Shown here piece by piece: positions 1 through 64,000 of a stretch of DNA of 64,000 bases. A model generated the notes under the pieces. That model saw only the letters and a list, made by a program, of their open reading frames with translations. It ran no database searches and was not told the DNA's origin. The position numbers were made by a program, and so were the translations under genes. Origin of the DNA: Streptomyces hygroscopicus. Lineage in GTDB: Bacteria; Actinomycetota; Actinomycetes; Streptomycetales; Streptomycetaceae. The stretch's first letter is position 1. Each line of letters starts with the position of its first letter. Location of the stretch: positions 372,001 to 436,000 of the forward strand of contig CP018627.1 in the NCBI GenBank assembly GCA_002021875.1, written 5' to 3'.

Positions 1-2
1 GG

Positions 3-605
3 CTCCTGGGCAGCGGTGGTCTGGCGGCCGCGCTCGGACGCGCGCTGCCGCGTCCCGCTGCCGCCGCGCCCCCGCCCATGCTCGAGCGGGACCACACCCC
101 GTTGCTCTTCGTCGTGGGGACCGCCGAGCCCGGCGCGGTTGCGCAGATCGCGCGCCTCACCGTGCTCGGCGCGCGCCACGTGCCGCTGGACCCGGCCGAC
201 GTGGCGGCGGGCACGGTCCGTCTGCCGCCCGCAGCCGCCGCTCCCTCCTTGACCGTGTTGTCCATCGACGGTTCAGCGGGCCCGCGCCCCGGCGCGGGGC
301 GGGCCCTCAGCACCGCCCTGGGTGCGCTCGCCGCCACCTGCCCGGGCCGCCCCGACCTCGTCCTGACCGGCGGCGAGACCGCCCGCACCACCTTGGACGC
401 CCTGGGCATCCGGGAGTTGGAACCGCTCGGCGAGATCCACCACGGCGCCGTCCACTCCCGCACCCCCGACGGCCGCCACGTCGTCACCCGCCCCGGCAGC
501 TACGGCGGCGAGGACTCGCTGCTGCGCATCGCTGTCGCGCTGCGGCCCCGCCTGGCCGCCTCCACGGCAGCCACCCGAACCTGTCACCGTCCGCCTCCCG
601 CCTAG
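3..605 (+). CDS. Four-carbon acid-sugar kinase (DUF1537), C-terminal part
   Basis: The reading frame is open to the left edge, so only about the last 200 residues are present. The visible part matches the C-terminal nucleotide-binding domain of the DUF1537 kinases (OtnK/DtnK type): a GSGGLAAALGRAL-like helix at the start, a TGGETA loop and a late VTRPGSYGG segment where the family has a glycine-rich loop. Such kinases phosphorylate four-carbon acid sugars such as D-threonate or erythronate. The next gene is a PdxA-type dehydrogenase 11 bases downstream, the classic partner that oxidises the phosphorylated acid. The exact substrate is not shown by the sequence. Confidence 0.8.
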   Translation, partial: LLGSGGLAAALGRALPRPAAAAPPPMLERDHTPLLFVVGTAEPGAVAQIARLTVLGARHVPLDPADVAAGTVRLPPAAAAPSLTVLSIDGSAGPRPGAGRALSTALGALAATCPGRPDLVLTGGETARTTLDALGIRELEPLGEIHHGAVHSRTPDGRHVVTRPGSYGGEDSLLRIAVALRPRLAASTAATRTCHRPPPA

Positions 606-616
606 GAGCTGTTCTC

Positions 617-1630
617 ATGCCCACCCCCCTCCCCCTCATCGCCGTCACCATGGGCGACGGTGCCGGCATCGGCCCCGAGGTCGTCGTCGCGGCCCTGCTC
701 GACGACGCCGTCCTGACCCGCTGCCGCCCCGTCGTCATCGGCGACGCGCGGCGGCTGCGCGAGGCCGCCCGCATCCTCGGCCTGGACTGTGAGATCGCCG
801 CCGTCGACCACCCGCGCGACGCGGACTTCACACCCGGCCGCGTCAACGTGGTCGACCTCGGCCTGCTCCCCGCCGACCTGCCCTGGGGCAAGCTGTCGCC
901 GGTCGCGGGTGACGCCGCGTACGCGTACATCGAGCGCGCCGCCGAACTCGCCGTGGCGGGCGAGGCGCACGCCATCTGCACCGCACCTCTCAACAAGGAG
1001 GCCCTGCACGCCGCGGGCCACATCTACCCCGGCCACACCGAACTCCTCGCCCACCTGACCGGAACCGAGGAGGTCTCGATGATGCTCTCCACCGAGAAGG
1101 TGAAGGTCATCCACGTCACCACGCACATCGGCCTGATCGACGCCGTCAACCGCATCGAGCCGGGCCTCGTCGAGCGCACCGTGCGCCGCGGCCACGAGGC
1201 GATGGTCCGCGCCGGCACCCCTGCCCCCGTCATCGGTGTCTGCGGCATCAATCCGCACGCGGGCGAGAACGGCCTGTTCGGTTACGGCGAGGAGGACGAG
1301 AAGATCGTCCCGGCCCTTGAGAAGCTGCGCGCCGACGGCGTCGACGCCCGAGGTCCACTCCCCGCCGACACCGCCTTCTTCCTCGCTTCGCGCGGCGACT
1401 ACGACCTGATCGTGGCGATGTACCACGACCAAGGCCACGGCCCGGTCAAGGTCCTGGGCATCGAGGCGGGTGTCAACCTCACCGTGGGCCTGCCCGTCAT
1501 CCGCACCTCCGTCGACCACGGCACCGCATTCGACATCGCCGGAACGGGCACGGCGGAGGCCGGCAGCATGGTCGAGGCACTGCGCCAGGCAGCCGGGATG
1601 GCCACGGTGCCGACCGCCCCCACGGCCTGA
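617..1630 (+). CDS. pdxA: PdxA-family 4-phospho-hydroxyacid dehydrogenase
   Basis: A full-length protein of 337 residues of the PdxA family, NAD-dependent oxidative decarboxylases. It shows TMGDGAGIGPE near residue 11, HTELL at 140-144, and the three expected metal histidines: H170, H214 (INPHAGE) and H270 (MYHDQGH). The SVDHGTAFDIAG block is at 298-309. The start follows a GGAG-like site 11 bases after the kinase stop. Pairing with a DUF1537 kinase points to the PdxA2 role, oxidising 4-phospho-D-threonate (or erythronate) towards dihydroxyacetone phosphate, rather than vitamin B6 synthesis. That choice is inferred from context; the fold is clear. Confidence 0.88.
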   Translation: MPTPLPLIAVTMGDGAGIGPEVVVAALLDDAVLTRCRPVVIGDARRLREAARILGLDCEIAAVDHPRDADFTPGRVNVVDLGLLPADLPWGKLSPVAGDAAYAYIERAAELAVAGEAHAICTAPLNKEALHAAGHIYPGHTELLAHLTGTEEVSMMLSTEKVKVIHVTTHIGLIDAVNRIEPGLVERTVRRGHEAMVRAGTPAPVIGVCGINPHAGENGLFGYGEEDEKIVPALEKLRADGVDARGPLPADTAFFLASRGDYDLIVAMYHDQGHGPVKVLGIEAGVNLTVGLPVIRTSVDHGTAFDIAGTGTAEAGSMVEALRQAAGMATVPTAPTA

Positions 1631-1643
1631 ACCGCCGCCCCCC

Positions 1644-1958
1644 GTGTGCCCGTACCTCACCCATCGCGACCCGGCGCTCTGGCCCGAACCCGAGCAGTTC
1701 GACCCCGAACGGTTCACCACCGCGGACGAGGACCGCCGCCCCTCCCGGCACGGCGAGTACTACCCGTTCGGCATCGGCGCCCGGGCCTGCCTGGGCGCGC
1801 AGTTCGCCATGCGCGAGATGACCGTCCTCCTGGAGCATCTGCTGCCCGCCTTCACCCCCTCCTTCCACGCCGTCCCGACATCGGCCGTCTTCGGGATCAC
1901 CGTCCGCCCCGACGGTCCGACACCCGCCACCATCACGCTCAATCCGGACGGCTCATAG
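1644..1958 (+). pseudogene. Cytochrome P450 C-terminal remnant
   Basis: About 105 residues matching only the tail of a bacterial cytochrome P450. It starts abruptly in the segment YLTHRDPALWPEPEQFDPERF, just before the haem loop. It continues through the Cys-ligand signature FGIGARACLG, where the Cys is the haem-iron ligand, and then a normal P450 C terminus. The I-helix, ExxR motif and everything upstream are missing, so it cannot be a working P450. It begins 14 bases after the pdxA stop with no ribosome-binding site, which suggests the pdxA region was joined to an old P450 gene by a deletion. Confidence 0.82.
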
Positions 1959-2047
1959 AGCACCATCCCCGCCGGCCTGACGCACCAGCTTCACGGGTCG
2001 GCCTCCTGCTTCATCAACTGAGCGGGCGGGGACTCCAGTTCGTGCGG

Positions 2048-3346
2048 TTACGCCGCCTTCGGCTGTGGACGCCAGGTGCCGTCGAGCGGGATGCCGGCGG
2101 CCTCCGCGACCTGGTCGCGGGATGCCACCAGTCGTGCCTTGAGCGCGGGCAGGTCCACGTCCACCAGCACACCGTCCCGCTTGACGACGCGGCCCGCGAC
2201 CAGAACCGTGTCGACCAGGCCGGGGTGACCGGCTGCGACGATCGTGCCGACCGGATCGGTGACCGGGAGCACGGTGATGTCGTCGGCACGCAGCAGGATC
2301 ACGTCGGCGTCCTTGCCGGGGGTGAGGCTGCCCGTGCGGGCGGCGAGTCCCAGCGCGTGGGCGCCGTCGACGGTGGCGAACTCCAGCAGATCCCGGGAGT
2401 TGAGGCCGCCGTCCAGGCCGCGCTGTACGACGAAGGTGGTGCGCATGGTGGCGAACATGTCGCCGCCGACGGAGGGGACGTCGTCGATGGAGAGTGTCGG
2501 GCGCAGCCCAGCGGCCAGCATCCGGCCGGTCATCGGCCAGCCGAACCCCATCCTCAGCTCGACGTCCGGGCTGATCGACACCGAGCCGCCGGCGTCGGCG
2601 AGCATCCGCAGCTCGTCGTCGCCGAGCCCGTTGACGTGTACGAACGTCGTGGTGTCCCGCAGCAGGCCGTGCTCGTGCAGATCGGCGACCGGGCGGCGGG
2701 TGCCGTCGGACTCGACGTGCAGGCTGGTACGCAGGCCGAGTTCGGCCGCCAGCTTCAGCTCCTCGGCGACGGTGTCCATGGAGGTGTCCTCCGCACCGCG
2801 CAGCCCGAACGACATGGTGACCAGGCCGTCCCCGGGAAGTGCGGATCGCACACGGCGGATCTCGGTCTCGACCGAGCCGGTGGTGCCCCACCCCGCGCCG
2901 TGGCAGAAGACCGACCGTCCGGCTGTGTCGCGCAGCGCCGCGACGGCGGCGTCCGCGTGCTCGGGGCTCTGCGCGCAGTGGAACCAGTCCAGCATCGTGG
3001 TCACACCGGAGTGCAGAGCCTCCAGCCGGCCGAGCAGGGTACCCAGGTAGACGTCCTCGGGCCGGAAATGAGGCTTGAGCGTGCCGTGCATCGCCACCGC
3101 CCACTCGGGGAACGTCCAGTCCGCGCCGATACCTCGGAACGCCGTCTGCCAGGTGTGCCGGTGGGTGTCGACGAAGCCGGGCATGACGATCCGGTCGGTC
3201 GCGTCGATCGTCTCGGCGTCCGGAGCCTCGATCGCCTCGGCCACCTCGACGATCACGCCGTCCTCGATCAGCACGTCACCGCGTTCGAGATCGCCGACGG
3301 CCGGGTCCATGCTGACCACGGTGCCGCCGGTAAGCAGGATCCTCAT
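2048..3346 (-). CDS. Amidohydrolase-superfamily deaminase/hydrolase
   Basis: 432 residues of the metal-dependent amidohydrolase superfamily, closest in layout to the TrzA/AtzA/8-oxoguanine-deaminase branch. The beta-sandwich start (MRILLTGGTVVSMDP) leads to GFVDTHRHTWQ with metal ligands H62 and H64. Further metal or catalytic residues follow at H210 (TSLHVES), H237 (FVHVNG) and D288 (SIDD). The ATG at 3346 was chosen over longer options because AGAGGAG lies 8 bases before it. It is divergent from the Lrp regulator and shares its operator region, so Lrp control is likely. The substrate cannot be read from the sequence; amino-group or N-heterocycle hydrolysis is typical. Confidence 0.82.
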   Translation of the reverse strand: MRILLTGGTVVSMDPAVGDLERGDVLIEDGVIVEVAEAIEAPDAETIDATDRIVMPGFVDTHRHTWQTAFRGIGADWTFPEWAVAMHGTLKPHFRPEDVYLGTLLGRLEALHSGVTTMLDWFHCAQSPEHADAAVAALRDTAGRSVFCHGAGWGTTGSVETEIRRVRSALPGDGLVTMSFGLRGAEDTSMDTVAEELKLAAELGLRTSLHVESDGTRRPVADLHEHGLLRDTTTFVHVNGLGDDELRMLADAGGSVSISPDVELRMGFGWPMTGRMLAAGLRPTLSIDDVPSVGGDMFATMRTTFVVQRGLDGGLNSRDLLEFATVDGAHALGLAARTGSLTPGKDADVILLRADDITVLPVTDPVGTIVAAGHPGLVDTVLVAGRVVKRDGVLVDVDLPALKARLVASRDQVAEAAGIPLDGTWRPQPKAA

Positions 3347-3445
3347 CTGAAAACTCCTCTGCGAAAGGGGGTTGTCTGCTCGAGTAGATGACTCGGTCAA
3401 GGGTTGTTGGTCAGCACGTCGATGTGAGCCGATCTCGGCAACTTT

Positions 3446-3512
3446 GGCAGGAAATTGCGCCGGAGTGGGGCATGAGCTTGTGGTACACGGGCCGATTGAG
3501 CAATAGTCTGCC
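3446..3512. promoter_or_regulatory. Lrp operator, copy A, between amidohydrolase and lrp
   Basis: A spaced inverted repeat: GGCAGGAAATTGC at 3446-3458 and GCAATAGTCTGCC at 3500-3512, both fitting GGCAG-N3-ATTGC, with 41 bases between. The right arm contains TAGTCT (3504-3509), a good -10 box only 6 bases before the lrp ATG, so lrp is probably leaderless and autoregulated. The same two arms with the same 41-base gap recur at 5268-5334. Direct observation; the assignment to the adjacent Lrp protein is inferred. Confidence 0.7.
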
Positions 3513-3515
3513 TCT

Positions 3516-3959
3516 ATGGATGATGTGGATCGGTCCATCCTCGCCGTGCTCGAAAAGCACGGGCGGATCAGCAACGCCGAGCTCGCAGCCCGGGTCGGCC
3601 TGTCGCCGTCACCCTGCCTGCGGCGCGTGAACCGGCTTGAGGAAGCAGGAGTGATCCGCGGCTACCGGGCGGAGATCGACCCCGCGGCCCTCGGCCGCAG
3701 CCTCCGCGTGTTCGCCGGTGTCCGGCTCATGAGGCACAAACGCGCGGACGTGGCCGCGTTCGAACGCGCGGTCGTCCAACTGCCCGAGGTGGTTCACGTC
3801 CATCACGTCACCGGCAACTACGACTACCTGCTTCAGGTCGAGGTCGCCGACCTGACCGCATATGAGGACTTCCACGCCAACCGGCTGGCCGACCTTCCCG
3901 GCGTCGCCATGGTGAACAGCTACGTCACCATGAAGACGCTCTCCACCCCCACCCCGTGA
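3516..3959 (+). CDS. Lrp/AsnC-family transcriptional regulator
   Basis: 147 residues with the two-domain Lrp/AsnC plan. The N-terminal winged helix-turn-helix (DRSILAVLEKHGRISNAELAARVGLSPSPCLRR, about 5-37) is followed by a RAM ligand-binding domain from about 65, with VRLMRHKRADVAAFERAV and the VTGNYDYLLQV strand. These proteins form octamers or hexadecamers that sense amino acids. The divergent amidohydrolase and the nearby trans-sulfuration gene each carry the same inverted-repeat operator, so this is probably a local regulator of amino-acid breakdown. The effector is unknown. Confidence 0.88.
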   Translation: MDDVDRSILAVLEKHGRISNAELAARVGLSPSPCLRRVNRLEEAGVIRGYRAEIDPAALGRSLRVFAGVRLMRHKRADVAAFERAVVQLPEVVHVHHVTGNYDYLLQVEVADLTAYEDFHANRLADLPGVAMVNSYVTMKTLSTPTP

Positions 3960-4017
3960 GTGCCGGACCACCTCGATCGCGCCACCGGAGGGGAGTCACC
4001 ACGTCGCTCCCCGCGGA

Positions 4018-5184
4018 TCATCTCACCGCGTCGGCCGCGGCGAGTGCGTCGGCGACCAGGTCGGCCGTGTCCTCCGTGCCCGCGGCCAGCCGGACCAGGC
4101 CCAGCGGAACCGACTCCGCGATCTGTTCCTCGCTGAGCATCCCGCGCCACATGGACGCCGGATGCACGGCCAGCGATTCCACGCCGCCGAGGCTGGCCGA
4201 CCGGCGGGGGTAGCGCAGTCGGCCGAGGAAGGCGTCGGCCGTCTCGAAGCCGCCGGCGAACTCGATGCCGAGCACCCCGCCGAAACCGCTCATCTGGCTT
4301 GCGGCCAGCTTGTGCCGCGGGTGGGAGGCCAGACCGGGATAGTGCACCTTCGCCACCGCTGGATGCTTGTTCAGCGCCTCCGCGAGCGCCAGGCCGTTGG
4401 CGTTGTGCCGCGGCACCCGCAGCGGCAGGGTGCGCATGCCGCGCAACAGCAGCCACGCGTCGATCGGGCCGAGCGTGGCACCGGTGAGCAGGCCGACGTC
4501 CCAGATGCGGTCCAGGAGTTCCGCCGGCCCGGCCAGCACTCCGGCGGAGACGTCCGAATGGCCGTTGAGGTACTTGGTCGCGCTGTGCCAGACCAAATCG
4601 ATGCCGAAGTCCGCCGGTCGCTGGTTCAGCGGAGTGGCGAAGGTGTTGTCCGCCATCGTCAGTACGTTGTGCGCGCGGGCCAGGTCCGCGACGGCGCGCA
4701 AGTCGGTGATCTGCAGCAGCGGATTGCCCGGGGATTCCAGGAGGATCAGACGGGTCCGCGGGGTCAGTGCCTTCGCGAACGCCTCCGGGTCGGTCTGGTC
4801 CACCAGGGTGGTCGACACACCGAGGCGCGGCAGCATGTTCAGCAGCACCGACGCCGTGCCCCCGTAGGTGGACTTCTGCCCGATGACGTGGTCGCCCGCG
4901 GACACCAGGGCCAGCACAGCCGTGGTGAGCGCGGCCATCCCGGACGCGGTGACCATGGCCGCCTCGGTGCGCTCCAGTTCGGCGACGACGGTGGCGACCT
5001 GTGCGTGGTTGGGGTTGCCGAAGCGGGTGTAGAAGTCCTTGCCCCGCGGGTCGACGGCGACCCGCGCGAACGTGTCGCCGTCCTCGGCCCAGAACGTCGC
5101 CGTCTGGTAGATGGGCGGTGCCACGGCACGGCTGGGATGGACTTCGCGATCGGCGTGAACGGTGATGGTGCTCTTGCCCGGCAT
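4018..5184 (-). CDS. Trans-sulfuration PLP enzyme (Cys/Met metabolism family)
   Basis: 388 residues of the cystathionine gamma-synthase/gamma-lyase/methionine gamma-lyase family. Visible features are PPIYQTATF near 24, YTRFGNPN at 52-59, a SGMAA loop near 81, D179 (MADNT) stacking on the cofactor, and the PLP-binding lysine K204 in SATKYLNGHSD. The ATG at 5184 has GGAAGG just upstream. Copy B of the Lrp operator lies in front of it. Sequence alone does not separate cystathionine synthesis from Met or cystathionine breakdown. Lrp-type control beside an amidohydrolase favours a catabolic lyase. Confidence 0.84.
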   Translation of the reverse strand: MPGKSTITVHADREVHPSRAVAPPIYQTATFWAEDGDTFARVAVDPRGKDFYTRFGNPNHAQVATVVAELERTEAAMVTASGMAALTTAVLALVSAGDHVIGQKSTYGGTASVLLNMLPRLGVSTTLVDQTDPEAFAKALTPRTRLILLESPGNPLLQITDLRAVADLARAHNVLTMADNTFATPLNQRPADFGIDLVWHSATKYLNGHSDVSAGVLAGPAELLDRIWDVGLLTGATLGPIDAWLLLRGMRTLPLRVPRHNANGLALAEALNKHPAVAKVHYPGLASHPRHKLAASQMSGFGGVLGIEFAGGFETADAFLGRLRYPRRSASLGGVESLAVHPASMWRGMLSEEQIAESVPLGLVRLAAGTEDTADLVADALAAADAVR

Positions 5185-5267
5185 GGCTGCCCTTCCGTGG
5201 ACCGTCGGTGTGACGCCATGAAGCGTGGCCGACCGGCGCTCCCGCATGACCGGATCCTGGCAACTTT

Positions 5268-5334
5268 GGCAGCACATTGCGCTCGGAGCAGGCGCATGAT
5301 TGTGGTAGTCGAGCCACGGGAGCAATAATCTGCC
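5268..5334. promoter_or_regulatory. Lrp operator, copy B, upstream of the trans-sulfuration gene
   Basis: GGCAGCACATTGC at 5268-5280 and GCAATAATCTGCC at 5322-5334 repeat the inverted operator of 3446-3512 with identical 41-base spacing. The shared stretch begins at GGCAACTTTGGCAG (3437-3450 and 5259-5272). The copy also keeps TTGTGGTA and the TAATCT box of the lrp promoter, so the block arose by duplication of the lrp 5-prime region. It now sits 84 bases in front of the trans-sulfuration start. Confidence 0.7.
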
Positions 5335-5340
5335 ACCCCG

Positions 5341-5413
5341 GATGAAGTAGGCCGGTCGATTATGGCCCTGCTCGAACAGCACGGTCGGATCAGCGAAAAG
5401 TCGGCCCGGATCA
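5341..5413 (+). pseudogene. Remnant of a second lrp gene (N-terminal codons)
   Basis: Directly after operator copy B, bases 5341-5413 read DEVGRSIMALLEQHGRISEK, which aligns with DDVDRSILAVLEKHGRISNA at the start of the intact regulator at 3516. The initiating codon is degraded, the helix-turn-helix breaks off after about 24 codons and the rest of the gene is gone. The sequence runs straight into the 3-prime end of the LacI gene. This is a decayed duplicate that leaves a working operator behind. Confidence 0.72.
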
Positions 5414-6454
5414 GGGAAAGAGCCGTTGGCACCCGCCGTTCGTGGACTCCCGGGCGTGCAGCCAGTGCGGAGCCGTATGCACCTCGAACGGCAGGGGCAC
5501 GTCCGAGCGGATGCGGGCCGCCAGGCACTTCACGGCCAGTGAGGCGATGGCGGTCTTGTCGGGGACCACGGACGTGAGGGACGGCGTGCTGTAGAGCGCC
5601 TCGTCGGAGCCGTCGATGCTCGCCACGGCGACGTCGTCCGGGATGTTCAGCCCCGCTTCGAACAGGGCGCGTTGGGCGCCGACGGCCAGCAGGTCGCTGA
5701 AGCAGAAGACCGCGTCAGGGCGTACGCCGGCCGGCAGGGCGATCAGGGCGCGCATCGCCAGCAGGCCGTTGCGCCGGTCGAACTCCTTGATGGCGGGCGC
5801 GAGCCGCGGGTCGTAGGTCACCCCCGCCTCGTGCAGGGCGAGTTGGAAGCCCTCCAGGCGTTGACGACTGGTCGCCGACGCCTGCTGGTCCACGCCGATG
5901 GCGGCGATCCGCGTACGGCCGAGGCCGGCCAGGTGCGCGGTGGCGTCGCGCGCCGCCGCGACGCTGTCGATCAGGACGTGGTCGGCCCCCACCTGGTCGC
6001 GCTCGTAGCTGCGCTCGCCGAGCAGGACCAGCGGGAACTCGTTGGCCACGGCGGCGAGCTCGTCGGGCGAGACACGCAGGGGCGACAGGATCACGCCGTC
6101 CAGCAGTGACGCGCCGACGCCGGTGGCCAGGCGCAGTTCCTCCGTCGCGTCGCCCAACGTCTCCTCGATCAGGACGGTCAGGTCCAGCTGCGCGGCCTCG
6201 GCCCGTACGTGCTGGGCGAGTTCGGCGAAGTACGGCGTGGCCAGATCCGGCACGGCGAGGCCGATCAGGCCGCTGTGCCCGGTGCGCAGGCGGCGGGCCG
6301 ACGGGTTCGGCCGGTAGCCGAGCTCGTGCACCGCCTTCAGCACGCGCTTCCGCGTGGCCTCGGATACGCGGGGAGCATCGCGTACAACGTTGGACACAGT
6401 CTTGATCGAGACTCCTGCCCGCTCCGCCACGTCCTTGAGTGTCACCGCGGCCAC
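5411..6454 (-). CDS. LacI-family transcriptional regulator
   Basis: 347 residues, full length for LacI. The N-terminal helix-turn-helix VTLKDVAERAGVSIKTVSNVV is at 4-24 and the hinge helix RPNPSARRLRTG near 48-59. A periplasmic-binding-protein-like effector domain fills the rest. The GTG start at 6454 is preceded by GAGGAGG. It is divergent from the sugar-uptake operon beginning at 6717, and two CG-centred palindromes lie in the intergenic gap. The likely role is repressor of that operon, released by a xylan-derived sugar. The ligand is inferred from neighbouring enzymes. Confidence 0.88.
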   Translation of the reverse strand: MAAVTLKDVAERAGVSIKTVSNVVRDAPRVSEATRKRVLKAVHELGYRPNPSARRLRTGHSGLIGLAVPDLATPYFAELAQHVRAEAAQLDLTVLIEETLGDATEELRLATGVGASLLDGVILSPLRVSPDELAAVANEFPLVLLGERSYERDQVGADHVLIDSVAAARDATAHLAGLGRTRIAAIGVDQQASATSRQRLEGFQLALHEAGVTYDPRLAPAIKEFDRRNGLLAMRALIALPAGVRPDAVFCFSDLLAVGAQRALFEAGLNIPDDVAVASIDGSDEALYSTPSLTSVVPDKTAIASLAVKCLAARIRSDVPLPFEVHTAPHWLHARESTNGGCQRLFP

Positions 6455-6574
6455 TGGCCGACCTCCTCACCTGTGTTTCTCCGCATTATGCAGGGTCCTC
6501 GGCGGGCCGTCAGCGCCGGGGCGGCTCGGAATCCCGTTCCGGACGAGGGGTTGACCGTGGCGAGATTTCGCGGT

Positions 6575-6586
6575 TACAACGTTGGA
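6575..6586. promoter_or_regulatory. Candidate LacI operator O1
   Basis: TACAACGTTGGA, an imperfect palindrome centred on CG, the usual centre of LacI/GalR operators. It lies in the 262-base gap between the divergent lacI and oxidoreductase genes, 21 bases from the second palindrome (6596-6611). An identical 12-mer occurs inside lacI at 6383-6394, but there it encodes the conserved SNVV of the recognition helix and is probably coincidental. Confidence 0.45.
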
Positions 6587-6595
6587 ACCAATCGA

Positions 6596-6611
6596 TAGCA
6601 AGCGGTTGCTA
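6596..6611. promoter_or_regulatory. Candidate LacI operator O2
   Basis: TAGCAAGCGGTTGCTA has perfect 6-base arms (TAGCAA/TTGCTA) around a CG centre, a typical LacI-family operator of actinomycetes. It is about 105 bases upstream of the oxidoreductase start and 140 bases upstream of lacI, so it could control both promoters. Two such sites close together would allow cooperative binding or looping. Confidence 0.6.
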
Positions 6612-6716
6612 ACGGGGGCGTCACGGGGGCAGCCGACGGCTGTCCGCCGGACGGTCCGGGCTGCCCGCCCGTGCCCACGGCGCCGCGCTCACCGCATATC
6701 TCATGAGAGGGTCCGC

Positions 6717-7865
6717 ATGTCTTCGCACCGCTCCACCACCCCACTGCGCACCGCCGTGGTCGGCACCGGGGGCATCGCGCGCTCCAGCCATCTGCCCGCG
6801 CTGCGCACGCTCGCCGACGCGGGCGAGGTGGAGATCGTCGCCGCCGTCGACGTCGACACGGCCGCGGTGCGCGCGTTCGCGGATGGCGCCGGGATTCCGT
6901 ACGCCTCGACGGACCTCGACGCGACCATGACCGAACTGCGGCCCGATCTCGTGGTGTTGTGCACACCGCCCGCCGTGCACCGCGACCAGGCGGTGACCGC
7001 GCTGAAGGCGGGCGCCTGGGTGTGGTGCGAGAAGCCGCCGTGCCCGTCCCTCGCCGACTTCGATGCCATCGAGACCGCCGAGAAGCCCGGGGACGCGGGA
7101 CCGTACGCCTCCATCGTCTTCCAGCACCGGTTCGGCTCCGGCGCGCGCCATGTGCGGCGGCTGCTGCGGGAGGGGGCGTTCGGCCGCCCGCTGGTCGCCC
7201 ACTGCCAGACCACCTGGTACCGGGACGCCGCCTACTACTCCGTTCCGTGGCGCGGGCGGTGGGCGACCGAGGGCGGCGGGCCCGCCATGGGGCATGGCAT
7301 CCACCAGACGGATCTGCTCCTGGACCTGATGGGGCCCTGGAGCGAGGTGCGGGGGATGGCGGCGCGGCTCGTGCACGACGTCGAGACCGAGGACGTGTCC
7401 ACGGCGCAGGTGCGGTTCGCCAGCGGCGCCGTGGCCACCGTGGTCAACAGCGTGCTGAGCCCCGACGAGGTGAGCCGGATCCGCATCGACTGCGAGCGCG
7501 CCACGATCGAACTGACCCACCTCTACGGCTACCGCAACGCGGACTGGCGCATCACCCCGGCCCCCGGTGTCCCCGAGGAGACCGTGGCCGCCTGGCGCGA
7601 CTTCGGCACGGACGAGCCGAGCTCACACCTGGCCCAGCTCCGCGCCCTGGTGGCCGACATCAGGGCGGGACGCCGCCACGCGACCAGCGGCACGGGCGGC
7701 CGGCAGACGCTCGAGTTCATCACCGCCCTGTACAAGTCCGCGTTCACCGACACCCCGGTCCGCGCGGGGGAGATCGGCCCCGGCGACCCCTACTACACCG
7801 AGCTGCACGGCGGCGCCCAGGGCTGGGCACCGGACACCACCCGCAAGGAAGAGGCCCACGCATGA
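6717..7865 (+). CDS. Gfo/Idh/MocA-family NAD(P)-dependent oxidoreductase
   Basis: 382 residues. A Rossmann domain opens with AVVGTGGIA (13-21), then CTPPAVHRDQ and the EKPP motif at 105-108, where the lysine is the conserved catalytic/cofactor residue. A C-terminal sugar-binding beta-sheet domain contains GGGPAMGHGIHQTDLLLDL. Family members oxidise or epimerise sugars. The ATG at 6717 follows GAGAGG by 6 bases. It is the first gene of the xylan operon and overlaps the DUF6807 gene by ATGA. A role in converting an imported sugar or sugar acid is inferred. Confidence 0.85.
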   Translation: MSSHRSTTPLRTAVVGTGGIARSSHLPALRTLADAGEVEIVAAVDVDTAAVRAFADGAGIPYASTDLDATMTELRPDLVVLCTPPAVHRDQAVTALKAGAWVWCEKPPCPSLADFDAIETAEKPGDAGPYASIVFQHRFGSGARHVRRLLREGAFGRPLVAHCQTTWYRDAAYYSVPWRGRWATEGGGPAMGHGIHQTDLLLDLMGPWSEVRGMAARLVHDVETEDVSTAQVRFASGAVATVVNSVLSPDEVSRIRIDCERATIELTHLYGYRNADWRITPAPGVPEETVAAWRDFGTDEPSSHLAQLRALVADIRAGRRHATSGTGGRQTLEFITALYKSAFTDTPVRAGEIGPGDPYYTELHGGAQGWAPDTTRKEEAHA

Positions 7866-8785
7866 CGCTCGCACTGACCCATGCCCACGGCGACCGCATC
7901 ACCGTGACCCACGAGGCGACCGGCACCGGACTGTTCGCCTACGTGTACCGCCCCGAAGCCCCGTGGGAGGCCCCCAAGCCGTATCTGCACCCGGTCCGGA
8001 CGCTCTCCGGCGGACTCGTCACCGGCTACCGCCCCAACGACCATCGCTGGCACAAGGGGCTCCAGCTGACGGCCTCCCACCTGTCGGGCCAGAACCTGTG
8101 GGGCGGGAACACCTATGTCCACGGCGAGGGGTATGTCGCGCTGCCCGAGCGGATCGGCTCGATGGCACACGTCGCCTTCGAGGAAGTCGCCGCCGCGGAC
8201 GACCGGGCCGTGATCGCCGAGCGCCTGACCTGGCATCCGTACGACGGTGAACTGTGGGCCGAGGAGGAGCGCCGCATCGAGGTGCGCGACGTCGATCCGC
8301 AGGCCGGCAGCTGGTCGTTGACCTGGACCTCGGCGATCACCAACCGCCGGCGGGAACCGCTGCGTTTCGGCAGCCCCACCACCCACGGCCGCCCGGCCGC
8401 CGGATACACCGGCCTGTTCTGGCGGGGCCCGCGCGCCTTCCGCGACGGCCACGTCTTCACAGCCGAGGCGGACGACGGCGACCTCATGGGCAGCCAGGCG
8501 CCCTGGCTGGCGTACGTCGGTGAGCACGACGGGCGCGACGGCCACGCCACGGTCGTCTTCGAGCACGCCCCGGCCAACGACCACACGGGGGACAAGGGGA
8601 CGCACCCGGCGCACTGGTTCGTGCGCAGCGACCCGTTCGCCGCGGTCGCGCCGTCCTGGGCGTTCCACGAGGAGCTCGTCCTCGCCCCCGGCGACACCCT
8701 CTCCCGCGGCTACCGGGTGACCGTCGCCGACGGCGCCTGGGACCGTGAGCAGGTCACCGCCCACCTGGACGGGCACACATGGTGA
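7862..8785 (+). CDS. DUF6807 / PmoA-like protein
   Basis: 307 residues of the family now called DUF6807, often annotated PmoA-like although unrelated in function to methane monooxygenase. Characteristic features are the YRPEAPWEAPKPYLHPVRTLSG block near 22-43, RPNDHRWHKGL near 49, and a late THPAHWFVR stretch. The fold is thought to be a beta-sandwich resembling galactose mutarotase. Genes of this family sit next to Gfo/Idh oxidoreductases and sugar ABC importers, as here (ATGA overlaps upstream; 7-base overlap downstream). Biochemical function is unknown; an epimerase or mutarotase-like accessory role is a guess. Confidence 0.75.
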   Translation: MTLALTHAHGDRITVTHEATGTGLFAYVYRPEAPWEAPKPYLHPVRTLSGGLVTGYRPNDHRWHKGLQLTASHLSGQNLWGGNTYVHGEGYVALPERIGSMAHVAFEEVAAADDRAVIAERLTWHPYDGELWAEEERRIEVRDVDPQAGSWSLTWTSAITNRRREPLRFGSPTTHGRPAAGYTGLFWRGPRAFRDGHVFTAEADDGDLMGSQAPWLAYVGEHDGRDGHATVVFEHAPANDHTGDKGTHPAHWFVRSDPFAAVAPSWAFHEELVLAPGDTLSRGYRVTVADGAWDREQVTAHLDGHTW

Positions 8786-10161
8786 GCGCGACGCACGACG
8801 GCTTCCCCGCGGCGGTCGGCGCGGGCCGGCTGCGCGACAAGGACGGCCGGCTCCCGCGCCCGAGCCGCCGGGCCGTCCTGGCCGTCGCCGCCATCGGTCT
8901 CAGCACCTCCCTGACCGGCACGCTCTCCGCGTGCTCCGCCGCGAGCGGCGATACGTCCGGCGTCACCCTCCGGTTCTCCTGGTGGGGCAACGACGACCGT
9001 GCCGCGCGCACCGAGAAGGCGATCCGCCTCTTCGAGAAGGAGCACCCCGGCGTCACCGTGCGCACGTCGAACGGCGAATTCGGCTCGTATCTCCAGAAAC
9101 TGGCCACGCAGGCCGCCGGCGGCGGTGTACCCGACGTGGTCCAGCTCGACTACCGGCAGATCTCCCAGTACGCGGGCGGCAAGGCGATCATGCCGCTGGA
9201 CGGTGTCATCAAGAACCGGACGATCCGCACGTCCGACATGGACAAGGACTTCCTGCGCACCGGTACCTACAAGGGCAGACAGTTCGCCCTGCCCATGGGG
9301 CGTGGCATCACCGGATACGCCTACGACTCCGCCGTCTACAAGAAGGCCGGTATCCCCACGCCCCGGCCCAGCTGGACCTGGCAGGACTGGGCGAAGGCCA
9401 ACAAGAAGATCGCCGCCCTGGGGCTGAAGTCCCCCGACGGACGCCACTTCACCGGCGCCAACGACGGCGGCGGCAACGAGGACGTCTTCGAGACCTGGCT
9501 GCGCAGCCGCGGCAAGAACCTCTACGCGGATCAGACGAAACTCGGCTTCACCGAGGACGACCTGACCGCCTTCTGGTCGTTCCTCAGTACGCTCCGCGAA
9601 GAAGGCGCCATCGCCCAGGCCCGGGACTCCGTGCAGGCCAAGAGCACCGAGACCAGCCCCATCGGCCGCCGTCTCGCGGCCGCCGACTTCACCTGGGACG
9701 CTCCGTTCCCCGGATACACGGCCCTGCTCGGCGAGAACATCCACTTCGCCCCCGTGCCCACGACCGGCGGCCGTCAGGGCACGTACTTCAAGCCGAGCAT
9801 GCTCCTCGGCATCGGCTCGCAGAGCGAGCACCCCAAGGAGGCGGCCCAGTTGATCGACTTCCTCCTCAACGACCCACGGGCCGGCGACATCCTCGGCTTC
9901 TCCCGGTCCACCCCGCCCAACCGCGAGATCGCCGCCCGGGTCGCCAAGTCGCTCGAGGGATCGGAGCGGGAGATCTACGACTACTCGCAGACGATGGAGA
10001 AGTACGGCCTGGACATCCCGCCGACCGCACCGCCGCCCGGCGATCTCGCGATCCAGACGGCGTTCAAACGCATCCACCAGCGCATGATCTACGGGATGGC
10101 CACCCCGCGCGAGGCGGCCCGTGAACTCATCGACGAGGCGAACCGGGAGCTGGAGTCATGA
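8779..10161 (+). CDS. Sugar ABC transporter substrate-binding lipoprotein (family 1)
   Basis: 460 residues. The N terminus carries a twin-arginine pair (PSRRAVL, 29-35), a hydrophobic stretch and a lipobox ending at C52 (GTLSAC), so it is exported, probably by Tat, and lipid-anchored. The body matches MalE-like family 1 solute-binding proteins: LRFSWWGNDDRAART near 61, FEKEHPGVTV, and a later PIGRRLAAADFTWDAPFPG segment. It captures an oligosaccharide for the two permeases that follow with ATGA overlaps. No ATPase gene is present in the operon; Streptomyces sugar importers commonly use the shared MsiK ATPase encoded elsewhere. Confidence 0.87.
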   Translation: MVSATHDGFPAAVGAGRLRDKDGRLPRPSRRAVLAVAAIGLSTSLTGTLSACSAASGDTSGVTLRFSWWGNDDRAARTEKAIRLFEKEHPGVTVRTSNGEFGSYLQKLATQAAGGGVPDVVQLDYRQISQYAGGKAIMPLDGVIKNRTIRTSDMDKDFLRTGTYKGRQFALPMGRGITGYAYDSAVYKKAGIPTPRPSWTWQDWAKANKKIAALGLKSPDGRHFTGANDGGGNEDVFETWLRSRGKNLYADQTKLGFTEDDLTAFWSFLSTLREEGAIAQARDSVQAKSTETSPIGRRLAAADFTWDAPFPGYTALLGENIHFAPVPTTGGRQGTYFKPSMLLGIGSQSEHPKEAAQLIDFLLNDPRAGDILGFSRSTPPNREIAARVAKSLEGSEREIYDYSQTMEKYGLDIPPTAPPPGDLAIQTAFKRIHQRMIYGMATPREAARELIDEANRELES

Positions 10162-11129
10162 GCACGGTGTCCACGACGAGGGCGCCCGCGCGCGCCGTCC
10201 GCACGACGGATCCGCGCCCGCGCAAGAGCAAGCGGCGCCAGGTGCGTGAACGGCAGTGGCCCGCCTATGTGTTCCTCTCCCCGTGGATGATCGGCGCGGT
10301 GGTGCTGACCTTCGTGCCGATGGCCGTATCCCTGTACCTGTCGTTCACGGACTACAACCTGTTCGATCCGCCGCGCTGGGTGGGCCTGCGCAACTACCAG
10401 GAGATGCTGACGGAGGACCCCCGCTACTGGCGGTCGGTCGGCACCACGATGCTGTACGTCGTCGTGGCCGTCCCGCTGAAGCTGGGCCTCGCCCTCGGCG
10501 TGGCGATGCTGCTGAAGAACCTCAGCCGGGGCCGGGGCTTCTACCGCTCCGCGTTCTACGCGCCGTCCCTGCTCGGCGCGAGCATGTCCATCGCCCTGGT
10601 GTGGAAGGCGCTGTTCAACGACGGCGGCACCGTCGCAGGCGTCCTGGACACCGTCGGCATCCACACCGGCGGCTGGGTCGGCAACCCCCATCTCGCGGTG
10701 TACGGGGTCGTCCTGCTGACGGTGTGGCAGTTCGGCGCGCCCATGGTGATCTTCCTGGCGGGCCTCCAGCAGATCTCGCCCGACCTCTACGAGGCCGCGG
10801 CGCTCGACGGCGCGGGCCGCTGGCGGCAGTTCATGTCCATCACCGTGCCCATGCTGTCCCCGGTCGTCTTCTTCAACCTGGTCCTGGAGGTCATCAACTC
10901 CTTCCAGGTCTTCACCCCGGCCTTCGCCATCAGCGGCGGCGACGGCAGCCCCGCCGACTCCACGATGTTCTACACGCTGTACCTGTACGAGCGCGGCTTC
11001 ACGGCCTCGCATATGGGATACGCGGCGGCGATGGCCTGGCTGCTGCTGATCGCCATCGGCGCGATCACCCTGATCCTGTTCCGGACCTCCCGGTCCTGGG
11101 TCTTCTACGCGGACGAGGAGGGCCGATGA
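10158..11129 (+). CDS. Sugar ABC transporter permease (MalF type)
   Basis: 323 residues with a basic N-terminal tail (RKSKRRQVRER) followed by six predicted membrane segments. The first is at about 36-58 (YVFLSPWMIGAVVLTFVPM). The EAA loop that contacts the ATPase is visible as EAAALDGAGRWRQFMSITVPML near 213-234. It overlaps the binding-protein gene and the second permease by ATGA. Together they form the channel of a CUT1-type oligosaccharide importer. Confidence 0.87.
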   Translation: MSTVSTTRAPARAVRTTDPRPRKSKRRQVRERQWPAYVFLSPWMIGAVVLTFVPMAVSLYLSFTDYNLFDPPRWVGLRNYQEMLTEDPRYWRSVGTTMLYVVVAVPLKLGLALGVAMLLKNLSRGRGFYRSAFYAPSLLGASMSIALVWKALFNDGGTVAGVLDTVGIHTGGWVGNPHLAVYGVVLLTVWQFGAPMVIFLAGLQQISPDLYEAAALDGAGRWRQFMSITVPMLSPVVFFNLVLEVINSFQVFTPAFAISGGDGSPADSTMFYTLYLYERGFTASHMGYAAAMAWLLLIAIGAITLILFRTSRSWVFYADEEGR

Positions 11130-11962
11130 ACATCGCCACGAAGCGGTGGCTGCCGCACACGATCTCGGCCGCCGCGCTGCTCGTCCTGCTGTATCCGCTG
11201 GCCTGGCTGCTCGCCACCTCGCTCAAGCCGGCCGACGAGGTGATGACGAGCCTCGACCTGTGGCCCAGCCATCTGGAGTGGTCGAACTACACGACCGCCC
11301 TGGACGGGGTCTCGGGTGTCACCGTCACGCACCTGCTCGGCAACACGCTGCTGATCGCGGGGGGCGCCGTCCTCGGCAACGTCCTGTCCTGCTCGCTGGC
11401 CGCCTACGCCTTCGCCCGGCTGCGCTTCCGCATGAGCAAGGTGATGTTCGCCTTCATGGTGGCGACGCTGATGCTGCCACACCATGTCGTACTGATCCCG
11501 CAGTACATCATCTTCAACCGGCTCGGCCTGGTGGACAGTTATTGGCCGCTGATCCTGCCGAAGTTCCTGGCCACCGAGGCGTTCTTCGTCTTCCTCATCG
11601 TCCAGTTCATGCGCGGCCTGCCGCGCGAGCTGGAGGAGTCCGCGCGGATCGACGGCTGCGGTCCCTTCCGTACGTACTGGTCGATCACGCTGCCGCTGGC
11701 CCGGCCCGCGCTGATCACCACGGCCATCTTCACGTTCATCTGGACGTGGAACGACTTCTTCACGCAGATGATCTATCTCTTCGCGCCGGAGAAGTACACC
11801 ATCACGCTCGCCCTGAGCAGCTTCGTCGACCAGTCCAGCACCTCCGCGTACGGGCCCATGTTCGCCATGTCGGTGATCTCGGTGCTGCCGATCGTGCTGT
11901 TCTTCTTCGTCTTCCAGCGCTACCTGGTGCAGGGCATGGCCACGTCCGGACTGAAGGGGTGA
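11126..11962 (+). CDS. Sugar ABC transporter permease (MalG type)
   Basis: 278 residues, six membrane segments, starting at the ATG that overlaps the previous stop. The conserved EAA loop reads EESARIDGCGPFRTYWSITLPLARPAL near residues 171-197. Length and topology match the second permease of CUT1 sugar importers. The downstream DUF624-like gene begins 8 bases after the stop, so the operon continues. Confidence 0.87.
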   Translation: MNIATKRWLPHTISAAALLVLLYPLAWLLATSLKPADEVMTSLDLWPSHLEWSNYTTALDGVSGVTVTHLLGNTLLIAGGAVLGNVLSCSLAAYAFARLRFRMSKVMFAFMVATLMLPHHVVLIPQYIIFNRLGLVDSYWPLILPKFLATEAFFVFLIVQFMRGLPRELEESARIDGCGPFRTYWSITLPLARPALITTAIFTFIWTWNDFFTQMIYLFAPEKYTITLALSSFVDQSSTSAYGPMFAMSVISVLPIVLFFFVFQRYLVQGMATSGLKG

Positions 11963-11970
11963 GGCACACC

Positions 11971-12585
11971 ATGGCTCACGCACCCATCGCGCCCCGGCGC
12001 GAGCGCCGGGAACCCGGAGAGGTCTTCGGCTCCGGCTTCACCCTCTTCGCGGACATGCTGCTCATCGGCCTGCTCACCAGCCTCGCCTGCCTGCCGGTCG
12101 TCACGGCCCCGGCCGCGTTCGCCGCCGCGTCCGCGACGCTGCGACCGGCCGCGGGCAACGGCGTCCAGGTCAGCGCGGGTACGTACGGCGCTCATCTGCG
12201 TGCCCAGCTGTCCGCGCGGTCGGCGGCCCTCGGTCTGGTGCCGCCGCTGCTCGTGGTGGTCGTCCTGATCGATGCCGCGCTGATGCGGGCCGCGCTGCCC
12301 GGAGCGGCCGTCATGGCGCCCGCCCTCGCGCTGCTCGTCCTGGGCGCCACGGTCGTGGCGCTGCGGGCGACCGCGCTGGAGACACCGCACGTGCTGTCCG
12401 CACGCGAGGCGCTGCTCCGCTCGGCCGCGGACCCGCGCGGCAGTCTCCTCCTGGCCGGTGCCGTGCTCCTCAGCGGGCTCCTGGCCTGGTCGATTCCGCT
12501 GCTGGTTCCGCTGCTGCCGGGCCCGCTGACGTTCGCCGCCACGGTCGTGGACCTCCGCTCCCCCGCGGATGCCCAGGAGAGCTGA
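11971..12585 (+). CDS. DUF624/YesL-like integral membrane protein
   Basis: 204 residues, mostly membrane-spanning: about 26-52, 86-106, 112-130 and 153-182. The N-terminal GFTLFADMLLIGLLTSLACLPVVTAPAA segment resembles the DUF624 (YesL) family, which travels with CUT1 sugar ABC transporters for plant polysaccharides. Function is unknown; it may assist assembly or regulation of the importer. It lies between the permeases and the GH2 enzyme in one operon. The C-terminal third is less typical, so the family call is moderate. Confidence 0.65.
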   Translation: MAHAPIAPRRERREPGEVFGSGFTLFADMLLIGLLTSLACLPVVTAPAAFAAASATLRPAAGNGVQVSAGTYGAHLRAQLSARSAALGLVPPLLVVVVLIDAALMRAALPGAAVMAPALALLVLGATVVALRATALETPHVLSAREALLRSAADPRGSLLLAGAVLLSGLLAWSIPLLVPLLPGPLTFAATVVDLRSPADAQES

Positions 12586-12643
12586 ACGGCGGCGCGCCGC
12601 CTCCCCATCCCTCACCCACGCACCACACCACCGGAGTTCACGC

Positions 12644-14440
12644 ATGCCCCACCCGCACTTGGACGCCGCAGGCCATCCGAGGCCGCAGCTGATCCGCGAT
12701 CCCGACTGGCGCGACCTCGGCGGTCCCTGGCAGTTCGCCCACGACGACGAGGACCGCGGCCGCGCCGACCGCTGGATGGACCCGGCGACCTCGGCACCGT
12801 TCACCGGCACCGTCACCGTGCCCTATCCTCCCGAGTCCGCGGCCTCTGGGGTGGCGGACACCGCCTTCCACCCCGTGCTGTGGTACCGGCGCACGCTCGA
12901 CGTGGCCCGGCCGGCCGCCGGGCGGCGGCTCCTGCTCCACTTCGGTGCGGTCGACCACCGGGCCGAGGTCTGGCTGAACGGCCGCCTGGTGGGACGTCAC
13001 GAGGGCGGGCACACCGGCTTCACCTGCGATCTGACCGACGCCGTCGACCGGGACGGCGAGCAGACCGTCGTCGTCCGCGCCGAGGACCAGCCGCTCGACG
13101 CCGCGCAGCCCCGCGGCAAGCAGGACTGGCGCCGGGATCCACATGTCATCTGGTACCACCGCACCTCCGGGATCTGGCAGCCGGTGTGGCTGGAAGAGGT
13201 CCCGGCCGAGCACATCACGCTGCTGCACTGGACCCCCGACGTCGCCCACGCCCGCGTCCGCTGCCGGCTGCGTCTCGGCCACTGGCCGCGGCGCCCGCTC
13301 ACGGTGACGGTCCGCCTCACGCGGGGCGAGCGGGTGCTCGCCGAGCAGCGGACGCTGATCGAGGGCCAGGAGGCGGAGTTCGATGTCGCGGTACCCGCCC
13401 TGCGCCACGGGCAGGACCTCGACGACCTGCTGTGGAGTCCGGAGCGGCCTCAACTCGTCGACGCGGTGGTGGAGTTGCGCGACGCGGCCGAGGACACACC
13501 GGTCGACCGTGTGACGTCCTACCTCGGTCTGCGCGACATCGGCTGGGACGACGGTGTCTTCCTCCTCAACCACAAGCCGTACTTCCTCCGGTTCGCGCTC
13601 CAGCAGGGCTACTGGCCCGCGTCGCATCTGTCGGCCTCGGCCGACGAGTTGCGCCGCGATGTCGAACTGGCGAAGGAGATCGGCCTCAACGGGCTGCGCG
13701 TCCATCAGAAGATCGAGGACCCGCGCTTCCTGTACTGGGCCGACCGGCTCGGGCTGCTGCTGTGGGAGGAGATGCCGTCGGCGTACCAGTTCGGCGCGCA
13801 GACCGTCCAGCGCGTGATCGCCGAGTGGACCGAAGCCATCTCCCGCGACCTCGGCCACCCCTCGATCGTCGCCTGGGTCCCGATCAACGAATCCTGGTCC
13901 GTGCCGAACCCGGCGCTCGTCCCCGCGCAGCGCCACTTCATGGACGCCCTCTACCACCTGACCAAGGCCCTGGACCCCTCGCGCCCCGCCGTCTCCAACG
14001 ACGGCTGGGAGATCTCCGCCGCCGACATCTGGGGCGTCCACGACTACACCCAGCACGGGGACGTACTGCGCAAGCGCTACGGCCACGCCTCGCTGCGGCA
14101 GGGCGAGCTCGCCGAGCAGTGGCCCGGCGCCAAACGGCTGACCCTGGACGGCGTCCGCCACCAAGGGCAGCCCGTCGTCCTGAGCGAGTTCGGCGGCGCG
14201 ACCTTCGAACCGGCCGAGGGCGCCGAGTGGTTCGGCTACGACACCGTGGCCACGAAGGAGGACTTCGCCGACCGCCTCGCCGACCTGGTGGCCGCCGCGG
14301 TGGACTCCGGGCTCGCGGGCTTCTGCTACACCCAGTTCACCGACACGGAACAGGAGACCAACGGCCTGCTCACACCGGACCGCCGGCCGAAGATTCCCCT
14401 GGCCGAACTGCGCGAAATTCTCACCCGAACCCGCGCATAG
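12644..14440 (+). CDS. Glycoside hydrolase family 2 enzyme, cytoplasmic
   Basis: 598 residues with the GH2 order: sugar-binding jelly roll (about 20-190, including EVWLNGRLVGRHEGGHTGF), immunoglobulin-like domain (190-295), then a TIM barrel. The acid/base is E416 in VPINESW and the nucleophile E515 in VVLSEFGG. No signal peptide is seen, so it probably acts on imported oligosaccharides. The ATG at 12644 follows CCGGAG. GH2 includes beta-galactosidases, mannosidases and glucuronidases; the neighbouring GH67 and GH43 enzymes suggest a hemicellulose side chain, but specificity cannot be read. Confidence 0.85.
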   Translation: MPHPHLDAAGHPRPQLIRDPDWRDLGGPWQFAHDDEDRGRADRWMDPATSAPFTGTVTVPYPPESAASGVADTAFHPVLWYRRTLDVARPAAGRRLLLHFGAVDHRAEVWLNGRLVGRHEGGHTGFTCDLTDAVDRDGEQTVVVRAEDQPLDAAQPRGKQDWRRDPHVIWYHRTSGIWQPVWLEEVPAEHITLLHWTPDVAHARVRCRLRLGHWPRRPLTVTVRLTRGERVLAEQRTLIEGQEAEFDVAVPALRHGQDLDDLLWSPERPQLVDAVVELRDAAEDTPVDRVTSYLGLRDIGWDDGVFLLNHKPYFLRFALQQGYWPASHLSASADELRRDVELAKEIGLNGLRVHQKIEDPRFLYWADRLGLLLWEEMPSAYQFGAQTVQRVIAEWTEAISRDLGHPSIVAWVPINESWSVPNPALVPAQRHFMDALYHLTKALDPSRPAVSNDGWEISAADIWGVHDYTQHGDVLRKRYGHASLRQGELAEQWPGAKRLTLDGVRHQGQPVVLSEFGGATFEPAEGAEWFGYDTVATKEDFADRLADLVAAAVDSGLAGFCYTQFTDTEQETNGLLTPDRRPKIPLAELREILTRTRA

Positions 14441-14505
14441 CGGGTCTCGCCGCCATCTGAGGCCCGGTGCGATTCCCTTCGTTCTCGCGTAGAGGAGAAA
14501 CCGCA

Positions 14506-17500
14506 ATGGCGCGATCCGAGTACGAGTACAGCCGTCGCCGAGTGCTCCAGGCATCCGCCCTCGCCTTCGCCACCGTGCTGAGCCCGTGGGGCACGGCGGC
14601 CGGCTTCGCCGCGTCGGCGGGCATCCCCGACGAGGACGGCTACGATCTCTGGCTGCGCTACCGCCCCACTGCCGATCCCCGGCGGCTCGCCGAGTACCGG
14701 AGGGCCCTGGCCGGGCTGGCGCGTCAGGGCGAGGGCCGGGTCATGGCGAACGCCGAGCTGGAACTGCGGCGGGCCGTAGAGGGCTTCACCGGCAGCGCAC
14801 CGGTCCGGGTTCCCGCCGGTCGAGCCTCGGTTGTCATCGGCACGGTGGACGAGTCGCCGGTCGTGCGATCCCAGGTGAGTCCCGGTCGGCTGGCCCGGAT
14901 CGGTCAGCAGGGGTTCGTGATCGAGATGACCGGCCCGCCGGGCAGGCGGCGACTGGTCATCGGGGCCCGCAGTGATCGGGGCGTGCTGGCCGGGGTCTTC
15001 CATCTCATCCGTCTGCTCCAGCTCGAGCGGCCACTGCACAAGCTGTCCGTCCTGCAGAAGCCGCGCATCGCACTGCGCATGATGAATCACTGGGACAACT
15101 TCGACGGGTCGATCGAGCGTGGCTACGCGGGCACTTCGCTCTTCGAGTGGGACATGCTGCCGGACATCTCCGGCCGGGTGGTCGACTATGCGCGGTCCAT
15201 GGCGTCGATCGGCATCAACGCTTCGGTGCTCAACAACGTCAATGCCAGTGCCGACTTCATCACCAGCGAGATGCTGACCAGACTCAGACCCCTGGCCGCA
15301 CTTCTCCACTCGTGGGGCATCTCTGTCTGGCTGTCCGTCAACTACGCCGGCCCGATGATCCTGACCGCGGACGACGCCGATCCGATCACGACGGCCGATC
15401 CCGCCGATCGACGGGTCCAGCAGTGGTGGCGGGACAAGAGCGCGGAAATCTTCAAGAGCCTGCCCGGATTCGGCGGGTTCCTGGTGAAGGCGAACTCGGA
15501 GGGGCAGCCCGGTCCACTCGACTACGGACGCACCCATGCCGAGGGCGCGAACATGCTGGCCCGCATGGTCGCACCGCACGACGGCCAGATCGTCTGGCGC
15601 AGCTTCGTCCACGAGGATTTCAGCGACTGGGCGGAGTACCAGTACCGGGTGTTCGCCCCGCTGGACGGCACGTTCGACGACAACGTCATCCTCCAGACCA
15701 AGTACGGACCGATCGACTTCCAGATCCGCGAGCCCGTACACCCCCTGTTCGGCGCGATGCGCCACACGAACCAGATACTGGAACTCCAGCTCACCCAGGA
15801 GTACACGGGCCACGAGATCCACACCACCTATCTGGCTCCGCTGTGGCGGGAGGTGCTGACCTTCCCCACGCAGGGGCCCGGCACCGGACCGACCGTCGCC
15901 GACATCCTCGCGGACGGCACGGACCGTATGCCGCGGGCGGGCATCGCCGGGGTCGGCAACTTCGGCAACGCCCGCAACTGGACCGGCTATCTGCTGGGAG
16001 CGGCGAACACCTACGCCTTCGGCAGGATGTGCTGGAACCCGGACGCCGATCCCCGGGACCTGGCCGCGGAGTGGGCCGGGCTGACCTTCGGCCACGATGA
16101 CGCGATCACCGAGGTCGTGGCCGACATCCTGACGCCCTCGCGCCGGACGTACGAGGACTACACCTCGCCGCTGGGGATGGGCTATCTCACCGACCCCGGT
16201 GGCGACCATCTCGACCCGAGCCCGCTTGGCACCCTCTTCCAGTCACACCACTCCACGACCGAGGGCACCGGCTTCGACCGCACCGAGGCGACCGGCAGCG
16301 GCTTCACCGGGCTCTACCCGCGGGCGTGGCAGAAGCACTACGAGTCCACGGCCACCTGTCCCGACGACCTGCTGCTGTTCATGCACTGGGTGCCGTACGA
16401 CCATCGGCTGCGCTCGGGCAAGACGGTCATCCAGCATATCTACGACACGCACTTCACCGGGGTCGACCGCATCGACCGGTACCTCGCCGGGTGGAGCACG
16501 CTGTCCGGGGAGATCGACCGGCAGCGCCATGCCGCCGTCAAGGCGGGCTTCGAGGCCCAGCGGGAGCACGCGAGGTTCTGGCGCGACACGGTGGTCGGAT
16601 TCTTCTTCGACAAGAGCCGCGTCGTCGACGCGAAGCGGGAATGGCTGCGAGCGGCGCTGAACGGCTCACGGGTGCTGCTCGGCGGTCGGCCGAACCTCCT
16701 GCCGGTCACGGTCACCAACGCCTCGGCGCGGGACCGCGACCTCACGGTCGCACTGCGGCCACCGTCGGCGGACTGGCGCACCGAGCCCGCCGCACAGTCC
16801 GCGGCCGGCGCCGCGACCGCGGAGCTCGAGCTGCCGGTCACACCCCCCTTGTCGGGCACCGTGGCCGCCCTGGACCTGGATGTGGCGCCGAAGCTCACCC
16901 GGCTCGACGGCCGACCGCCGTCCCTGGTCGTCGCCCCCGAGGGCAGGCGCTGCCTCGTGGCGCTCAACGCCGGTCCCCGGAACGGGACTTCGATGCCCGG
17001 CTACCACGCGCTGACCCCCGAGTCGGCCTGGTCCGCGCCGGCCGGCCACGGCTGGGTCGGCGCCGCCCCGTCGGCCAGGGACCGCGGTGGCGAGCCCCTG
17101 TTGCGCGACCACCTCTGGCACAACTCGTCCCGGGTGCTGCGCGTCGCCCTACCGGCCGGCAAGCACACCGGGTACGTGCTGGTCGGTGACACCGGTGCCA
17201 CGGCCTCGCCGACCCGGGTCGCGGTGGACGGCGTCACCTTCGCCACCAGTCCGAAGCAGCCCAGCGGAACCTTCACCTGGCTGGAGCTCCCCCTCGACGG
17301 AGGTGCCACCGGCCGCACCACGGACATCACGTTCACGGGGGTGGGTGGCCCGTGGCGGCTGTCCGCGTTCGCCGTCACGGACCCCGGCGCCCCGGTGCCG
17401 TCCCTCGTCGTCATGCGGACGGCGGCGGATCCGGTGTGGTGGGCGGGCCGGGCCAACCCGGTCACGGTGCTGGTGCGCAACACCGGCACGGCGGACCGCG

Positions 17501-18162
17501 ACGTCACCGCCCGCCTCGTCACCCCCGAGGGCTGGTCCAGCACCGAGCGGACCGTGACCGTCGCCGCCGGAGCCGAGCGTGAGCTGACCGTCACCGGGAC
17601 CCCGGTGTCCACTCCGGGATTCGCCACCGTCGAGATCCGGCTCACCAGCGGCGACGAGGAGATCGAGCGCGGCCGGTCGGTGTCCGTGGTCACCACGCCA
17701 CACCCCGATGACGCGGCCACGGCGTTCGACGCCGGCCCGCCGTCCAGCCCACTGCTGACCGGGTACACCAGGCTGTCGCCCGAGGACGACTACACCGACG
17801 ACCGCGGTTTCGGTTGGATCGGGGACCGGCCGAACACCCGTGACCGGGGCAACGCCGACGACCTGCGCCGCGACATCGTCATGCAGAGGGGCGAGCCCAG
17901 CGCCCTGCGCATCCCGGTGCCGGCCGGCAAGCACACCGTGTGGGTCCTGACCGGCGACTCCCTCACCGATTCGGGTGTCACCACCATCTCCGAGGACGGC
18001 ACGGTCCTCGGACGCTCCGGCGACGACAGCCTGCCGAGCCGCGCCTTCGTCTGGTTCTCCTTCGAACTCGGCGGTGGAGCGAACGGGCGCACCGCCGACC
18101 TGGAGATCACCGGTTCGGAGCTGAACGGCCTCTGGCGCATCGCGGCCCTGGTCATCGTCTGA
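14506..18162 (+). CDS. Secreted multidomain GH67 alpha-glucuronidase
   Basis: 1218 residues, nearly double the usual 680-700 of GH67. A Tat signal (SRRRVLQASALAFA, 9-22) precedes the GH67 body. Visible landmarks are MMNHWDNFDGSIERGYAG (192-209), E332 in KANSEGQPG at the expected general-acid position, and the GPIDFQIREPVHPLFG block (401-416) conserved around the catalytic bases. From about 720 it continues with an immunoglobulin-like NPCBM/NEW3-type segment, a galactose-binding-like module (YHALTPESAW... about 825-960), a second NEW3-like domain, and a second galactose-binding-like module (YTRLSPEDDY... about 1085-1218). It removes 4-O-methyl-glucuronic acid from xylan. The ATG at 14506 follows AGAGGAG. 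Confidence 0.85.
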   Translation: MARSEYEYSRRRVLQASALAFATVLSPWGTAAGFAASAGIPDEDGYDLWLRYRPTADPRRLAEYRRALAGLARQGEGRVMANAELELRRAVEGFTGSAPVRVPAGRASVVIGTVDESPVVRSQVSPGRLARIGQQGFVIEMTGPPGRRRLVIGARSDRGVLAGVFHLIRLLQLERPLHKLSVLQKPRIALRMMNHWDNFDGSIERGYAGTSLFEWDMLPDISGRVVDYARSMASIGINASVLNNVNASADFITSEMLTRLRPLAALLHSWGISVWLSVNYAGPMILTADDADPITTADPADRRVQQWWRDKSAEIFKSLPGFGGFLVKANSEGQPGPLDYGRTHAEGANMLARMVAPHDGQIVWRSFVHEDFSDWAEYQYRVFAPLDGTFDDNVILQTKYGPIDFQIREPVHPLFGAMRHTNQILELQLTQEYTGHEIHTTYLAPLWREVLTFPTQGPGTGPTVADILADGTDRMPRAGIAGVGNFGNARNWTGYLLGAANTYAFGRMCWNPDADPRDLAAEWAGLTFGHDDAITEVVADILTPSRRTYEDYTSPLGMGYLTDPGGDHLDPSPLGTLFQSHHSTTEGTGFDRTEATGSGFTGLYPRAWQKHYESTATCPDDLLLFMHWVPYDHRLRSGKTVIQHIYDTHFTGVDRIDRYLAGWSTLSGEIDRQRHAAVKAGFEAQREHARFWRDTVVGFFFDKSRVVDAKREWLRAALNGSRVLLGGRPNLLPVTVTNASARDRDLTVALRPPSADWRTEPAAQSAAGAATAELELPVTPPLSGTVAALDLDVAPKLTRLDGRPPSLVVAPEGRRCLVALNAGPRNGTSMPGYHALTPESAWSAPAGHGWVGAAPSARDRGGEPLLRDHLWHNSSRVLRVALPAGKHTGYVLVGDTGATASPTRVAVDGVTFATSPKQPSGTFTWLELPLDGGATGRTTDITFTGVGGPWRLSAFAVTDPGAPVPSLVVMRTAADPVWWAGRANPVTVLVRNTGTADRDVTARLVTPEGWSSTERTVTVAAGAERELTVTGTPVSTPGFATVEIRLTSGDEEIERGRSVSVVTTPHPDDAATAFDAGPPSSPLLTGYTRLSPEDDYTDDRGFGWIGDRPNTRDRGNADDLRRDIVMQRGEPSALRIPVPAGKHTVWVLTGDSLTDSGVTTISEDGTVLGRSGDDSLPSRAFVWFSFELGGGANGRTADLEITGSELNGLWRIAALVIV

Positions 18163-18264
18163 GCCCACCCCCGCGCCGTACACCTGTGTCTCCGGGCGCG
18201 GCCCGCGACCCGGCATCTCCAATATCTCCGGCATATCCGGTATCCACAAAGGAGAGCTCCCGAC

Positions 18265-20541
18265 ATGGCATCGACGTCAGCACGATTCTGCGCGGTCCGG
18301 GGCAGACCCGGCACCGTCCTCCTCGCCCTGCTCATGGTCCTCGGCCTGGGCAGTGCGCATCCCGGACCGGCCGCGGCCGATCCCGCCGACCCGCCCGGGA
18401 CGTACCAGAACCCGGTGATGGACAACGTCGCGGACGCCTTCTCCGACCCGTCGATCATCCGGGGCAAGGACGGCTACTGGTACGCCTATGCGACCCAGAC
18501 CAGCATGCGCCGGGACAACCAGTCGGGCCCGTGGGAGTCGCAGCACTTCATGCCGATCACGCGCTCGGCCGACCTCGTCAACTGGACCTACGTCGGTGAC
18601 GTCTTCGGGCCCGACAACCACCCGGAGTGGCGCGACTTCGCGACCACCTACTACTGGGCGCCCGACATCCGCTACATCAACGGGAAGTACCACCTCTACT
18701 ACTCGGTCGCCGGCGGCGACAAGAACACCATCGCGCTGGCCACGTCGGACCATCCGGCAGGCCCGTGGAAGGACATCGGCCATCCCGTACTGCCGTACGG
18801 GACGACGGTCAATCAGATCGATCCGTCAGTGTTCGTCGACTCCGACGGCCAGAAGTACCTCTACTTCGGCTCGTTCCGCGACGGCGGAATCCAGGCGGTG
18901 CGACTGAACGAGGAGGGCACCGCGCCGGTCGGCGATCCGGTGCAGGTGGTCGGCGCCCGGCGCGGCGAAGCAGCGTACGTGGTGAAGCGTGACGGCTGGT
19001 ACTACCTGTTCTACTCCGGCCTGGGCTGCTGTGCCCGGGACCAGGGCGCCTATCCGGTGTTCGTCGGGCGGGCCGAGGACCCGATGGGCCCGTTCAAGGA
19101 CGCCGAGGGCGTCGGCCTGGCCGACCTGCACGTCGGCGGCACGATCGTCAACGCGCCGAACGGCAACAAGTGGGTCGCGACCGGCCACTCGGCGAACGTC
19201 GTGGACAAGTCCGGCCAGGACTGGATCCTGACCAACGGATTCGACCGCCACGAGACCGATCCCAACTGGGGCGGACGACCGACCATGATGGACCGGCTCG
19301 ACTGGATCGACGGCTGGCCGACGGTGCGCGCGGGCGCCTGGACCAGCGAGGACCGGCAGACCGCGCCGACGAGCACATGGGACGCGGGCAGCACCTTCGA
19401 CGACGGCCTCGGCGGCTTCGACACCGCCGGGCACGGGTCCTGGACCACGGGTTCGGATCCGGACTCGGGGCGGTACGCCCGCGGCCGGTCCCGGGCCGCG
19501 GTCCCGCAACTGCTGCTGCCGCGACGGGCCCCGGACGGCGATGTCAGGATCGAGGCAGACGTTCGGCTGCGCGACGGCAAAGGCCGGGTCGGCCTTGTCC
19601 TGGCCTCCGCGGGGCGGTTCAACCACGCCGTGGCCTGGCTGGACTCCACCGGCACACTCTCCGTCGAGGTCACCCGGGACCGGAAGGTGGTGCGGAAGCG
19701 GACCGCTCGCCTGCCCGTGAACGCCGATCTGCGGACCTGGCACTCGCTCACGGCCGAGCTCCGCGACGGGGCGGCGCAGGTACACGTCAGCTCGGCCATG
19801 CTCGACATGCCGCTGGCCGAACTGAAGGTGGACGTACCCAAGGACTGGCGCCGCGGTGGTGTCGCCTCGACGCGCGGTGCCGGCGAGGTGGACAACGTCG
19901 GCGTGACCCGGCTCTACACGCCGGTGACCGTCAAACAGCCGGACCCTGGGATCGGAGCCCGACTGCCGGAGTACGACGAGGACTTCGACGACGACCAGCT
20001 GGACGGCTGGACGTGGTTCGGCCCCGCCGACGGAAAGGTCGCCGACGGCCAGTACGTGTGGCCGACACAGGATGCCGACTTCTCCGGCAAGGGAACCATG
20101 GCATCGGCGCTGCTTCGTGACGCTCCGACCGGCACCTACACGGTCGAGACCAAGCTGCACTTCCCGATCACCGACGCCCCCGACGGGCGCAGCCAGGCCG
20201 GGCTGATCGCCTTCCAGAGCCCGGAGGACTCGATCCATCTGGCTCCGACCCGAACCGGCCCATCGCGGCAGGCCTTTCTGTGGATCGGCCGGGACCGGGA
20301 CAGCTGGCCGGAGATGCAGCTGGGCCCGTCGGCCGACACCATGTGGCTGCGGCTGCGCCATACCGTCGATCCGACAACCGGCGAGCACAGGTTCCAGTCG
20401 GCCACGAGCCGGGACGGGAAGCACTACATCTGGGGTGGGGTCTGGCGTCTGCCCGCCGGCTCCGACCCGCGCATCGGCCTCGTGTCCCTGGCCGGTAAGG
20501 GAGTGACCGCACGCTTCGACTACGTGCGCTTCCACTCCTGA
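18265..20541 (+). CDS. Secreted GH43 glycosidase with two C-terminal lectin-like domains
   Basis: 758 residues. A Sec-type signal peptide ends near PAAA-DP (37-40). The five-bladed GH43 propeller spans about 45-350, with the expected triad: base D61 (SDPSI), pKa modulator D186 (QIDPSVF) and acid E235 (RGEAAYV). Residues about 375-550 form a concanavalin-like sandwich. Residues 560-758 resemble the GH43 C2/DUF1349 domain found in beta-xylosidases and arabinofuranosidases. AAAGGAG precedes the ATG. It probably releases arabinose or xylose side groups and works outside the cell with the GH67 enzyme. Confidence 0.85.
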   Translation: MASTSARFCAVRGRPGTVLLALLMVLGLGSAHPGPAAADPADPPGTYQNPVMDNVADAFSDPSIIRGKDGYWYAYATQTSMRRDNQSGPWESQHFMPITRSADLVNWTYVGDVFGPDNHPEWRDFATTYYWAPDIRYINGKYHLYYSVAGGDKNTIALATSDHPAGPWKDIGHPVLPYGTTVNQIDPSVFVDSDGQKYLYFGSFRDGGIQAVRLNEEGTAPVGDPVQVVGARRGEAAYVVKRDGWYYLFYSGLGCCARDQGAYPVFVGRAEDPMGPFKDAEGVGLADLHVGGTIVNAPNGNKWVATGHSANVVDKSGQDWILTNGFDRHETDPNWGGRPTMMDRLDWIDGWPTVRAGAWTSEDRQTAPTSTWDAGSTFDDGLGGFDTAGHGSWTTGSDPDSGRYARGRSRAAVPQLLLPRRAPDGDVRIEADVRLRDGKGRVGLVLASAGRFNHAVAWLDSTGTLSVEVTRDRKVVRKRTARLPVNADLRTWHSLTAELRDGAAQVHVSSAMLDMPLAELKVDVPKDWRRGGVASTRGAGEVDNVGVTRLYTPVTVKQPDPGIGARLPEYDEDFDDDQLDGWTWFGPADGKVADGQYVWPTQDADFSGKGTMASALLRDAPTGTYTVETKLHFPITDAPDGRSQAGLIAFQSPEDSIHLAPTRTGPSRQAFLWIGRDRDSWPEMQLGPSADTMWLRLRHTVDPTTGEHRFQSATSRDGKHYIWGGVWRLPAGSDPRIGLVSLAGKGVTARFDYVRFHS

Positions 20542-20624
20542 CATCGCGATCCGGGCGGCGGCCACGCAGCGCCTGCCCCACCCGTTCCAACGCACCGTCC
20601 CCACGCATCGGAGTCCAAGATCGA

Positions 20625-20652
20625 TTGTCAGTGGTGGGTGAGAAGGTAGGAG
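20625..20652 (+). promoter_or_regulatory. Candidate promoter of the VWA gene
   Basis: TTGTCA (20625-20630) and TAGGAG (20647-20652) are separated by 16 bases, resembling a vegetative Streptomyces promoter, 28 bases before the VWA start. It suggests the gene is transcribed alone, separate from the xylan cluster. Confidence 0.4.
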
Positions 20653-20680
20653 CATCGAAACGGAAAAGGGGGGAGCCTCC

Positions 20681-21721
20681 ATGTCCGGAGCCCAGAACTA
20701 CATCAATCACGTTGCTCTTGTGCTGGATGCGAGTTCGTCCATGTCACATTTGAGCGGCAAGGTCGTCGAAGTCGCCGACCAGCAGATCGCGTATCTGGCC
20801 CGACGGTCGAAGGAACTGGACCAGGAAACCCGCGTCACGGTCTACGTCTTCGCGGACAAGGTGGAGTGCGTCATCTACGACAAGGACGTGCTGCGTATGC
20901 CGTCCCTGAAGCAGCTTTACCAGGTCGGTGGAATGACGGCTCTGCTGGCGGCCACGCTGAAGTCGCAGCGGGAGCTTGCGCAGACTGCTCAACTCTACGG
21001 CGACCACAGCTTCCTGACGTTCGTGCTCACGGACGGCCAGGAGAACGCGAGTCACCGCTGCCCGGATGCCCCCACCAAAAATCCACGCGAACTCGTGCAG
21101 GCCGTGGCCAAGATGATGCAGACGCAGGAGGACAACTGGACACTGGCCGTCCTTGTGCCGGACCAGATGGGCAAGCGCGAGGCCATGCAGTGCGGCTTCC
21201 CGAAGGACAACATCGCCATCTGGGACGCCACGAGCACACAGGGCCTGGAAGAGGCCGGGCAGGTTATCCAGCAGGCCACCGAGAACTTTATGATGGGCCG
21301 GGCCCAGGGCATCCGGGGATCGCGGGCGGTGTTCTCCACAGGTGCGGAGGCGGTCAACAAGGACACCATCAAGGCAGCCGGTCTCACGCCGGTGAATCCG
21401 TCGGAGTACCAGCTGATTCCGGTGGCTCGCGAAGCGGCGATCCGGGAATGGGTCATCGAATGCGGGCACACCTACCGTACCGGTGGTGCGTTTTATCAGC
21501 TGAGTAAATCGGAGAAGATCCAGGCGCGGAAGCAGATCGCGGTGCTGGAGAAGAAGACGGACCGGGTGTACACGGGTCCGGAGGCCCGATCCCTGCTCGG
21601 CCTGCCCGACACGGAAGTTCGCGTGAAGCCGGACCACAACGACGACTTCACGATATTCGTGCAGAGCACCAGCGTGAACCGGAAGCTGATACCGCATACG
21701 CGGCTGCTGCTCATGATCTGA
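20681..21721 (+). CDS. VWA-domain protein of actinophage type
   Basis: 346 residues with a von Willebrand A domain at about 8-190. The metal-ion site is complete: D16-x-S18-x-S20 (DASSS), T86 (GGMTALL) and D118 (LTDGQEN). The C-terminal part has a WVIECGHTYRTGGAFYQLSKSEKIQ segment and a TGPEARSLLGLP end without a clear domain. No signal peptide or membrane segment is seen. Proteins of this layout occur as stand-alone genes in actinobacteriophage genomes and are scattered in Streptomyces chromosomes; function is unknown. Codon use looks slightly less GC-rich than neighbours. A strong terminator follows. Confidence 0.75.
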   Translation: MSGAQNYINHVALVLDASSSMSHLSGKVVEVADQQIAYLARRSKELDQETRVTVYVFADKVECVIYDKDVLRMPSLKQLYQVGGMTALLAATLKSQRELAQTAQLYGDHSFLTFVLTDGQENASHRCPDAPTKNPRELVQAVAKMMQTQEDNWTLAVLVPDQMGKREAMQCGFPKDNIAIWDATSTQGLEEAGQVIQQATENFMMGRAQGIRGSRAVFSTGAEAVNKDTIKAAGLTPVNPSEYQLIPVAREAAIREWVIECGHTYRTGGAFYQLSKSEKIQARKQIAVLEKKTDRVYTGPEARSLLGLPDTEVRVKPDHNDDFTIFVQSTSVNRKLIPHTRLLLMI

Positions 21722-21764
21722 GGCGACGCGAGCCGGGAATCGAGCCCGGCCCGTCGAGGTGAGC

Positions 21765-21803
21765 GAGGGGCCGCGACCCCGTTGTCCGGGAGCGCGGCCC
21801 CTC
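21765..21803. terminator. Bidirectional hairpin terminator
   Basis: GAGGGGCCGCG (21765-21775) pairs perfectly with CGCGGCCCCTC (21793-21803) over an 18-base loop. It sits between two convergent genes, the VWA protein and the SnoaL-like protein, and probably stops transcription from both. Confidence 0.75.
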
Positions 21804-21810
21804 TATGCGA

Positions 21811-22284
21811 CTACCGCTGTGCGGCAGCCTGACGCGCATGGCGACTCACATCGCCGATCAGGTTGATGCGGACCCGTCGCTCCACGAAGCGCCACTGCCC
21901 CTCACGGCGCTCGAAGCGGTCACGGTACCGACCGGCGGCGATGGGTTGCAGCGGCAGGTCGGGCAGCGCCTGCAACACGGTGACATACGAGCGCGAGGCC
22001 GCCGCGCCCGCCTGTTCCTCGACCTCGATGGCAACGTTGGTGGTGACATGCTGGGTTCGCGGCGTGCCGTCGGCGTAGACGATCAGAGTGTCCTGGAACA
22101 TCTTCTCGATCGCGTCGCGCCCGCTGACCGGCTCACCCACGCCCGTGAAGGTGGCTTCGGCGAGAAGTACTCCGAGTCCCGCGAAATCACCGTCGTCCAC
22201 GAGTTCGGCGTAACGTGCGATCAAGTTCTCGATAGCCCGGTAGCTCAACGTCGGATCGGCGGGCATGCCGATGGATGTGGACAT
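21811..22284 (-). CDS. SnoaL-like nuclear-transport-factor-2-fold protein
   Basis: 157 residues. The pattern YRAIENLIARYAELVDDGDFAGLGVLLAEATF, then VSGRDAIEKMFQDTL and a closing GRYRDRFERREGQWRFVERRV is typical of SnoaL-like small cone-shaped enzymes. The ATG at 22284 follows GGAGGGG. Members act as hydroxylases, dehydratases or cyclases, or have no known activity, so the role is open. It is divergent from the TIGR03084 gene across a short region with an inverted repeat. Confidence 0.75.
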   Translation of the reverse strand: MSTSIGMPADPTLSYRAIENLIARYAELVDDGDFAGLGVLLAEATFTGVGEPVSGRDAIEKMFQDTLIVYADGTPRTQHVTTNVAIEVEEQAGAAASRSYVTVLQALPDLPLQPIAAGRYRDRFERREGQWRFVERRVRINLIGDVSRHARQAAAQR

Positions 22285-22318
22285 GGTCCCCTCCAAGCGA
22301 ACAGCGGATGGCAGACAG

Positions 22319-22366
22319 AAGTTGATATGAATCAACCTCAGGTAGCCTGATCACACGAGATCAACT
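22319..22366. promoter_or_regulatory. Inverted-repeat operator between divergent genes
   Basis: GTTGAT-ATGA-ATCAAC (22321-22336) is a perfect inverted repeat. AAGTTGAT at 22319 is also the reverse complement of ATCAACTT at 22359-22366. The arrangement resembles MarR/TetR-type operators and lies between the SnoaL-like gene and the TIGR03084 gene. No dedicated regulator is adjacent. Confidence 0.45.
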
Positions 22367-22420
22367 TCGCCCCTCCCAACGGGACAGGCCCGTTGCCGTC
22401 AATGTGTGAAGGTGGCACTG

Positions 22421-23194
22421 ATGTTGGACTACGGCCTTGACATGTCCAGCGTAGAGCACGGCCTTGCTCTGCCCGACTTGGTGGCTGAAGGAGATGAACT
22501 CGACGCCCTGGTATCAGCGCAGACCGACTGGACCAAGCCCACACCTGCAGCGGGGTGGACGATCGCTCACCAGATCGCTCATCTTGCTTCAGCGGATGCG
22601 AACGTTCTCATCGCCATACGGACCCCGGATGCGTTCGACGCCGTGCTGAAGCGGGCAGAGGCCGCAGGCAGCCAATACGCCGATCTCGACGCTGCCGTGG
22701 GAGCGGCCAAACCGCGATCAGCACTGCTGGAACAATGGCGCGCCGGCCGAACCGAGGTGGCAGCGGCGCTGCGTGACATTCCACTGGATCATGGGTTTCC
22801 GTGGTACGGCTCGCAGCTGACCGCGGCGCTCATGGTGCCGCTTCGACTCATGGAGACGTGGGCTCACGGGCAGGACATTTTCGATGCGCTGGGTGTCTCA
22901 CGCCGTCCCACGGGTCGGCTCCGGCATGTGGCCTCGTTGGGAGTGATAGGGCGAGAGCTGTCATTCCATGCTGCCCAGTTGCCTGTTCCGGCAGAGCCGT
23001 TCCGTGTCGAGCTGACTGGTCCCGACGGCCAAACCTGGGCATGGGGCCCGGAAGATGCCATGCAGCGGGTTCAGGGCAGTGCCCTCGACTTCTGCCTTCG
23101 AGTCACCCAGCGCAGGTCCCGAGCCGAGACCGACCTCACGGCGGTCGGCAAGGATGCGCAGAAGTGGCTTGATATTGCTCGCGTTTTCCTCTGA
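22421..23194 (+). CDS. TIGR03084-type metal-binding protein (DinB/MDMPI-like)
   Basis: About 257 residues of a four-helix metal-binding fold related to mycothiol-dependent maleylpyruvate isomerases. Typical blocks are DLVAEGDELDALV, GWTIAHQIAHLASAD with the first metal histidines, and LMETWAHGQDIFDALG with a later metal histidine. The C-terminal part matches the TIGR03084 family, whose substrates are unknown. The start is uncertain: GTG 22406, ATG 22421 (after GAAGGTGG) and ATG 22442 are all possible; family length fits 22421 or 22442. Confidence 0.75.
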   Translation: MLDYGLDMSSVEHGLALPDLVAEGDELDALVSAQTDWTKPTPAAGWTIAHQIAHLASADANVLIAIRTPDAFDAVLKRAEAAGSQYADLDAAVGAAKPRSALLEQWRAGRTEVAAALRDIPLDHGFPWYGSQLTAALMVPLRLMETWAHGQDIFDALGVSRRPTGRLRHVASLGVIGRELSFHAAQLPVPAEPFRVELTGPDGQTWAWGPEDAMQRVQGSALDFCLRVTQRRSRAETDLTAVGKDAQKWLDIARVFL

Positions 23195-23224
23195 AGGGGC
23201 AAGAGCATGTTCCCGGCTGCGTGA

Positions 23225-24148
23225 TCAAGCGCAGGCTGAAGAAGCTAGTGCCTCTTTGGAGGATGCCGCGGGACGGACACCGCCCCGGGTGGCACCGACG
23301 CTGGCCACGACCACGAGAACCAGGCCAAGTGTCGCGGCCGTCCCGGGGCGCTGGCCGAGAACGAGCAGACCGACCATGAGGGCGATGGCGGGCTCAAGGC
23401 TCATCAGAGTGCCGAACGCGGACGCGGTCAGACGACGCAGGGCGAGAAACTCGAGAGCGAAGGGGATGACGGGGCTGAGCACCGCCAGAACCAGCATGGT
23501 CCACAGCGCCGGCCACGTGACACGTTCGGCGAGGTCCGGGGCAGCGACAGCCAGCCCCAGCACCGCGGCGACCGGCATGGAGACAGCCAGCCCTTTCAGC
23601 CCGGTGACGCGATCACCAACCCGTTGGGTCAGCAGAATGTAGGCGGCCCAGCACCCCGCAGCGAGCAGCGCGCTCCCTACCCCCACAAGGTCGGCGCCGC
23701 CATGCCAGGGTTCGGTCAGCAGCACGACGCCCGTCGCCGCCGCGGCCGCCCAGACGAGGCGTCCCTTCCTCGGGCCGAAGAGGGAGACGGTGAGCGGTCC
23801 CAGGAATTCCAGTGCGCTTGCGGTCCCCAGCGGGAGACGGGCGATCGCCAGCATGAAGAAGACCATCATTCCGGCGGTCACGAGACCGAGCACCATGCAG
23901 GCGAGAAGATCCCGGGAGCTGAAATCACGAGGCCGGGGACGGATGGCGACCAGCAGAATCAGCCCCGCCCAGCCGAGGCGCAGCCCTGCGGTTCCCAGCG
24001 CGCCGAGCTGTCCGAAAAGCGGAACCGTCAGAGCCGATCCGAGCTGCACCGTACACATCGAGGTGGCAGCCATGAGCAGACCGGCCCCGGCGCCGGCATG
24101 GCGCGAGCGGTGGGAAGGGAGAGCCTCAGGCGGTTCGGGAGCGTTCAT
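23225..24148 (-). CDS. EamA/RhtA-type inner-membrane exporter
   Basis: 307 residues with ten predicted membrane helices in two EamA repeats. The first repeat contains GTAGLRLGWAGLILLV and RLPLGTASALEFLGPLTVSL. The second contains RRLTASAFGTLMSLEPAIALMVGLLVLGQ, a hallmark of RhtA/threonine-homoserine-type exporters. It is divergent from a LysR regulator with 84 bases between the starts, the usual arrangement for an effector-induced exporter. The exported compound is probably an amino acid or related metabolite, inferred only from the family. Confidence 0.85.
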   Translation of the reverse strand: MNAPEPPEALPSHRSRHAGAGAGLLMAATSMCTVQLGSALTVPLFGQLGALGTAGLRLGWAGLILLVAIRPRPRDFSSRDLLACMVLGLVTAGMMVFFMLAIARLPLGTASALEFLGPLTVSLFGPRKGRLVWAAAAATGVVLLTEPWHGGADLVGVGSALLAAGCWAAYILLTQRVGDRVTGLKGLAVSMPVAAVLGLAVAAPDLAERVTWPALWTMLVLAVLSPVIPFALEFLALRRLTASAFGTLMSLEPAIALMVGLLVLGQRPGTAATLGLVLVVVASVGATRGGVRPAASSKEALASSACA

Positions 24149-24232
24149 GCGCTCCAGTACAGATCCTCGACACCGTTCACGTCCACGTGTCGATCCCGAA
24201 TGATTCGTTCGGCATTCATGGACAATGGGGGG

Positions 24233-25132
24233 ATGGAAACACGCCGCCTGCAGATGCTGGCCGAGCTGGCCCGGCGAGGCTCGATGCGCGCGGTGGCCGA
24301 GGCCACCGGCGCTACCACCTCGACGGTTTCTCAACAGATCGCCGCGTTGGCTCAGGACATGGACACGGCACTGATCGAGCCGCATGGGCGCAGGGTCAGG
24401 CTCACACCGGCGGGCCGCCGTCTGGCGGAACACGCCGTGACGATCCTTGCGGCAGTCGAGGCCGCACAGCGGGACTTGAGTCCCGGCGCCCCGCCGACCG
24501 GCACAGTGCGCGTGGCAGGCTTCGCCACGGCTATCCGAGCCCAACTGCTGCCCATCATCAGCGGTTTGTCCACCAGCCACCCTCAGCTCAGCATCCTGGT
24601 CCGTGAGCACGAACCAGCCGAAGCCCTCCATCTGCTGGCCAACGACGAGGCCGACCTCGCGCTCACCTACGACTACAACCTGGCACCTGCCGAGCCGGAC
24701 CCCGCGGTCGCGATCACCCCACTGTGGACCGCGCCCTGGGGTCTGGGCATTCCCGACAACGTCGCCCGTCCCTCGGCACCGGGCGCCCCGGAGGTCTTCC
24801 GCTGGTTCCGCACGGCGGATTGGATCGGTAACTCGCGCAACACCGGTGACGAGACCGTCATCCGGACACTCGCCTCCATGGCCGGCTTCACCCCCCACCT
24901 CACTCACCAGGCGGACAACCTCGACCTCGTACAGGGCATGATCGCGGCAGGAATGGGCGTGGGGCTGCTGCCGATGGGCACCTCCACGTTGCCCGGTGTC
25001 CACCTGGTGCCGCTTACCGCGCCGGACGTTGTCCTGCGCGCCTTCGCCGTCGCCCGCCGGGGTCGCGACAGCTGGCCTCCGCTGGCCCTGCTGACCGACC
25101 TGATCATTCGGCAATCAGCGCAGAGTGCATAG
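24233..25132 (+). CDS. LysR-family transcriptional regulator
   Basis: 299 residues. The helix-turn-helix METRRLQMLAELARRGSMRAVAEATGATTSTVSQQIAALAQ fills the first 40 residues; the wing HGRRVRLTPAGRRLAEHA follows, then a two-lobed effector domain starting near 88 (GTVRVAGFATA). The ATG at 24233 fits the family start, although the GGGGGG before it is too close to be a good ribosome site. ATG 24218 is an alternative. It is divergent from the EamA exporter and presumably activates it. Confidence 0.85.
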   Translation: METRRLQMLAELARRGSMRAVAEATGATTSTVSQQIAALAQDMDTALIEPHGRRVRLTPAGRRLAEHAVTILAAVEAAQRDLSPGAPPTGTVRVAGFATAIRAQLLPIISGLSTSHPQLSILVREHEPAEALHLLANDEADLALTYDYNLAPAEPDPAVAITPLWTAPWGLGIPDNVARPSAPGAPEVFRWFRTADWIGNSRNTGDETVIRTLASMAGFTPHLTHQADNLDLVQGMIAAGMGVGLLPMGTSTLPGVHLVPLTAPDVVLRAFAVARRGRDSWPPLALLTDLIIRQSAQSA

Positions 25133-25317
25133 CCTCGACGTGCAGTTCTACGGCGCCGGTGGCGGCGACGCCCCGGCCGCGCCGGCGGCTGCCATCTGTC
25201 GCTCGCGGCGATCACCCTCGCCGTGGACGCCGACTTCGAGCACGGCCCTCTCGTGGACAGCGGGGAGCCGGACTCCGGCCGCGAGTCCGCCCGTGCGAGC
25301 GCCGACTCGCCGGCGCT

Positions 25318-25851
25318 CTACTCGGGTCGTGGGGCCTCCCGTGCCCGAGCCTGGTGCCGACGGGCCTTGAGCCGGTTCCCGCAGGTCTTCATCGAGCACC
25401 ACCGTGCGGTGTTGGCACGGCTGCGGTCCAAGAGAAAGAGGCGGCATGCAGGGTTCTCGCACGGCCGCAGACGGCCGGGCATGCGCTCTTTGACGTCCGC
25501 CCACGCGAGCACGAGTTCCACGGCGAGCCTGCGCTCCGGCTCCACCTCCAAGTGCCACTCGATACCGGACGCGCTGGGCTGCGGGGCTTTGTGAACACCC
25601 GCGAGGACCCGGCGCAGACGGGGCTCCGCCGACGTGCCCGACTCCACCGCCTGGAGCGCGTCCCGGGCGGTGCGCAGCCACCGGCGCTCCTCGTCGCCGC
25701 CGAGACCCCCATGTTCCCGCGCCCACCTATCCACCTCATCGTCGTCACGCCACAGGTCCTGGCGTCGGCCATCCACGACAGGGGTGCTGTTCAGCGCCTG
25801 CATGAGGGCTTGGTCGTCCAGCACGGACCTCACCTTCCCAGCTAACTCCAT
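25318..25851 (-). CDS. CGNR zinc-finger regulator (ABATE domain)
   Basis: About 177 residues. The N-terminal part (LMQALNSTPVVDGRRQDLW) is an ABATE-type domain. The C terminus has the CGNR zinc finger: CENPACRLFLLDRSRANTARWCSMKTCGNRLKARRH, with four cysteines and the CGNR signature. It is a probable DNA-binding regulator of unknown target, divergent from the alpha/beta hydrolase 82 bases away. The start is uncertain: ATG 25851, ATG 25911 or GTG 25833. Confidence 0.8.
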   Translation of the reverse strand: MELAGKVRSVLDDQALMQALNSTPVVDGRRQDLWRDDDEVDRWAREHGGLGGDEERRWLRTARDALQAVESGTSAEPRLRRVLAGVHKAPQPSASGIEWHLEVEPERRLAVELVLAWADVKERMPGRLRPCENPACRLFLLDRSRANTARWCSMKTCGNRLKARRHQARAREAPRPE

Positions 25852-25932
25852 CAAGTGGTTTGACAGGTTACTCCAAGGGCGGTCTACTGGACGCCGAGAG
25901 GTAACCACCATAGGACCTTGAAGGGGTTAGTC

Positions 25933-26808
25933 ATGGTTGAGATCCGCCACCAATACGCGACAGTGCGGGGACATCGCGTCTTCTACCGCGAGGCAGGAGC
26001 CCGCGAGGCGCCCACGCTCGTACTCCTGCATGGATTCCCCTCCAGTTCACGCATGTTCCGCCACCTCATTCCGGCACTGGCCGATCGATTCCACGTCATC
26101 GCCCCCGACCATCTCGGCTTCGGCAACTCCGATACCCCGTCCGTGGACGCGTTCACCTACACCTTCGACTCCCTGACCGACATCACCCAAGCCCTGCTGA
26201 CCCAGCTCGACGTCACCCGCTATGCCCTGTATGTCCAGGACTACGGCGCACCCATCGGCTGGCGGCTGGCCCTGCGCGCCCCGGACGCGGTCACCGCGGT
26301 GATCACGCAGAACGGCAACGCCTACGCGGACGGCTTCGTACCGGACTTCTGGAAGCCCGTATGGGCGTACTGCGAGAATCCGGGCCCCCGGACCGAACCC
26401 GCCGTCCGTGCCGCCCTCTCGCTCGACGCCATCCGCTGGCAGTACCTGCACGGAGTGGACCGGCCCGAGCTGGTCGATCCCGACACCTGGGCCGCCGACC
26501 ACCGCGAGGTCAACCGGCCGGGCAACGACCTCGTGCAGCTCGCCCTGTTTCGCGATTACGCCAGCAATCCACCCCTCTACCCTCAGGTGCACGCCTACTT
26601 TCGGGAACGCCAGGTGCCGCTCCTCGCGGTCTGGGGCGCGGGCGACGAGATCTTCGGCCCGGACGGAGCACGCGCCTTCGCAAGGGACCTGCCGGACGCG
26701 GAGATCCACCTGGTTCCCGGAGGTGGACACTTCCTGCTCGAAAGCCATCTGGACACCGTGGCCGGGTACATTCGCGGGTTCCTGACCGTCGCCACATCAC
26801 CAGCGTGA
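25933..26808 (+). CDS. Alpha/beta hydrolase, haloalkane dehalogenase/epoxide hydrolase type
   Basis: 291 residues. The oxyanion segment LLHGFPSSSRMFRHL is at 31-45; the nucleophile is an aspartate, D103 in YVQDYGAP, as in haloalkane dehalogenases and epoxide hydrolases. The acid is near D238 (WGAGDEIFG) and the base H266 (PGGGHFLLE). Full length with a cap domain at about 130-215. The ATG at 25933 was preferred over TTG 25918 because GAAGGGG lies before it. It may be controlled by the divergent CGNR regulator. Substrate unknown. Confidence 0.82.
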   Translation: MVEIRHQYATVRGHRVFYREAGAREAPTLVLLHGFPSSSRMFRHLIPALADRFHVIAPDHLGFGNSDTPSVDAFTYTFDSLTDITQALLTQLDVTRYALYVQDYGAPIGWRLALRAPDAVTAVITQNGNAYADGFVPDFWKPVWAYCENPGPRTEPAVRAALSLDAIRWQYLHGVDRPELVDPDTWAADHREVNRPGNDLVQLALFRDYASNPPLYPQVHAYFRERQVPLLAVWGAGDEIFGPDGARAFARDLPDAEIHLVPGGGHFLLESHLDTVAGYIRGFLTVATSPA

Positions 26809-26867
26809 AGCCCGCGAAGAGTTCCCAGGGCGGGTGAGCGCTGCCACGTGGGGGCGATGGGCCGGAG

Positions 26868-27083
26868 CCTCCCGTCGCCCGGGCGCACCAGGTTCACCAC
26901 GACGAGGCCGAGGATGAGCGCGATCGTGGTGACGACCTCGAAGTAGACGATCGGCCCGAGGGCCGCCTTCCCGACCTGACGCAGGTTCGCGACGGTGGCG
27001 ATGGCCCCGACGACCACGCAGAAGATGATCGGCCCGAGCAGCATCGTGAGCAGGCTGACGAAGGTGTCGCCGAGGACCTCCAT
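26868..27083 (-). pseudogene. Fragment of a dicarboxylate/cation symporter (DctA type)
   Basis: About 72 codons read like one internal piece of a DAACS-family symporter: LGDTFVSLLTMLLGPIIFCVVVGAIATVANLRQVGK and then YFEVVTTIALILGLVVVNLVRPG. The first membrane helix and about 300 C-terminal residues, including the transport core, are missing. The reading frame loses all resemblance after RPGDGR. It is a relic left by deletion. Confidence 0.75.
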
Positions 27084-27120
27084 GCGTCACACCCACGGCC
27101 GACGCACCCGCCGCGTAGCG

Positions 27121-27262
27121 GTGACCGACACCTTCGCCCCCGACAGCCCGGACCCGGAATCGCCCGGCCCGCCCGTGTGGGTCGAACTGCCCGACGGCCG
27201 GCGCGTGACCGCCCAGTTCATCGGCCGCCCCCAGCGCCTCGGCCCCGGGGGCGGCCGGTGGT
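27121..27262 (+). other. Possible fragment of a small Streptomyces protein
   Basis: From the GTG at 27121 the frame reads VTDTFAPDSPDPESPGPPVWVELPDGRRVTAQFIGR, like the start of small VWVELPDGR-type hypothetical proteins of streptomycetes. The similarity ends near 27262. It lies among other remnants between the hydrolase and the WrbA-like gene and is probably dead. The remaining DNA of 26809-27328 shows no recognisable gene. Confidence 0.3.
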
Positions 27263-27328
27263 GCGATGACGATGGGCGGGCATCGCGCACGAGAACAGCT
27301 CCGGGATCAGCTCGGCCCCGCGGCCCGG

Positions 27329-27913
27329 CTACGCGGCGACGCTCCCCCGCGCGAACACCTTGGCCGTCTCGGTCACCCGGCGCCCCAGGTGTCCGGCCGT
27401 GGCCACATCGGCCTTGTGCACGGCTTCCGGGCCCTCGTCGCTGTTGGTCTGGGCGGCCGCGCCCGCGAAGACGCCGAGGCGGTTGAGGTCGTTCTCGGAT
27501 CCCGTGCTGCTGTTCCAGCCGGGGTGCAGGCCGAGGTTGACCCAGTGCATGCCGTGCTGGCCGGCGAGGATCTGGAAGAACTGCAGGGTGTGCAGCTTGT
27601 CGCCACTCTTCGAGGCGGAGTTGGTGAAGCCCGCCGCCAGCTTGTCCTTCCAGGCCAGCTGGAACCAGCGCTTGGAGGACGCCTCGGCGAACACATGGAA
27701 GGCGCCGGACGCGGTGCCCATGTAGGTGGGCGAACCGAAGACGATCGCGTCGGAGCGGTCCAGCGTCTCCCACTGTTCGTCGGTGATCTCGTCCACCTTG
27801 ATCAGGTGCACCTCGGCGCCGGCCTCGGCGGCGCCGGCGCGGACGGCCTCGGCGATCACGGCGGTGTGGCCGTAGCCGGAGTGGTAAGCGATGGACACGA
27901 CAGGGGTGGTCAC
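27329..27913 (-). CDS. Flavodoxin-like NAD(P)H:quinone oxidoreductase (WrbA-like)
   Basis: 194 residues. The FMN phosphate loop YHSGYGHTAVIAEAV is at 10-24, a second FMN segment FGSPTYMGTASGAFHVFAEAS near 58-78, and a third FTNSASKSGDKL near 95. This is the NADPH-dependent FMN reductase/WrbA arrangement, which reduces quinones by two electrons and protects against electrophiles. The GTG at 27913 follows GAGGAG. It is divergent from a HxlR regulator, a common quinone- or thiol-stress pair. Confidence 0.85.
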   Translation of the reverse strand: MTTPVVSIAYHSGYGHTAVIAEAVRAGAAEAGAEVHLIKVDEITDEQWETLDRSDAIVFGSPTYMGTASGAFHVFAEASSKRWFQLAWKDKLAAGFTNSASKSGDKLHTLQFFQILAGQHGMHWVNLGLHPGWNSSTGSENDLNRLGVFAGAAAQTNSDEGPEAVHKADVATAGHLGRRVTETAKVFARGSVAA

Positions 27914-27995
27914 GGTGAATTACTCCTCTGGGGGCACTCGCATAGCCCGAACGGGCAGCTCGAAAGCAGTGACCACAGGAAAGCACTAACTTTTG

Positions 27996-28020
27996 GATAG
28001 CGCAACCTGGTCGATAGCGC
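27996..28020. promoter_or_regulatory. Direct-repeat operator candidate for HxlR
   Basis: GATAGCGC occurs at 27996-28003 and 28013-28020, 17 bases apart, in the 129-base gap between the WrbA-like gene and hxlR. It is close to where promoters of both genes would be. HxlR dimers bind paired sites; the assignment is inferred. Confidence 0.4.
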
Positions 28021-28042
28021 TGCGTTCGCGTACGCTCGTTTC

Positions 28043-28441
28043 ATGAGCGGCATGACCGAGGAGCAGGAGCAGATCGACCTCGCGTACAGCGTGTTCGACA
28101 GGGGATGCCCGTCGCGCGGCACGCTGGAGCACGTCACGGGCCGCTGGGGCGGACTGACGCTCGGCACGCTCCACGAGGGCCCGCTGCGCTTCAACGAGCT
28201 GCGCCGCCGCGTCGAGGGGGTGAGCGAGAAGATGCTGTCCCAGACCCTGCACGCGCTGGAGCGCGACGGCCTGGTGCGCCGCAAGGCCCAGCCGACCAAT
28301 CCGCCGCGCGTGGACTACGACCTGACTCCCCTGGGCCGCCAGGTCGCCGAGCGGCTGCTCGCCCTCATCCACTGCGTGGAGGGTTCGATGAACGACATCC
28401 TGGCGGCCCGCGAGGAGTACGACGCCCGGCAGCCGTCATGA
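28043..28441 (+). CDS. HxlR-family regulator with a single N-terminal redox-type cysteine
   Basis: 132 residues of winged helix: CPSRGTLEHVTGRWGGLTLGTLHEGPLRFNELRRRVEGVSEKMLSQTLHALERDGLVRR, then NPPRVDYDLTPLGR. A cysteine near residue 22 precedes the first helix, as in redox-sensing HxlR proteins such as YodB, though a second cysteine near the C terminus (HCVEG) is also present. It is divergent from a quinone reductase, so control by quinones or thiol stress is plausible. Confidence 0.87.
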   Translation: MSGMTEEQEQIDLAYSVFDRGCPSRGTLEHVTGRWGGLTLGTLHEGPLRFNELRRRVEGVSEKMLSQTLHALERDGLVRRKAQPTNPPRVDYDLTPLGRQVAERLLALIHCVEGSMNDILAAREEYDARQPS

Positions 28442-29138
28442 GTCTTCAGCCGCGGAACACGTAGAACGCCCTCGCGTCCTCCACGGCGGCCTTCTCGCCG
28501 AGCGGCACTTGAACGCTCACCCCGGCGCAGCCATGTCGGTCTTTCTTCGGGGCGCGGTCCGGTACCCGCGGGCCGAGGCGGCCGAACCGGACGGCGCGGT
28601 CGGTGCCCAGCCCCCCGTACCGGCTGCGCGGCCGGTACGCGGTCGATGCCCGGCTTCCCTGGCAGTTGTGCAGCTGAGGGCGTGGCCCGCGCACCGGCGG
28701 TACGCCGCATCGAGCGACCGCTCCCCGGGAGGACGGCCCAGCGCCGCGCGACGCCGACGTCAGTCTGTGGGTCGGCGTCGGCGTCGGCGTCCAAGCCATA
28801 ATCCTTCCCCATCACCGTCTCGTAGCCCCGCAACGGGGTTACCAGCCTTCGGAGTTCGACGACCGACACCACGCGGAACGCGCCGTCGCGGATCTGCGTG
28901 CCCTGTATGTACGTGTCATTGCATGAGTTTGACCGTCCGTAACGGCGCATGACGCACCGCAACATGTGCATGTCATGCGTATGCCATCTCTTGCTTCCCC
29001 TGCACGACCCGGCGAATCCTCAACGAGCCGGAAGCGTGACCCACGCGCTCCCCGCGAACTGCGTAAGCCCGTAAGCCCACACCCCGCAGAGCGCGCACGC
29101 GCCACAGCGCGCCACCGACCGAGGAGGACTCCCTCGCG
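28442..29138. other. 697-base region without a confident gene
   Basis: The open frames here are arginine-rich and resemble shadows. On the minus strand 28446-28530 the frame ends GVSVQVPLGEKAAVEDARAFYVF, which looks like the tail of a real protein but was not recognised and has no matching upstream part. A short repeat of GTCGGC (3.3 copies, 28771-28790) is present. An inverted repeat at 28946-28979 is given separately. The last 150 bases should hold the protease promoter. Confidence 0.4.
28946..28979. repeat. Nested inverted repeat upstream of the protease
   Basis: CGCATGAC (28946-28953) and GTCATGCG (28972-28979) form an inverted repeat that overlaps an inner one, ACATG-TG-CATGT (28962-28973). 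It lies 160 bases before the subtilisin start and could be an operator. The binding protein is unknown. Confidence 0.4.
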
Positions 29139-30338
29139 ATGGCAGTGATGCGTACCACCAAGCGGCGGATCGCCGCCGGAATCGCCGCCGCGGCGGCCAT
29201 CGGAGCAGCCACGGTGCTCCCCGCCCACGCCGCCCCGGCCGAAGGCACGGTTGTGAACTCCCAAGCCGCGGAAGCGGTGCCGGGCAGCTACATCGTCACC
29301 CTGAAGAAGACCGCCGACTTCACAGCCTCGTCCACCCGGGGCAAGGACCTCATATCCGGATACGGCGGCAAGGTGAAGCGGACCTTCACCGCCGCGCTGA
29401 ACGGCTACGCGGCGAAACTCGAGCCCACCGAGGCCAGGAGACTCGCCGCCGATCCGGCGGTCGCCTCCGTCGAGCAGGACCAGAAGGTCCACGCCGACGC
29501 GACCCAGACCAACGCACCCTGGGGTCTGGACCGCGTCGACCAGTCCGGCCTGCCGCTCAGCGGCACGTACACCTATCCGGACAGTGCCGGCAGTGGTGTG
29601 ACCGTCTACGTCCTCGACACCGGTGTGCGGATTTCCCACACGCAGATCAGCGGCCGGGCGTCATACGGCTACGACTTCGTGGACAACGACACCACGGCGC
29701 AGGACGGCTACGGCCACGGCACGCACGTCGCCACGACCGTCGCCGGCACCACCTACGGCGTGGCCAAGAAGGCGAAGATCGTGGCGGTCCGGGTGCTCGG
29801 CAACGACGGGTCCGGCACCACGGCAGGTGTCATCGCGGGCGTGGACTGGATCACCGCCAACCACTCCGGCCCGTCCGTCGCCAACGTGTCGCTGGGCGGC
29901 GGCGCCAGTACCTCCCTGGACAACGCGGTGACCAAGTCGATCGCGTCCGGCGTGACCTACTCCATCGCGGCCGGCAATTCCAACGCCAACGCCGCGAACT
30001 ACTCCCCCGCCCGGGTGCCGACCGCCCTCACCGTCGGCGCCACCACCAACGCGGACGCGCGGGCGAGCTACTCCAACTACGGCTCGACCGTGGACCTCTT
30101 CGCCCCGGGCTCGAACATCACGGCCGGCTGGAACACCTCCGATACCGCCACCTACACGGGCTCCGGGACCTCCTTCGCCGCCCCGCACGTCTCGGGCGCC
30201 GCGGCGATCTATCTCTCCGGCCACTCCACCGCGTCCCCGTCCGAGGTGGGGAGCGCGCTGGTGGACGGGGCCACCTCGGGGGCGCTCTCCGGCATCGGCT
30301 CCGGCTCCCCCAACAAGCTGCTCAAGATCGTGCAGTGA
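29139..30338 (+). CDS. Secreted subtilisin-like serine protease (S8) with I9 propeptide
   Basis: 399 residues. Signal peptide about 1-32 (AAAAAIGAATVLPAHAA), inhibitor-I9 propeptide about 48-118 (GSYIVTLKKTADF...VASVEQDQKVHA), then the mature peptidase. The catalytic triad is D160 (VLDTGV), H193 (GHGTHVA) and S345 (GTSFAAPH), with the oxyanion asparagine N280 (AAGN). The size is normal for Streptomyces proteinase-K-type enzymes, with no extra C-terminal domain. GGAGG lies 13 bases before ATG 29139; ATG 29148 is an alternative. A strong terminator follows, so the gene is transcribed alone. Confidence 0.9.
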   Translation: MAVMRTTKRRIAAGIAAAAAIGAATVLPAHAAPAEGTVVNSQAAEAVPGSYIVTLKKTADFTASSTRGKDLISGYGGKVKRTFTAALNGYAAKLEPTEARRLAADPAVASVEQDQKVHADATQTNAPWGLDRVDQSGLPLSGTYTYPDSAGSGVTVYVLDTGVRISHTQISGRASYGYDFVDNDTTAQDGYGHGTHVATTVAGTTYGVAKKAKIVAVRVLGNDGSGTTAGVIAGVDWITANHSGPSVANVSLGGGASTSLDNAVTKSIASGVTYSIAAGNSNANAANYSPARVPTALTVGATTNADARASYSNYGSTVDLFAPGSNITAGWNTSDTATYTGSGTSFAAPHVSGAAAIYLSGHSTASPSEVGSALVDGATSGALSGIGSGSPNKLLKIVQ

Positions 30339-30378
30339 CACCCTGATCGGCGCACCGGACCTCCGCTGATCACACCTG

Positions 30379-30407
30379 CCGCCCGCCGGGCCCCACCCGG
30401 CGGGCGG
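30379..30407 (+). terminator. Hairpin terminator after the protease
   Basis: CCGCCCGCCGG (30379-30389) pairs perfectly with CCGGCGGGCGG (30397-30407) over a 7-base loop, 40 bases after the protease stop. There is no T-run, as is usual for Streptomyces terminators. Confidence 0.8.
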
Positions 30408-30612
30408 CTCTGGCGGAATCGGGGAGTCGTGCAAGCGACTCGGAGCCCGGCCGCACACGATTGCAATGGGTGACCTCAAGGACCCTCACATACGGCGGCG
30501 CCGACCTCGCCCGGGCCACCGGCCTCGATCTGTCCGCCCGCCGGCCCCCACCCTCCATGACCGGCCCGGCTCGTGTCGTGCCCACCCAAGCCAAGCAACG
30601 ATCGGATCCACC

Positions 30613-31686
30613 ATGAGCCTGGAATTTCTCTGGTACATCCCCAACACCGTCGAACCGGGCCACCGTGGCGACGACACGACATCCGGCTGGGGGTCCATCG
30701 AGTACTCGACCGACCTTGCCCGTACGGCAGAAGAGCACGGTTGGGGCGGCGCGCTGCTCGGCACCGGATGGGGACGCCCGGACACCTTCACCGTCGCCAC
30801 CACCCTGGCCGCTCGGACCACGACGTTCAAGCCCCTGATCGCGATCCGTCCCGGCTACTGGCACCCGGCGAACTTCGCGAGTGCGGCGGCCACTCTCGAC
30901 CAGCTCAGCCGGGGACGCGTCCTCGTCAACATCGTCAGCGGACTGGACAACCCGGCCGCGTACGGCGACACCAACGTCGAACCCCCACAACGGTACGCCC
31001 GCACCCAGGAGTTCCTGCATCTCCTGCGGCGCCTGTGGACCGAGGAGGACGTCACCTTCCACGGCGAGCACTTCCAGGTCACCGGCTCAACGGTGGCGCC
31101 ACGCCCATACCCCACCGGCGCGAGGACGCATCCGACGCTCTACTTCGGCGGCGCGTCCCCGGCCGCCGAACGGGTGTCGGCGGCCGAGGCCGATGTCCAG
31201 CTCTTCTGGGGTGAACCACTCGACGGGATCGCCGAACGCGTCGACCGGCTCAAGGCCCTGAGCCGACGGGTGGGCCGACGGCGCAAGCCGTTGGAGTTCG
31301 GGCTGCGGATCACGACGCTGGTGCGCGACACTGCCGACGAAGCATGGAGTGCGGCCGAGGAGAAGGTCGCGAAGATGGCGTCCGGTGCCGGCGAGACCGT
31401 GTGGACGGGGAATCGCAGGACGGCGGTCGGACAGCGGCGGCTCCTCGATCTCGCCCAGCGCGGAGAGGTTCTCGACACCTGCCTGTACACCACCCCGGGC
31501 AAGTTCGGCGGTGGCGGAGCGGGGACCACCTGGCTGGTGGGCTCCGCCGACGACGTGGCCCGGGCGCTGCACGGCTACCGCAAGCTCGGCATCACCCACT
31601 TCGTCCTGTCCGACACCCCCTATCAGCGGGAGATCAGCCGGATCGGTGATCAACTGCTGCCCCTGCTGCGTGATTCCGCCCCGTGA
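30613..31686 (+). CDS. LLM-class flavin monooxygenase, SsuD-like
   Basis: 357 residues of the luciferase-like barrel, close to alkanesulfonate monooxygenase SsuD. Landmarks are EFLWYIPNT, the HGWGGALLGTGWGRPDTFTVA segment, PLIAIRPGYWHPANFASAAATLDQLSRGRVLVNIVSG (about 77-113) and the late GTTWLVGSADDVARALHGYRKLG. Such enzymes use reduced flavin and oxygen to release sulfite and an aldehyde from alkanesulfonates. The ATG at 30613 fits the family start. It is convergent with the LLM operon ending at 31742. No flavin reductase is adjacent. Confidence 0.85.
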   Translation: MSLEFLWYIPNTVEPGHRGDDTTSGWGSIEYSTDLARTAEEHGWGGALLGTGWGRPDTFTVATTLAARTTTFKPLIAIRPGYWHPANFASAAATLDQLSRGRVLVNIVSGLDNPAAYGDTNVEPPQRYARTQEFLHLLRRLWTEEDVTFHGEHFQVTGSTVAPRPYPTGARTHPTLYFGGASPAAERVSAAEADVQLFWGEPLDGIAERVDRLKALSRRVGRRRKPLEFGLRITTLVRDTADEAWSAAEEKVAKMASGAGETVWTGNRRTAVGQRRLLDLAQRGEVLDTCLYTTPGKFGGGGAGTTWLVGSADDVARALHGYRKLGITHFVLSDTPYQREISRIGDQLLPLLRDSAP

Positions 31687-31741
31687 CCGGCCTTTCTCCC
31701 CGTGCGGATCGTGGCTGACCTACGGCCCCCGCCTCTTCGGC

Positions 31742-32869
31742 TCAGCGGCGTTGCCATTCCTCTGCGAGCAGTTCGTAGGAGCGCACCCGGTCGGCGTGGC
31801 GGTGGGTGATGGTGGTGATGAGCAACTCGTCCGCGCCGGTGGCTTCCTGGAGTTGTTCGAGCTGGTCGGCGACGCGCGCGGGTGAGCCGACGAACTGGGT
31901 GTCCACGCGGTCGGCGACCAGCTCCCCGTCCGCGTCGGTCCAGAGGTGGGCGCGGGCCTGTTCGGGGGTGGGGAAGGGAATGGCGCCCTCGGCGGTGCGG
32001 ATGCTGCGGACCCACAACCCGTAGCCGGTGGCGCGGTCGCGGGCGGTCGCGTCGTCCTCGGCGACCACGACATCGGCGGAGACGCTGACGTACGGCTTGT
32101 CGAGCACGTCGGATGGCTGGAACGCGGCGCGGTACGCCTCGGTGGCCTCCAGGACGGTGGCCGGGCTGACGTGGTAGTTGGCGGCGAAGCGCAGACCGCC
32201 CCGGCCCGCGACCTGGGCGCTCTGCCCGCCGCTGCTGCCGAGGATCCACACCTGCACCTCGGCGCCTTCGCCGGGGATGGCGTGTGCTTCGACGCCGTCG
32301 GCGGAGCGGTAGTCGCCGCGCAGGAGCGCGAGGATGTCATCGATCTGCTCGCCGTAGTCCTGCGCTTCCGCGCCCGGCTGCTGGAGGAGTCGCCGCTGGA
32401 GTGCGACACGTGGCGACCCGAGTAGTCGTTGGAAGGAGAACTTGGGCGGGATGCGCAGGCCGTTCGGGGTGCGTCCGTCGATGACGGGTGTCGTGGTGGG
32501 CGGTGCGTCGTCGGTGCGCTCGGTGGGGCGTCCGCCGGAGCGGCCGAGTCCGAGGTCGAGCCGTCCGGGGTGCAGGGCGTCGATCAGGCCGAACTCCTCG
32601 ACGGTGGACAGGGCGGTGCGGTGACCGAGCTGTACGGCACCGGAGCCGAGGCGGATCGTGGAGGTGGCGGAGGCGGTCAGGGCCAGGACGACGGCGGGCG
32701 AGGTCCCGGCCACGCCCGGGTTGAGGTGGTGTTCGGCGAACCAGTAGCGCGCGTAGCCGAACCGCTCCGCCTGCTGGGCGAGGTCGATGCTGTTGCGCAG
32801 TGCCTCGGCGGCGGTGGAGCCGGCGGAGATGGGCACGAGGTCGAGGACGGCGAGGGGGATGCCGGACAC
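31742..32869 (-). CDS. LLM-class flavin oxidoreductase, MsnO8 type
   Basis: 375 residues. [48 protein letters not shown] and [37 protein letters not shown] are the hallmarks of the MsnO8 subfamily of luciferase-like oxidoreductases. The GTG at 32869 follows GAGGAG. It is the last gene of a four-gene minus-strand operon made only of LLM enzymes, 14 bases after the previous one. Substrate unknown; the neighbours suggest an organosulfur compound. Confidence 0.85.
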
Positions 32870-32883
32870 GGTCGGAGTACTCC

Positions 32884-33975
32884 TCAGCGGTCGGCGGACG
32901 GGGTGACGGGTTCGGGTGTGCCGAGCACCGGGGCCCAGTCGAAGGGCGGGTCCGGGATGTCACGTCGCAGTACGGGCGCGATGTCGGACTGGAAGAGCTC
33001 GAGCGAGGCGCGGTGCTGGACGTCGGTGAGCCCTCCCGCGTCCGCGTGCAGGTGCAGCACGGTGTGTCCGAACTCCTCGTGGTAGCGGTGCACCTTCTCG
33101 ATGACCTGCTGGGGGCTGCCGATCAGGGCCGAGCTGCGCTCGACGAAGTCCTCCAGGGTCGGGAACACCGGTTCGAGGCCGAGCTGCTTCTGGAAGGCGA
33201 GATGGCCTTCGAACACCGGCCGGTAGGCGGCGATGGCCTCCTGCGAGGTGCGGGCCGCGTAGTAGCCCGCTGTCCCGGCGCCGACCACGGCGCGGGCGGG
33301 GTCGTGGCCGTATGCCTCCCAGCGCTCCCGGTAGTGGCGGATCAGTTCGGCGTACGGCTCGATGGGGTGGGTGACGTTGGCGGAGAACAGCGGGTCGCCG
33401 TAGCGGGCGGCGAGGTCGACCGACTCCCGGCTGGTGGCGCTGCCGTGCCAGACCCGGATGGGCCGCTGGAGGGGCCTCGGCCACACCTCCGCGTCGGTCA
33501 GCGCGGGCCGGAAGCGCGGTGAGGCGGTCACCTTGTCCTGCCGCCAGATGCGGCGGAACAGCTCGTAGCCTTCGGCGTTGCGGTCCCACTGGTCCTCGGG
33601 GGTGACGTGGAACAGCTCGCGCTGGGCGGTGCCGTTGCCCTTGCCGATGATCAGCTCGAGGCGGCCGGCGGAGAGGTGGTCCAGGGTGGCGTAGTCCTCG
33701 TAGGCGCGCACCGGGTCGAGCAGACTGAGGGTGGTGACCGCGGTGAACAGCCGGATCCGGGAGGTGAGTGCGGCGAGGTGGCTGAGCACGACCGGTGGTG
33801 AGGAGGAGATGAACGGCCGCTCGTGGCGTTCACCGACGCCGAAGCCGTCGAAGCCGAGCTCCTCCGCCAGCAGGGCGTTGTCGATCACCTCGCGGAAGCG
33901 GTCACCGGTCGGCTTCTGTATCCCGGTCACCGGGTCCGGGGCGTGCACGATGAGGGTGATGGCCAGGAACTTCAT
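32884..33975 (-). CDS. LLM-class flavin-dependent oxidoreductase
   Basis: 363 residues. [18 protein letters not shown], then [74 protein letters not shown] gives the standard luciferase-like barrel with the ERH and SPP motifs. It overlaps the upstream LLM gene by 4 bases (33972-33975), so the two are translationally coupled. Subfamily not resolved. Confidence 0.85.
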
Positions 33976-35348
33976 GACGCGGCCCGTTCCTGGTGCGCCC
34001 CGGTGCCGGGGTGGGCCAGGCCGAGGTGGTCGCGCAGGGTCGCGCCCTCGTACTCGGTGCGGAACACGCCGCGCTCCTGCAGCAGCGGGACGACGGTGTC
34101 GGCGAAGGCGTCCAGGCCGCCGGGGGTGATGTGCGGGACGAGGATGAAGCCGTCGCCGGCATCGGCCTGGACGAAGGAGTTGATGGTCTCGGCGACCGTG
34201 GCCGGGGAGCCGATGAACGACTGGCGGTTGCCGGTCTCGATGACCAGGTCACGGATGGACCACTTGTTCGCCTCCGCCAGCTCCCGCCACTCCCGGGCGA
34301 CGGCCAGCGGATCGCGGTACATCCGCACCTGGGCACGGCCACGGGCGATGGTGTGCTCGCCGGGGTCGGGGTCGATGTCCGGGAGCGGGCCGTCCGGGTC
34401 GTACGCGGACAGATCACGGTTCCAGACGAACTCCAGGTGTTTGATCGCGGTGGCGCCGCTGACCTGTTGGCGGCGTACGTCCCGGGCCAGCTCCTGGGCC
34501 TCGGCGTCGGTGTCCCCGAGAACGAAGGTGGCCGCGGGCAGGATCAGCAGCTGGTCGTGGGTGCGGCCGTGGCGGGCGAGGCGGCCTTTGACGTCCGTGT
34601 AGAACGCCTGCCCCTCCTTGAGAGTGCTGTACCGGCTGAAGATGGCGTCGGCGCCGGCCGCGGCGAACTCCCGGCCCTCTTCGGAGTCACCGGCCTGGAA
34701 GATCACCGGGCGGCCCTGCGGGCTGCGCGGGACATTGAACTGTCCGGCGATGTCGAAGTGCTGTCCCTGGTGGGCGAAGGCACCGGCCCGCGCGTCGTTG
34801 AGGAAAGTGCCGGATGCCTGGTCGGCGACGATCTCGTCACCACGCCAGGAGTCGAACAGTTCGGTGGCGGTGGCCAGGAACTCCTTGGCCCTGGAGTACC
34901 GCTGGTCCTGCGGGAGGAAGCCGCCACGGCGGAAGTTCTCCCCGGTGAAGGCGTCCCAGGAGGTGACGACATTCCACGCGGCGCGCCCGCCCGACAGATG
35001 GTCCAGGCTGGCGAACTGGCGGGCCACTTCGTAGGGCTCGTTGAAGGTGGAGTTGATGGTGCCGGTGAGGCCAAGGCGGTCGGTGACGGCGGCGAGCGCC
35101 GTGAGGATGGTGAAGGTGTCCGGCCGCCCCACCACGTCCAAGTCATAGATTTTGCCGCCCTGTTCACGCAGCCGAAGCCCTTCGGCGAGGAACAGGAAGT
35201 CGAACTTGGCACGCTCGGCGGTCCGCGCGAAGTGTGCGAACGAGCTGAACTCGATATGGCTGCCCGCCTCCGGATCACTCCACACCGTGGTGTTGTTGAC
35301 ACCGGGGAAGTGGGCCGCCAGGTGGATCTGCTTGAGCGGTGCGCTCAT
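33972..35348 (-). CDS. NtaA/SnaA/DszA-family flavin monooxygenase
   Basis: 458 residues, the longer class of LLM enzymes. Features are LKQIHLAAHFPGVNNTTVWSDP, FDFLFLAEGLRLRE, GTINSTFNEPYEVARQFASLDHLSGGRAAWNVVTSWD (about 96-130), RSPQGRPVIFQAGDSEEGREFAAAGADAIFS, and HITPGGLDAFADTVVPLLQERGVFRTEY at the end. Members oxidise nitrilotriacetate, dibenzothiophene sulfone, dimethyl sulfide or S-alkylcysteine derivatives with reduced FMN from a separate reductase. It sits second in the operon, 20 bases after the upstream LLM gene. Confidence 0.87.
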   Translation of the reverse strand: MSAPLKQIHLAAHFPGVNNTTVWSDPEAGSHIEFSSFAHFARTAERAKFDFLFLAEGLRLREQGGKIYDLDVVGRPDTFTILTALAAVTDRLGLTGTINSTFNEPYEVARQFASLDHLSGGRAAWNVVTSWDAFTGENFRRGGFLPQDQRYSRAKEFLATATELFDSWRGDEIVADQASGTFLNDARAGAFAHQGQHFDIAGQFNVPRSPQGRPVIFQAGDSEEGREFAAAGADAIFSRYSTLKEGQAFYTDVKGRLARHGRTHDQLLILPAATFVLGDTDAEAQELARDVRRQQVSGATAIKHLEFVWNRDLSAYDPDGPLPDIDPDPGEHTIARGRAQVRMYRDPLAVAREWRELAEANKWSIRDLVIETGNRQSFIGSPATVAETINSFVQADAGDGFILVPHITPGGLDAFADTVVPLLQERGVFRTEYEGATLRDHLGLAHPGTGAHQERAAS

Positions 35349-35368
35349 GGTCGGGTGGTCCTTCCCGC

Positions 35369-36601
35369 TCAGACGGTGGCGTAGCGATTGGCGGGCCGGG
35401 CGAGGCCCAGCAGCCCGCGCAGGGTGTCGGCCTCGTAGGACCGGCGGAAGGCGCCCCGGCGCTGGAGTTCGGGCACCAGACCGCGGGTGATCGCCTCGAG
35501 GTCGTGGCCGATCACACCGGGGCGCAGCCGGAACCCCGACAGTCCGGTCCGCTGCCAGGTCAGCAGCAGATCAGCGAGCTGTGCGGGGGTCCCGCTGAAC
35601 ACCTTGGCGTCGCTGGTGTACGGGTGGCCCGCGAGGGCGTCCAGGCGCTCCAGCCGGGCGGCCGCGGCACCCGGTTCGTCGTCGAGGAAGACCACCAGGT
35701 CGCCGAAGAGGTGCACGGGCTCCGCCGCGCGGCCCGCCGCGGCCTGGGCGGCGCGGATCTCGGCGATGACGGTGCGGGCCTGGTCCGTGTCGTGCGGGGT
35801 GATGTAGCCGATGTCGGTGGAGGTTGCCACCAGCCGGTAGGGCACGCTCTGATGGGCCAGTGCGCTGACGACCGGCTGTCCTTGAGGTGGCCTGGGCGTG
35901 ATCGAGGGGCCCTTGACGCTGAAGTGCCTGCCCTCGAAGTCGATGTAGTGCAGCTTGTCGCGGTCGATGAAGCGTCCGGTGGCGACGTCCCGGACCTCGG
36001 CGTCGTCCTCCCAGCTGTCCCAGAGGCGGCGTACCACCTCGATGTAGTCGGCGGCCTCCTCGAAGAGCTCGGCGGTCAGCTCCCGGACCACCGGGGTGTC
36101 CAGATCCTCGGGGCCGAAGCGCGGAAGGGTGCGGCGGCCGAAGTGCTCCGCCTCGTGGCGCCGCCTGGACACCCGGAGCCGCAGCCCCGCGCGGCCGGTG
36201 CTGACGTAGTCCAGGGTGGCGATCGCCTTGGAGATGTGGAACGGCTCGGTGTGGGTGGCGACAGCGGTCGGCACCAGCCCGATGTGCCGGGTCACCGGTG
36301 CGACCCGGGAGGCGATGAGCACCGCGTCCAGCCGCCCGCGCACCTGGTCGGTACGGCCGTCGGGCTCGGTGCGGTGCGAGGACTGGAGCGAGAGCCCGTC
36401 CTCGAAGGTCACGAAGTCGAGCAGACCGCGTTCGGCCTCGGTGACGACATCGGTCCAGTACGCGGCGTCGAACAGCTCCCGGGGCCGGGCGTGCGGCTCG
36501 CGCCATGCGGCCGGGTGCCAGCCCGCCCCGTCGAGGGCGACGGCGAGATGCAGGGGTGTGGATGAGGACGTCGATGAGGACGTCGTTGAGGACTCGGACA
36601 C
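35369..36601 (-). CDS. LLM-class monooxygenase with a serine-rich N terminus, operon leader gene
   Basis: 410 residues from the GTG at 36601, preceded by GGGAGGC (36610-36616). After a serine/threonine tract (SSTTSSSTSSS, about 4-14) the luciferase-like domain begins, with LLDFVTFEDGLSLQS, GLVPTAVATHTEPFHISKAIATLDYVSTGRAGLRLRVS, and a C-terminal GVIGHDLEAITRGLVPELQRRGAFRRSYEADTLRGLLGL. It is first of the four-gene LLM operon and is preceded by a leader peptide and hairpins that may control it. The tract comes from short repeats in the DNA at 36555-36590. An upstream ATG at 36637 is less likely. Confidence 0.83.
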   Translation of the reverse strand: MSESSTTSSSTSSSTPLHLAVALDGAGWHPAAWREPHARPRELFDAAYWTDVVTEAERGLLDFVTFEDGLSLQSSHRTEPDGRTDQVRGRLDAVLIASRVAPVTRHIGLVPTAVATHTEPFHISKAIATLDYVSTGRAGLRLRVSRRRHEAEHFGRRTLPRFGPEDLDTPVVRELTAELFEEAADYIEVVRRLWDSWEDDAEVRDVATGRFIDRDKLHYIDFEGRHFSVKGPSITPRPPQGQPVVSALAHQSVPYRLVATSTDIGYITPHDTDQARTVIAEIRAAQAAAGRAAEPVHLFGDLVVFLDDEPGAAAARLERLDALAGHPYTSDAKVFSGTPAQLADLLLTWQRTGLSGFRLRPGVIGHDLEAITRGLVPELQRRGAFRRSYEADTLRGLLGLARPANRYATV

Positions 36602-36610
36602 GAAGGGGTG

Positions 36611-36677
36611 CCTCCCTGGTCGGCCATGGGTGATCACCGCACCTCGTCGGGAGGGCGCGGTGTCCTTGAGGTGATCA
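36611..36677 (-). promoter_or_regulatory. Alternative hairpins and anti-Shine-Dalgarno between leader and LLM operon
   Basis: On the transcribed (minus) strand two mutually exclusive stems can form. One is TGATCACC (36670-36677) with GGTGATCA (36631-36638). The other is CACCGC (36657-36662) with GCGGTG (36635-36640); the two share bases 36635-36638. In addition CCTCCC at 36649-36654 is complementary to the ribosome site GGGAGG of the first LLM gene (36611-36616). The first stem begins 2 bases after the leader stop codon, so a ribosome stalled near the leader cysteine would block it. Confidence 0.45.
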
Positions 36678-36679
36678 GG

Positions 36680-36802
36680 TCAGCGGCGACAGAGCGCGCC
36701 GGCCACGCGCAGCAGGTCGATGTGGTGCCGGGAGTACAGGCGGACGCCCTCGCGGAGGGCCGGAGCCGGCGTGGGCGGGCAGGTCATCGGCCGCGACACC
36801 AT
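36680..36802 (-). CDS. Short Cys-containing leader peptide upstream of the LLM operon
   Basis: About 40 residues, ending in LYSRHHIDLLRVAGALCRR. The pattern R-x-x-(V/I)-D-L-x-R...(A)LC at the very C terminus is the one carried by small putative leader peptides that precede sulfur-metabolism genes in streptomycetes. GGGAGG lies just before ATG 36802 and 5 bases before GTG 36799, either of which may be the start. Translation stalling at the cysteine codon (36689-36691) when cysteine is short is the likely sensing step, inferred from family position. Confidence 0.6.
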   Translation of the reverse strand: MVSRPMTCPPTPAPALREGVRLYSRHHIDLLRVAGALCRR

Positions 36803-36854
36803 CGCCTCCCGTTCCCGTTCTCGACGGGCCTTCGGGCCCTGGCTATATCTCGGA

Positions 36855-36884
36855 ACGCTACGTGAGGTCGGTGACCTCACGCAA
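36855..36884 (-). promoter_or_regulatory. Promoter with an embedded 21-base inverted-repeat operator
   Basis: On the minus strand TTGCGT (36879-36884) and TAGCGT (36855-36860) are spaced by 18 bases. The spacer and edges are filled by a perfect inverted repeat, CGTGAGGTC (36861-36869) and GACCTCACG (36873-36881) around GGT. A protein bound there would cover the polymerase site completely. The transcript would begin near 36848 and contain the leader peptide, then the LLM operon. The repressor is not identified. Confidence 0.55.
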
Positions 36885-36925
36885 TCGTCAACTCGGACGG
36901 GGCCGCGGCATATTCCTCGATGCCC

Positions 36926-38401
36926 CTATGTCATCCGACGAAAGTGTGGGACTCCCCGCGGCGTGGCGTCGTGGCCCGGCTCGAGGGGGTCGGGTGCGCC
37001 GTCGTCCGTTCGCCGGCCGCGCAGGGCGGATACCGCCAGCGCGACGGCCAGCACGCCCGCGCAGGTGAGGCTCGCGTGCCAGTAGGCCGACCTGTGGTGG
37101 GCGGTCCCCCGCGCCGCGGTGTGCAGATAGAGACCGGAGATGGCCGAGACACCCACGGCGGCCGCGATGCGCTGGGACATCTGCAGGACCCCTCCCGCCA
37201 CCCCGGCGGCCTCCCGCGGGGCATGGCGCAGCACCAGCGCCTGGTTCGGGGAGACGATCAGCCCGGAAGCGGCGCCCGCGCAGAACTGGGTCAGCGCGAG
37301 GATCACCGGCAGGCCGGAGGCCGGGGCGCGCAGCGCGGCGAGGCCGCTCGTCAGAAAGGAGCACGCGCCCAGAGCCAGTCCGAGCGTCACCGTGTGCCGA
37401 CCGAATCGCCGCACCATGCGCCACGCCAGTGCGGACGAGATGCCCATCGCCACCGCCGAGGGCAGGGTGACCACGGCGGCGGCCACGGCGGGCAGCCCGA
37501 GGCCGTCCTGCAGGAACATCGTGAGCACCAGTGATCCGGCGATCGAGGCACCGAACTGCGCCATCGCCACGGCCGTGCCCAGCGCGAACGGCGCGGACTC
37601 CGCGAGCGAGGGATGAAGCAGCGGGCGGCCGCCCGAGCGGATGAAGCGGCGCTGCCAGACCGGGATGAGTCCGGCCACGACGCAGCCGACGGCCGCCCAG
37701 GCCGCCACCGCCGCCCCGTTCGACGGGATCTGGATGAACGGCACCATCACCACCAGCGCCAGGGCCCCGACCAGGACGAGGCCGACCGGATCCAGGTCGG
37801 TGTGGCCGGCGTTCGGCCGGGGCGCGGGCAGATACCGTACGGCGAGCGCCAGCGTGGCCAGCCCGAAGGGGACGGTCAGCAGGAGAGTGAGCCGCCAGCC
37901 GAGGTCCGGCCCGGCGGCCGCGATCAGCGCCCCGCCCAGCGGCGGACCGAGCGCGGCCGCCACTCCGCTGGTCACCGCGTACAGGCCCAGGGCGCGGGCC
38001 CGGTCCTGGCCGCTGAACACGTCCTGGATGGTGCCGATCACCTGGGAGTTGACCAGGCCCGCCGCCGCGCCCTGGAGCAGTCGTGCCGCGATGACCACCG
38101 ACGGGTGGGTGGCGACGGCGGCCACCACACCGACCGCGGTGAACGTCGCGAGACCGGCGAGGAAGAGCGTCTTGCGCCCGTGTACATCGCCGAGGCGGCC
38201 ACCGGGTACGAGCGTGAGGCCGAAGGACAGGGAGTACCCGGCCACGATCCACTGCACTTCGGTGGGGCCCGCGTGCAGGGAGGCGCGCAGCGCGGGTATC
38301 GCGATGTTGAGAACCGAGTTGTCCAGCAGGGTGGTCGTTCCGGCGGCCATGCAGACGGCGATCACTCGGCGTCGGCCGGTGTCGAAGCGGGTGGCGGCCA
38401 T
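36926..38401 (-). CDS. MFS multidrug-type exporter (DHA2, 14 helices)
   Basis: 491 residues with about 14 membrane segments. It carries DHA2 hallmarks: LLDNSVLNIAIPALRASL near 25-42, WIVAGYSLSFGLTLVPGGRLGDVHGRKTLFLAG near 51-83 (motif A), and ALGPPLGGAL (motif C). It exports small molecules by proton antiport. It overlaps the upstream GNAT gene by ATGA and ends the long minus-strand operon. In this setting it could expel a toxic by-product of C-S cleavage, but the substrate is not evident. Confidence 0.85.
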   Translation of the reverse strand: MAATRFDTGRRRVIAVCMAAGTTTLLDNSVLNIAIPALRASLHAGPTEVQWIVAGYSLSFGLTLVPGGRLGDVHGRKTLFLAGLATFTAVGVVAAVATHPSVVIAARLLQGAAAGLVNSQVIGTIQDVFSGQDRARALGLYAVTSGVAAALGPPLGGALIAAAGPDLGWRLTLLLTVPFGLATLALAVRYLPAPRPNAGHTDLDPVGLVLVGALALVVMVPFIQIPSNGAAVAAWAAVGCVVAGLIPVWQRRFIRSGGRPLLHPSLAESAPFALGTAVAMAQFGASIAGSLVLTMFLQDGLGLPAVAAAVVTLPSAVAMGISSALAWRMVRRFGRHTVTLGLALGACSFLTSGLAALRAPASGLPVILALTQFCAGAASGLIVSPNQALVLRHAPREAAGVAGGVLQMSQRIAAAVGVSAISGLYLHTAARGTAHHRSAYWHASLTCAGVLAVALAVSALRGRRTDDGAPDPLEPGHDATPRGVPHFRRMT

Positions 38402-38916
38402 CAGGCCCGGCCCCGGCCGAGGTCATGGGAGAAGACGGCGGTCTTCACCGGTCTGTGCCGGTTCTCGCGCTCCTCGCGGGCGTACTGACGGACGAAGCCG
38501 AGCCGCTGGTAGACGCGCTGGGAGGCGACGTTGTCCCGGCCCGTGTCCAGGACCAGGGCGCGCATGCCCCAGGAGCGGGCGCGCTCGATGCCCTCGGCGA
38601 GGAGCGCACCGGCGGCTCCGCGACCACGGTGTTCGGGCAGGACGGCCAGCAGGCGCAGCTCCGCCTCGTCGGGCAGGGCGAGGCGGGCGTACGCGGTGCC
38701 GGGGCGCAGCAGGCTCGCGGTGCCGATCAGTGTGGCGCTCGGTTCGTGCACGGCCACCAGCAGATCTCCGGCGGCGGCGCGGCCGGGCGTGTCGCGCAGC
38801 AGGGCCAGCCGTTCGGGGCGGGGTGCGCTGTTGCGGCTGCGGAAGCCGTCGACGGTGAGAGCCGCGACCTGTTCGTGCTCCTGGGCGCGGGCGGTGCGGA
38901 TGCGGATACGGTTCAC
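38401..38916 (-). CDS. GNAT N-acetyltransferase (1)
   Basis: 171 residues with the acetyl-CoA loop LRLLAVLPEHRGRGAAGALLAEGIERARSWGMRALVLDT (motif R/Q-x-x-G-x-G/A) near 87-125 and a closing NVASQRVYQRLGFVRQY. The GTG start at 38916 overlaps the ATPase stop. It lies inside an operon for organosulfur uptake. Acetylation of an imported amino group before C-S cleavage, as SnaA does for S-(2-succino)cysteine in Bacillus, is a possible role but inferred. Confidence 0.82.
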   Translation of the reverse strand: MNRIRIRTARAQEHEQVAALTVDGFRSRNSAPRPERLALLRDTPGRAAAGDLLVAVHEPSATLIGTASLLRPGTAYARLALPDEAELRLLAVLPEHRGRGAAGALLAEGIERARSWGMRALVLDTGRDNVASQRVYQRLGFVRQYAREERENRHRPVKTAVFSHDLGRGRA

Positions 38917-40610
38917 GACGCCCGGAGCTCCCGCCCCGGGAGCGAGGCCAGCAGTTCGCGTGTGTACGGATGGCTCGGCGCCGTGAAGACCTCGTCGACC
39001 TCGCCCCGCTCCATGACCCGGCCGTCCTTGAACACCAGGACGCGGTCGGTGAGATGGTGCACCACGCCCAGGTCGTGTGAGATGAACAGCAGGGAGGTGC
39101 CCAGTTCGGCCCGCAGGTCCGCGATCAGGTCGAGCACCTGGGCCTGGATGAGGACGTCCAGGGCGGACACGGGCTCATCGCACACGATGATCTCCGGTTC
39201 GCCCATCAGCGCCCGCGCGATCGCCACCCGCTGGCGCTGGCCGCCGGACAGCGACCGGGGCCGGCGGGTGAGGTGGCCTGCGCTCAGACCCACCCGTTCC
39301 AGGGCGGCGACGGCCAGGTCGCGCCGCCGGGCGCGGGAATTCTCCCTGTGGATGTTCTCCGCCAGTACCTGGCCCACCGTCCAGCGCGGGTCGAAGGAGC
39401 TCAGCGGGTCCTGCGGTACGTACTGGACCAGCCGGCGCGAGGCCCTGCGCTCCCGCTCGGTCAGCGCACTCCAGGGGCGGCCGTGCAGCCGCACCTCGCC
39501 GGAGTCCGGCCGGGTGAGGGCGAGCACGATGTCGGCGCAGGTGGTCTTGCCCGAGCCGGACTCCCCGACGATGCCCAGCGCCTCTCCCCGGTGCAGCCGG
39601 AAGGACACGTCGTCCAGGGCGGTGAACCGCTGCCGACCGCCCGTACCGCTCGGGCCGCGCACCGCGTAGGTCTTGGTCAGGCCCCTCGCCTCCAGGACCA
39701 CGTCGTCACCGGGCCCGGGAAGGCGGCGCACGGTGGCGGATGTCGCGGACGCCGCGGACGTCGCTGTCGCCGGGCGGTCGCCGGTCAGCCGCGCGCCGCG
39801 CGAGGCGGCCGTGGGGATCGCCGCCAGCAGTCGTCGGGTGTACGGGGCTCTGGGATGCCGCAGCACCTCGCGCGCCGGCCCGTCCTCCACCACCCGGCCG
39901 CGCTCCATGACCAGGACGCGGTCGGCGATGTCCGCGACGACGGCCAGGTCATGGCTGATCAGCAGCAGTCCGGTGCCGTCGGTCACCCGATCGGCGAGCA
40001 CCTGCACGACCTGCCGCTGCACGGTCACGTCCAGTGCCGTGGTCGGCTCGTCCGCGATGATCAGTCGTGGTTCGGCGGCGATGGCGGAGGCGATCAGCGC
40101 ACGCTGCCGCAACCCCCCGGACAGTTCGTGCGGATACGCGTCGATCCGCCGTTCGGGGTCCGGCATGCCCACCGCGCGCAAGGTGTCCAGCACCCGGTCC
40201 CGCACCCGGCCGCGCGGCTCCAGCCGATGGTGGCGGATGGCCTCGCCGGCCTCCTGGCCCACGGTGCGCAGCGGGTCGAGCGACACCAGCGCGTCCTGCA
40301 GGACCAGCCCCGCGAACCGCCCGCGCACGGCCCGCCAGTCCCGCTGGGAGAAGCCGAGCGCGTCCCGGCCGTCCACCCGCAGGGCGGTGGCCGCGGGGAT
40401 CGCCTCCCGGCCGTTCAGCCCGACGAGGGACCTGGCGGTGACGCTCTTGCCGGAGCCGGACTCCCCGACGATCGCCACGCACTCGCCGGGATGGACGGCG
40501 AAGGAGACGTCCTCCACGGCCCGTACGGTCCCCGTACGGCCGCGGAAGGCGACGCTGAGCGAGTCCACCTCGACGAGCGGCCGATGTGCCGCCGCGTCAC
40601 GTGCGGTCAT
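38913..40610 (-). CDS. Fused double ATPase of a peptide-type ABC importer
   Basis: 565 residues holding two complete ABC ATPase domains, equal to DppD and DppF in one chain. The first has Walker A GESGSGKS at 49-56, signature LSGG at 163-166 and Walker B LIIADEP at 183-189. The second has Walker A GESGSGKT at 349-356, signature LSGGQRQR and Walker B IIVCDEP. Each ends with the PYTRxLLA tail of oligopeptide ATPases. The linker (about 275-300) is alanine/threonine-rich. It energises the two permeases encoded just upstream, with ATGA overlap. Confidence 0.88.
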   Translation of the reverse strand: MTARDAAAHRPLVEVDSLSVAFRGRTGTVRAVEDVSFAVHPGECVAIVGESGSGKSVTARSLVGLNGREAIPAATALRVDGRDALGFSQRDWRAVRGRFAGLVLQDALVSLDPLRTVGQEAGEAIRHHRLEPRGRVRDRVLDTLRAVGMPDPERRIDAYPHELSGGLRQRALIASAIAAEPRLIIADEPTTALDVTVQRQVVQVLADRVTDGTGLLLISHDLAVVADIADRVLVMERGRVVEDGPAREVLRHPRAPYTRRLLAAIPTAASRGARLTGDRPATATSAASATSATVRRLPGPGDDVVLEARGLTKTYAVRGPSGTGGRQRFTALDDVSFRLHRGEALGIVGESGSGKTTCADIVLALTRPDSGEVRLHGRPWSALTERERRASRRLVQYVPQDPLSSFDPRWTVGQVLAENIHRENSRARRRDLAVAALERVGLSAGHLTRRPRSLSGGQRQRVAIARALMGEPEIIVCDEPVSALDVLIQAQVLDLIADLRAELGTSLLFISHDLGVVHHLTDRVLVFKDGRVMERGEVDEVFTAPSHPYTRELLASLPGRELRAS

Positions 40611-41431
40611 GGGGTCCTGCCTTCCAGGAGGAGTTGCAGCCTGCGGCCGACGACGGTGAAGGCGATCACCGTCAGGGTCATCGCCAGACCGGGGAAGAGC
40701 CCGGCCCACCAGGCGGTACGGAGGATGTCGCGGCCCTCGGAGAGCATCACGCCCCATTCGGGGACCGGGGGCTGCGGTCCGAGGCCGAGGAAGCTCAGCC
40801 CGGACACGGCCACGATCGACGTGCCGATGTCGATGGTGGCGATGACGGGCACGGCGGTCAGGACGTTGGGGGCGATGTGGCGCGCCAGGATCCAGCCCCT
40901 GCCGCGGCCCTGCACGACGGCGTGGGTGACGTATCCGGCGTCCTTCACCGCCCGGGTCTGTGCACGGATCACCCGGGCGAACTTCGGTACGCCCGAAATG
41001 CCGATCGCCACCGCGATGTTGAGGACACCGGGCCCGGTGAAGACCACCACGAGCATCGCCAGCAGCACGCCCGGAAACGCGGAGACCACATCGAGCAGCC
41101 GCGCCACGGCCTCGTCGGCCGCCCGGCCGGACAGCCCGGCGAGGACACCGGTCAGCAGGCCGAGGACCAGGCTGATGAGCATGGCGGCCACCCCGAGCAG
41201 CAGGGAGTAGCGCGCCCCGTGCACCACCCGGGCGAACACGTCCCGGCCCAGCAGGTCGGTGCCGAACCAGTGCCGCGCGCTGGGTGCCCGCAGGGATTCG
41301 GGCATCGAGGAGCGCAGCGGGTCGACGTCGCCGAAGAGACCGGGGAAGGCGGCGGCGAGCAGCAGTACCGCGATGAGCGCGGCGCACAGGGCGGTGCCGG
41401 TGTGGCGCAGCAGGCCAAGACGTGTGGTCAT
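40607..41431 (-). CDS. Peptide-type ABC importer permease (DppC type)
   Basis: 274 residues. HWFGTDLLGRDVFARVVHGARYSLLLGVAAMLISLVLGLLTGVLAG and the permease loop YVTHAVVQGRGRGWILARHIAPN are the typical DppC/OppC segments; six membrane helices. ATGA overlaps on both sides. It forms the channel with the next permease. Peptide-family importers also carry nickel, glutathione or thiol conjugates; the operon suggests the last. Confidence 0.87.
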   Translation of the reverse strand: MTTRLGLLRHTGTALCAALIAVLLLAAAFPGLFGDVDPLRSSMPESLRAPSARHWFGTDLLGRDVFARVVHGARYSLLLGVAAMLISLVLGLLTGVLAGLSGRAADEAVARLLDVVSAFPGVLLAMLVVVFTGPGVLNIAVAIGISGVPKFARVIRAQTRAVKDAGYVTHAVVQGRGRGWILARHIAPNVLTAVPVIATIDIGTSIVAVSGLSFLGLGPQPPVPEWGVMLSEGRDILRTAWWAGLFPGLAMTLTVIAFTVVGRRLQLLLEGRTP

Positions 41432-42411
41432 CGGGTCCTCAGCCTCGGGTCGATGAGCAGGTTGACGATGTCGACGAGCGTGGAGATCACCACGTACGCG
41501 AACGCGGCGAGCAGGACGACGGCGAGCACGACCGGCACGTCCTTGTTGGTCACGGCGGTCAGCGTGACGGCGCCGAGCCCCGGACGGCCGAAGACGGTCT
41601 CGGTGATGACGGCCCCGCCGAGCAGAGAACCGATCATCCAGCCGCCCAGGTTGATCACCGGCGCCATGGCGTGCTTGAGGGCGTGGCGCAGCCGCATCAG
41701 GGTCTCGCCGACACCCCGCGCGCGGACGGTGGTGATGAACGGCTGCTCCAGCGTGGCTTCCAGGGACTCGCGCAGCACCTGCGACAGCAGCCCGGCCATG
41801 GGCAGCCCGAGGGTGACGGCGGGCAGCACCAGCGAGGCCGCACCGCTGTCGGCGGTCAGCGGGAACCAGCCCAGGCCGAAGGAGAACACCATCAGCAGCA
41901 GAATGCCGAGCCAGTACACCGGCGTGGAGGTGGCGACGAGTTCGGCCACGGAGGCGAGCGCGCGCAGCGGTCGGGCCCGGCCCGCCGTGCCGACGGCCAC
42001 GGCCAGCGCGAGGCCGACGGCCACCCCCGCGGCCGCCAGGGTGAGCTGGACCGTCGGCCACAGCTGGTCGCCGACGACGGAGGCGACCGGCTGCCGCATC
42101 GCGTACGAGGTGCCGAGATCGCCGTGCGGCAGCCGCCACAGATAGTCGAGGTACTGCACGACCGGCGGCCGGTCCAGGCCCCATTCCGCGGCGACCGCCT
42201 CCTGCGCGCCCGGATAGGTCTGGTCGCCCACCAGGATGTCCTCGATCTTCCCCGGCATGGTGTGCAGCACCACATACGCGGTGGTGGCGGCGGCCCACAT
42301 CACGCCGATGCCGGTGGCGACGCGCGCGGCGGCCTGACGCAAGGCCACAATGGCGCTCGCTCGGGTTCCCGTGGCGGCGGTGGGCTCCACCGCGGCGGTG
42401 GCGGCGCTCAT
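41428..42411 (-). CDS. Peptide-type ABC importer permease (DppB type)
   Basis: 327 residues, six membrane helices. GTSYAMRQPVASVVGDQLWPTVQLTLAAAGVAVGLALAV and the closing ETVFGRPGLGAVTLTAVTNKDVPVVLAVVLLAAFAYVVISTLVDIVNLLIDPRLR are diagnostic of DppB/OppB. The N terminus has an extra alanine/threonine-rich tail of about 25 residues. Overlaps the binding-protein gene by ATGA. Confidence 0.87.
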   Translation of the reverse strand: MSAATAAVEPTAATGTRASAIVALRQAAARVATGIGVMWAAATTAYVVLHTMPGKIEDILVGDQTYPGAQEAVAAEWGLDRPPVVQYLDYLWRLPHGDLGTSYAMRQPVASVVGDQLWPTVQLTLAAAGVAVGLALAVAVGTAGRARPLRALASVAELVATSTPVYWLGILLLMVFSFGLGWFPLTADSGAASLVLPAVTLGLPMAGLLSQVLRESLEATLEQPFITTVRARGVGETLMRLRHALKHAMAPVINLGGWMIGSLLGGAVITETVFGRPGLGAVTLTAVTNKDVPVVLAVVLLAAFAYVVISTLVDIVNLLIDPRLRTR

Positions 42412-44024
42412 CGGCCGACCCGTATCGCGTAGTTGTTGGCGGGCGAGTCGAGCTGGGTCTCGAAGCCGAGGCCGTGGACCTTGTCGGTGGCGGCGATCTG
42501 GTAGTGCGGGGCGAACAGCGGCACGATGTACGCCCGGTCCACGGCGCGCCGCTGGATCCTCGCCAGCAGCGGGCGCCGCTTGTCCAGGTCGGTGGTGGCC
42601 AGGGCGCGGTGGATCATGCCGTCGAGCTTTCTGTCGTAGCCGCGGACGTTGCCGTAGAGGAACTCGGTGCTGCCGAGGACCTGTCGCAGCTCCATGCCCG
42701 CGTCCAGCGGGTTGAGCGTGTTCGGATAGACGGTCCAGGTGCCGTGGGCCTTCTGGTCGGTGAACTCCCCCGCGGTGTTTATCTTCAGGTCGAGGTCGAG
42801 TCCGATGTTCTGCCGCAGCTCGGCCTGGAGCGCCTCGATCAGCACATCGCGGTTGTCGCGCACATACGGCTGGGGGTATCCGACCTCCAGGGTGAGCCGC
42901 TTCCCGCGCTTGGTGCGGTAGCCGTCGCTGTCGCGTCCGGTCCATCCGGCCTCGTCCAGCAGCCGGTTGGCCTTCTCGGGGTCGTTGCCCCAGCTTCCCT
43001 TCAGCGAGGCGTCGTAGTCGGAGTTGTCGGGGCCGATGTTGGACCAGGCCCGGGATACGGTGCCCCGGTAGACGGCCTTTACGACCGCGTCCAGGTCGGC
43101 GCCGTCGCGCAGCGCCCGCCGCACCCGGATGTCGGCGCCCGGGCCCCGGGTGTAGTTGACGTTGAGGGTGAAGGAGGTCTGCCGGGACGGTCCGGTGCGG
43201 TACTGGAAACCCTTCGCGTCCTCGAACAGCGGTACGTCCAAAGGCTGTACGCCCTCGATCGCGTCGACCTGTCCGGAGGAGAGGGCCCCCGCGCGGGTGG
43301 AGTACTCGGGTAGGAAGCGGTAGGTGACGGTGTTCAGATACGCCGGACCGCGGTGCTCGGAGTAGCCGGGCGGCCAGTCGTAGCGGGGGTTCTTGCGGAA
43401 GCGTACGGACTGGCCACGGGTGTAGCCGTCGATGGTGAACGGGCCGGTGCCGACGAGCGAGGGGCTCGCGTCGCACAGCGTGTCGCCCTTCTTCAGCGCG
43501 GCGGGCGACAGGAAGCCCAGCTTGACGCTGGAGAACGACTCCAGGAGCGAGGAGTCGGGTTTCTTCAGCTCGACCCGCAGCGTGTGCGGGTCGGGCGTGG
43601 TGCCGCGCTGGTAGTTGACGAGCAGACTGGCGGCGTCCGCGGCGTTCGCCGGGTCGGCGACGTAGTCGAGGTTGGCCTTCGCGGCCTTCGCGTCGAAGCG
43701 GGTGCCATCGCTGAACGTCACATCGTCGCGGAGCCGGAAGGTGTAGACCGTGCCGCCCTTGGAGATCTTCCAGCGCGTGGCCAGCCAGGGTGCGAAGGTG
43801 CCGTCCGGCTTCTTCGAGATGAGTGAGTCGACGTAGTTGCGGATGATGATGAACGCGTTCTGCTGCGTGGAGCGGTGCGGGTCGAAGCACTGCGGCTCGG
43901 TGGTGACGCCCCAGGTCAGCGAGGTGCCGGAGGCCGAGGTGCGGGATCCGGCACCGGAGGGGCCACATCCGGCCAGCAGCAGCGGGGCGATCACGACGGC
44001 GGCCAGACGCCGGGGGTCACGCAT
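42408..44024 (-). CDS. Peptide-type ABC importer substrate-binding lipoprotein
   Basis: 538 residues. The lipobox LLLAGC lies at about 15-20 of the start at 44024. The family 5 binding-protein signature follows: LTWGVTTEPQCFDPHRSTQQNAFIIIRNYVDSLI, WKISKGGTVYTFRLRDDVTFSDGTRFDAKAAKANLDYV and AWSNIGPDNSDYDASLKGSWGNDPEKANRLLDEAGW. An ATG at 44042 is an alternative start. It overlaps the upstream GNAT gene. It binds the substrate of the importer, perhaps an S-substituted cysteine or small peptide. Confidence 0.87.
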   Translation of the reverse strand: MRDPRRLAAVVIAPLLLAGCGPSGAGSRTSASGTSLTWGVTTEPQCFDPHRSTQQNAFIIIRNYVDSLISKKPDGTFAPWLATRWKISKGGTVYTFRLRDDVTFSDGTRFDAKAAKANLDYVADPANAADAASLLVNYQRGTTPDPHTLRVELKKPDSSLLESFSSVKLGFLSPAALKKGDTLCDASPSLVGTGPFTIDGYTRGQSVRFRKNPRYDWPPGYSEHRGPAYLNTVTYRFLPEYSTRAGALSSGQVDAIEGVQPLDVPLFEDAKGFQYRTGPSRQTSFTLNVNYTRGPGADIRVRRALRDGADLDAVVKAVYRGTVSRAWSNIGPDNSDYDASLKGSWGNDPEKANRLLDEAGWTGRDSDGYRTKRGKRLTLEVGYPQPYVRDNRDVLIEALQAELRQNIGLDLDLKINTAGEFTDQKAHGTWTVYPNTLNPLDAGMELRQVLGSTEFLYGNVRGYDRKLDGMIHRALATTDLDKRRPLLARIQRRAVDRAYIVPLFAPHYQIAATDKVHGLGFETQLDSPANNYAIRVGR

Positions 44025-44568
44025 GGCTCCCCCGCTCCGCACCGCCGGTGGCGGGCAGCCGTTTGGCGAAGCAGACGCTGTACGGGTCGCGGGAGTAGGG
44101 CGGATAGGGCGGGATGCGGTACCAGCCCTCGCGTGCGTAGAGGGCGGCGGCCTCAGGCTGCCGGACGCCCGTCTGCAACAGCAGCTCCACGACGCCCCGT
44201 TCGGCCGCGGACGCCTCGACGGCCGTCAGCGCCGCCGTGGCCAGCCCGCGGCCGCGGTGGTCGGCACGGACGAAGACGCGCTTGATCTCCCACCGGTCGC
44301 CGGGCAGCGCGTGCAGTGAGGCCGTCGCCACGGGCTCACCGGGTCCGGTGAAGGCGATCCAGGTGACGGCTATCTCGGCGGCGGCGGGCGGGGGCGGCAG
44401 ATGCGGACGCGGCCCGTAGGCGGCATAGCGGGGCTTGATCTCCGCGTCCATCAGAGCCCGGAGCTCGGCGGCGGCGGGATGGTCCCAGCCCAGGGCCGCC
44501 CAGCGGACGAGTCCGTCCGGCGCGAGCGCGGGGGTGGGTGCGGTGGCGGGGGTGGGCGGATGGGTCAT
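44017..44568 (-). CDS. GNAT N-acetyltransferase (2)
   Basis: 183 residues. After a proline/threonine/alanine-rich start, the acetyl-CoA-binding loop reads EIKRVFVRADHRGRGLATAALTAVEASAAERGVVELLLQTGVRQPEAAALYAREGWYRIPPY near 110-170, with the R-G-R-G-L motif. Starts and ends overlap its neighbours. A second acetyltransferase in the same operon as the one at 38401, flanking the ABC importer, strengthens the idea of an N-acetylation step. Confidence 0.83.
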   Translation of the reverse strand: MTHPPTPATAPTPALAPDGLVRWAALGWDHPAAAELRALMDAEIKPRYAAYGPRPHLPPPPAAAEIAVTWIAFTGPGEPVATASLHALPGDRWEIKRVFVRADHRGRGLATAALTAVEASAAERGVVELLLQTGVRQPEAAALYAREGWYRIPPYPPYSRDPYSVCFAKRLPATGGAERGSHA

Positions 44569-45740
44569 CGGGCCGTCTCCGGGCGCAGTGCCTCGGCCAG
44601 CCGGCCGACCGCCGTGGCCACGTCGGCCTCGGGCACCGCGCCGATGCCGAGGCGGATGTGGACCGGGGAGCCGGTTCCGCCGGGCGGGGAGAAGTGGCTG
44701 CCGACGCCGAAGTCGGTGCCGAGCGCGTGGGCGCGGGTGCGCGCCGTGTGCAGATCCGGATCGTCGTCCAGCACCTTCGCCCACAGGAACAGCCCGCCCT
44801 CCGGCAGGGCGGCCTCGATGCGCCCCGGGAGAGCGGTGTGCAGCGCCGCGTGGAGGGCTCGGGCCCTGCGCCCGTACAGCGCCCGGGCGTCGGCGGTGAC
44901 GCGGTCGAACAGGCCGGGCGTGGTCAGCAGCCGGGCGGCGATGGCCTGCGTGAAGGTCGAGGAGTGCTGGTCCTGGTTGGCGCGCAGCCGCGTCACCGCC
45001 GGCAGCAGCCGGCGCGGACCCACGATCCAGCCGAGGCGCAGGCCGGGGCCGAGGGTCTTGGAGAAGCTGTTGACGCGGACGACCGCGTCGCTTTCCGCAC
45101 TCGGCTGCGGTACCTGCTCGCCGGAGAACCGCAGCTCGCGGTAGGGGCTGTCGGCGACGATCGTGAAGCCGTAGGTCTCGGCGAGTTCGACCAGCCGTGT
45201 CCGGGCGGGGGCGGGCAGGGTCGCACCGGTGGGGTTGTGGAAGTCGGGCACCGTGTAGAGGACCTTGGGGCGGGCGCCGCCTTCGAGCGCCCGTGCGAGG
45301 GCGTCGATGTCGAGGCCGTCCGGTCCGGTGGGGACGGGCAGATACCCGACGTGGGACCGGCCGAGGACGCGCAGCGCGAGGGGGTAGACCGGGTCCTCGA
45401 CGGCGACCAGGTCGCCGGGGTCGAGCAGCGCGTCGAAGACGAGGGAGAGCGAGTGCAGGGCCCCGTTGGTGACGAGCACCCGCTCCGCGGCGACCTCTTC
45501 GTGGCGGCCGATCCACTCGCGCAGCTCCGGTGTCCCCTCCACACCGGAGTACTGGAGCGCATCGGCCGCCGCGGGGCCGCCGAGCACGTCGGCGGCGGCC
45601 TCGGACAGTTCCTTGACCGGCAGCGCCTCGGCGGCGGGGGTGCCGCTGGTGAGCGGGAGAAAGCCGGGGACTCCGGTCGGGGGCGGGTCGCCGAAGCCGC
45701 CCAGGGCGGTGGTGTCGGCACCGCGGCGGGAGAGGGCCAT
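44565..45740 (-). CDS. Class I/II PLP-dependent aminotransferase
   Basis: 391 residues. The PLP lysine is K228 in NSFSKTLGPGLRLGW; other conserved parts are the cofactor loop TNGALHSLSL (91-100), PDFHNPTG (165-172) and IVADSPYRELRF (194-205). The C-terminal arginine region is GSPVHIRLGIGAVPEADV. The layout is that of the 2-aminoadipate/MocR-like aminotransferases without the DNA-binding domain. GGAG precedes the ATG by about 12 bases. With the FAD oxidase it could process a cysteine-derived skeleton into a keto acid. Confidence 0.85.
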   Translation of the reverse strand: MALSRRGADTTALGGFGDPPPTGVPGFLPLTSGTPAAEALPVKELSEAAADVLGGPAAADALQYSGVEGTPELREWIGRHEEVAAERVLVTNGALHSLSLVFDALLDPGDLVAVEDPVYPLALRVLGRSHVGYLPVPTGPDGLDIDALARALEGGARPKVLYTVPDFHNPTGATLPAPARTRLVELAETYGFTIVADSPYRELRFSGEQVPQPSAESDAVVRVNSFSKTLGPGLRLGWIVGPRRLLPAVTRLRANQDQHSSTFTQAIAARLLTTPGLFDRVTADARALYGRRARALHAALHTALPGRIEAALPEGGLFLWAKVLDDDPDLHTARTRAHALGTDFGVGSHFSPPGGTGSPVHIRLGIGAVPEADVATAVGRLAEALRPETAR

Positions 45741-45817
45741 GAGGTGTGTCTCCAGAGAACGGATGGGTGTGTCGGTATGTGGCCGGAGCGCCTGTCGGCG
45801 GGTTCGGCGGGCGGCTT

Positions 45818-47194
45818 TCAGAGGGCCTTGCCGGGGTTGAGGATGCCGAGCGGGTCGAAGACGGCCTTGATGCCGCGCTGGAGGGCGAGTCCGGCCGGGC
45901 CGAGTTCGTCCTCCAGCCAACGCCGCTTGGTGACACCCACCCCGTGCTCGCCGGTGATGGTGCCGCCGAGGGCGAGCGCCGCGCGCACCAACTCATCTGC
46001 GGCGGCGTCCAGTTCGGGTGGCGCGGGGACCGTGGCGGCGACTGACTCGGGCACCGGCCGGGAGAGCACGGGGTGCAGATTGCCGTCGGCCGCGTGTGCG
46101 ACGGACGCGAAGTCCAGCCCGTGCCGTCGCCCGATCCGCTCTCCCTCCTCGTACATCCGCGCCACCTTCGACTTGGGTACGGCGACGTCCTCGCCGACGG
46201 TCCACAGCGGGCGGGTGCGGCCGCGTCCGGAACGGCGCAGCTCCCACAGCCGTTCGGCCTCCGCCTCATCGGAGAGCCGGCGCGCGTCCCCGCCGGTGTG
46301 GCGCAGCGCCGTGACGATGTCCTCGGCCTCGGCCACGGCGGCGTGTCCGTCGGTCTGCACCAGCAGCAGGACATGGCCGCCGTCGGTGAGCCGGGAGCCG
46401 CTGTTCTCGTCGATGTTGCGGAGGCTGGGGTGGTCGATCAGTTCGGCGACCGCCGGGACGACGCCGGTGCGCGAGATCTGCCGTACGCCGTCCAGTGCCG
46501 CCCGCACGGAGGGGTAGTACGCGCTGACCGTGGCGGTGGCCACCGGGAGCGGACGCAGCCGCACGGTGGCGCCGACGATCACTCCGAGGGTGCCCTCGGA
46601 ACCGACGAACAGGGCGGTCAGGTCCAGGCCGGTGACCCCTTTGACGCTGCGGTGGCCGGTGCGCAGTGCGGTTCCGTCGGCGAGCACGACATCGAGCGCC
46701 AGCACGGAGTCACGGGTGACGCCGTACTTGGCCGAGCGCAGCCCGCCCGCGTTGGTGGCGATGTTCCCGCCGATGGTGGAGATGGCGTGGCTGGCCGGGT
46801 CGGGCGCGTAGTACAGGCCGTGACCGGCGAGCGCGGTGTTGAGATCGGCGTTGATCACCCCGGGCTGGACGACGGCCACCTCGTCCTCGGGCGAGATCTC
46901 TACAATGCGGTTCAGCCGTTCGGTGCTGAGCACCAGGCAGCCGCCGACGGCGGTCGCGCCACCGGAAAGGCCGGTGCCCGCGCCGCGGGTCACCACGGGG
47001 ACGCGATGCCGGTGGGCGAGTCTCAGCACGGTGGCGACCTCGGCCGCGTCGCCGGGGAGTACGACGGCGAGCGCCCGGGCCCCGGCCGCTCCGGAGCGGT
47101 CGTCGAGGTACGGCAGGACGTCCGCTCCCTCGAGCAGTGGTGCGGAGGTCTCGGCGAGGGCTTGGCGCAGCTCCCGCGGGAACGTGTCGTTCAC
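45818..47194 (-). CDS. FAD-linked 2-hydroxyacid oxidase/dehydrogenase (GlcD-like)
   Basis: 458 residues of the VAO flavoprotein family. The FAD-binding half has VVTRGAGTGLSGGATAVGGCLVLSTERLNRI near 67-97 and the ISTIGGNIATNAGGLRSAKYGVTRD loop near 138-162. The C-terminal half ends with the metal/substrate histidines of VAHAADGNLHPVLS and ITGEHGVGVTKRRWL. Such enzymes oxidise glycolate, D-lactate or D-2-hydroxyglutarate. The GTG at 47194 is the first gene of the long minus-strand operon running to the MFS exporter. It might handle a hydroxyacid left after sulfur removal. Confidence 0.86.
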   Translation of the reverse strand: MNDTFPRELRQALAETSAPLLEGADVLPYLDDRSGAAGARALAVVLPGDAAEVATVLRLAHRHRVPVVTRGAGTGLSGGATAVGGCLVLSTERLNRIVEISPEDEVAVVQPGVINADLNTALAGHGLYYAPDPASHAISTIGGNIATNAGGLRSAKYGVTRDSVLALDVVLADGTALRTGHRSVKGVTGLDLTALFVGSEGTLGVIVGATVRLRPLPVATATVSAYYPSVRAALDGVRQISRTGVVPAVAELIDHPSLRNIDENSGSRLTDGGHVLLLVQTDGHAAVAEAEDIVTALRHTGGDARRLSDEAEAERLWELRRSGRGRTRPLWTVGEDVAVPKSKVARMYEEGERIGRRHGLDFASVAHAADGNLHPVLSRPVPESVAATVPAPPELDAAADELVRAALALGGTITGEHGVGVTKRRWLEDELGPAGLALQRGIKAVFDPLGILNPGKAL

Positions 47195-47521
47195 GGTGGT
47201 TTCCTCATGGCGGGCGTGGGCTCTTCGACGCCGACGCAGGCAAGTTGACGACCCGTCATGCGCTACGGCGCACGGAACTACGGCCCCGTACGGGCAGACG
47301 GATCACACGCGAGAAACAGATGGGAGAAGGCGCCCCTGCGGGCAGCCGTCAATGCCTCAACAACACTGCGCGCTCACCACTCGACCGAAGTCGATGTGGT
47401 GGCGGTGCACCAGAAGCGTGGAGGCCATGGGCGCCACTCAACACCGGCATTCGTGTACTGGTCAAGTAGCGACCAGCGTGCGGAACGGTGGACGGCCGCC
47501 GGGCGCACCGCGCATCTCACC

Positions 47522-47623
47522 ATGCGGTCCGCTGTTGACCTCGGCAGACAGCGGTGTGAGCATCCCATCCCATGTCGCGGACCCTCTTCTGCACGCGCCG
47601 CCGCACGGTCGATCACATGGTGA
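47522..47623 (+). CDS. Possible third leader peptide, upstream of the MetN-like operon
   Basis: From ATG 47522 the frame reads MRSAVDLGRQRCEHPIPC, and with the two codons before it LTMRSAVDLGRQRC. This fits the (L/F)-(T/Y)-x-R-x-x-(V/I)-D-L-x-R...C pattern of the leader peptides at 36680 and 58344. It differs in having about 20 residues after the cysteine, and no ribosome site is evident. The stop codon falls inside the GGTGATCACC palindrome. Weak evidence, offered because of its position. Confidence 0.28.
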   Translation: MRSAVDLGRQRCEHPIPCRGPSSARAAARSITW

Positions 47624-47628
47624 TCACC
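47606..47628 (+). repeat. Hairpin with GGTGATCACC palindrome
   Basis: GATCAC (47611-47616) pairs with GTGATC (47620-47625) over ATG; the stem extends to GGT/ACC around one unpaired C. The palindrome GGTGATCACC (47619-47628) also occurs at 36629-36638 in front of the LLM operon, which suggests a shared control element, though ten-base matches can be chance. Confidence 0.4.
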
Positions 47629-47735
47629 AGTGCCGCCTGTTTCTCCCACTGACTCATTCCCGCTCGGGGCCGGCCCGTCTCCTTCCTTCGGCGCGCCCGC
47701 CCGCACCCTCCCCAGAGCGTCGAGGAGTACACACG

Positions 47736-48803
47736 GTGATCCGTGTAGAGAAACTGCACAAGACCTTCGGTACCGGTACCCGTGCGCGGCCGGTACTCCA
47801 TGACGTCGGCCTGAACATCGCGCAGGGCACCATCGGCGCCGTCGTCGGCCCCAGCGGCGCGGGGAAGAGCACCCTGGCCCGCTGCGTCAATCTGCTCGAA
47901 CGCCCCACATCCGGGCGGGTCCTGGTGGCCGGAACCGATGTGACGGACCTCCCGGAACGTGAGCTCCGCCATGCGCGGCGGGCCATCGGAACGGTTTTCC
48001 AGTCGGCCAATCTGCTGCGCCGGCGTACGGCGGCGGAGAACGTCGCGATGCCACTGAGGTATCTCGGCGTGACCGCGCGGGAGGAGAAGCTCCGCGTCGC
48101 CGAACTGCTGGAGCGGGTCGGTCTCACGGACCGGGCCGACTACTACCCGGCCCAGCTCTCCGGTGGCCAGCGCCAACGCGTGGGCATCGCACGGGCGTTG
48201 GCGTTGCGACCCAAGGTGCTGCTGTCCGACGAGGCCACCTCCGGTCTCGACCCCGCCGCCACCCGGTCCGTCCTCGCCCTGCTGCGCGAGCTGCGCACCG
48301 ACCTGGATCTGGCCATCCTCCTGATCACCCATGAGATGGAGGTGGTCCGCGAAGTGGCGGACACCGCCGCCCTGCTGCGCGAGGGGCGCGTCGTCGAGTC
48401 GGGGCCCGTCCACCAGCTGGTGGCCGACCCGCACTCCGCGCTCGGCAACGCGCTGCTTCCCGACCGGCCGGTCTCCTCGGGCCGGCCGGGGCTCGGCACA
48501 TGGCGGCTCACCTATCAGGGGCACGCGGTGCCCACGGACTGGCTGACGCGGCTCGGTGCGGACCACGGGCTGGACGTCCATCTGCTGTCCGCGACGGTGG
48601 AGGAGATCGCCCGGCGGACCGCGGGCCGTGCGACCGTCGCGGTCAGCCACGACCGGGCGGACGAGCTGACCTCCGCCCTGGACGGCTGGGGCATCCACGC
48701 CGAACCACTGCCCTGGGACCACGGCACCCCGGCCGAAGAACCGGCATCCTCCGAATCGGCGTCCGAGGCGGTCGCGGAGACGGCCGAGGAGGCGGTCGTA
48801 TGA
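47736..48803 (+). CDS. MetN-like ABC ATPase with C-terminal NIL-type domain
   Basis: 355 residues. Walker A GPSGAGKST at 38-46, signature LSGGQRQRVGIARAL near 145 and Walker B LLSDEATSGLDP near 166. A ligand-sensing NIL-like domain follows at about 255-330 (RLTYQGHAVPTDWLTRLGADHGLDVHLLSATVEEIA). This order is specific to the MetN methionine importer family, where the domain shuts the transporter when substrate accumulates inside. The tail is rich in Glu/Ala/Ser. The GTG start follows GAGGAG. First of a seven-gene plus-strand operon. Confidence 0.86.
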   Translation: MIRVEKLHKTFGTGTRARPVLHDVGLNIAQGTIGAVVGPSGAGKSTLARCVNLLERPTSGRVLVAGTDVTDLPERELRHARRAIGTVFQSANLLRRRTAAENVAMPLRYLGVTAREEKLRVAELLERVGLTDRADYYPAQLSGGQRQRVGIARALALRPKVLLSDEATSGLDPAATRSVLALLRELRTDLDLAILLITHEMEVVREVADTAALLREGRVVESGPVHQLVADPHSALGNALLPDRPVSSGRPGLGTWRLTYQGHAVPTDWLTRLGADHGLDVHLLSATVEEIARRTAGRATVAVSHDRADELTSALDGWGIHAEPLPWDHGTPAEEPASSESASEAVAETAEEAVV

Positions 48804-49459
48804 GCACCGATCTCGACAAACTCTGGCCGCTGCTCTTCCCCGCGATCGGGCAGACCCTGCAGATGGTCGCGGCGGTCATGCTCATCGTCGTCGCCGTGGG
48901 CACTCCGGTGGGCGTGGTGCTCCACAACTCCTCGCCCGGCGCGCTCTTTGCGCACCGGGCCCTGCGGGCCACGCTCAGCTGGGTGGTCAACCTGGGCCGT
49001 TCGCTGCCGTTCCTGATCCTGATGGCCGCGATCATTCCGTTCACCCGCTACGTGGCGGGCACGACCATCGGGGTGTCCGCCGCGATCGTGCCCATGTCGC
49101 TCGCGGGCATCCCCTACTTCGCACGGCTGGTGGAAACGGCTCTGCGGGAAGTGCCCCGCGAGGCCACCGAAGCGGGGCGCGCCGCGGGCGGCTCACGCCT
49201 TCAGGTGATCGTGTCCGTGCAACTGGCGGAGGCGCTGCCCGCGCTCGCGGGGAGCCTGACCATCGCGATCGTCGGCATGCTGGAATTCTCCGCCATCGCC
49301 GGGACCATCGGGGCCGGTGGCATCGGCTACCTGGCCATCAGCTACGGCTACGAGCGCTTCGACACGACGGTCATGACCGCCACGATCGTCACGCTCGTCG
49401 TCATGGTGCAGGTGATCCAGTTCACCGGCGACCGCGTCGTGCGCCATCTGGCCCACTGA
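48800..49459 (+). CDS. MetI-like ABC permease
   Basis: 219 residues with five predicted membrane helices. It carries the MetI hallmarks RSLPFLILMAAIIPFTRYVAGTTIG (about 66-90) and ARLVETALREVPREATEAGRAAGGSRLQVIVSVQLAEALPALAGSLT, the ATPase-contact loop, ending with GAGGIGYLAISYGYERFDTTVM. Overlaps the ATPase gene by ATGA. Confidence 0.88.
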   Translation: MSTDLDKLWPLLFPAIGQTLQMVAAVMLIVVAVGTPVGVVLHNSSPGALFAHRALRATLSWVVNLGRSLPFLILMAAIIPFTRYVAGTTIGVSAAIVPMSLAGIPYFARLVETALREVPREATEAGRAAGGSRLQVIVSVQLAEALPALAGSLTIAIVGMLEFSAIAGTIGAGGIGYLAISYGYERFDTTVMTATIVTLVVMVQVIQFTGDRVVRHLAH

Positions 49460-49512
49460 GGCCACTGAGGCCGCCACGCCCCTAAACCTCCTCATCCCAT
49501 CGAGGAACACCC

Positions 49513-50418
49513 ATGCCTTTCGTCCATGACCACGGCTTCGAGCTGAAGTCCAGACTGCCCCGCCGCCTCGCCGTCACGGCCGCGATCAGCGCCGTCGCCC
49601 TCGCCGTCAGCTCGCTGGCCGCCGCGCGGGTGGGCGGCGAGGACCACCCGCCCCTGGGAAAGACCCTGAAGGTCGGCTACAACCAGGGGAGCATTCCGCA
49701 GAGCGCCATCGTGAAGTACATCGCCGACAAGGTCGACCGGGACCACGGCATCACGGTCAAGCCGTACCCCGTCAACGACGCCAACCAGGTCAACGGCTCG
49801 ACCGCGGACGGCAAGCTCGCCGCGAACATCACCCAGCACGCCGAGTGGCTCAAGGTCATCGTGGCCAACGAGGGCTACCAGGCGAAGGCCGTCCAGCCTG
49901 TCTTCACCCAGGCGTTCGCCCTCTACTCGCAGAAGTACGGCAGCGTGCGGGAACTCCCGCACGGCGCGCGGATCACCCTGCCCAACGACCCGGCGAACCA
50001 GACCCAGGCGCTGCTGGTCCTCCAGAGGGTGGGGCTGATCAAACTGAAGAAGGAGGTGGACCCGCTCACCGCACAGCTGGGCGACATCGCCGAGAACCCG
50101 CACGACTTCCACTGGCACGAGGTGTCCCTGGACGCCATCGCCCGGTCCCTCCCGGATGTCGACGCCGCCATCAACTACGCCTACAAGTTCCGGGTCGCCA
50201 AGATCCCGATCAAGCGGCGCATCCTGCTGCCCCCGGCCGACGAACGCTTCGCCATCCAGCTCGTCGTCGGCAACGCCTACGCCGACGACCCCGCCATCAC
50301 ACGGCTCAAGGCCGCGTTCGCCGACCCCCGGGTGGCCCGGTTCATCAAGCACAACCTCGACGTGGAGACCCAGCCCGCCAAGATCCCCACCGACCAGCGT
50401 CAGCGAGCCGCCCCATGA
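49513..50418 (+). CDS. MetQ/NlpA-family binding protein lacking a lipobox cysteine
   Basis: 301 residues. The body is typical NlpA/MetQ: KTLKVGYNQGSIPQSAIVKYIADKVDRDHGITVKPYPVNDANQVNGSTADGKLAANITQHAEWLK, later PNDPANQTQALLVLQRVGLI. The N terminus is a hydrophobic segment at about 21-40 (AVTAAISAVALAVSSLAAA) after two arginines, but no cysteine follows, so the usual lipid anchor is absent. The protein may stay tethered by this helix or be released. It lies between the permease and two monooxygenases, implying an organosulfur ligand rather than methionine alone. Confidence 0.83.
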   Translation: MPFVHDHGFELKSRLPRRLAVTAAISAVALAVSSLAAARVGGEDHPPLGKTLKVGYNQGSIPQSAIVKYIADKVDRDHGITVKPYPVNDANQVNGSTADGKLAANITQHAEWLKVIVANEGYQAKAVQPVFTQAFALYSQKYGSVRELPHGARITLPNDPANQTQALLVLQRVGLIKLKKEVDPLTAQLGDIAENPHDFHWHEVSLDAIARSLPDVDAAINYAYKFRVAKIPIKRRILLPPADERFAIQLVVGNAYADDPAITRLKAAFADPRVARFIKHNLDVETQPAKIPTDQRQRAAP

Positions 50419-51779
50419 CCCTCTCGTCCGGCAGGCGACACCTGCACCTCAACGTCAACGTCTTCCAGTCCGGGATCTTCGCGGGTGCGTGGCGCGCCCC
50501 CGACGGCGACCCGCGCGCCGCCTTCTCCCTCGACCACTACATCACCACCGCCCGCATCGCCGAGGCCGCGAAACTCGACGCCGTCTTCCTCGCCGACACC
50601 CCCGTCCTCACCCCCGACATCGCCCACCGCCCCGAATATGCCCTGGAACCCACCGTGATCCTGGCCGGGATCGCGGCCCACACCAGCCGAATCGGCCTCA
50701 TCGCCACCGCCTCCACCAGCTACAACGAGCCCTACAACATCGCCCGCCGGTTCGCCGCGCTGGACCACCTCAGCCGGGGCCGTGCCGGGTTCAACGCGGT
50801 GACCACGGCCGGTCCCGCCGCCGCCCGCAACTTCGGTCTCGACCAGGCGCCCGCCCACCGCGACCGCTACCGGCGCGCCGCCGAGTTCGTCGGCGTCCTC
50901 GGCGCACTGTGGGACAGCTGGGACGACGACGCGCTCATCGGGGACCGCGCGCGCGGTGTGTTCGCCGACCCGGCCCGTATCCACGCCATCGACCACCGGG
51001 GCGAGTTCTTCCGCGTCCGGGGGCCGCTGAACACCCCGCGATCGCCGCAGGGCCGCCCCGTCCTCGTCCAGGCGGGCGGATCGCCCGACGGCATCGAGCT
51101 CGCCGCCGGGCACGCCGAGGCCGTCTTCAGCGCGGCCCAGACCCTCGACGAGGGCAAGACGTACTACCGGGCCGTCAAGTCCCGCGCCGCCGCGCTCGGC
51201 CGCGACCCCGACGGGATCGTGGTGCTGCCCGGCCTGTCGACGGTGGTCGCCGCCACCCGCGACGAGGCGCTGGAGCGGCTGAACAGCCTCCAGGACCTCA
51301 TCCCGCTCCGCTATGGCCTGGACCGGCTGGCCGCCCTCCTCGGCATCGACGCCGACGCCCTCGACCCGGACGCGGAGCTGCCGTGGGACCTCATCGGCCC
51401 CGCCGGGAACGTCCAGGGGCTGCAGACCTTCTTCACCGTCACCACCGGCCTCGCCCGGCGCGAGCGGCTGACCGCCCGGCAGTTGATCCGGCGGCTCGGC
51501 GGCGGACTCGGACACCGCGTCGTCGCGGGCGGCCCGGCCGATATCGCCGACACCATCGAGGAGTGGTTCATCTCAGGAGCGGCCGACGGCTTCAATCTGA
51601 TGCCCGACGTGCTCCCCAGCGGCCTCACGGCCTTCGCCGAACACGTCATCCCCGAGCTGCGCCGCCGGGGGCTGTTCCGGGACGAGTACGCGGGCGCCAC
51701 GCTGCGCGACCACTTCGGTCTGGCCCGGCCGCCGGTCGCCCGGCACACACCCGACACGGCGGAGGTTCTGGTCCGATGA
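50415..51779 (+). CDS. NtaA/SnaA/DszA-family flavin monooxygenase
   Basis: 454 residues: HLHLNVNVFQSGIFAGAWRAP at the start, LDAVFLADTPVLTPDIA, TASTSYNEPYNIARRFAALDHLSRGRAGFNAVTTAG (about 96-131), TPRSPQGRPVLVQAGGSPDGIELAAGHAEAVFS, and NLMPDVLPSGLTAFAEHVIPELRRRGLFRDEYAGATLRDHFGL at the end. The full-length class II LLM layout. It is coupled by ATGA to the MetQ-like gene and to the next monooxygenase. It probably cleaves a C-S bond of the compound imported by the MetNIQ-like system, using reduced FMN. Confidence 0.88.
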   Translation: MTLSSGRRHLHLNVNVFQSGIFAGAWRAPDGDPRAAFSLDHYITTARIAEAAKLDAVFLADTPVLTPDIAHRPEYALEPTVILAGIAAHTSRIGLIATASTSYNEPYNIARRFAALDHLSRGRAGFNAVTTAGPAAARNFGLDQAPAHRDRYRRAAEFVGVLGALWDSWDDDALIGDRARGVFADPARIHAIDHRGEFFRVRGPLNTPRSPQGRPVLVQAGGSPDGIELAAGHAEAVFSAAQTLDEGKTYYRAVKSRAAALGRDPDGIVVLPGLSTVVAATRDEALERLNSLQDLIPLRYGLDRLAALLGIDADALDPDAELPWDLIGPAGNVQGLQTFFTVTTGLARRERLTARQLIRRLGGGLGHRVVAGGPADIADTIEEWFISGAADGFNLMPDVLPSGLTAFAEHVIPELRRRGLFRDEYAGATLRDHFGLARPPVARHTPDTAEVLVR

Positions 51780-53122
51780 CACGCCGACTCAGTCTGCTGG
51801 TGAACATCACCGGCGTCGGAAACCACCCCGGGGCCTGGACCCTGCCCGGCCGGGCTCCGGACGCCTACGTCGACCCGGACCACCATCTGCGGGTGGCCCG
51901 TACCGCCGAGCGCGGCGCCCTCGACGGGGTGTTCCTGGCCGACATCCCCGCCCTCCACGGCGACATCGGCCAGGGCCCCGGGCAGGGCCTGGAACCCTCG
52001 ATGCTGCTGACCTACCTCGCGGCCGCCACCGAGCGCATCGGGGTCGTCTTCACCGGGTCCACCACCTTCAACGAGCCCTACAACCTCGCCCGCCGGGTCC
52101 TCTCGCTCGACCACGCCTCGCGGGGGCGCGCCGGATGGAACGCGGTCGCCACCTTCTTCCCCGGGGCGGCGCGGAACTTCGGTCTCGACACCGTGCCCGA
52201 CCCCGGCACCCGCTACCGCCGGGCGGAGGAGTTCATCGGCCTGGTGCACCGGCTGTGGGATTCCTGGGAGGACGGCGCACTCATCGCGGACACCGGTGGC
52301 GCGCGTTTCGCCGACCCCGGCCGGATTCACTCCGCGGACCACACCGGCGAGTTCTTCGACGTCGCGGGGCCGCTCAATGTGCCGCGCTCCCCGCAGGGCC
52401 GTCCCGTGACGGTGCAGGCCGGGGCCTCGCCACAGGGTGTGGCCCTCGCGGGACGCTTCGCCGAGGCCGTCTACACCCCGCTCCTCGACCACGAGGCGGC
52501 GCGCGACTACCGCGCCCGGCTCGCCGGACAGGCGCGGCGGTACGGACGTGACCTGTCCGGCATCCGGCTGCTGCCCGGCCTCACCCCGGTGATCGGCAGC
52601 ACGGAGGCGGAGGCCCGCGCGCGCTTCGCCGCACTGGAGGCGGGCGTACACCAGGACGCGCGGCAGCTCGCCCGGGTGGCCCGTACCCTCGGCCTCGACC
52701 CCGCCACCACGGACCCCGAAGCCCCGCTGACCGAGGCCCAGTTGTCGGGGCCACCGCCTGACCGGCTGCCCACCGGGTTCTTTCGCACCCATGCCGAGAT
52801 CGCCCGTCGTGAGGGACTGTCCCTGGCCGGGCTCGCCGCCCGCACCATCGGCGGCCACCGGTCGGTCGTCGGCACCCCCGAACGGATCGCGGACGACATC
52901 ACCGACTGGTGGTCGGCCGGTCTGGTGGACGGCTTCACCCTGCTGCCCGACGCACTGCCCGACGGGCTGGACACCTTCGTCGACCACGTCGTGCCGATCC
53001 TGCGGGAACGCGGTGTCTTCCGCCACGCTTACACGGGCACGACCCTCCGCGACCACCTGGGGCTCCCCGTACCGGCACCCTCATACGAGTCCTCCGATCG
53101 GAAAGGGGCCACGGCCCGATGA
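51776..53122 (+). CDS. NtaA/SnaA/DszA-family flavin monooxygenase
   Basis: 448 residues, a clear paralogue of the enzyme encoded just upstream: LSLLVNITGVGNHPGAWTLPG, LDGVFLADIPALHGD, TGSTTFNEPYNLARRVLSLDHASRGRAGWNAVATF, VPRSPQGRPVTVQAGASPQGVALAGRFAEAVYT, and TLLPDALPDGLDTFVDHVVPILRERGVFRHAYTGTTLRDHLGLP. Translationally coupled on both sides. Two adjacent relatives may take substrates of different size. Confidence 0.88.
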   Translation: MTRRLSLLVNITGVGNHPGAWTLPGRAPDAYVDPDHHLRVARTAERGALDGVFLADIPALHGDIGQGPGQGLEPSMLLTYLAAATERIGVVFTGSTTFNEPYNLARRVLSLDHASRGRAGWNAVATFFPGAARNFGLDTVPDPGTRYRRAEEFIGLVHRLWDSWEDGALIADTGGARFADPGRIHSADHTGEFFDVAGPLNVPRSPQGRPVTVQAGASPQGVALAGRFAEAVYTPLLDHEAARDYRARLAGQARRYGRDLSGIRLLPGLTPVIGSTEAEARARFAALEAGVHQDARQLARVARTLGLDPATTDPEAPLTEAQLSGPPPDRLPTGFFRTHAEIARREGLSLAGLAARTIGGHRSVVGTPERIADDITDWWSAGLVDGFTLLPDALPDGLDTFVDHVVPILRERGVFRHAYTGTTLRDHLGLPVPAPSYESSDRKGATAR

Positions 53123-54333
53123 ACACCACCACCGCCCCACGGACCGTCACGGTACGGGAAGTCCTCAACCGGGTACCGGAGTTGACCGCCTCGCTCTGCG
53201 TCGACACGGCGCGCCGCGAGGCCGAGCGGGAACTGCCGTACGGGTCCATGGACGCGGTGCGGACCAGTGCCATCGGATGTCTGCGGGTCCCGGCGGCGTA
53301 CGGCGGCCCGGGGGCGAGCCTCGTGGACGTCTTCCGGGCCGTCATCGACCTCGCGGAGGCCGACTCCAATGTGGCACAGGCGCTCCGCCCGCATTTCGGA
53401 TTCATCGAGAAGCTCATCAGCGACGGTGGGAAGGAAGACCGGCAGCGGTGGTTCGCCGCGGCGCTGGCGGGCGAACTCTTCGGCAACGCCACCGGGGAGA
53501 CCACCGCCAAGCACCCCGGCGACATCCACACCGCGCTGGTGCCCGACGGCGACCGCTACCGGCTGAGCGGCACGAAGTACTACAGCACCGGCAGCCTGTT
53601 CGCCGACTGGGTGGTCATCGCCGCGAAGAACCACCTCGACCAGCGCGTCCGCGTCGTACTCCCCCACGACCGCCCCGGGCTGCGGCTGATCGACGACTGG
53701 GACGGCATGGGCCAGCGCATGACGGCGAGCGGCACCACGGAGCTGGACGACGTGGAGGTGTTCCCGCATGAGGTCGTCGTGGACGAGGCCGTGGGAGTGC
53801 GCCGGACCCATCTCGGCGCGTACCACCAGCTCTTCCTCGCCGCCGTGGAGACCGGCATCGCCAAGAACGCGGTCCGCGACGCGATCGGCTACGCGCGCGA
53901 CCGGGCCCGCGCGGTCCGGCACAGCGGCGTCGACCGCGCGGTCCAGGACCCGTTCGTGCAGCACACCGTGGGCGAGATCGCGGCGCTCGGGTACGGGGCC
54001 GAGGCCACCGTGTTGCGCGCGGCCGCCGCCATCGACCGTGCCCTCGCCGGTCCCCGCGGCGAGGACGGCATCGCGGGCGGCGAACCGGCGCTCGCCGAGG
54101 CGGCCACCGAGGTGGCGCAGGCGCAGGTGGTCGCCGCCCAGGCGGCCCTGCGAGCCGCGGAGCGGCTGTACGACGTGGGCGGGGCCTCGGCCACCCGGCG
54201 CGAGTTCAACTTCGACCGCCACTGGCGCAACGCCCGCACCCTGGTCAGCCACAATCCGATCGCTCACAAGGCACGTGTGGTGGGCGACTACCTCCTCAAC
54301 GCCGAACCACCGCCGCTGACGGGGTTCTTCTGA
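53119..54333 (+). CDS. Acyl-CoA-dehydrogenase-fold monooxygenase, SfnB/DszC-like
   Basis: 404 residues. The acyl-CoA dehydrogenase fold is clear (LRVPAAYGGPGASLVDVFRAVIDLAEADSNVAQALRPHFGFIE near 54-97, YRLSGTKYYSTGSLFADWVVIAA near 140-162, the C-terminal RNARTLVSHNPIAHKARVVGDYLLNAEPPP). The catalytic glutamate of true dehydrogenases is not evident, and the RxxRxxxxHNP ending is typical of DszC and SfnB, flavin-dependent oxygenases of sulfur acquisition. Coupled by ATGA to two DszA-like genes, as in desulfurisation pathways. The start at 53119 follows GGAAAGGGG. Confidence 0.85.
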   Translation: MNTTTAPRTVTVREVLNRVPELTASLCVDTARREAERELPYGSMDAVRTSAIGCLRVPAAYGGPGASLVDVFRAVIDLAEADSNVAQALRPHFGFIEKLISDGGKEDRQRWFAAALAGELFGNATGETTAKHPGDIHTALVPDGDRYRLSGTKYYSTGSLFADWVVIAAKNHLDQRVRVVLPHDRPGLRLIDDWDGMGQRMTASGTTELDDVEVFPHEVVVDEAVGVRRTHLGAYHQLFLAAVETGIAKNAVRDAIGYARDRARAVRHSGVDRAVQDPFVQHTVGEIAALGYGAEATVLRAAAAIDRALAGPRGEDGIAGGEPALAEAATEVAQAQVVAAQAALRAAERLYDVGGASATRREFNFDRHWRNARTLVSHNPIAHKARVVGDYLLNAEPPPLTGFF

Positions 54334-54362
54334 CGATCTCCTCGGCGGGTGCCTTGCCCCCT

Positions 54363-54392
54363 GAACGTCCCGAAAGCGAACGTCCCGAAAGC
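54363..54392 (+). repeat. Tandem 15-base repeat before the aldo/keto reductase
   Basis: GAACGTCCCGAAAGC is present twice in tandem (54363-54377 and 54378-54392), just ahead of the reductase ribosome site (GAAGGAAG). It may reflect replication slippage; a role in translation control is possible but unsupported. Confidence 0.6.
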
Positions 54393-54411
54393 GAAGGAAG
54401 ACACCGAAGAG

Positions 54412-55458
<1,047 letters not shown>

Positions 55459-55567
55459 TCCCGCACACCGGTACCCGAGCGGACGCCGGAAAGCTCGCCG
55501 CCCCCGTTGCCCCGGCCCGACCGGTGGCGACGGGGGCGACTGTCGTGACCGGACCCGCTCGGCCCGG

Positions 55568-56341
55568 TCACGCCGTACCCGTCTCCACCCGCTCGATGGG
55601 CGGGTCCACGCCCAGCCGGGCGAGCAGTCGCTCGCGCAGCGCGGCGTACTCGGGACCGGCGGGTCGACGCGGTGCCGGAACGTCCACGGCGAGGTCGGCG
55701 GCGATCCGGCCCCCGTCCAGGACCACGACCCGGTCGGCGAGTGCGATCGCCTCGTCCACGTCGTGGGTGACCAGCAGCACGGCGGGACGGTGCCGCTCGT
55801 ACAGACGGGCCAGAAGAGTGTGCATACGGGTCCTGGTGAGCGCGTCGAGCGCGCCGAACGGCTCGTCCGCGAGGAGCAGTTCGGGCTCACGTACCAGGGA
55901 GCGGGCGAGCGAGACCCGTTGCTGCTCACCGCCTGACAGCTCCACCGGCCAGGCGTCCTCCCGTCCGGCCAGACCCACCTCGGCGAGCGCGGTGCGTGCC
56001 CGCTCCTCGGCGTCCGCGCCCGTGAGCCCCAGTGCGACATTGGCCAGCACCCGTTTCCACGGCAGCAGCCGGGCGTCCTGGAAGACCATCGACACATGGG
56101 CGGGCGCGCTCAGTACGCCTTCGCCGCCGGCGTCGTGGTCGACTCCGGCGAGCGCCCGCAGCACGGTGCTCTTGCCTGAGCCGCTGCGGCCGAGCATGGC
56201 CACGAACTCCCCGGCGCGCAGGCTCAGATCGAGCCCGTCCAGCACCTTGCGCGTGCCGAAGGCCCGTACGAGCCCCTCGATACGGACGGCCGCCCCGGCT
56301 TCCGGGGTGGTGACTATCAGCCCGCCAACGTGCGTCGCCAT
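55568..56341 (-). CDS. ssuB: SsuB-like aliphatic sulfonate ABC ATPase
   Basis: 257 residues. Walker A GRSGSGKST at 51-59, signature ELSGGEQQRVSLARSLVREPELLLADEPFGALDALTR near 134-170, then VTHDVDEAIALADRVVVLDGG. The length and the ADEPFGALDALTR ending are typical of SsuB/TauB. It follows the permease gene with a 25-base overlap. It powers import of sulfonates or sulfate esters. Confidence 0.85.
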   Translation of the reverse strand: MATHVGGLIVTTPEAGAAVRIEGLVRAFGTRKVLDGLDLSLRAGEFVAMLGRSGSGKSTVLRALAGVDHDAGGEGVLSAPAHVSMVFQDARLLPWKRVLANVALGLTGADAEERARTALAEVGLAGREDAWPVELSGGEQQRVSLARSLVREPELLLADEPFGALDALTRTRMHTLLARLYERHRPAVLLVTHDVDEAIALADRVVVLDGGRIAADLAVDVPAPRRPAGPEYAALRERLLARLGVDPPIERVETGTA

Positions 56342-57183
56342 GACAGGGCCCTCCTCTCCACGAGCCGTACCAGTCCGTCGGAGAGCAGCCCCAGAAGTCC
56401 GTAGACGACGAGACCGACGATGATGATGTCGGTCTGCCCGTACGTCCGGGCGAGGCCCATCATGTAGCCGATCCCGCTGGTGGCGTTGACCTGTTCGACG
56501 ACGGCCAGGGCCAGCCAGGCGGCGGTCACGGCGAAGCGCATCCCGAGGAGGAAGCCGGGCAGCGCGCCCGGCAGCACGATGTGCAGCAGGAAGCGCGGGC
56601 GGCTCAGCCCCAGCGTCTCGGCGAGTTCGACGTACCGGCTGTCGATGGTGCGCAGCGCGTTGTGGGTGTGGATGTAGACCGGGACGAGGGCACCGAGGGC
56701 GATCGTGATGACCTTCATGGACTCCCCGATGCCGAACCACAGGATCAGCAACGGGATGAGAGCGAGGGAGGGAATGCTTCGTTTGATCTGCACCGGGCCG
56801 TCGATCACCCCCTCGCCGAGCCTGCTGAGCCCCGCGATCAGCGCCAGCACGAGCCCGGCGGCCGTCCCGTACGCCAGTCCGGACAGGGCCCGCACGGCGG
56901 AGGTCCACACGTTGGACTGGAGCCTGCCGTCCGCGATGAGGTCACCGGCCGTGGTCACCACCGTCCAGGGGGCGGACAGGTTGCGCGCGTCGATGAGGCC
57001 GGTGGCCGATCCGGCCGACCAGACCGCGAGCAGCAGAACGGGGCCGATCGCCCTGCCGTACGGGATGGGCCGGCCGGGGCCGAGGCGGCGGCGCACCCGC
57101 CCGCGCCGGACGCTCCGGGGCGCCGGGGCGTCTTTCACCGTCGTGACGAGGGACAGCCGCTCGCCGGTGGTGTCCGTGCTCAT
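56317..57183 (-). CDS. ssuC: SsuC-like sulfonate ABC permease
   Basis: 288 residues, six membrane helices, after a basic tail (RRGRVRRRLGPGR). Typical SsuC/TauC parts are VIDGPVQIKRSIPSLALIPLLILWFGIGESMKVITIALGALVPVYIHTHNALRTIDSRYVELAETLGLSRPRFLLHIVLPGALPGFLLGMR (the ATPase-contact loop lies at its centre) and LAVVEQVNATSGIGYMM. The ATG at 57183 overlaps the binding-protein stop. Confidence 0.86.
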   Translation of the reverse strand: MSTDTTGERLSLVTTVKDAPAPRSVRRGRVRRRLGPGRPIPYGRAIGPVLLLAVWSAGSATGLIDARNLSAPWTVVTTAGDLIADGRLQSNVWTSAVRALSGLAYGTAAGLVLALIAGLSRLGEGVIDGPVQIKRSIPSLALIPLLILWFGIGESMKVITIALGALVPVYIHTHNALRTIDSRYVELAETLGLSRPRFLLHIVLPGALPGFLLGMRFAVTAAWLALAVVEQVNATSGIGYMMGLARTYGQTDIIIVGLVVYGLLGLLSDGLVRLVERRALSWRRTLAG

Positions 57184-58241
57184 CGCGGCTTCCCCGCTTC
57201 CGCGACCGCGTCGGCGGCAACAGACTCGTACCGGCGGTCGAAGAGGACTCCCGCGTCGAACTTCTCCTGGCCCGTCTCCTTCGCCAGCAGGTCGACGGTC
57301 TTCTGCTGGCGTGCGATGGCCGGCGTCCAGTCCGCCGGAATGTCCGGGTGGCCGGCCTGCTCGACCAGGTATGCCCCGTCCGTGCGAGTGAGACCCTGGT
57401 CCTTGACGTAATAGCCGTCGATCCACTGCCTGGGGTGCTGGTCGATCCAGACCTCCGACCGCGCCCAGAGTGTGATGAACTCCCGGATGGCCGCGGCCTT
57501 CTGCGGATCACTCACGGACTCGGTCGGCGCCCACAGATGCGCGGGATCGTCGCGCAGGCCGTGCCGGATGGTCTTCCCGCCGTCCTTGCCGTACTTCGCC
57601 GGATAGCGCTTGATGTTGACACCGCCGAGTGGCGCGACATCCACCTGACGGCTGCCGAGCGCGGTCGGATACACATCCCCGGTGCTTGGCAGCTCGACCA
57701 GGTGCACATCGTGCTTGGTGAGCCCCGCCTTGGCCAGGACGCGCAACACGAGCGCGCCCTGGGCCTGCCCCGGGCTGTAGGCGATCTTCTTGCCGCGCAG
57801 GTCCGCCAGGGTGTCGACGTCCGCGCCGGGAGCGATTCCGAGCTCGTAGACGGGGTGCTGCAACGGGTCCTTGCGGAATTCCGCCGCCACGAGCTTTGTA
57901 TCGAGACCGGTCCAGTGGGCGTGTATCGACGGGATCTCCGCCGACGAGCACAGATCGAGGGAATGCGCACGGAAGGCCTCCGAGCACTGCGGACCGCCGC
58001 TGATATTGGCCCACTTGACCTTGAAGGGCAGCTTGTCGATCTGCCCCGAGAGCTTCAGTGCCACCTGCGTGTCCGGCGCACCGACCGTAATCGACGTATT
58101 CGCCCTCACCTTCTCCGGAATCTTGATATGGGCGAGGTTCTTACTTTCGGCGGTGGTCGATGAGGTGGTGTTCTCGGCGCAGCCGACCAGCAATGAGGCG
58201 CAGGTCAGAGCGGTCAGGATGAGCGGGGCGTGCCTGGGCAT
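57180..58241 (-). CDS. ssuA: SsuA-like sulfonate-binding lipoprotein
   Basis: 353 residues. The lipobox SLLVGC places the lipid cysteine near residue 21 of the start at 58241. SsuA-type segments follow: NTSITVGAPDTQVALKLSGQIDKLPFKVKWANISGGPQCSEAFRAHSLDLC, DLRGKKIAYSPGQAQGALVLRVLAKAGL and QWIDGYYVKDQGLT. It captures a sulfonate or related ligand. It is the first gene of the ssu operon, about 100 bases after the stop codon of a 24-residue leader peptide. Confidence 0.86.
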   Translation of the reverse strand: MPRHAPLILTALTCASLLVGCAENTTSSTTAESKNLAHIKIPEKVRANTSITVGAPDTQVALKLSGQIDKLPFKVKWANISGGPQCSEAFRAHSLDLCSSAEIPSIHAHWTGLDTKLVAAEFRKDPLQHPVYELGIAPGADVDTLADLRGKKIAYSPGQAQGALVLRVLAKAGLTKHDVHLVELPSTGDVYPTALGSRQVDVAPLGGVNIKRYPAKYGKDGGKTIRHGLRDDPAHLWAPTESVSDPQKAAAIREFITLWARSEVWIDQHPRQWIDGYYVKDQGLTRTDGAYLVEQAGHPDIPADWTPAIARQQKTVDLLAKETGQEKFDAGVLFDRRYESVAADAVAEAGKPR

Positions 58242-58261
58242 ACGGGTTCCCGGGTGCAGGG

Positions 58262-58282
58262 CGTACGGCATCGGCGCGTACG
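58262..58282 (-). repeat. Stem-loop between leader peptide and ssuA
   Basis: CGTACG at 58262-58267 and 58277-58282 can pair over a 9-base loop in the ssuA leader RNA. A second small stem, CGGG-AA-CCCG, overlaps the ribosome site region right before the ssuA ATG. These could take part in leader-peptide control. Confidence 0.35.
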
Positions 58283-58343
58283 GAAGTCAATTGATGTCGC
58301 GGGGCGGAATTCGTCGCGAGTGAGGCGTGTTCGCTGCTGGAGT

Positions 58344-58418
58344 TCAGCTACACAGCGCGACGGTGAGGCGCATCAGATCGACAGGGCGCCGCTGCGTGAA
58401 CCGCGAAGAGGTCGGCAT
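58344..58418 (-). CDS. 24-residue Cys-containing leader peptide of the ssu operon
   Basis: From ATG 58418 to the stop at 58344 the peptide ends TQRRPVDLMRLTVALCS, matching R-x-x-V-D-L-x-R...ALC at the extreme C terminus, as in the leader at 36680. It is too short for ordinary gene finders. Its ATG lies 7 bases after a TAGCTT -10 box, so the transcript probably begins at the start codon and the peptide is leaderless. It stands directly in front of ssuABC. Ribosome pausing at the Cys codon near the end is the likely sensor of cysteine shortage. Confidence 0.68.
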   Translation of the reverse strand: MPTSSRFTQRRPVDLMRLTVALCS

Positions 58419-58425
58419 GCCGCTG

Positions 58426-58455
58426 AAGCTACCCACGACGCCAAGAAAGGGTCAA
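58426..58455 (-). promoter_or_regulatory. Promoter of the ssu leader and operon
   Basis: On the minus strand TTGACC (58450-58455) and TAGCTT (58426-58431) are separated by 18 bases, a strong vegetative-type promoter. Transcription should start close to the leader ATG at 58418. The same two hexamers, with a 17-base spacer, occur at 61941-61969. Confidence 0.65.
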
Positions 58456-58559
58456 GCGCGCGTTCGCCTTTCCGGAGGGCGGCAATGACGACTTCGTACG
58501 GCTGCCATGTTCGCGTTACATGGCTCGCGCGGGGTGTCGGAACGGAAGTGAGCAACCCT

Positions 58560-58985
58560 GGAGCAGGCAACCCTGCATATCGGTATCCAGCACATGCGGG
58601 ACAGCGGAGAGGTCGATCGGCGGCTGGATGCCGACCGAGTTGGCCTGACGAGCCGACGCCGTCGAGGAGGGGCGAGGTGGCGAGGAGCACGGAGGTCGCG
58701 GCGCCCTGCTCGACGGTCTTGATCAGGTGGGCGGGGACCCTGCCGCTGCCCCGGCCGCCGGTGTGCCGCTGCAGGCTGGTGTAAATGGCCCCGGGCATCA
58801 GGGCGTTGGCGGTGATGTTGTCGTCGGCCCAGCGCCGGGTGGCCTTGACGGCGAAGAGGTCACGTGCAGCGGGCCCCGCCAGGCGGCGGTGAAAGCGATG
58901 GCCGAGGCGGGGTCGGCCAGGTCGAGGTGTGCGACACACACCCCCTGGTTGCCGGTCGAGGCGATGATCCCTCCGTCACCTCGGC
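58560..58985 (-). pseudogene. Decayed short-chain dehydrogenase (SDR)
   Basis: Two pieces of one SDR gene are visible on the minus strand. The upstream piece (about 58870-58980) reads GIIASTGNQGVCVAHLDLADPASAIAFTAAW, the cofactor-binding middle of the fold. It then jumps, in another frame, to LFAVKATRRWADDNITANALMPGAIYTSL (about 58770-58860), the helix after the active site. The catalytic Y-x-x-x-K region between them is deleted. After LLATSPLLDGVGSS the frame is lost. No working enzyme can be made. Confidence 0.72.
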
Positions 58986-58994
58986 GGCCATACC

Positions 58995-59130
58995 GAGCGC
59001 GCGCTGCATCTGGCCGTGCCCGCCACCCACCCCATTGCCCGCGGCGACTTCGTCGACGTGACCGACCTGCGCGGACAGCGCTGGATCGCCGACTCCTCCT
59101 CGGGCGAGGACCGGCTCAAAGAGGAAGCAC
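58995..59130 (+). pseudogene. LysR regulator fragment
   Basis: The frame from 58995 reads ALHLAVPATHPIARGDFVDVTDLRGQRWIADSSSGEDRL, a piece of the effector-binding domain of a LysR regulator. The DNA-binding domain and the remainder are missing. It lies head-to-head with the broken SDR, so a former LysR/SDR pair has collapsed here. Confidence 0.6.
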
Positions 59131-59159
59131 ACCACCGGGGGCGTGGTGCTGGGCGCCCG

Positions 59160-59516
59160 TCAGGCGCCGAAGCGATGGCGCGCGCCCTCGATGTGACCGA
59201 GGTACTGGTGGGTCCAGCCGCACATGCCGTCGACCGTCGCGCGCAGGGCCCGGCCCGGCTCGGTGAGGGTGTACTCGACCCGGGGCGGCACGGTGGGGTG
59301 CACCTTCCGCTCGACCAGGCCGTTGCGCTCCAGCATGCGCAAGTTCTGGGTGAGCATCTTGTGGCTGATGCCCTCGACATCGCTCCGCAACTCGCTGAAG
59401 CGCAGGGTGCGCTCACCGAGTGCCTCGATGACCAGGAACGCCCACTTGTTGGCGACGTCCGAGAAGATCTCCCGCGCCAGAGAGTCCGCGCGCCTCAGGT
59501 CCGCGTCCTCGGGCAA
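59160..59516 (-). CDS. HxlR-family regulator
   Basis: 118 residues: FSDVANKWAFLVIEALGERTLRFSELRSDVEGISHKMLTQNLRMLERNGLVERKVHPTVPPRVEYTLTEPGRAL is a complete HxlR winged helix. No cysteine precedes the first helix. The likely start is a TTG at 59516 without a good ribosome site, so the N terminus is uncertain. It probably controlled the neighbouring SDR, now dead, so it may be an orphan. Confidence 0.8.
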   Translation of the reverse strand: MPEDADLRRADSLAREIFSDVANKWAFLVIEALGERTLRFSELRSDVEGISHKMLTQNLRMLERNGLVERKVHPTVPPRVEYTLTEPGRALRATVDGMCGWTHQYLGHIEGARHRFGA

Positions 59517-59562
59517 CGTACGGCCCGGCAGGACCGGCCTCCGGGAGTCACCCGGGCAGCCG

Positions 59563-59603
59563 CCGCTTCCGCCGCGAGGCGGCGGCCGCCTTGGCGGAAG
59601 CGG
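59563..59603. repeat. Large double inverted repeat
   Basis: CCGCTTCCGCC (59563-59573) pairs perfectly with GGCGGAAGCGG (59593-59603). The loop itself contains a nested stem, AGGCGG/CCGCCT around CGG. It stands 47 bases upstream of the HxlR start and could be a terminator for the plus strand or a structured 5-prime leader. The surrounding 59517-59890 shows no gene. Confidence 0.65.
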
Positions 59604-59899
59604 GTGGCCCAGGCCACTCTTACGTCACCTCGAAGACGAGGTTCACTCCTGACTCCGCTCTCGCAGTTCAGCCAGTTCACGCAAGGCACTGATCCAGTAT
59701 TCGGCCTGCCACCCCCGGCCTCGCCGGATGCAGATGTGAGCATGTAGAGCGTGATGTCAGGCGAGGCCGGTCAGGGTGTCGCGATCGGCTTGTGGGAAGG
59801 GGTCCAGGGTTCGTTCCTCACCGAAGATCGTCCGCCACTGCGGGCCGCGCGCGCCGAACTCCCCTTCGGGGCAGAACGTGATGTCGACTTCCAGCCAGC

Positions 59900-60661
59900 C
59901 GGGCAGGAGAAACACGCGTCCGACTGGCACGACCGCGGCTGGAGCGGCAACCCGCAGCGCACCAGGGAATCGGTCACGGTGCTGCGTGAACTTCTCGGTG
60001 GAGGGCGGGCCGCCTTTCCGGCCGGCGCATCCGCACGCGGGGCTTCCGGCTCCGTCAGCCGCAGCCGGACTCCAAGATCAGCGTCGCGGCGTTCGGGCCA
60101 CGCATGACGCGCGTCGCGGCGGAGACCGCGGACGAGGTCGTGCTGAACCTGGTGCCGCCGGAACACATCGCCAAGGTGCGCGCGTCGATCGACGCCATCG
60201 CCGAAGCCCGCGGGCTGCCCGCGCCACGGCTCGCGGTGTGGGTCACCTGTTCCGTCGAGCCGCACCCGGCCACCCACCACCAGCTCGCCTCGCAGCTGGC
60301 CGTCTACCTCCGCCCACCGGGATACGGCGAGATGTTCACCGAACTGGGCTTCGGCAGCCTCGTCCGCCAGGCGCGTTCCACCACCGGACGCCATACGCTC
60401 GTCCCAGAGATTCCCCTCGAGCTTCCGGCGGCCGTCGGCGCGATCGGCTCAGGACCTGAAGTACTGCGACGTATCGAGAGCTACTTCGACGCCGGCGCCG
60501 ACCACATCGGGCTGGTACCCACGACGGCGGACGACTCCGACGGCGCCGGGACCTTGGCTTTCATCAGGGAACACGCCCCGGACCTCGTCTCGGGGCCGAT
60601 CGGGGCGAAGCGGCCGGCCGGCGACGACGGGATACGATCTCTCGGTGACGGACACCCCTGA
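59900..60661 (+). pseudogene. Broken LLM flavin-dependent oxidoreductase
   Basis: The second half of an F420/flavin-type LLM enzyme. The upstream part (GNPQRTRESVTVLRELLGGGRAAF, about 59948-60019) is in one frame. Another frame continues with FRLRQPQPDSKISVAAFGPRMTRVAAETADEVVLNLVPPEHIAKVRASID and runs to 60661. A frameshift lies near 60020-60045 and the N-terminal third, including the flavin-binding start, is missing. The 60104-60661 part alone would look intact but lacks half the barrel. Confidence 0.72.
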
Positions 60662-61120
60662 GGCGCAGCCCCCGGAGTCGCGCGGCGACGACTCGGTCAC
60701 GCGGACCCTCAACCTGGTCGGCGAGCGATGGACGATGCTGATCCTCCGTGAAGCCTTCTTCGGTGTGCACCGTTACGGACAGTTCGCCCAGAACCTGGGT
60801 ATTCCGCGCCCCACTCTGTCGAACCGGCTCGGCAAGTCGTGGACGTCGGCCTGCTGATCCGGGAGCGCTACGCGGGCGGCCCGATCCGCAGCGACTACGA
60901 ATACCGCCTCACCCAGGCCGGCCTCGATCTCTTCCCAGCGATCCAGATCTTGATGGAGTGGGGCAATACCTACCTCCCGGACGACCCGGCGGGCAGCGGA
61001 TCCACGGTGGCCTGGACACACGACGTGTGCGGATCGCCCACACACCCAAGGCTGACCTGCGACCAATGCGGGGAACCGGTCACCGCGCACAATGTTCACC
61101 TCACGGGCGATACGCCGTGA
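60645..61120 (+). pseudogene. HxlR-family regulator with a one-base deletion
   Basis: The N-terminal frame (60645-60857) gives VTRTLNLVGERWTMLILREAFFGVHRYGQFAQNLGIPRPTLSNRLGK. The rest of the same protein (VDVGLLIRERYAGGPIRSDYEYRLTQAGLDLFP... to 61120) is in the next frame. Restoring one C in AAG(C)TCGTGGAC near 60834 would rejoin them as LSNRLGKLVDVGLLIRERY. The C-terminal part includes a CDQCGEP zinc-ribbon-like end. Either a true recent frameshift or a sequencing error; it overlaps the broken LLM gene by 17 bases. Confidence 0.75.
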
Positions 61121-61149
61121 GGTGACCTCGCCCAGCCGGAGTGCGCACG

Positions 61150-61851
61150 TCAGGCGTCGCCGCTGCCGAGGTGCCGGGCTGCGAGCGCGGTGACCTGGGC
61201 AGACAGGTCCGCCAAGGAGGAATCGCGCAGCGCGGCGGCGTGTGCCAACCGGGCCACGTCGTTCGCCCAGGCACCCGTGGCCCGATCACCCTCACCAATC
61301 CGGGCGAACCCACGGTCCAACAGCCCGCGGGCCTCGGTATCCCGCTTCCGGGCCACCGCTTTGACCACGCCGATCGCATTGGCCAGGGCACTGGCCGGCC
61401 GTGACCACTCGCCCTCACGGGCGCGTGCCGCCGGATTACCCGCGTCATAGCGCGGGTCATCCGCAACCGATGCGGTGCGCACATCCAGGTCAAGCCGCCA
61501 GAAGAGCGGCACCCCCGCAAAGCGGACGAACAGCAAGCGGCGGCGGTCGGAGTGGTGGAAGTCCGGGTCAATGCGGACGCCGTCGACCGGCTGGACCTCT
61601 CCAAGCGCCCCGACCACGCGGGCCAGGCAAGCCGGGAACCGCGCGTCCGGCACCACCCACGCGATATCGATATCACTGAAGGCGTCCGCGGCGCCCGACG
61701 CCAGCGAACCGGTCAGCTCCGCGGCTGAGCCCGGGCAACACCTCTGCAACGCGATACACACCTCGGCGGCCAAGGCGGCACGATCGGCTTCTCTCGCCAC
61801 ATCACACACCCTAAGTCCCGGCCCTGCGGCATCGATCAGCTTCAGCAGCAC
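61150..61851 (-). CDS. Nucleotidyltransferase-fold protein
   Basis: About 233 residues. GSLASGAADAFSDIDIAWVV near 48-67 is the GS...D-x-D signature of the pol-beta/MNT nucleotidyltransferase superfamily, with the metal-binding aspartates; a third acidic position is in FWRLDLDVRT near 120. The helical C-terminal part resembles the accessory domain of aminoglycoside nucleotidyltransferase-like proteins. Function unknown. The start is uncertain: GTG 61851, or GTG 61809 or 61800 further in. Confidence 0.7.
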   Translation of the reverse strand: MLLKLIDAAGPGLRVCDVAREADRAALAAEVCIALQRCCPGSAAELTGSLASGAADAFSDIDIAWVVPDARFPACLARVVGALGEVQPVDGVRIDPDFHHSDRRRLLFVRFAGVPLFWRLDLDVRTASVADDPRYDAGNPAARAREGEWSRPASALANAIGVVKAVARKRDTEARGLLDRGFARIGEGDRATGAWANDVARLAHAAALRDSSLADLSAQVTALAARHLGSGDA

Positions 61852-61940
61852 CGGCCGAAACCACCGCCCCTACCCGGCGAACCCATGTGGTCAACGATGC
61901 GGTCAGATCAGCCACGCGTTCCTGGCCGGCCGATCGGGTG

Positions 61941-61969
61941 TTGACCACCTTCGCCATGTCGCTTAGCTT
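61941..61969 (+). promoter_or_regulatory. Promoter of the second peptide-type ABC importer
   Basis: TTGACC (61941-61946) and TAGCTT (61964-61969) with a 17-base spacer form a near-ideal vegetative promoter 42 bases before the binding-protein gene. Both hexamers are identical to those of the ssu leader promoter at 58426-58455. Confidence 0.65.
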
Positions 61970-62011
61970 AACCCAACCGCATTCCATCTGACGGAACGGA
62001 GGTGTTGTTCA

Positions 62012-63586
62012 ATGGAACGAATTCGTCAGGGGCGCACGGTGGACCGCGGCCGTCCCACCCGACGCGACGTCCTGCGGACCGGTGGTCTGCTGCTCGGGGC
62101 CCTCAGCGCTCCGGCGCTCCTGAGCGCGTGCGGCACGAACGCCGCCGCGGACGGGGCCGGCAACGTCCTGCGGGTTTCCCAGCCCGGGGACCCCAAGACG
62201 CTGGACCCGCAGAAACAGGGCGACATGGTGTCCATGAACGTTCTGATCAACATGTTCGACACGCTCACCACCCGGGGCCGCGACAACCAGCTGCACCCCA
62301 GGCTCGCTCTCTCCTGGAAGGCCACCGACGCGCGCACCTGGCGCTTCGCGCTCCGCCCCGGGGTGACCTTCCACAACGGTGAGGCGTGCGACGCACGGGC
62401 CGTCGCGTTCAGCATCGAGCGGCTGCTCGACCCCGCCACCAAGTCACCGATCGTCGAACTGCGCTACGTCAAGGGCGTCACCGTGGTCGACCGGCTCACC
62501 GTGGACGTGCACACCACCGTGCACGACCCGATCCTGCCCGCCAAGCTCTCCCTGTTCGGCGGAGTGGTCCTGCCGCCCCGCCACCTCTCGGAGGCGGGCG
62601 ACGCCGCGTTCGCCGAACACCCCGTCGGCACCGGCCCCTTCACCTTCGTCAGCTGGCGGCGCGACCACGAACTGCGCATGCGGGCCTACGCCGGCCACTG
62701 GAACGGACGGCCGAGCGTCGACGGCCTCGTCTTCAGCCCCGCGCCCAACGCCTCGTCCTCCCTCGCCGCCCTCCAGAGCGGAGGCGTCGACCTCGTCGCC
62801 GGACTCACCCCGGACGCCGCCCAGCAGCTCGACGGCTACTCCGGTGTCACGCTGGACGGCTACACGGGGATCCGCACGTCCTATCTGTCCCTGAACACCC
62901 TGGAACGGGGCCCGCTCCAGGACCGTCGCGTGCGCCAGGCGCTCAACCACGCGATCGATGTCCCCCTGCTGATCAAGGCAGTGCTCGGCGGCAAAGCCAC
63001 CGAGACACCCGCCCTCGTGCCGCGTGGCGCCTTCGGCTTCGACCCCACGGTGAAGCCCTTCACCCGCTCCCTGGAGACCGCGCGCACCCTCCTCGCCGAG
63101 GCCGGCCACCCGCACGGCTTCGCCACGACGCTCACCGCGTCCAACGTCGACTCCAACGTCGCCGAGGCCCTGTCGGGACTGCTCGCCGGAGCAGGGGTGC
63201 GGGCCCGGGTCAACCTGCTCGACCCCGGCACCTACGCCGCCCGGCTCACCTCCGACAACCGGGGCGCACTCGGCCCGATCTACCTGGCGGCCAGCACCGT
63301 CTGGACGATGGACGGCCAGAGCATCGTCCAGTCCAACGTACGCAGCGACCGGCGCCAGAGCCGCTGGCACTCCAAGGAGGCCGACCGCCTCATCGACGTC
63401 GAAGAGCTCTCCGAAAGCCCCGCGAAGCGCAAACGGGCCTTCTCGGACCTGCAACGGCTGATGCGCCAGGAAGCACCCTTCGTCTTCCTCTACCAGCTCG
63501 ACAACATCTTCGCTCGTAACGACCGCCCCCGCTGGACGCCGGGATCCGCAGGCGTCCTCGCCATGGAGAGCGCGGAGGTCTCCTGA
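62012..63586 (+). CDS. Peptide-type ABC transporter substrate-binding lipoprotein (Tat-exported)
   Basis: 524 residues. The N terminus has a twin-arginine motif (TRRDVLRTG, 16-24) followed by a lipobox ending in LLSAC near 40. The family 5 binding-protein signature is clear: LRVSQPGDPKTLDPQKQGDMVSMNVLINMFDTL, then WRFALRPGVTFHNGEACDARAVAFSIERLLDP. GGAACGGAGG lies before the ATG. It overlaps the permease gene by one base. Ligand unknown; family members bind peptides, nickel, opines or glycosides. Confidence 0.87.
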   Translation: MERIRQGRTVDRGRPTRRDVLRTGGLLLGALSAPALLSACGTNAAADGAGNVLRVSQPGDPKTLDPQKQGDMVSMNVLINMFDTLTTRGRDNQLHPRLALSWKATDARTWRFALRPGVTFHNGEACDARAVAFSIERLLDPATKSPIVELRYVKGVTVVDRLTVDVHTTVHDPILPAKLSLFGGVVLPPRHLSEAGDAAFAEHPVGTGPFTFVSWRRDHELRMRAYAGHWNGRPSVDGLVFSPAPNASSSLAALQSGGVDLVAGLTPDAAQQLDGYSGVTLDGYTGIRTSYLSLNTLERGPLQDRRVRQALNHAIDVPLLIKAVLGGKATETPALVPRGAFGFDPTVKPFTRSLETARTLLAEAGHPHGFATTLTASNVDSNVAEALSGLLAGAGVRARVNLLDPGTYAARLTSDNRGALGPIYLAASTVWTMDGQSIVQSNVRSDRRQSRWHSKEADRLIDVEELSESPAKRKRAFSDLQRLMRQEAPFVFLYQLDNIFARNDRPRWTPGSAGVLAMESAEVS

Positions 63587-64000
63587 TGAGCGCCCTCACC
63601 CTCGACAAGCCACCCACCCCGGCGGACGCCCCGTCGCGCCACCGGGACACCGGAAGGCTGCTGCGCACCGTTCTGAGGCGCCTGGGCACGGCACTGTTCG
63701 TCCTGCTGTGCACGGCGACCGTCTCGTTCTTCCTCGTACGGCTCTCCGGCGACCCCGTGAAGATCCTGCTGCCGCCCGACGCCACGGCCCACCAGGAGAG
63801 CGTGCTCCGCGCGTCCCTCGGACTCGACCGGCCGCTGTTCACGCAATACCTCGAGTACCTCTGGGGACTGCCCCGCCTCGACCTCGGCGACTCCCTGGTC
63901 TACGGCCAGCCCGTCAGCGAAATCCTCGCCGACCGGCTTCCCGCCACGATCGAACTGGCCGCCGCCGCCCTGGCGGTGACCCTCGTCATCGCCATCCCGG
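63586..64000 (+). CDS. Peptide-type ABC permease (DppB type), cut by the window end
   Basis: The first 138 residues of a DppB-like permease: after a 30-residue soluble tail, VLRRLGTALFVLLCTATVSFFLVRLSGDPVKILLPPDAT and LGLDRPLFTQYLEYLWGLPRLDLGDSLVYGQPVSEILADRLPATIELAAAALAVTL match the conserved first helix and loop. It continues beyond the window, presumably followed by DppC and ATPase genes. Confidence 0.86.
   Translation, partial: MSALTLDKPPTPADAPSRHRDTGRLLRTVLRRLGTALFVLLCTATVSFFLVRLSGDPVKILLPPDATAHQESVLRASLGLDRPLFTQYLEYLWGLPRLDLGDSLVYGQPVSEILADRLPATIELAAAALAVTLVIAIP

Follow-up and report, generated by a model that had tools for sequence, protein, structure and literature searches.

A block in Streptomyces hygroscopicus very likely consists of cysteine-attenuated organosulfur-scavenging cassettes, four sulfur-starvation units and a single SsuD-like gene, assembled in few Streptomyces. 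It spans 30.5–58.3 kb of the window, the whole 64,000-nt stretch that we analysed (CP018627.1, positions 372,001–436,000, forward strand). The first-pass annotation had described one scavenging island for many C–S compounds. Scavenging remains the best reading, supported by Cys-ending leader ORFs on four operons and by strong depletion of Cys and Met, but the block comprises four separately led cassettes and a leaderless LLM1.

Gene content and family assignment

Genes were taken as intact open frames from ORF and family scans (Table 1). The gene set annotated earlier was recovered intact: seven LLM monooxygenases, an SfnB/DszC-like enzyme, three ABC importers, two GNATs, an aminotransferase (AT), an FAD oxidase, an aldo/keto reductase (AKR) and an MFS transporter. 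Gene overlaps were consistent with the proposed operons. The positions given for these genes lay at or adjoining those we found, with 30613 proving to be an internal start of LLM1. The concentration of LLM genes had been called unusual, and the genome agrees: nine of the 59 PF00296 matches in its 12.0 Mb start within 30 kb from LLM1, and the densest other 30 kb holds three. These nine are eight spans of the seven block LLMs and one fragment near 60.0–60.7 kb. The clustering of LLM genes in the block is not due to chance.

Table 1. Features of the block and its flanks (window coordinates)
Feature	Position	Strand	Basis or context
MarR/RrpB-type regulator	28043–28441		flank of block
LLM1, SsuD-like monooxygenase	30466–31686 (30613 also possible start)	+	PRK00719, 234 bits, cut-off 510
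LLM2, MsnO8-family LLM	31742–32869	-	TIGR03558, 314 bits, cut-off 167 exceeded
LLM3, CE1758-like LLM	32884–33975	-	TIGR04036, 247 bits, under cut-off 479
LLM4, NtaA/DmoA family	33972–35348	-	TIGR03860, 426 bits, cut-off 280 exceeded
LLM5, degenerate NtaA-type LLM	35369–36601 or –36637 (start)	-	TIGR03860, 265 bits, under cut-off 280
Leader d, 40-codon ORF with end LYSRHHIDLLRVAGALCRR	36680–36802	-	5' of LLM5-LLM4-LLM3-LLM2
MFS transporter, EmrB/DHA2 kind	36926–38401	-	family scan
GNAT1 N-acetyltransferase	38401–38916	-	PF00583
Dpp/Nik-type ABC importer	38913–44042	-	family scan
DppDF	38913–40568	-	part of Dpp/Nik-type importer
DppC	40607–41431	-	part of Dpp/Nik-type importer
DppB	41428–42348	-	part of Dpp/Nik-type importer
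DppA	42408–44042	-	part of Dpp/Nik-type importer
GNAT2 N-acetyltransferase	44017–44451	-	PF00583
AT, aminoadipate/kynurenine-type	44565–45740	-	PF00155; nearest PDB alpha-aminoadipate aminotransferase
GlcD/D-lactate-dehydrogenase-like FAD enzyme	45818–47194	-	PF01565+PF02913
Leader a, 23-codon ORF MASTLLVHRHHIDFGRVVSAQCC	47357–47428	-	5' of GlcD-AT-GNAT-Dpp operon
Leader b, 26-codon ORF MSRTLFCTRRRTVDHMVITSAACFSH	47572–47652	+	5' of MetNIQ-LLM6-LLM7-SfnB-AKR
MetN-MetI-MetQ-like importer	47736–50418	+	family scan
LLM6, NtaA/DmoA family	50415–51779	+	TIGR03860, 512 bits
LLM7, NtaA/DmoA family	51776–53122	+	TIGR03860, 442 bits
SfnB/DszC-like flavin monooxygenase	53119–54333	+	TIGR04022, 349 bits, cut-off 431
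AKR	54349–55458	+	PF00248, 265 bits
SsuB-SsuC-SsuA-like sulfonate-type importer	55568–58241 (SsuA start 58241 or 58271)	-	family scan
Leader c, 24-codon ORF MPTSSRFTQRRPVDLMRLTVALCS	58344–58418	-	5' of SsuABC
MarR/RrpB-type regulator	59160–59516		flank of block

LLM4, LLM6 and LLM7 pass the NtaA/DmoA cut-off (279.7 bits), LLM5 falls short of it, and LLM2 passes that for MsnO8 (166.95). LLM1, at 234 and 233 bits, did not reach the SsuD cut-offs of 510 (NF001939) and 518.2 (TIGR03565), and by its sequence we class it as SsuD-like and do not file it as SsuD. The SfnB-like enzyme stayed below its TIGR04022 cut-off of 430.9, and none of the importer components reached theirs (MetN 284/499.7, MetI 187/212, MetQ 107/374; SsuB 258/395, SsuC 211/347, SsuA 79/163.5). 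The best PDB match of LLM6 is annotated as a nitrilotriacetate monooxygenase, with EDTA and alkane monooxygenases as further relatives. No flavin reductase was recognised among the scanned block genes; the rest of the genome gave 12 PF01613 matches, and FMN reductases lie inside two of its other leader-led cassettes. The block lies ~0.4 Mb from one end of the 12-Mb contig.

Cysteine-ending leader ORFs ahead of four operons

Each of the four multigene operons is preceded by a short leader ORF ending in Cys; LLM1 has no leader ORF ahead of it. The first-pass annotation noted neither point, nor the depletion of Cys and Met or the lack of a recognised flavin reductase among the scanned genes. A PWM trained on 11 leaders of the same genome, all outside the window, ranked leaders d, a, c and b first to fourth among all frames in the 64 kb (34.1, 28.9, 25.6 and 19.3). 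In two of 20 Markov windows the best match scored at least as high as leader b, and 400 kb of spaced sequence from the same genome gave no match of 20 or more and one of 18.9. With NF042934 (cut-off 27), leader d scored over the threshold (30.9–31.2 bits; 30.9 for the 40-aa form) and leader c under it (18.5). Leader a had no NF042934 match and reached 21.0 bits with NF042936, under the cut-off of 45, and leader b matched no NCBIfam family.

In leaders a, b and c, TTGAC lies 37 nt before the ATG, a spacing as for leaderless mRNA, and leader d has a Shine-Dalgarno-like GGGAGG before the ATG and no TTGAC. TTGAC at -37/-36, an offset picked post hoc, occurs at 7 of 15 leaders and 16 of 7480 ATGs. 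A riboswitch search gave no Rfam match at gathering score anywhere in the window.

Comparison of synteny across Streptomyces, which the first-pass annotation had proposed, found leaders a and b in all four other clade loci. DppA is present in 4 of 392 Streptomyces. The inner Cys of leader b is Ser in two of five sequences. This SsuABC was seen in just one further clade stretch, G095, where leader c is retained (1/1); leader d persists in two of three (G095 and G350) and is missing before LLM5 in G178. A conserved short Cys-ending ORF thus lies on the same strand directly 5' of each operon, with leader d in G178 the exception. In G178 the LLM2–5 operon is found at the opposite side of the block, headed by a different leader, and the block is therefore not a single unit. 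Variable sites at codon positions 1/2/3 numbered 2/0/5 in leader b, 2/2/6 in d and 1/0/1 in c; no synonymous bias was seen in leader a (5/0/1), where the amino-acid changes are T/A, L/F, I/V and F/L. At 77 other actinobacterial AT loci, no leader scored at least 20 by the PWM. The G095 matches comprised no more than fragments of GlcD and one third of the length of LLM1, so parts of the block are dispensable.

We also asked what such leaders precede elsewhere in the genome. There are 19 NF042934 matches, six of which (L013, L014, L015, L017, L018 and L019) were set aside by hand as not leader-like. The 11 downstream units examined include ThiS-PALP (CysO-CysM-like), cysteine dioxygenase, sulfite/nitrite reductase and rhodanese genes, as well as LLM and acyl-CoA-dehydrogenase-type enzymes. 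The leaders probably switch on the four operons when cysteine runs out.

A general redox or xenobiotic response, such as the breakdown of chelators, alkanes or antibiotics, might instead account for the leaders and LLMs, and sulfur would then not be the nutrient sought. NtaA, EmoA and LadA are relatives, the LLM6 match named above fits, and the regulators on both flanks are of the MarR/RrpB type. We consider this improbable: the same kind of leader precedes sulfite/nitrite reductase, cysteine dioxygenase and rhodanese units, and the LLMs of the block contain far less Cys and Met than others of the genome, both of which point to sulfur. The block also brings together SsuABC-, MetNIQ- and SfnB-like genes. 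Still less probable is a natural-product gene cluster, in which LLM, SfnB-like, GNAT, AT and MFS genes would act in tailoring. LLM enzymes do occur in biosynthesis (e.g. 7e36, streptoseomycin), and the site lies ~0.4 Mb from a contig end, but no PKS or NRPS genes were recognised among the scanned block genes, and the three nutrient-type importers, the leaders and the sulfur depletion argue against it.

Depletion of cysteine and methionine

Cys+Met amounts to 0.92% in 24 block proteins versus 2.35% in 239 background proteins, with none of 20000 draws as low; the gene caller for backgrounds and relatives used GC3 scoring, is approximate, and dropped frames with internal stops. The seven block LLM spans contain 0.21%, compared with 2.02% in 43 other LLM spans of the genome (p 1.8e-4; two spans <150 aa were left out of the control). 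LLM2, LLM3, LLM5, AT and MetQ have no Cys and no internal Met. The depletion does not extend to MetI, DppB, DppC or the MFS protein. Six leader-linked LLM spans elsewhere in the genome, a class assigned by hand, are only intermediate (p 0.08). DppA, at 0.93%, is no lower than 115 relatives among those listed outside the clade (mean 0.95%); among its best 120 relatives, the named ones outside the clade are proteobacterial.

Of 77 other actinobacterial loci, 49 hold at least four of the six AT-GlcD-Dpp core genes, and the pooled Cys+Met of the core lies below that of its neighbours in 47 of these 49 (0.42 vs 1.89%). That the low content is only a by-product of high GC or of these folds, and the leaders chance ORFs, is the least probable reading. 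In its favour, certain related families of other actinobacteria are equally low or lower, leader b is weak alone and three LLM spans of the genome without a known leader also lack Cys and Met. Against it, both the background proteins and the LLM spans used as controls belong to this very genome, the neighbours are higher at nearly all loci, three of the four leaders have a -35 element at a fixed distance (p 4e-8, offset picked post hoc), and the leaders are kept in relatives.

A scavenging model and its relation to known systems

From these features we infer how induction, attenuation, substrates and a heterodimer could fit together. When cysteine is scarce, ribosomes would slow at the terminal Cys codons of the leaders and expression of the downstream operons would rise. 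In Cys-responsive leaderless attenuators, a ribosome that stalls on Cys codons exposes the RBS of the next gene; in a simple fold, the opening energy was not lowered with a ribosome at the Cys codon for any of the four leaders. The SsuABC-like importer would take in sulfonates, the MetNIQ-like one methionine-like or other S-amino acids, and the Dpp-like one compounds that are larger or resemble peptides. FMNH2-dependent monooxygenases of the NtaA/SnaA, MsnO8, CE1758 and SfnB/DszC kinds would cleave or oxidise C–S bonds, with FMNH2 coming from reductases whose genes lie outside the block, including two within other leader-led cassettes. Both GNATs probably act on S-substituted cysteines, N-acetylating them ahead of oxygenation as YxeL does before YxeK, and AT and the GlcD-like enzyme may convert a sulfur substrate between its 2-hydroxy, 2-oxo and amino acid forms. 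The enzymes would have shed nearly all Cys and Met so as to work under starvation.

LLM5 and LLM4 form a recurring adjacent paralogue pair, the first member of which is without some conserved residues, as in LuxAB-type pairs of adjacent LLM paralogues. The LLM5 model (pLDDT 83.6) folds as NtaA/YtnJ/BdsA, and the nearest solved structures to LLM4 are YtnJ/CmoJ. The two probably work as a pair; we propose LLM4 as the catalytic member and LLM5 as its non-catalytic partner, perhaps, by analogy, in a LuxAB-like heterodimer. More tentatively, the AT-GlcD-Dpp core and LLM5-LLM4 could represent an undescribed, widespread actinobacterial organosulfur pathway, a possibility that we hold to be rather doubtful as a whole. 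GlcD and AT would convert a sulfur-bearing 2-hydroxy acid to an amino acid, LLM5-LLM4 would be a LuxAB-like heterodimeric C–S monooxygenase with LLM5 having lost FMN binding, and in the clade both would have joined other cysteine-attenuated cassettes in one island of nearly sulfur-free enzymes. Methionine hydroxy analogue, a mercaptolactate conjugate and sulfolactate are example 2-hydroxy acid substrates. To our knowledge, neither the core nor the pair has been characterised.

YtnJ/CmoJ of B. subtilis serve S-alkylcysteine use; their likeness to LLM4 comes from pairwise comparison of proteins alone. The SsuABC-like importer, SsuD-like LLM1 and SfnB/DszC-like enzyme have counterparts in the ssu, sfn and dsz systems, and they score below the curated cut-offs. 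In mycobacteria, short Cys-ending ORFs with a polycysteine tract reportedly lie ahead of sulfur operons. The leaders here share that position and ending, leader d scores as a family member, and the TTGAC of leaders a, b and c has a spacing that would suit leaderless mRNA. They differ in having one or two terminal Cys and in lying on four adjoining operons of one island, with leader b outside any family and leader d apparently SD-led. The mycobacterial ORFs are cited as Cys-responsive (Canestrari 2020, cited in PMC13236596). By title and abstract start, with subscription literature little covered and absence therefore weak, we found no description of Streptomyces cysteine leaders for organosulfur operons; an S. 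lividans study lists a leader ahead of metNIQ.

According to PMC9706529, the yxe (scm) operon of B. subtilis, which serves S-(2-succino)cysteine, follows a GNAT-LLM-deacetylase logic; a locus is assigned to this pathway when it holds three or more of the operon's own five components, namely monooxygenase, acetyltransferase, importer, deacetylase and YxeQ. The block has genes of the GNAT, FMN-dependent monooxygenase and importer kinds, possible counterparts of YxeK/L/MNO, but differs from the operon so described in its four NtaA-type LLMs, AT, GlcD and Dpp-type importer, and in that no deacetylase was recognised in it. A Cellulomonas locus (L064) adds an M20 peptidase, a deacetylase candidate kind.

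Leaders and sulfur depletion together allow actinobacterial genes to be tested for organosulfur scavenging from sequence alone, and make testable predictions out of annotations such as nitrilotriacetate monooxygenase or dipeptide importer. The AT-GlcD-Dpp core and LLM5-LLM4 pair are concrete targets for soil sulfur cycling and C–S bond chemistry. Cys/Met-poor oxygenases are also found in Gordonia NB4-1Y, where low-sulfur oxygenases are reported to be raised on organosulfonates (PMC7661421); in the block, by comparison, Cys+Met is mostly 0–1% across the whole island, including AT and the binding protein.

Organisation and sulfur content of the block

GC3-score gene finding and hmmscan of the window's genes confirmed the content listed in the first-pass annotation: LLM-type flavin monooxygenases (LLMs), an SfnB-like protein, an aldo/keto reductase (AKR), a GlcD-like protein, an aminotransferase (AT), GNATs, an MFS protein and three importers. 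Its four or five operons became four multigene units and one single gene, LLM1. The LLM concentration is indeed unusual: of the 59 PF00296 matches in the whole genome, nine (one a fragment) begin inside 30 kb at the block, versus three in the densest other 30 kb.

Coordinates of the block, its flanks and led cassettes elsewhere in the same genome
Feature	Position	Strand	Content or remark
Unit i	47194-36926	-	GlcD-like, AT, GNAT2, DppA, DppB, DppC, DppDF, GNAT1, MFS
Unit ii	36601-31742	-	LLM5, LLM4, LLM3, LLM2
Unit iii	47736-55458	+	MetN, MetI, MetQ, LLM6, LLM7, SfnB-like, AKR
Unit iv	58241-55568	-	SsuA, SsuC, SsuB
LLM1	30466-31686	+	single gene
S8 peptidase	29277-30338	+	subtilisin-type, adjoins block
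MarR/RrpB-type regulator	28043-28441	+	score below curated cut-off
MarR/RrpB-type regulator	59160-59516	-	score below curated cut-off
F420-type LLM	60104-60661	+	C-terminal piece, family scan
FMN reductase	L106 12502-13062		in led cassette
FMN reductase	L111 12058-12615		in led cassette
Led cassette	L111 2549-12615		see text

One MarR/RrpB-type regulator lies on each flank, and the F420-type LLM piece sits in a gene-poor stretch (58.5-62 kb). The S8 peptidase, with zero Cys and zero internal Met across 352 aa and a counterpart close to the block in the clade relative G350 (94% identity), could liberate peptides that the Dpp importer then takes up.

In the 24 block proteins (8788 aa), counted without initiator Met, Cys makes up 0.27% (0.82% in 239 background proteins) and Met 0.65% (1.53% in the background); 20000 random draws never gave a Cys+Met value this low. 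LLM2, LLM3, LLM5, AT and MetQ have no Cys or Met; LLM4, LLM6 and LLM7 have one each. Depletion was not seen in MetI, DppB, DppC or the MFS protein, and DppA, at 0.93%, is on a par with the average of the 115 non-clade relatives listed (0.95%). Mean Cys+Met of the seven block LLMs is 0.21%, versus 2.02% in 43 other LLM spans of the genome (Mann-Whitney p 1.8e-4), three of which are likewise at zero; six leader-linked LLMs elsewhere in the genome are intermediate (p 0.08). An experimental precedent is Gordonia NB4-1Y: 0.88-1.33% is reported for oxygenases whose levels rose on three organosulfur sources, and 3.01% for its proteome (PMC7661421).

Cysteine-ending leaders

Each of the four multigene units is preceded by a short same-strand ORF in which 0-3 codons separate the last Cys from the stop: leaders a (unit i), b (unit iii), c (unit iv) and d (unit ii). 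All share a [VI]-D core that follows an Arg/His-rich stretch and precedes [SA]-x-C or a similar motif. Leader d exceeds the cut-off of the putative leader peptide family NF042934 (NCBIfam); sub-threshold matches link c to NF042934 and NF042933 and a to NF042936, and b matches none of the NCBIfam leader families. A genome-wide NF042934 search found 19 matches (E up to 10), of which six exceed the cut-off; 13, including c and d, were retained as leader-like and six dropped. The 11 that do not lie in the window precede genes for ThiS with a PLP enzyme (CysO-CysM-like), cysteine dioxygenase, sulfite/nitrite reductase and rhodanese, and also two ABC permeases, an SDF symporter, a GST, an LLM, an SBP5 binding protein and an acyl-CoA-dehydrogenase-type enzyme. 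Four are plainly sulfur-related, two more are likely so and the remainder are ambiguous.

When a position weight matrix built from these 11 alone was run over all window frames, the top four matches were d (34.1), a (28.9), c (25.6) and b (19.3), in that order; the fifth match (16.5) lacked the short end. Because 2 of 20 Markov-3 control windows reached at least 19.3 (top score 22.1), leader b is not convincing on score alone. Spaced sequence from the same genome (400 kb) gave one match at 18.9 and none at 20 or above.

Four other clade loci were compared (G095, G178, G350 and L022 of S. violaceusniger NBRC 13459). All four retain leaders a and b; d persists in G095 and G350, and c in G095, which alone showed this SsuABC. 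The conserved leaders have no frameshifts and invariant C-terminal Cys codons; the inner Cys of leader b is Ser in two of five sequences. In G178 the LLM5-2 unit is on the opposite side of the block without leader d; there a different leader, with a score of 36.4, heads three other genes, one of them LLM1-like (32%), and then LLM5 (L180 232-4426), so this LLM cassette has swapped leaders. G095 has a larger version of the island (L100-L101), with more leader-like ORFs on either side and a second SsuC/SsuB/SsuD-like cassette; its GlcD matched in pieces only, and its LLM1 match spans one third of the length. An L111-like leader with SsuC/SsuB relatives adjoins the island in G095. From these rearrangements, the island looks assembled from movable led cassettes. 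G095 and L022 have an LLM4 paralogue (64-66% identical) between DppDF and GNAT1, and G350 a partial match; it is missing at the window's junction (38913-38916), where the two genes overlap.

TTGAC lies exactly 37 nt 5' of the ATG in 5 of 15 leaders and at 36 nt in two more, an offset picked after looking (background, 16/7480 over all ATGs of 400 kb). A S. lividans study gives -10 TAnnnT and -35 nTGACn promoters and 17% leaderless transcripts (PMC8079986). Taken with the TTGAC spacing, this means that leaders a-c probably begin at +1 or close to it, whereas d carries a GGGAGG site.

The leaders and the sulfur depletion strengthen the first-pass reading of an organosulfur-scavenging island, which holds; its parts are of known kinds and their combination is unusual. 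The absence of leader d from G178 and the comparison of DppA with its relatives lower confidence in this reading very slightly. The new leads are a sulfur-poor core module and the LLM5-LLM4 pair.

The AT-GlcD-Dpp core

The DppA orthologue (E up to 1e-150) occurs in 4 of 392 Streptomyces genomes, this one included; among 61 genomes, GlcD-like proteins (E up to 1e-120) occur in three and an SfnB-like protein (E up to 1e-100) in this one alone. Among the best 120 of 1257 DppA relatives, the named ones outside the clade are all proteobacterial (Burkholderiales, Pseudomonas, Rhizobiales and others; at most 63%), which hints that the importer may have been acquired from outside. Against this, a similar importer (50-62%) adjoins the AT gene of L059, a Microbacterium locus.

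An aminotransferase scan retained 80 loci of 158 relatives, three from the clade and 77 others. At least four of AT, GlcD, DppA, DppB, DppC and DppDF were present in 49 of the 77. Pooled Cys+Met was lower in the core than in unrelated neighbours in 47 of the 49 (0.42 vs 1.89%), and 56 of 286 core proteins had none, versus 11 of 271 neighbours (at least 200 aa). In 17 loci (e.g. L077, L078, L081-L084) AT stands without GlcD and Dpp nearby, with mean AT Cys+Met of 0.47% versus 0.10% in core loci. Within the stretch searched, 33 of the 49 core loci had no LLM relative at E up to 1e-20; the core may therefore supply an amino acid that can be assimilated with no C-S bond being cleaved, the basis for proposing that GlcD and AT turn a sulfur-bearing 2-hydroxy acid into an amino acid. 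Flavin reductases, a nitroreductase, a GNAT or an M20 peptidase lie near some AT loci. These genes fit FMNH2-dependent oxygenation and a route like YxeL-YxeK-YxeP, in which acetylation and oxygenation are followed by deacetylation (PMC9706529).

The LLM5-LLM4 pair and a proposed mechanism

Eleven LLM5-like proteins were found in 77 loci, nine encoded directly 5' of an LLM4-like gene (gaps -3 to 60 nt); the two without one are poor matches (33-34%). Positions kept in 13-14 of 14 LLM4/6/7-type proteins include N126, N138, R150, Y151, Q218, G220, S222 and G225, which we take to lie in the FMN site, and at these conserved positions 10 or 11 of the 11 LLM5 proteins deviate. The predicted LLM5 structure has the NtaA/BdsA/YtnJ fold (pLDDT 83.6). 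A natural reading is that LLM5 would be a silent partner, as in LuxAB; structure entry 7e36 contains two different LLM chains.

Beyond gene anatomy, we infer every step of the mechanism. Cysteine shortage would induce the led units through their leaders; organosulfur compounds would be imported, N-acetylated and oxygenated with FMNH2, yielding cysteine or sulfite. No Rfam family matched in the window, and a simple folding test did not find release of the RBS by a leader-stalled ribosome. The FMNH2 could come from reductases encoded in other led cassettes of the genome (L106, L111). The L111 cassette also encodes a rhodanese, an Ssu-type importer, an SsuD-like LLM, an acyl-CoA-dehydrogenase-type enzyme and a GlcD paralogue, and the majority of its proteins are low in sulfur.
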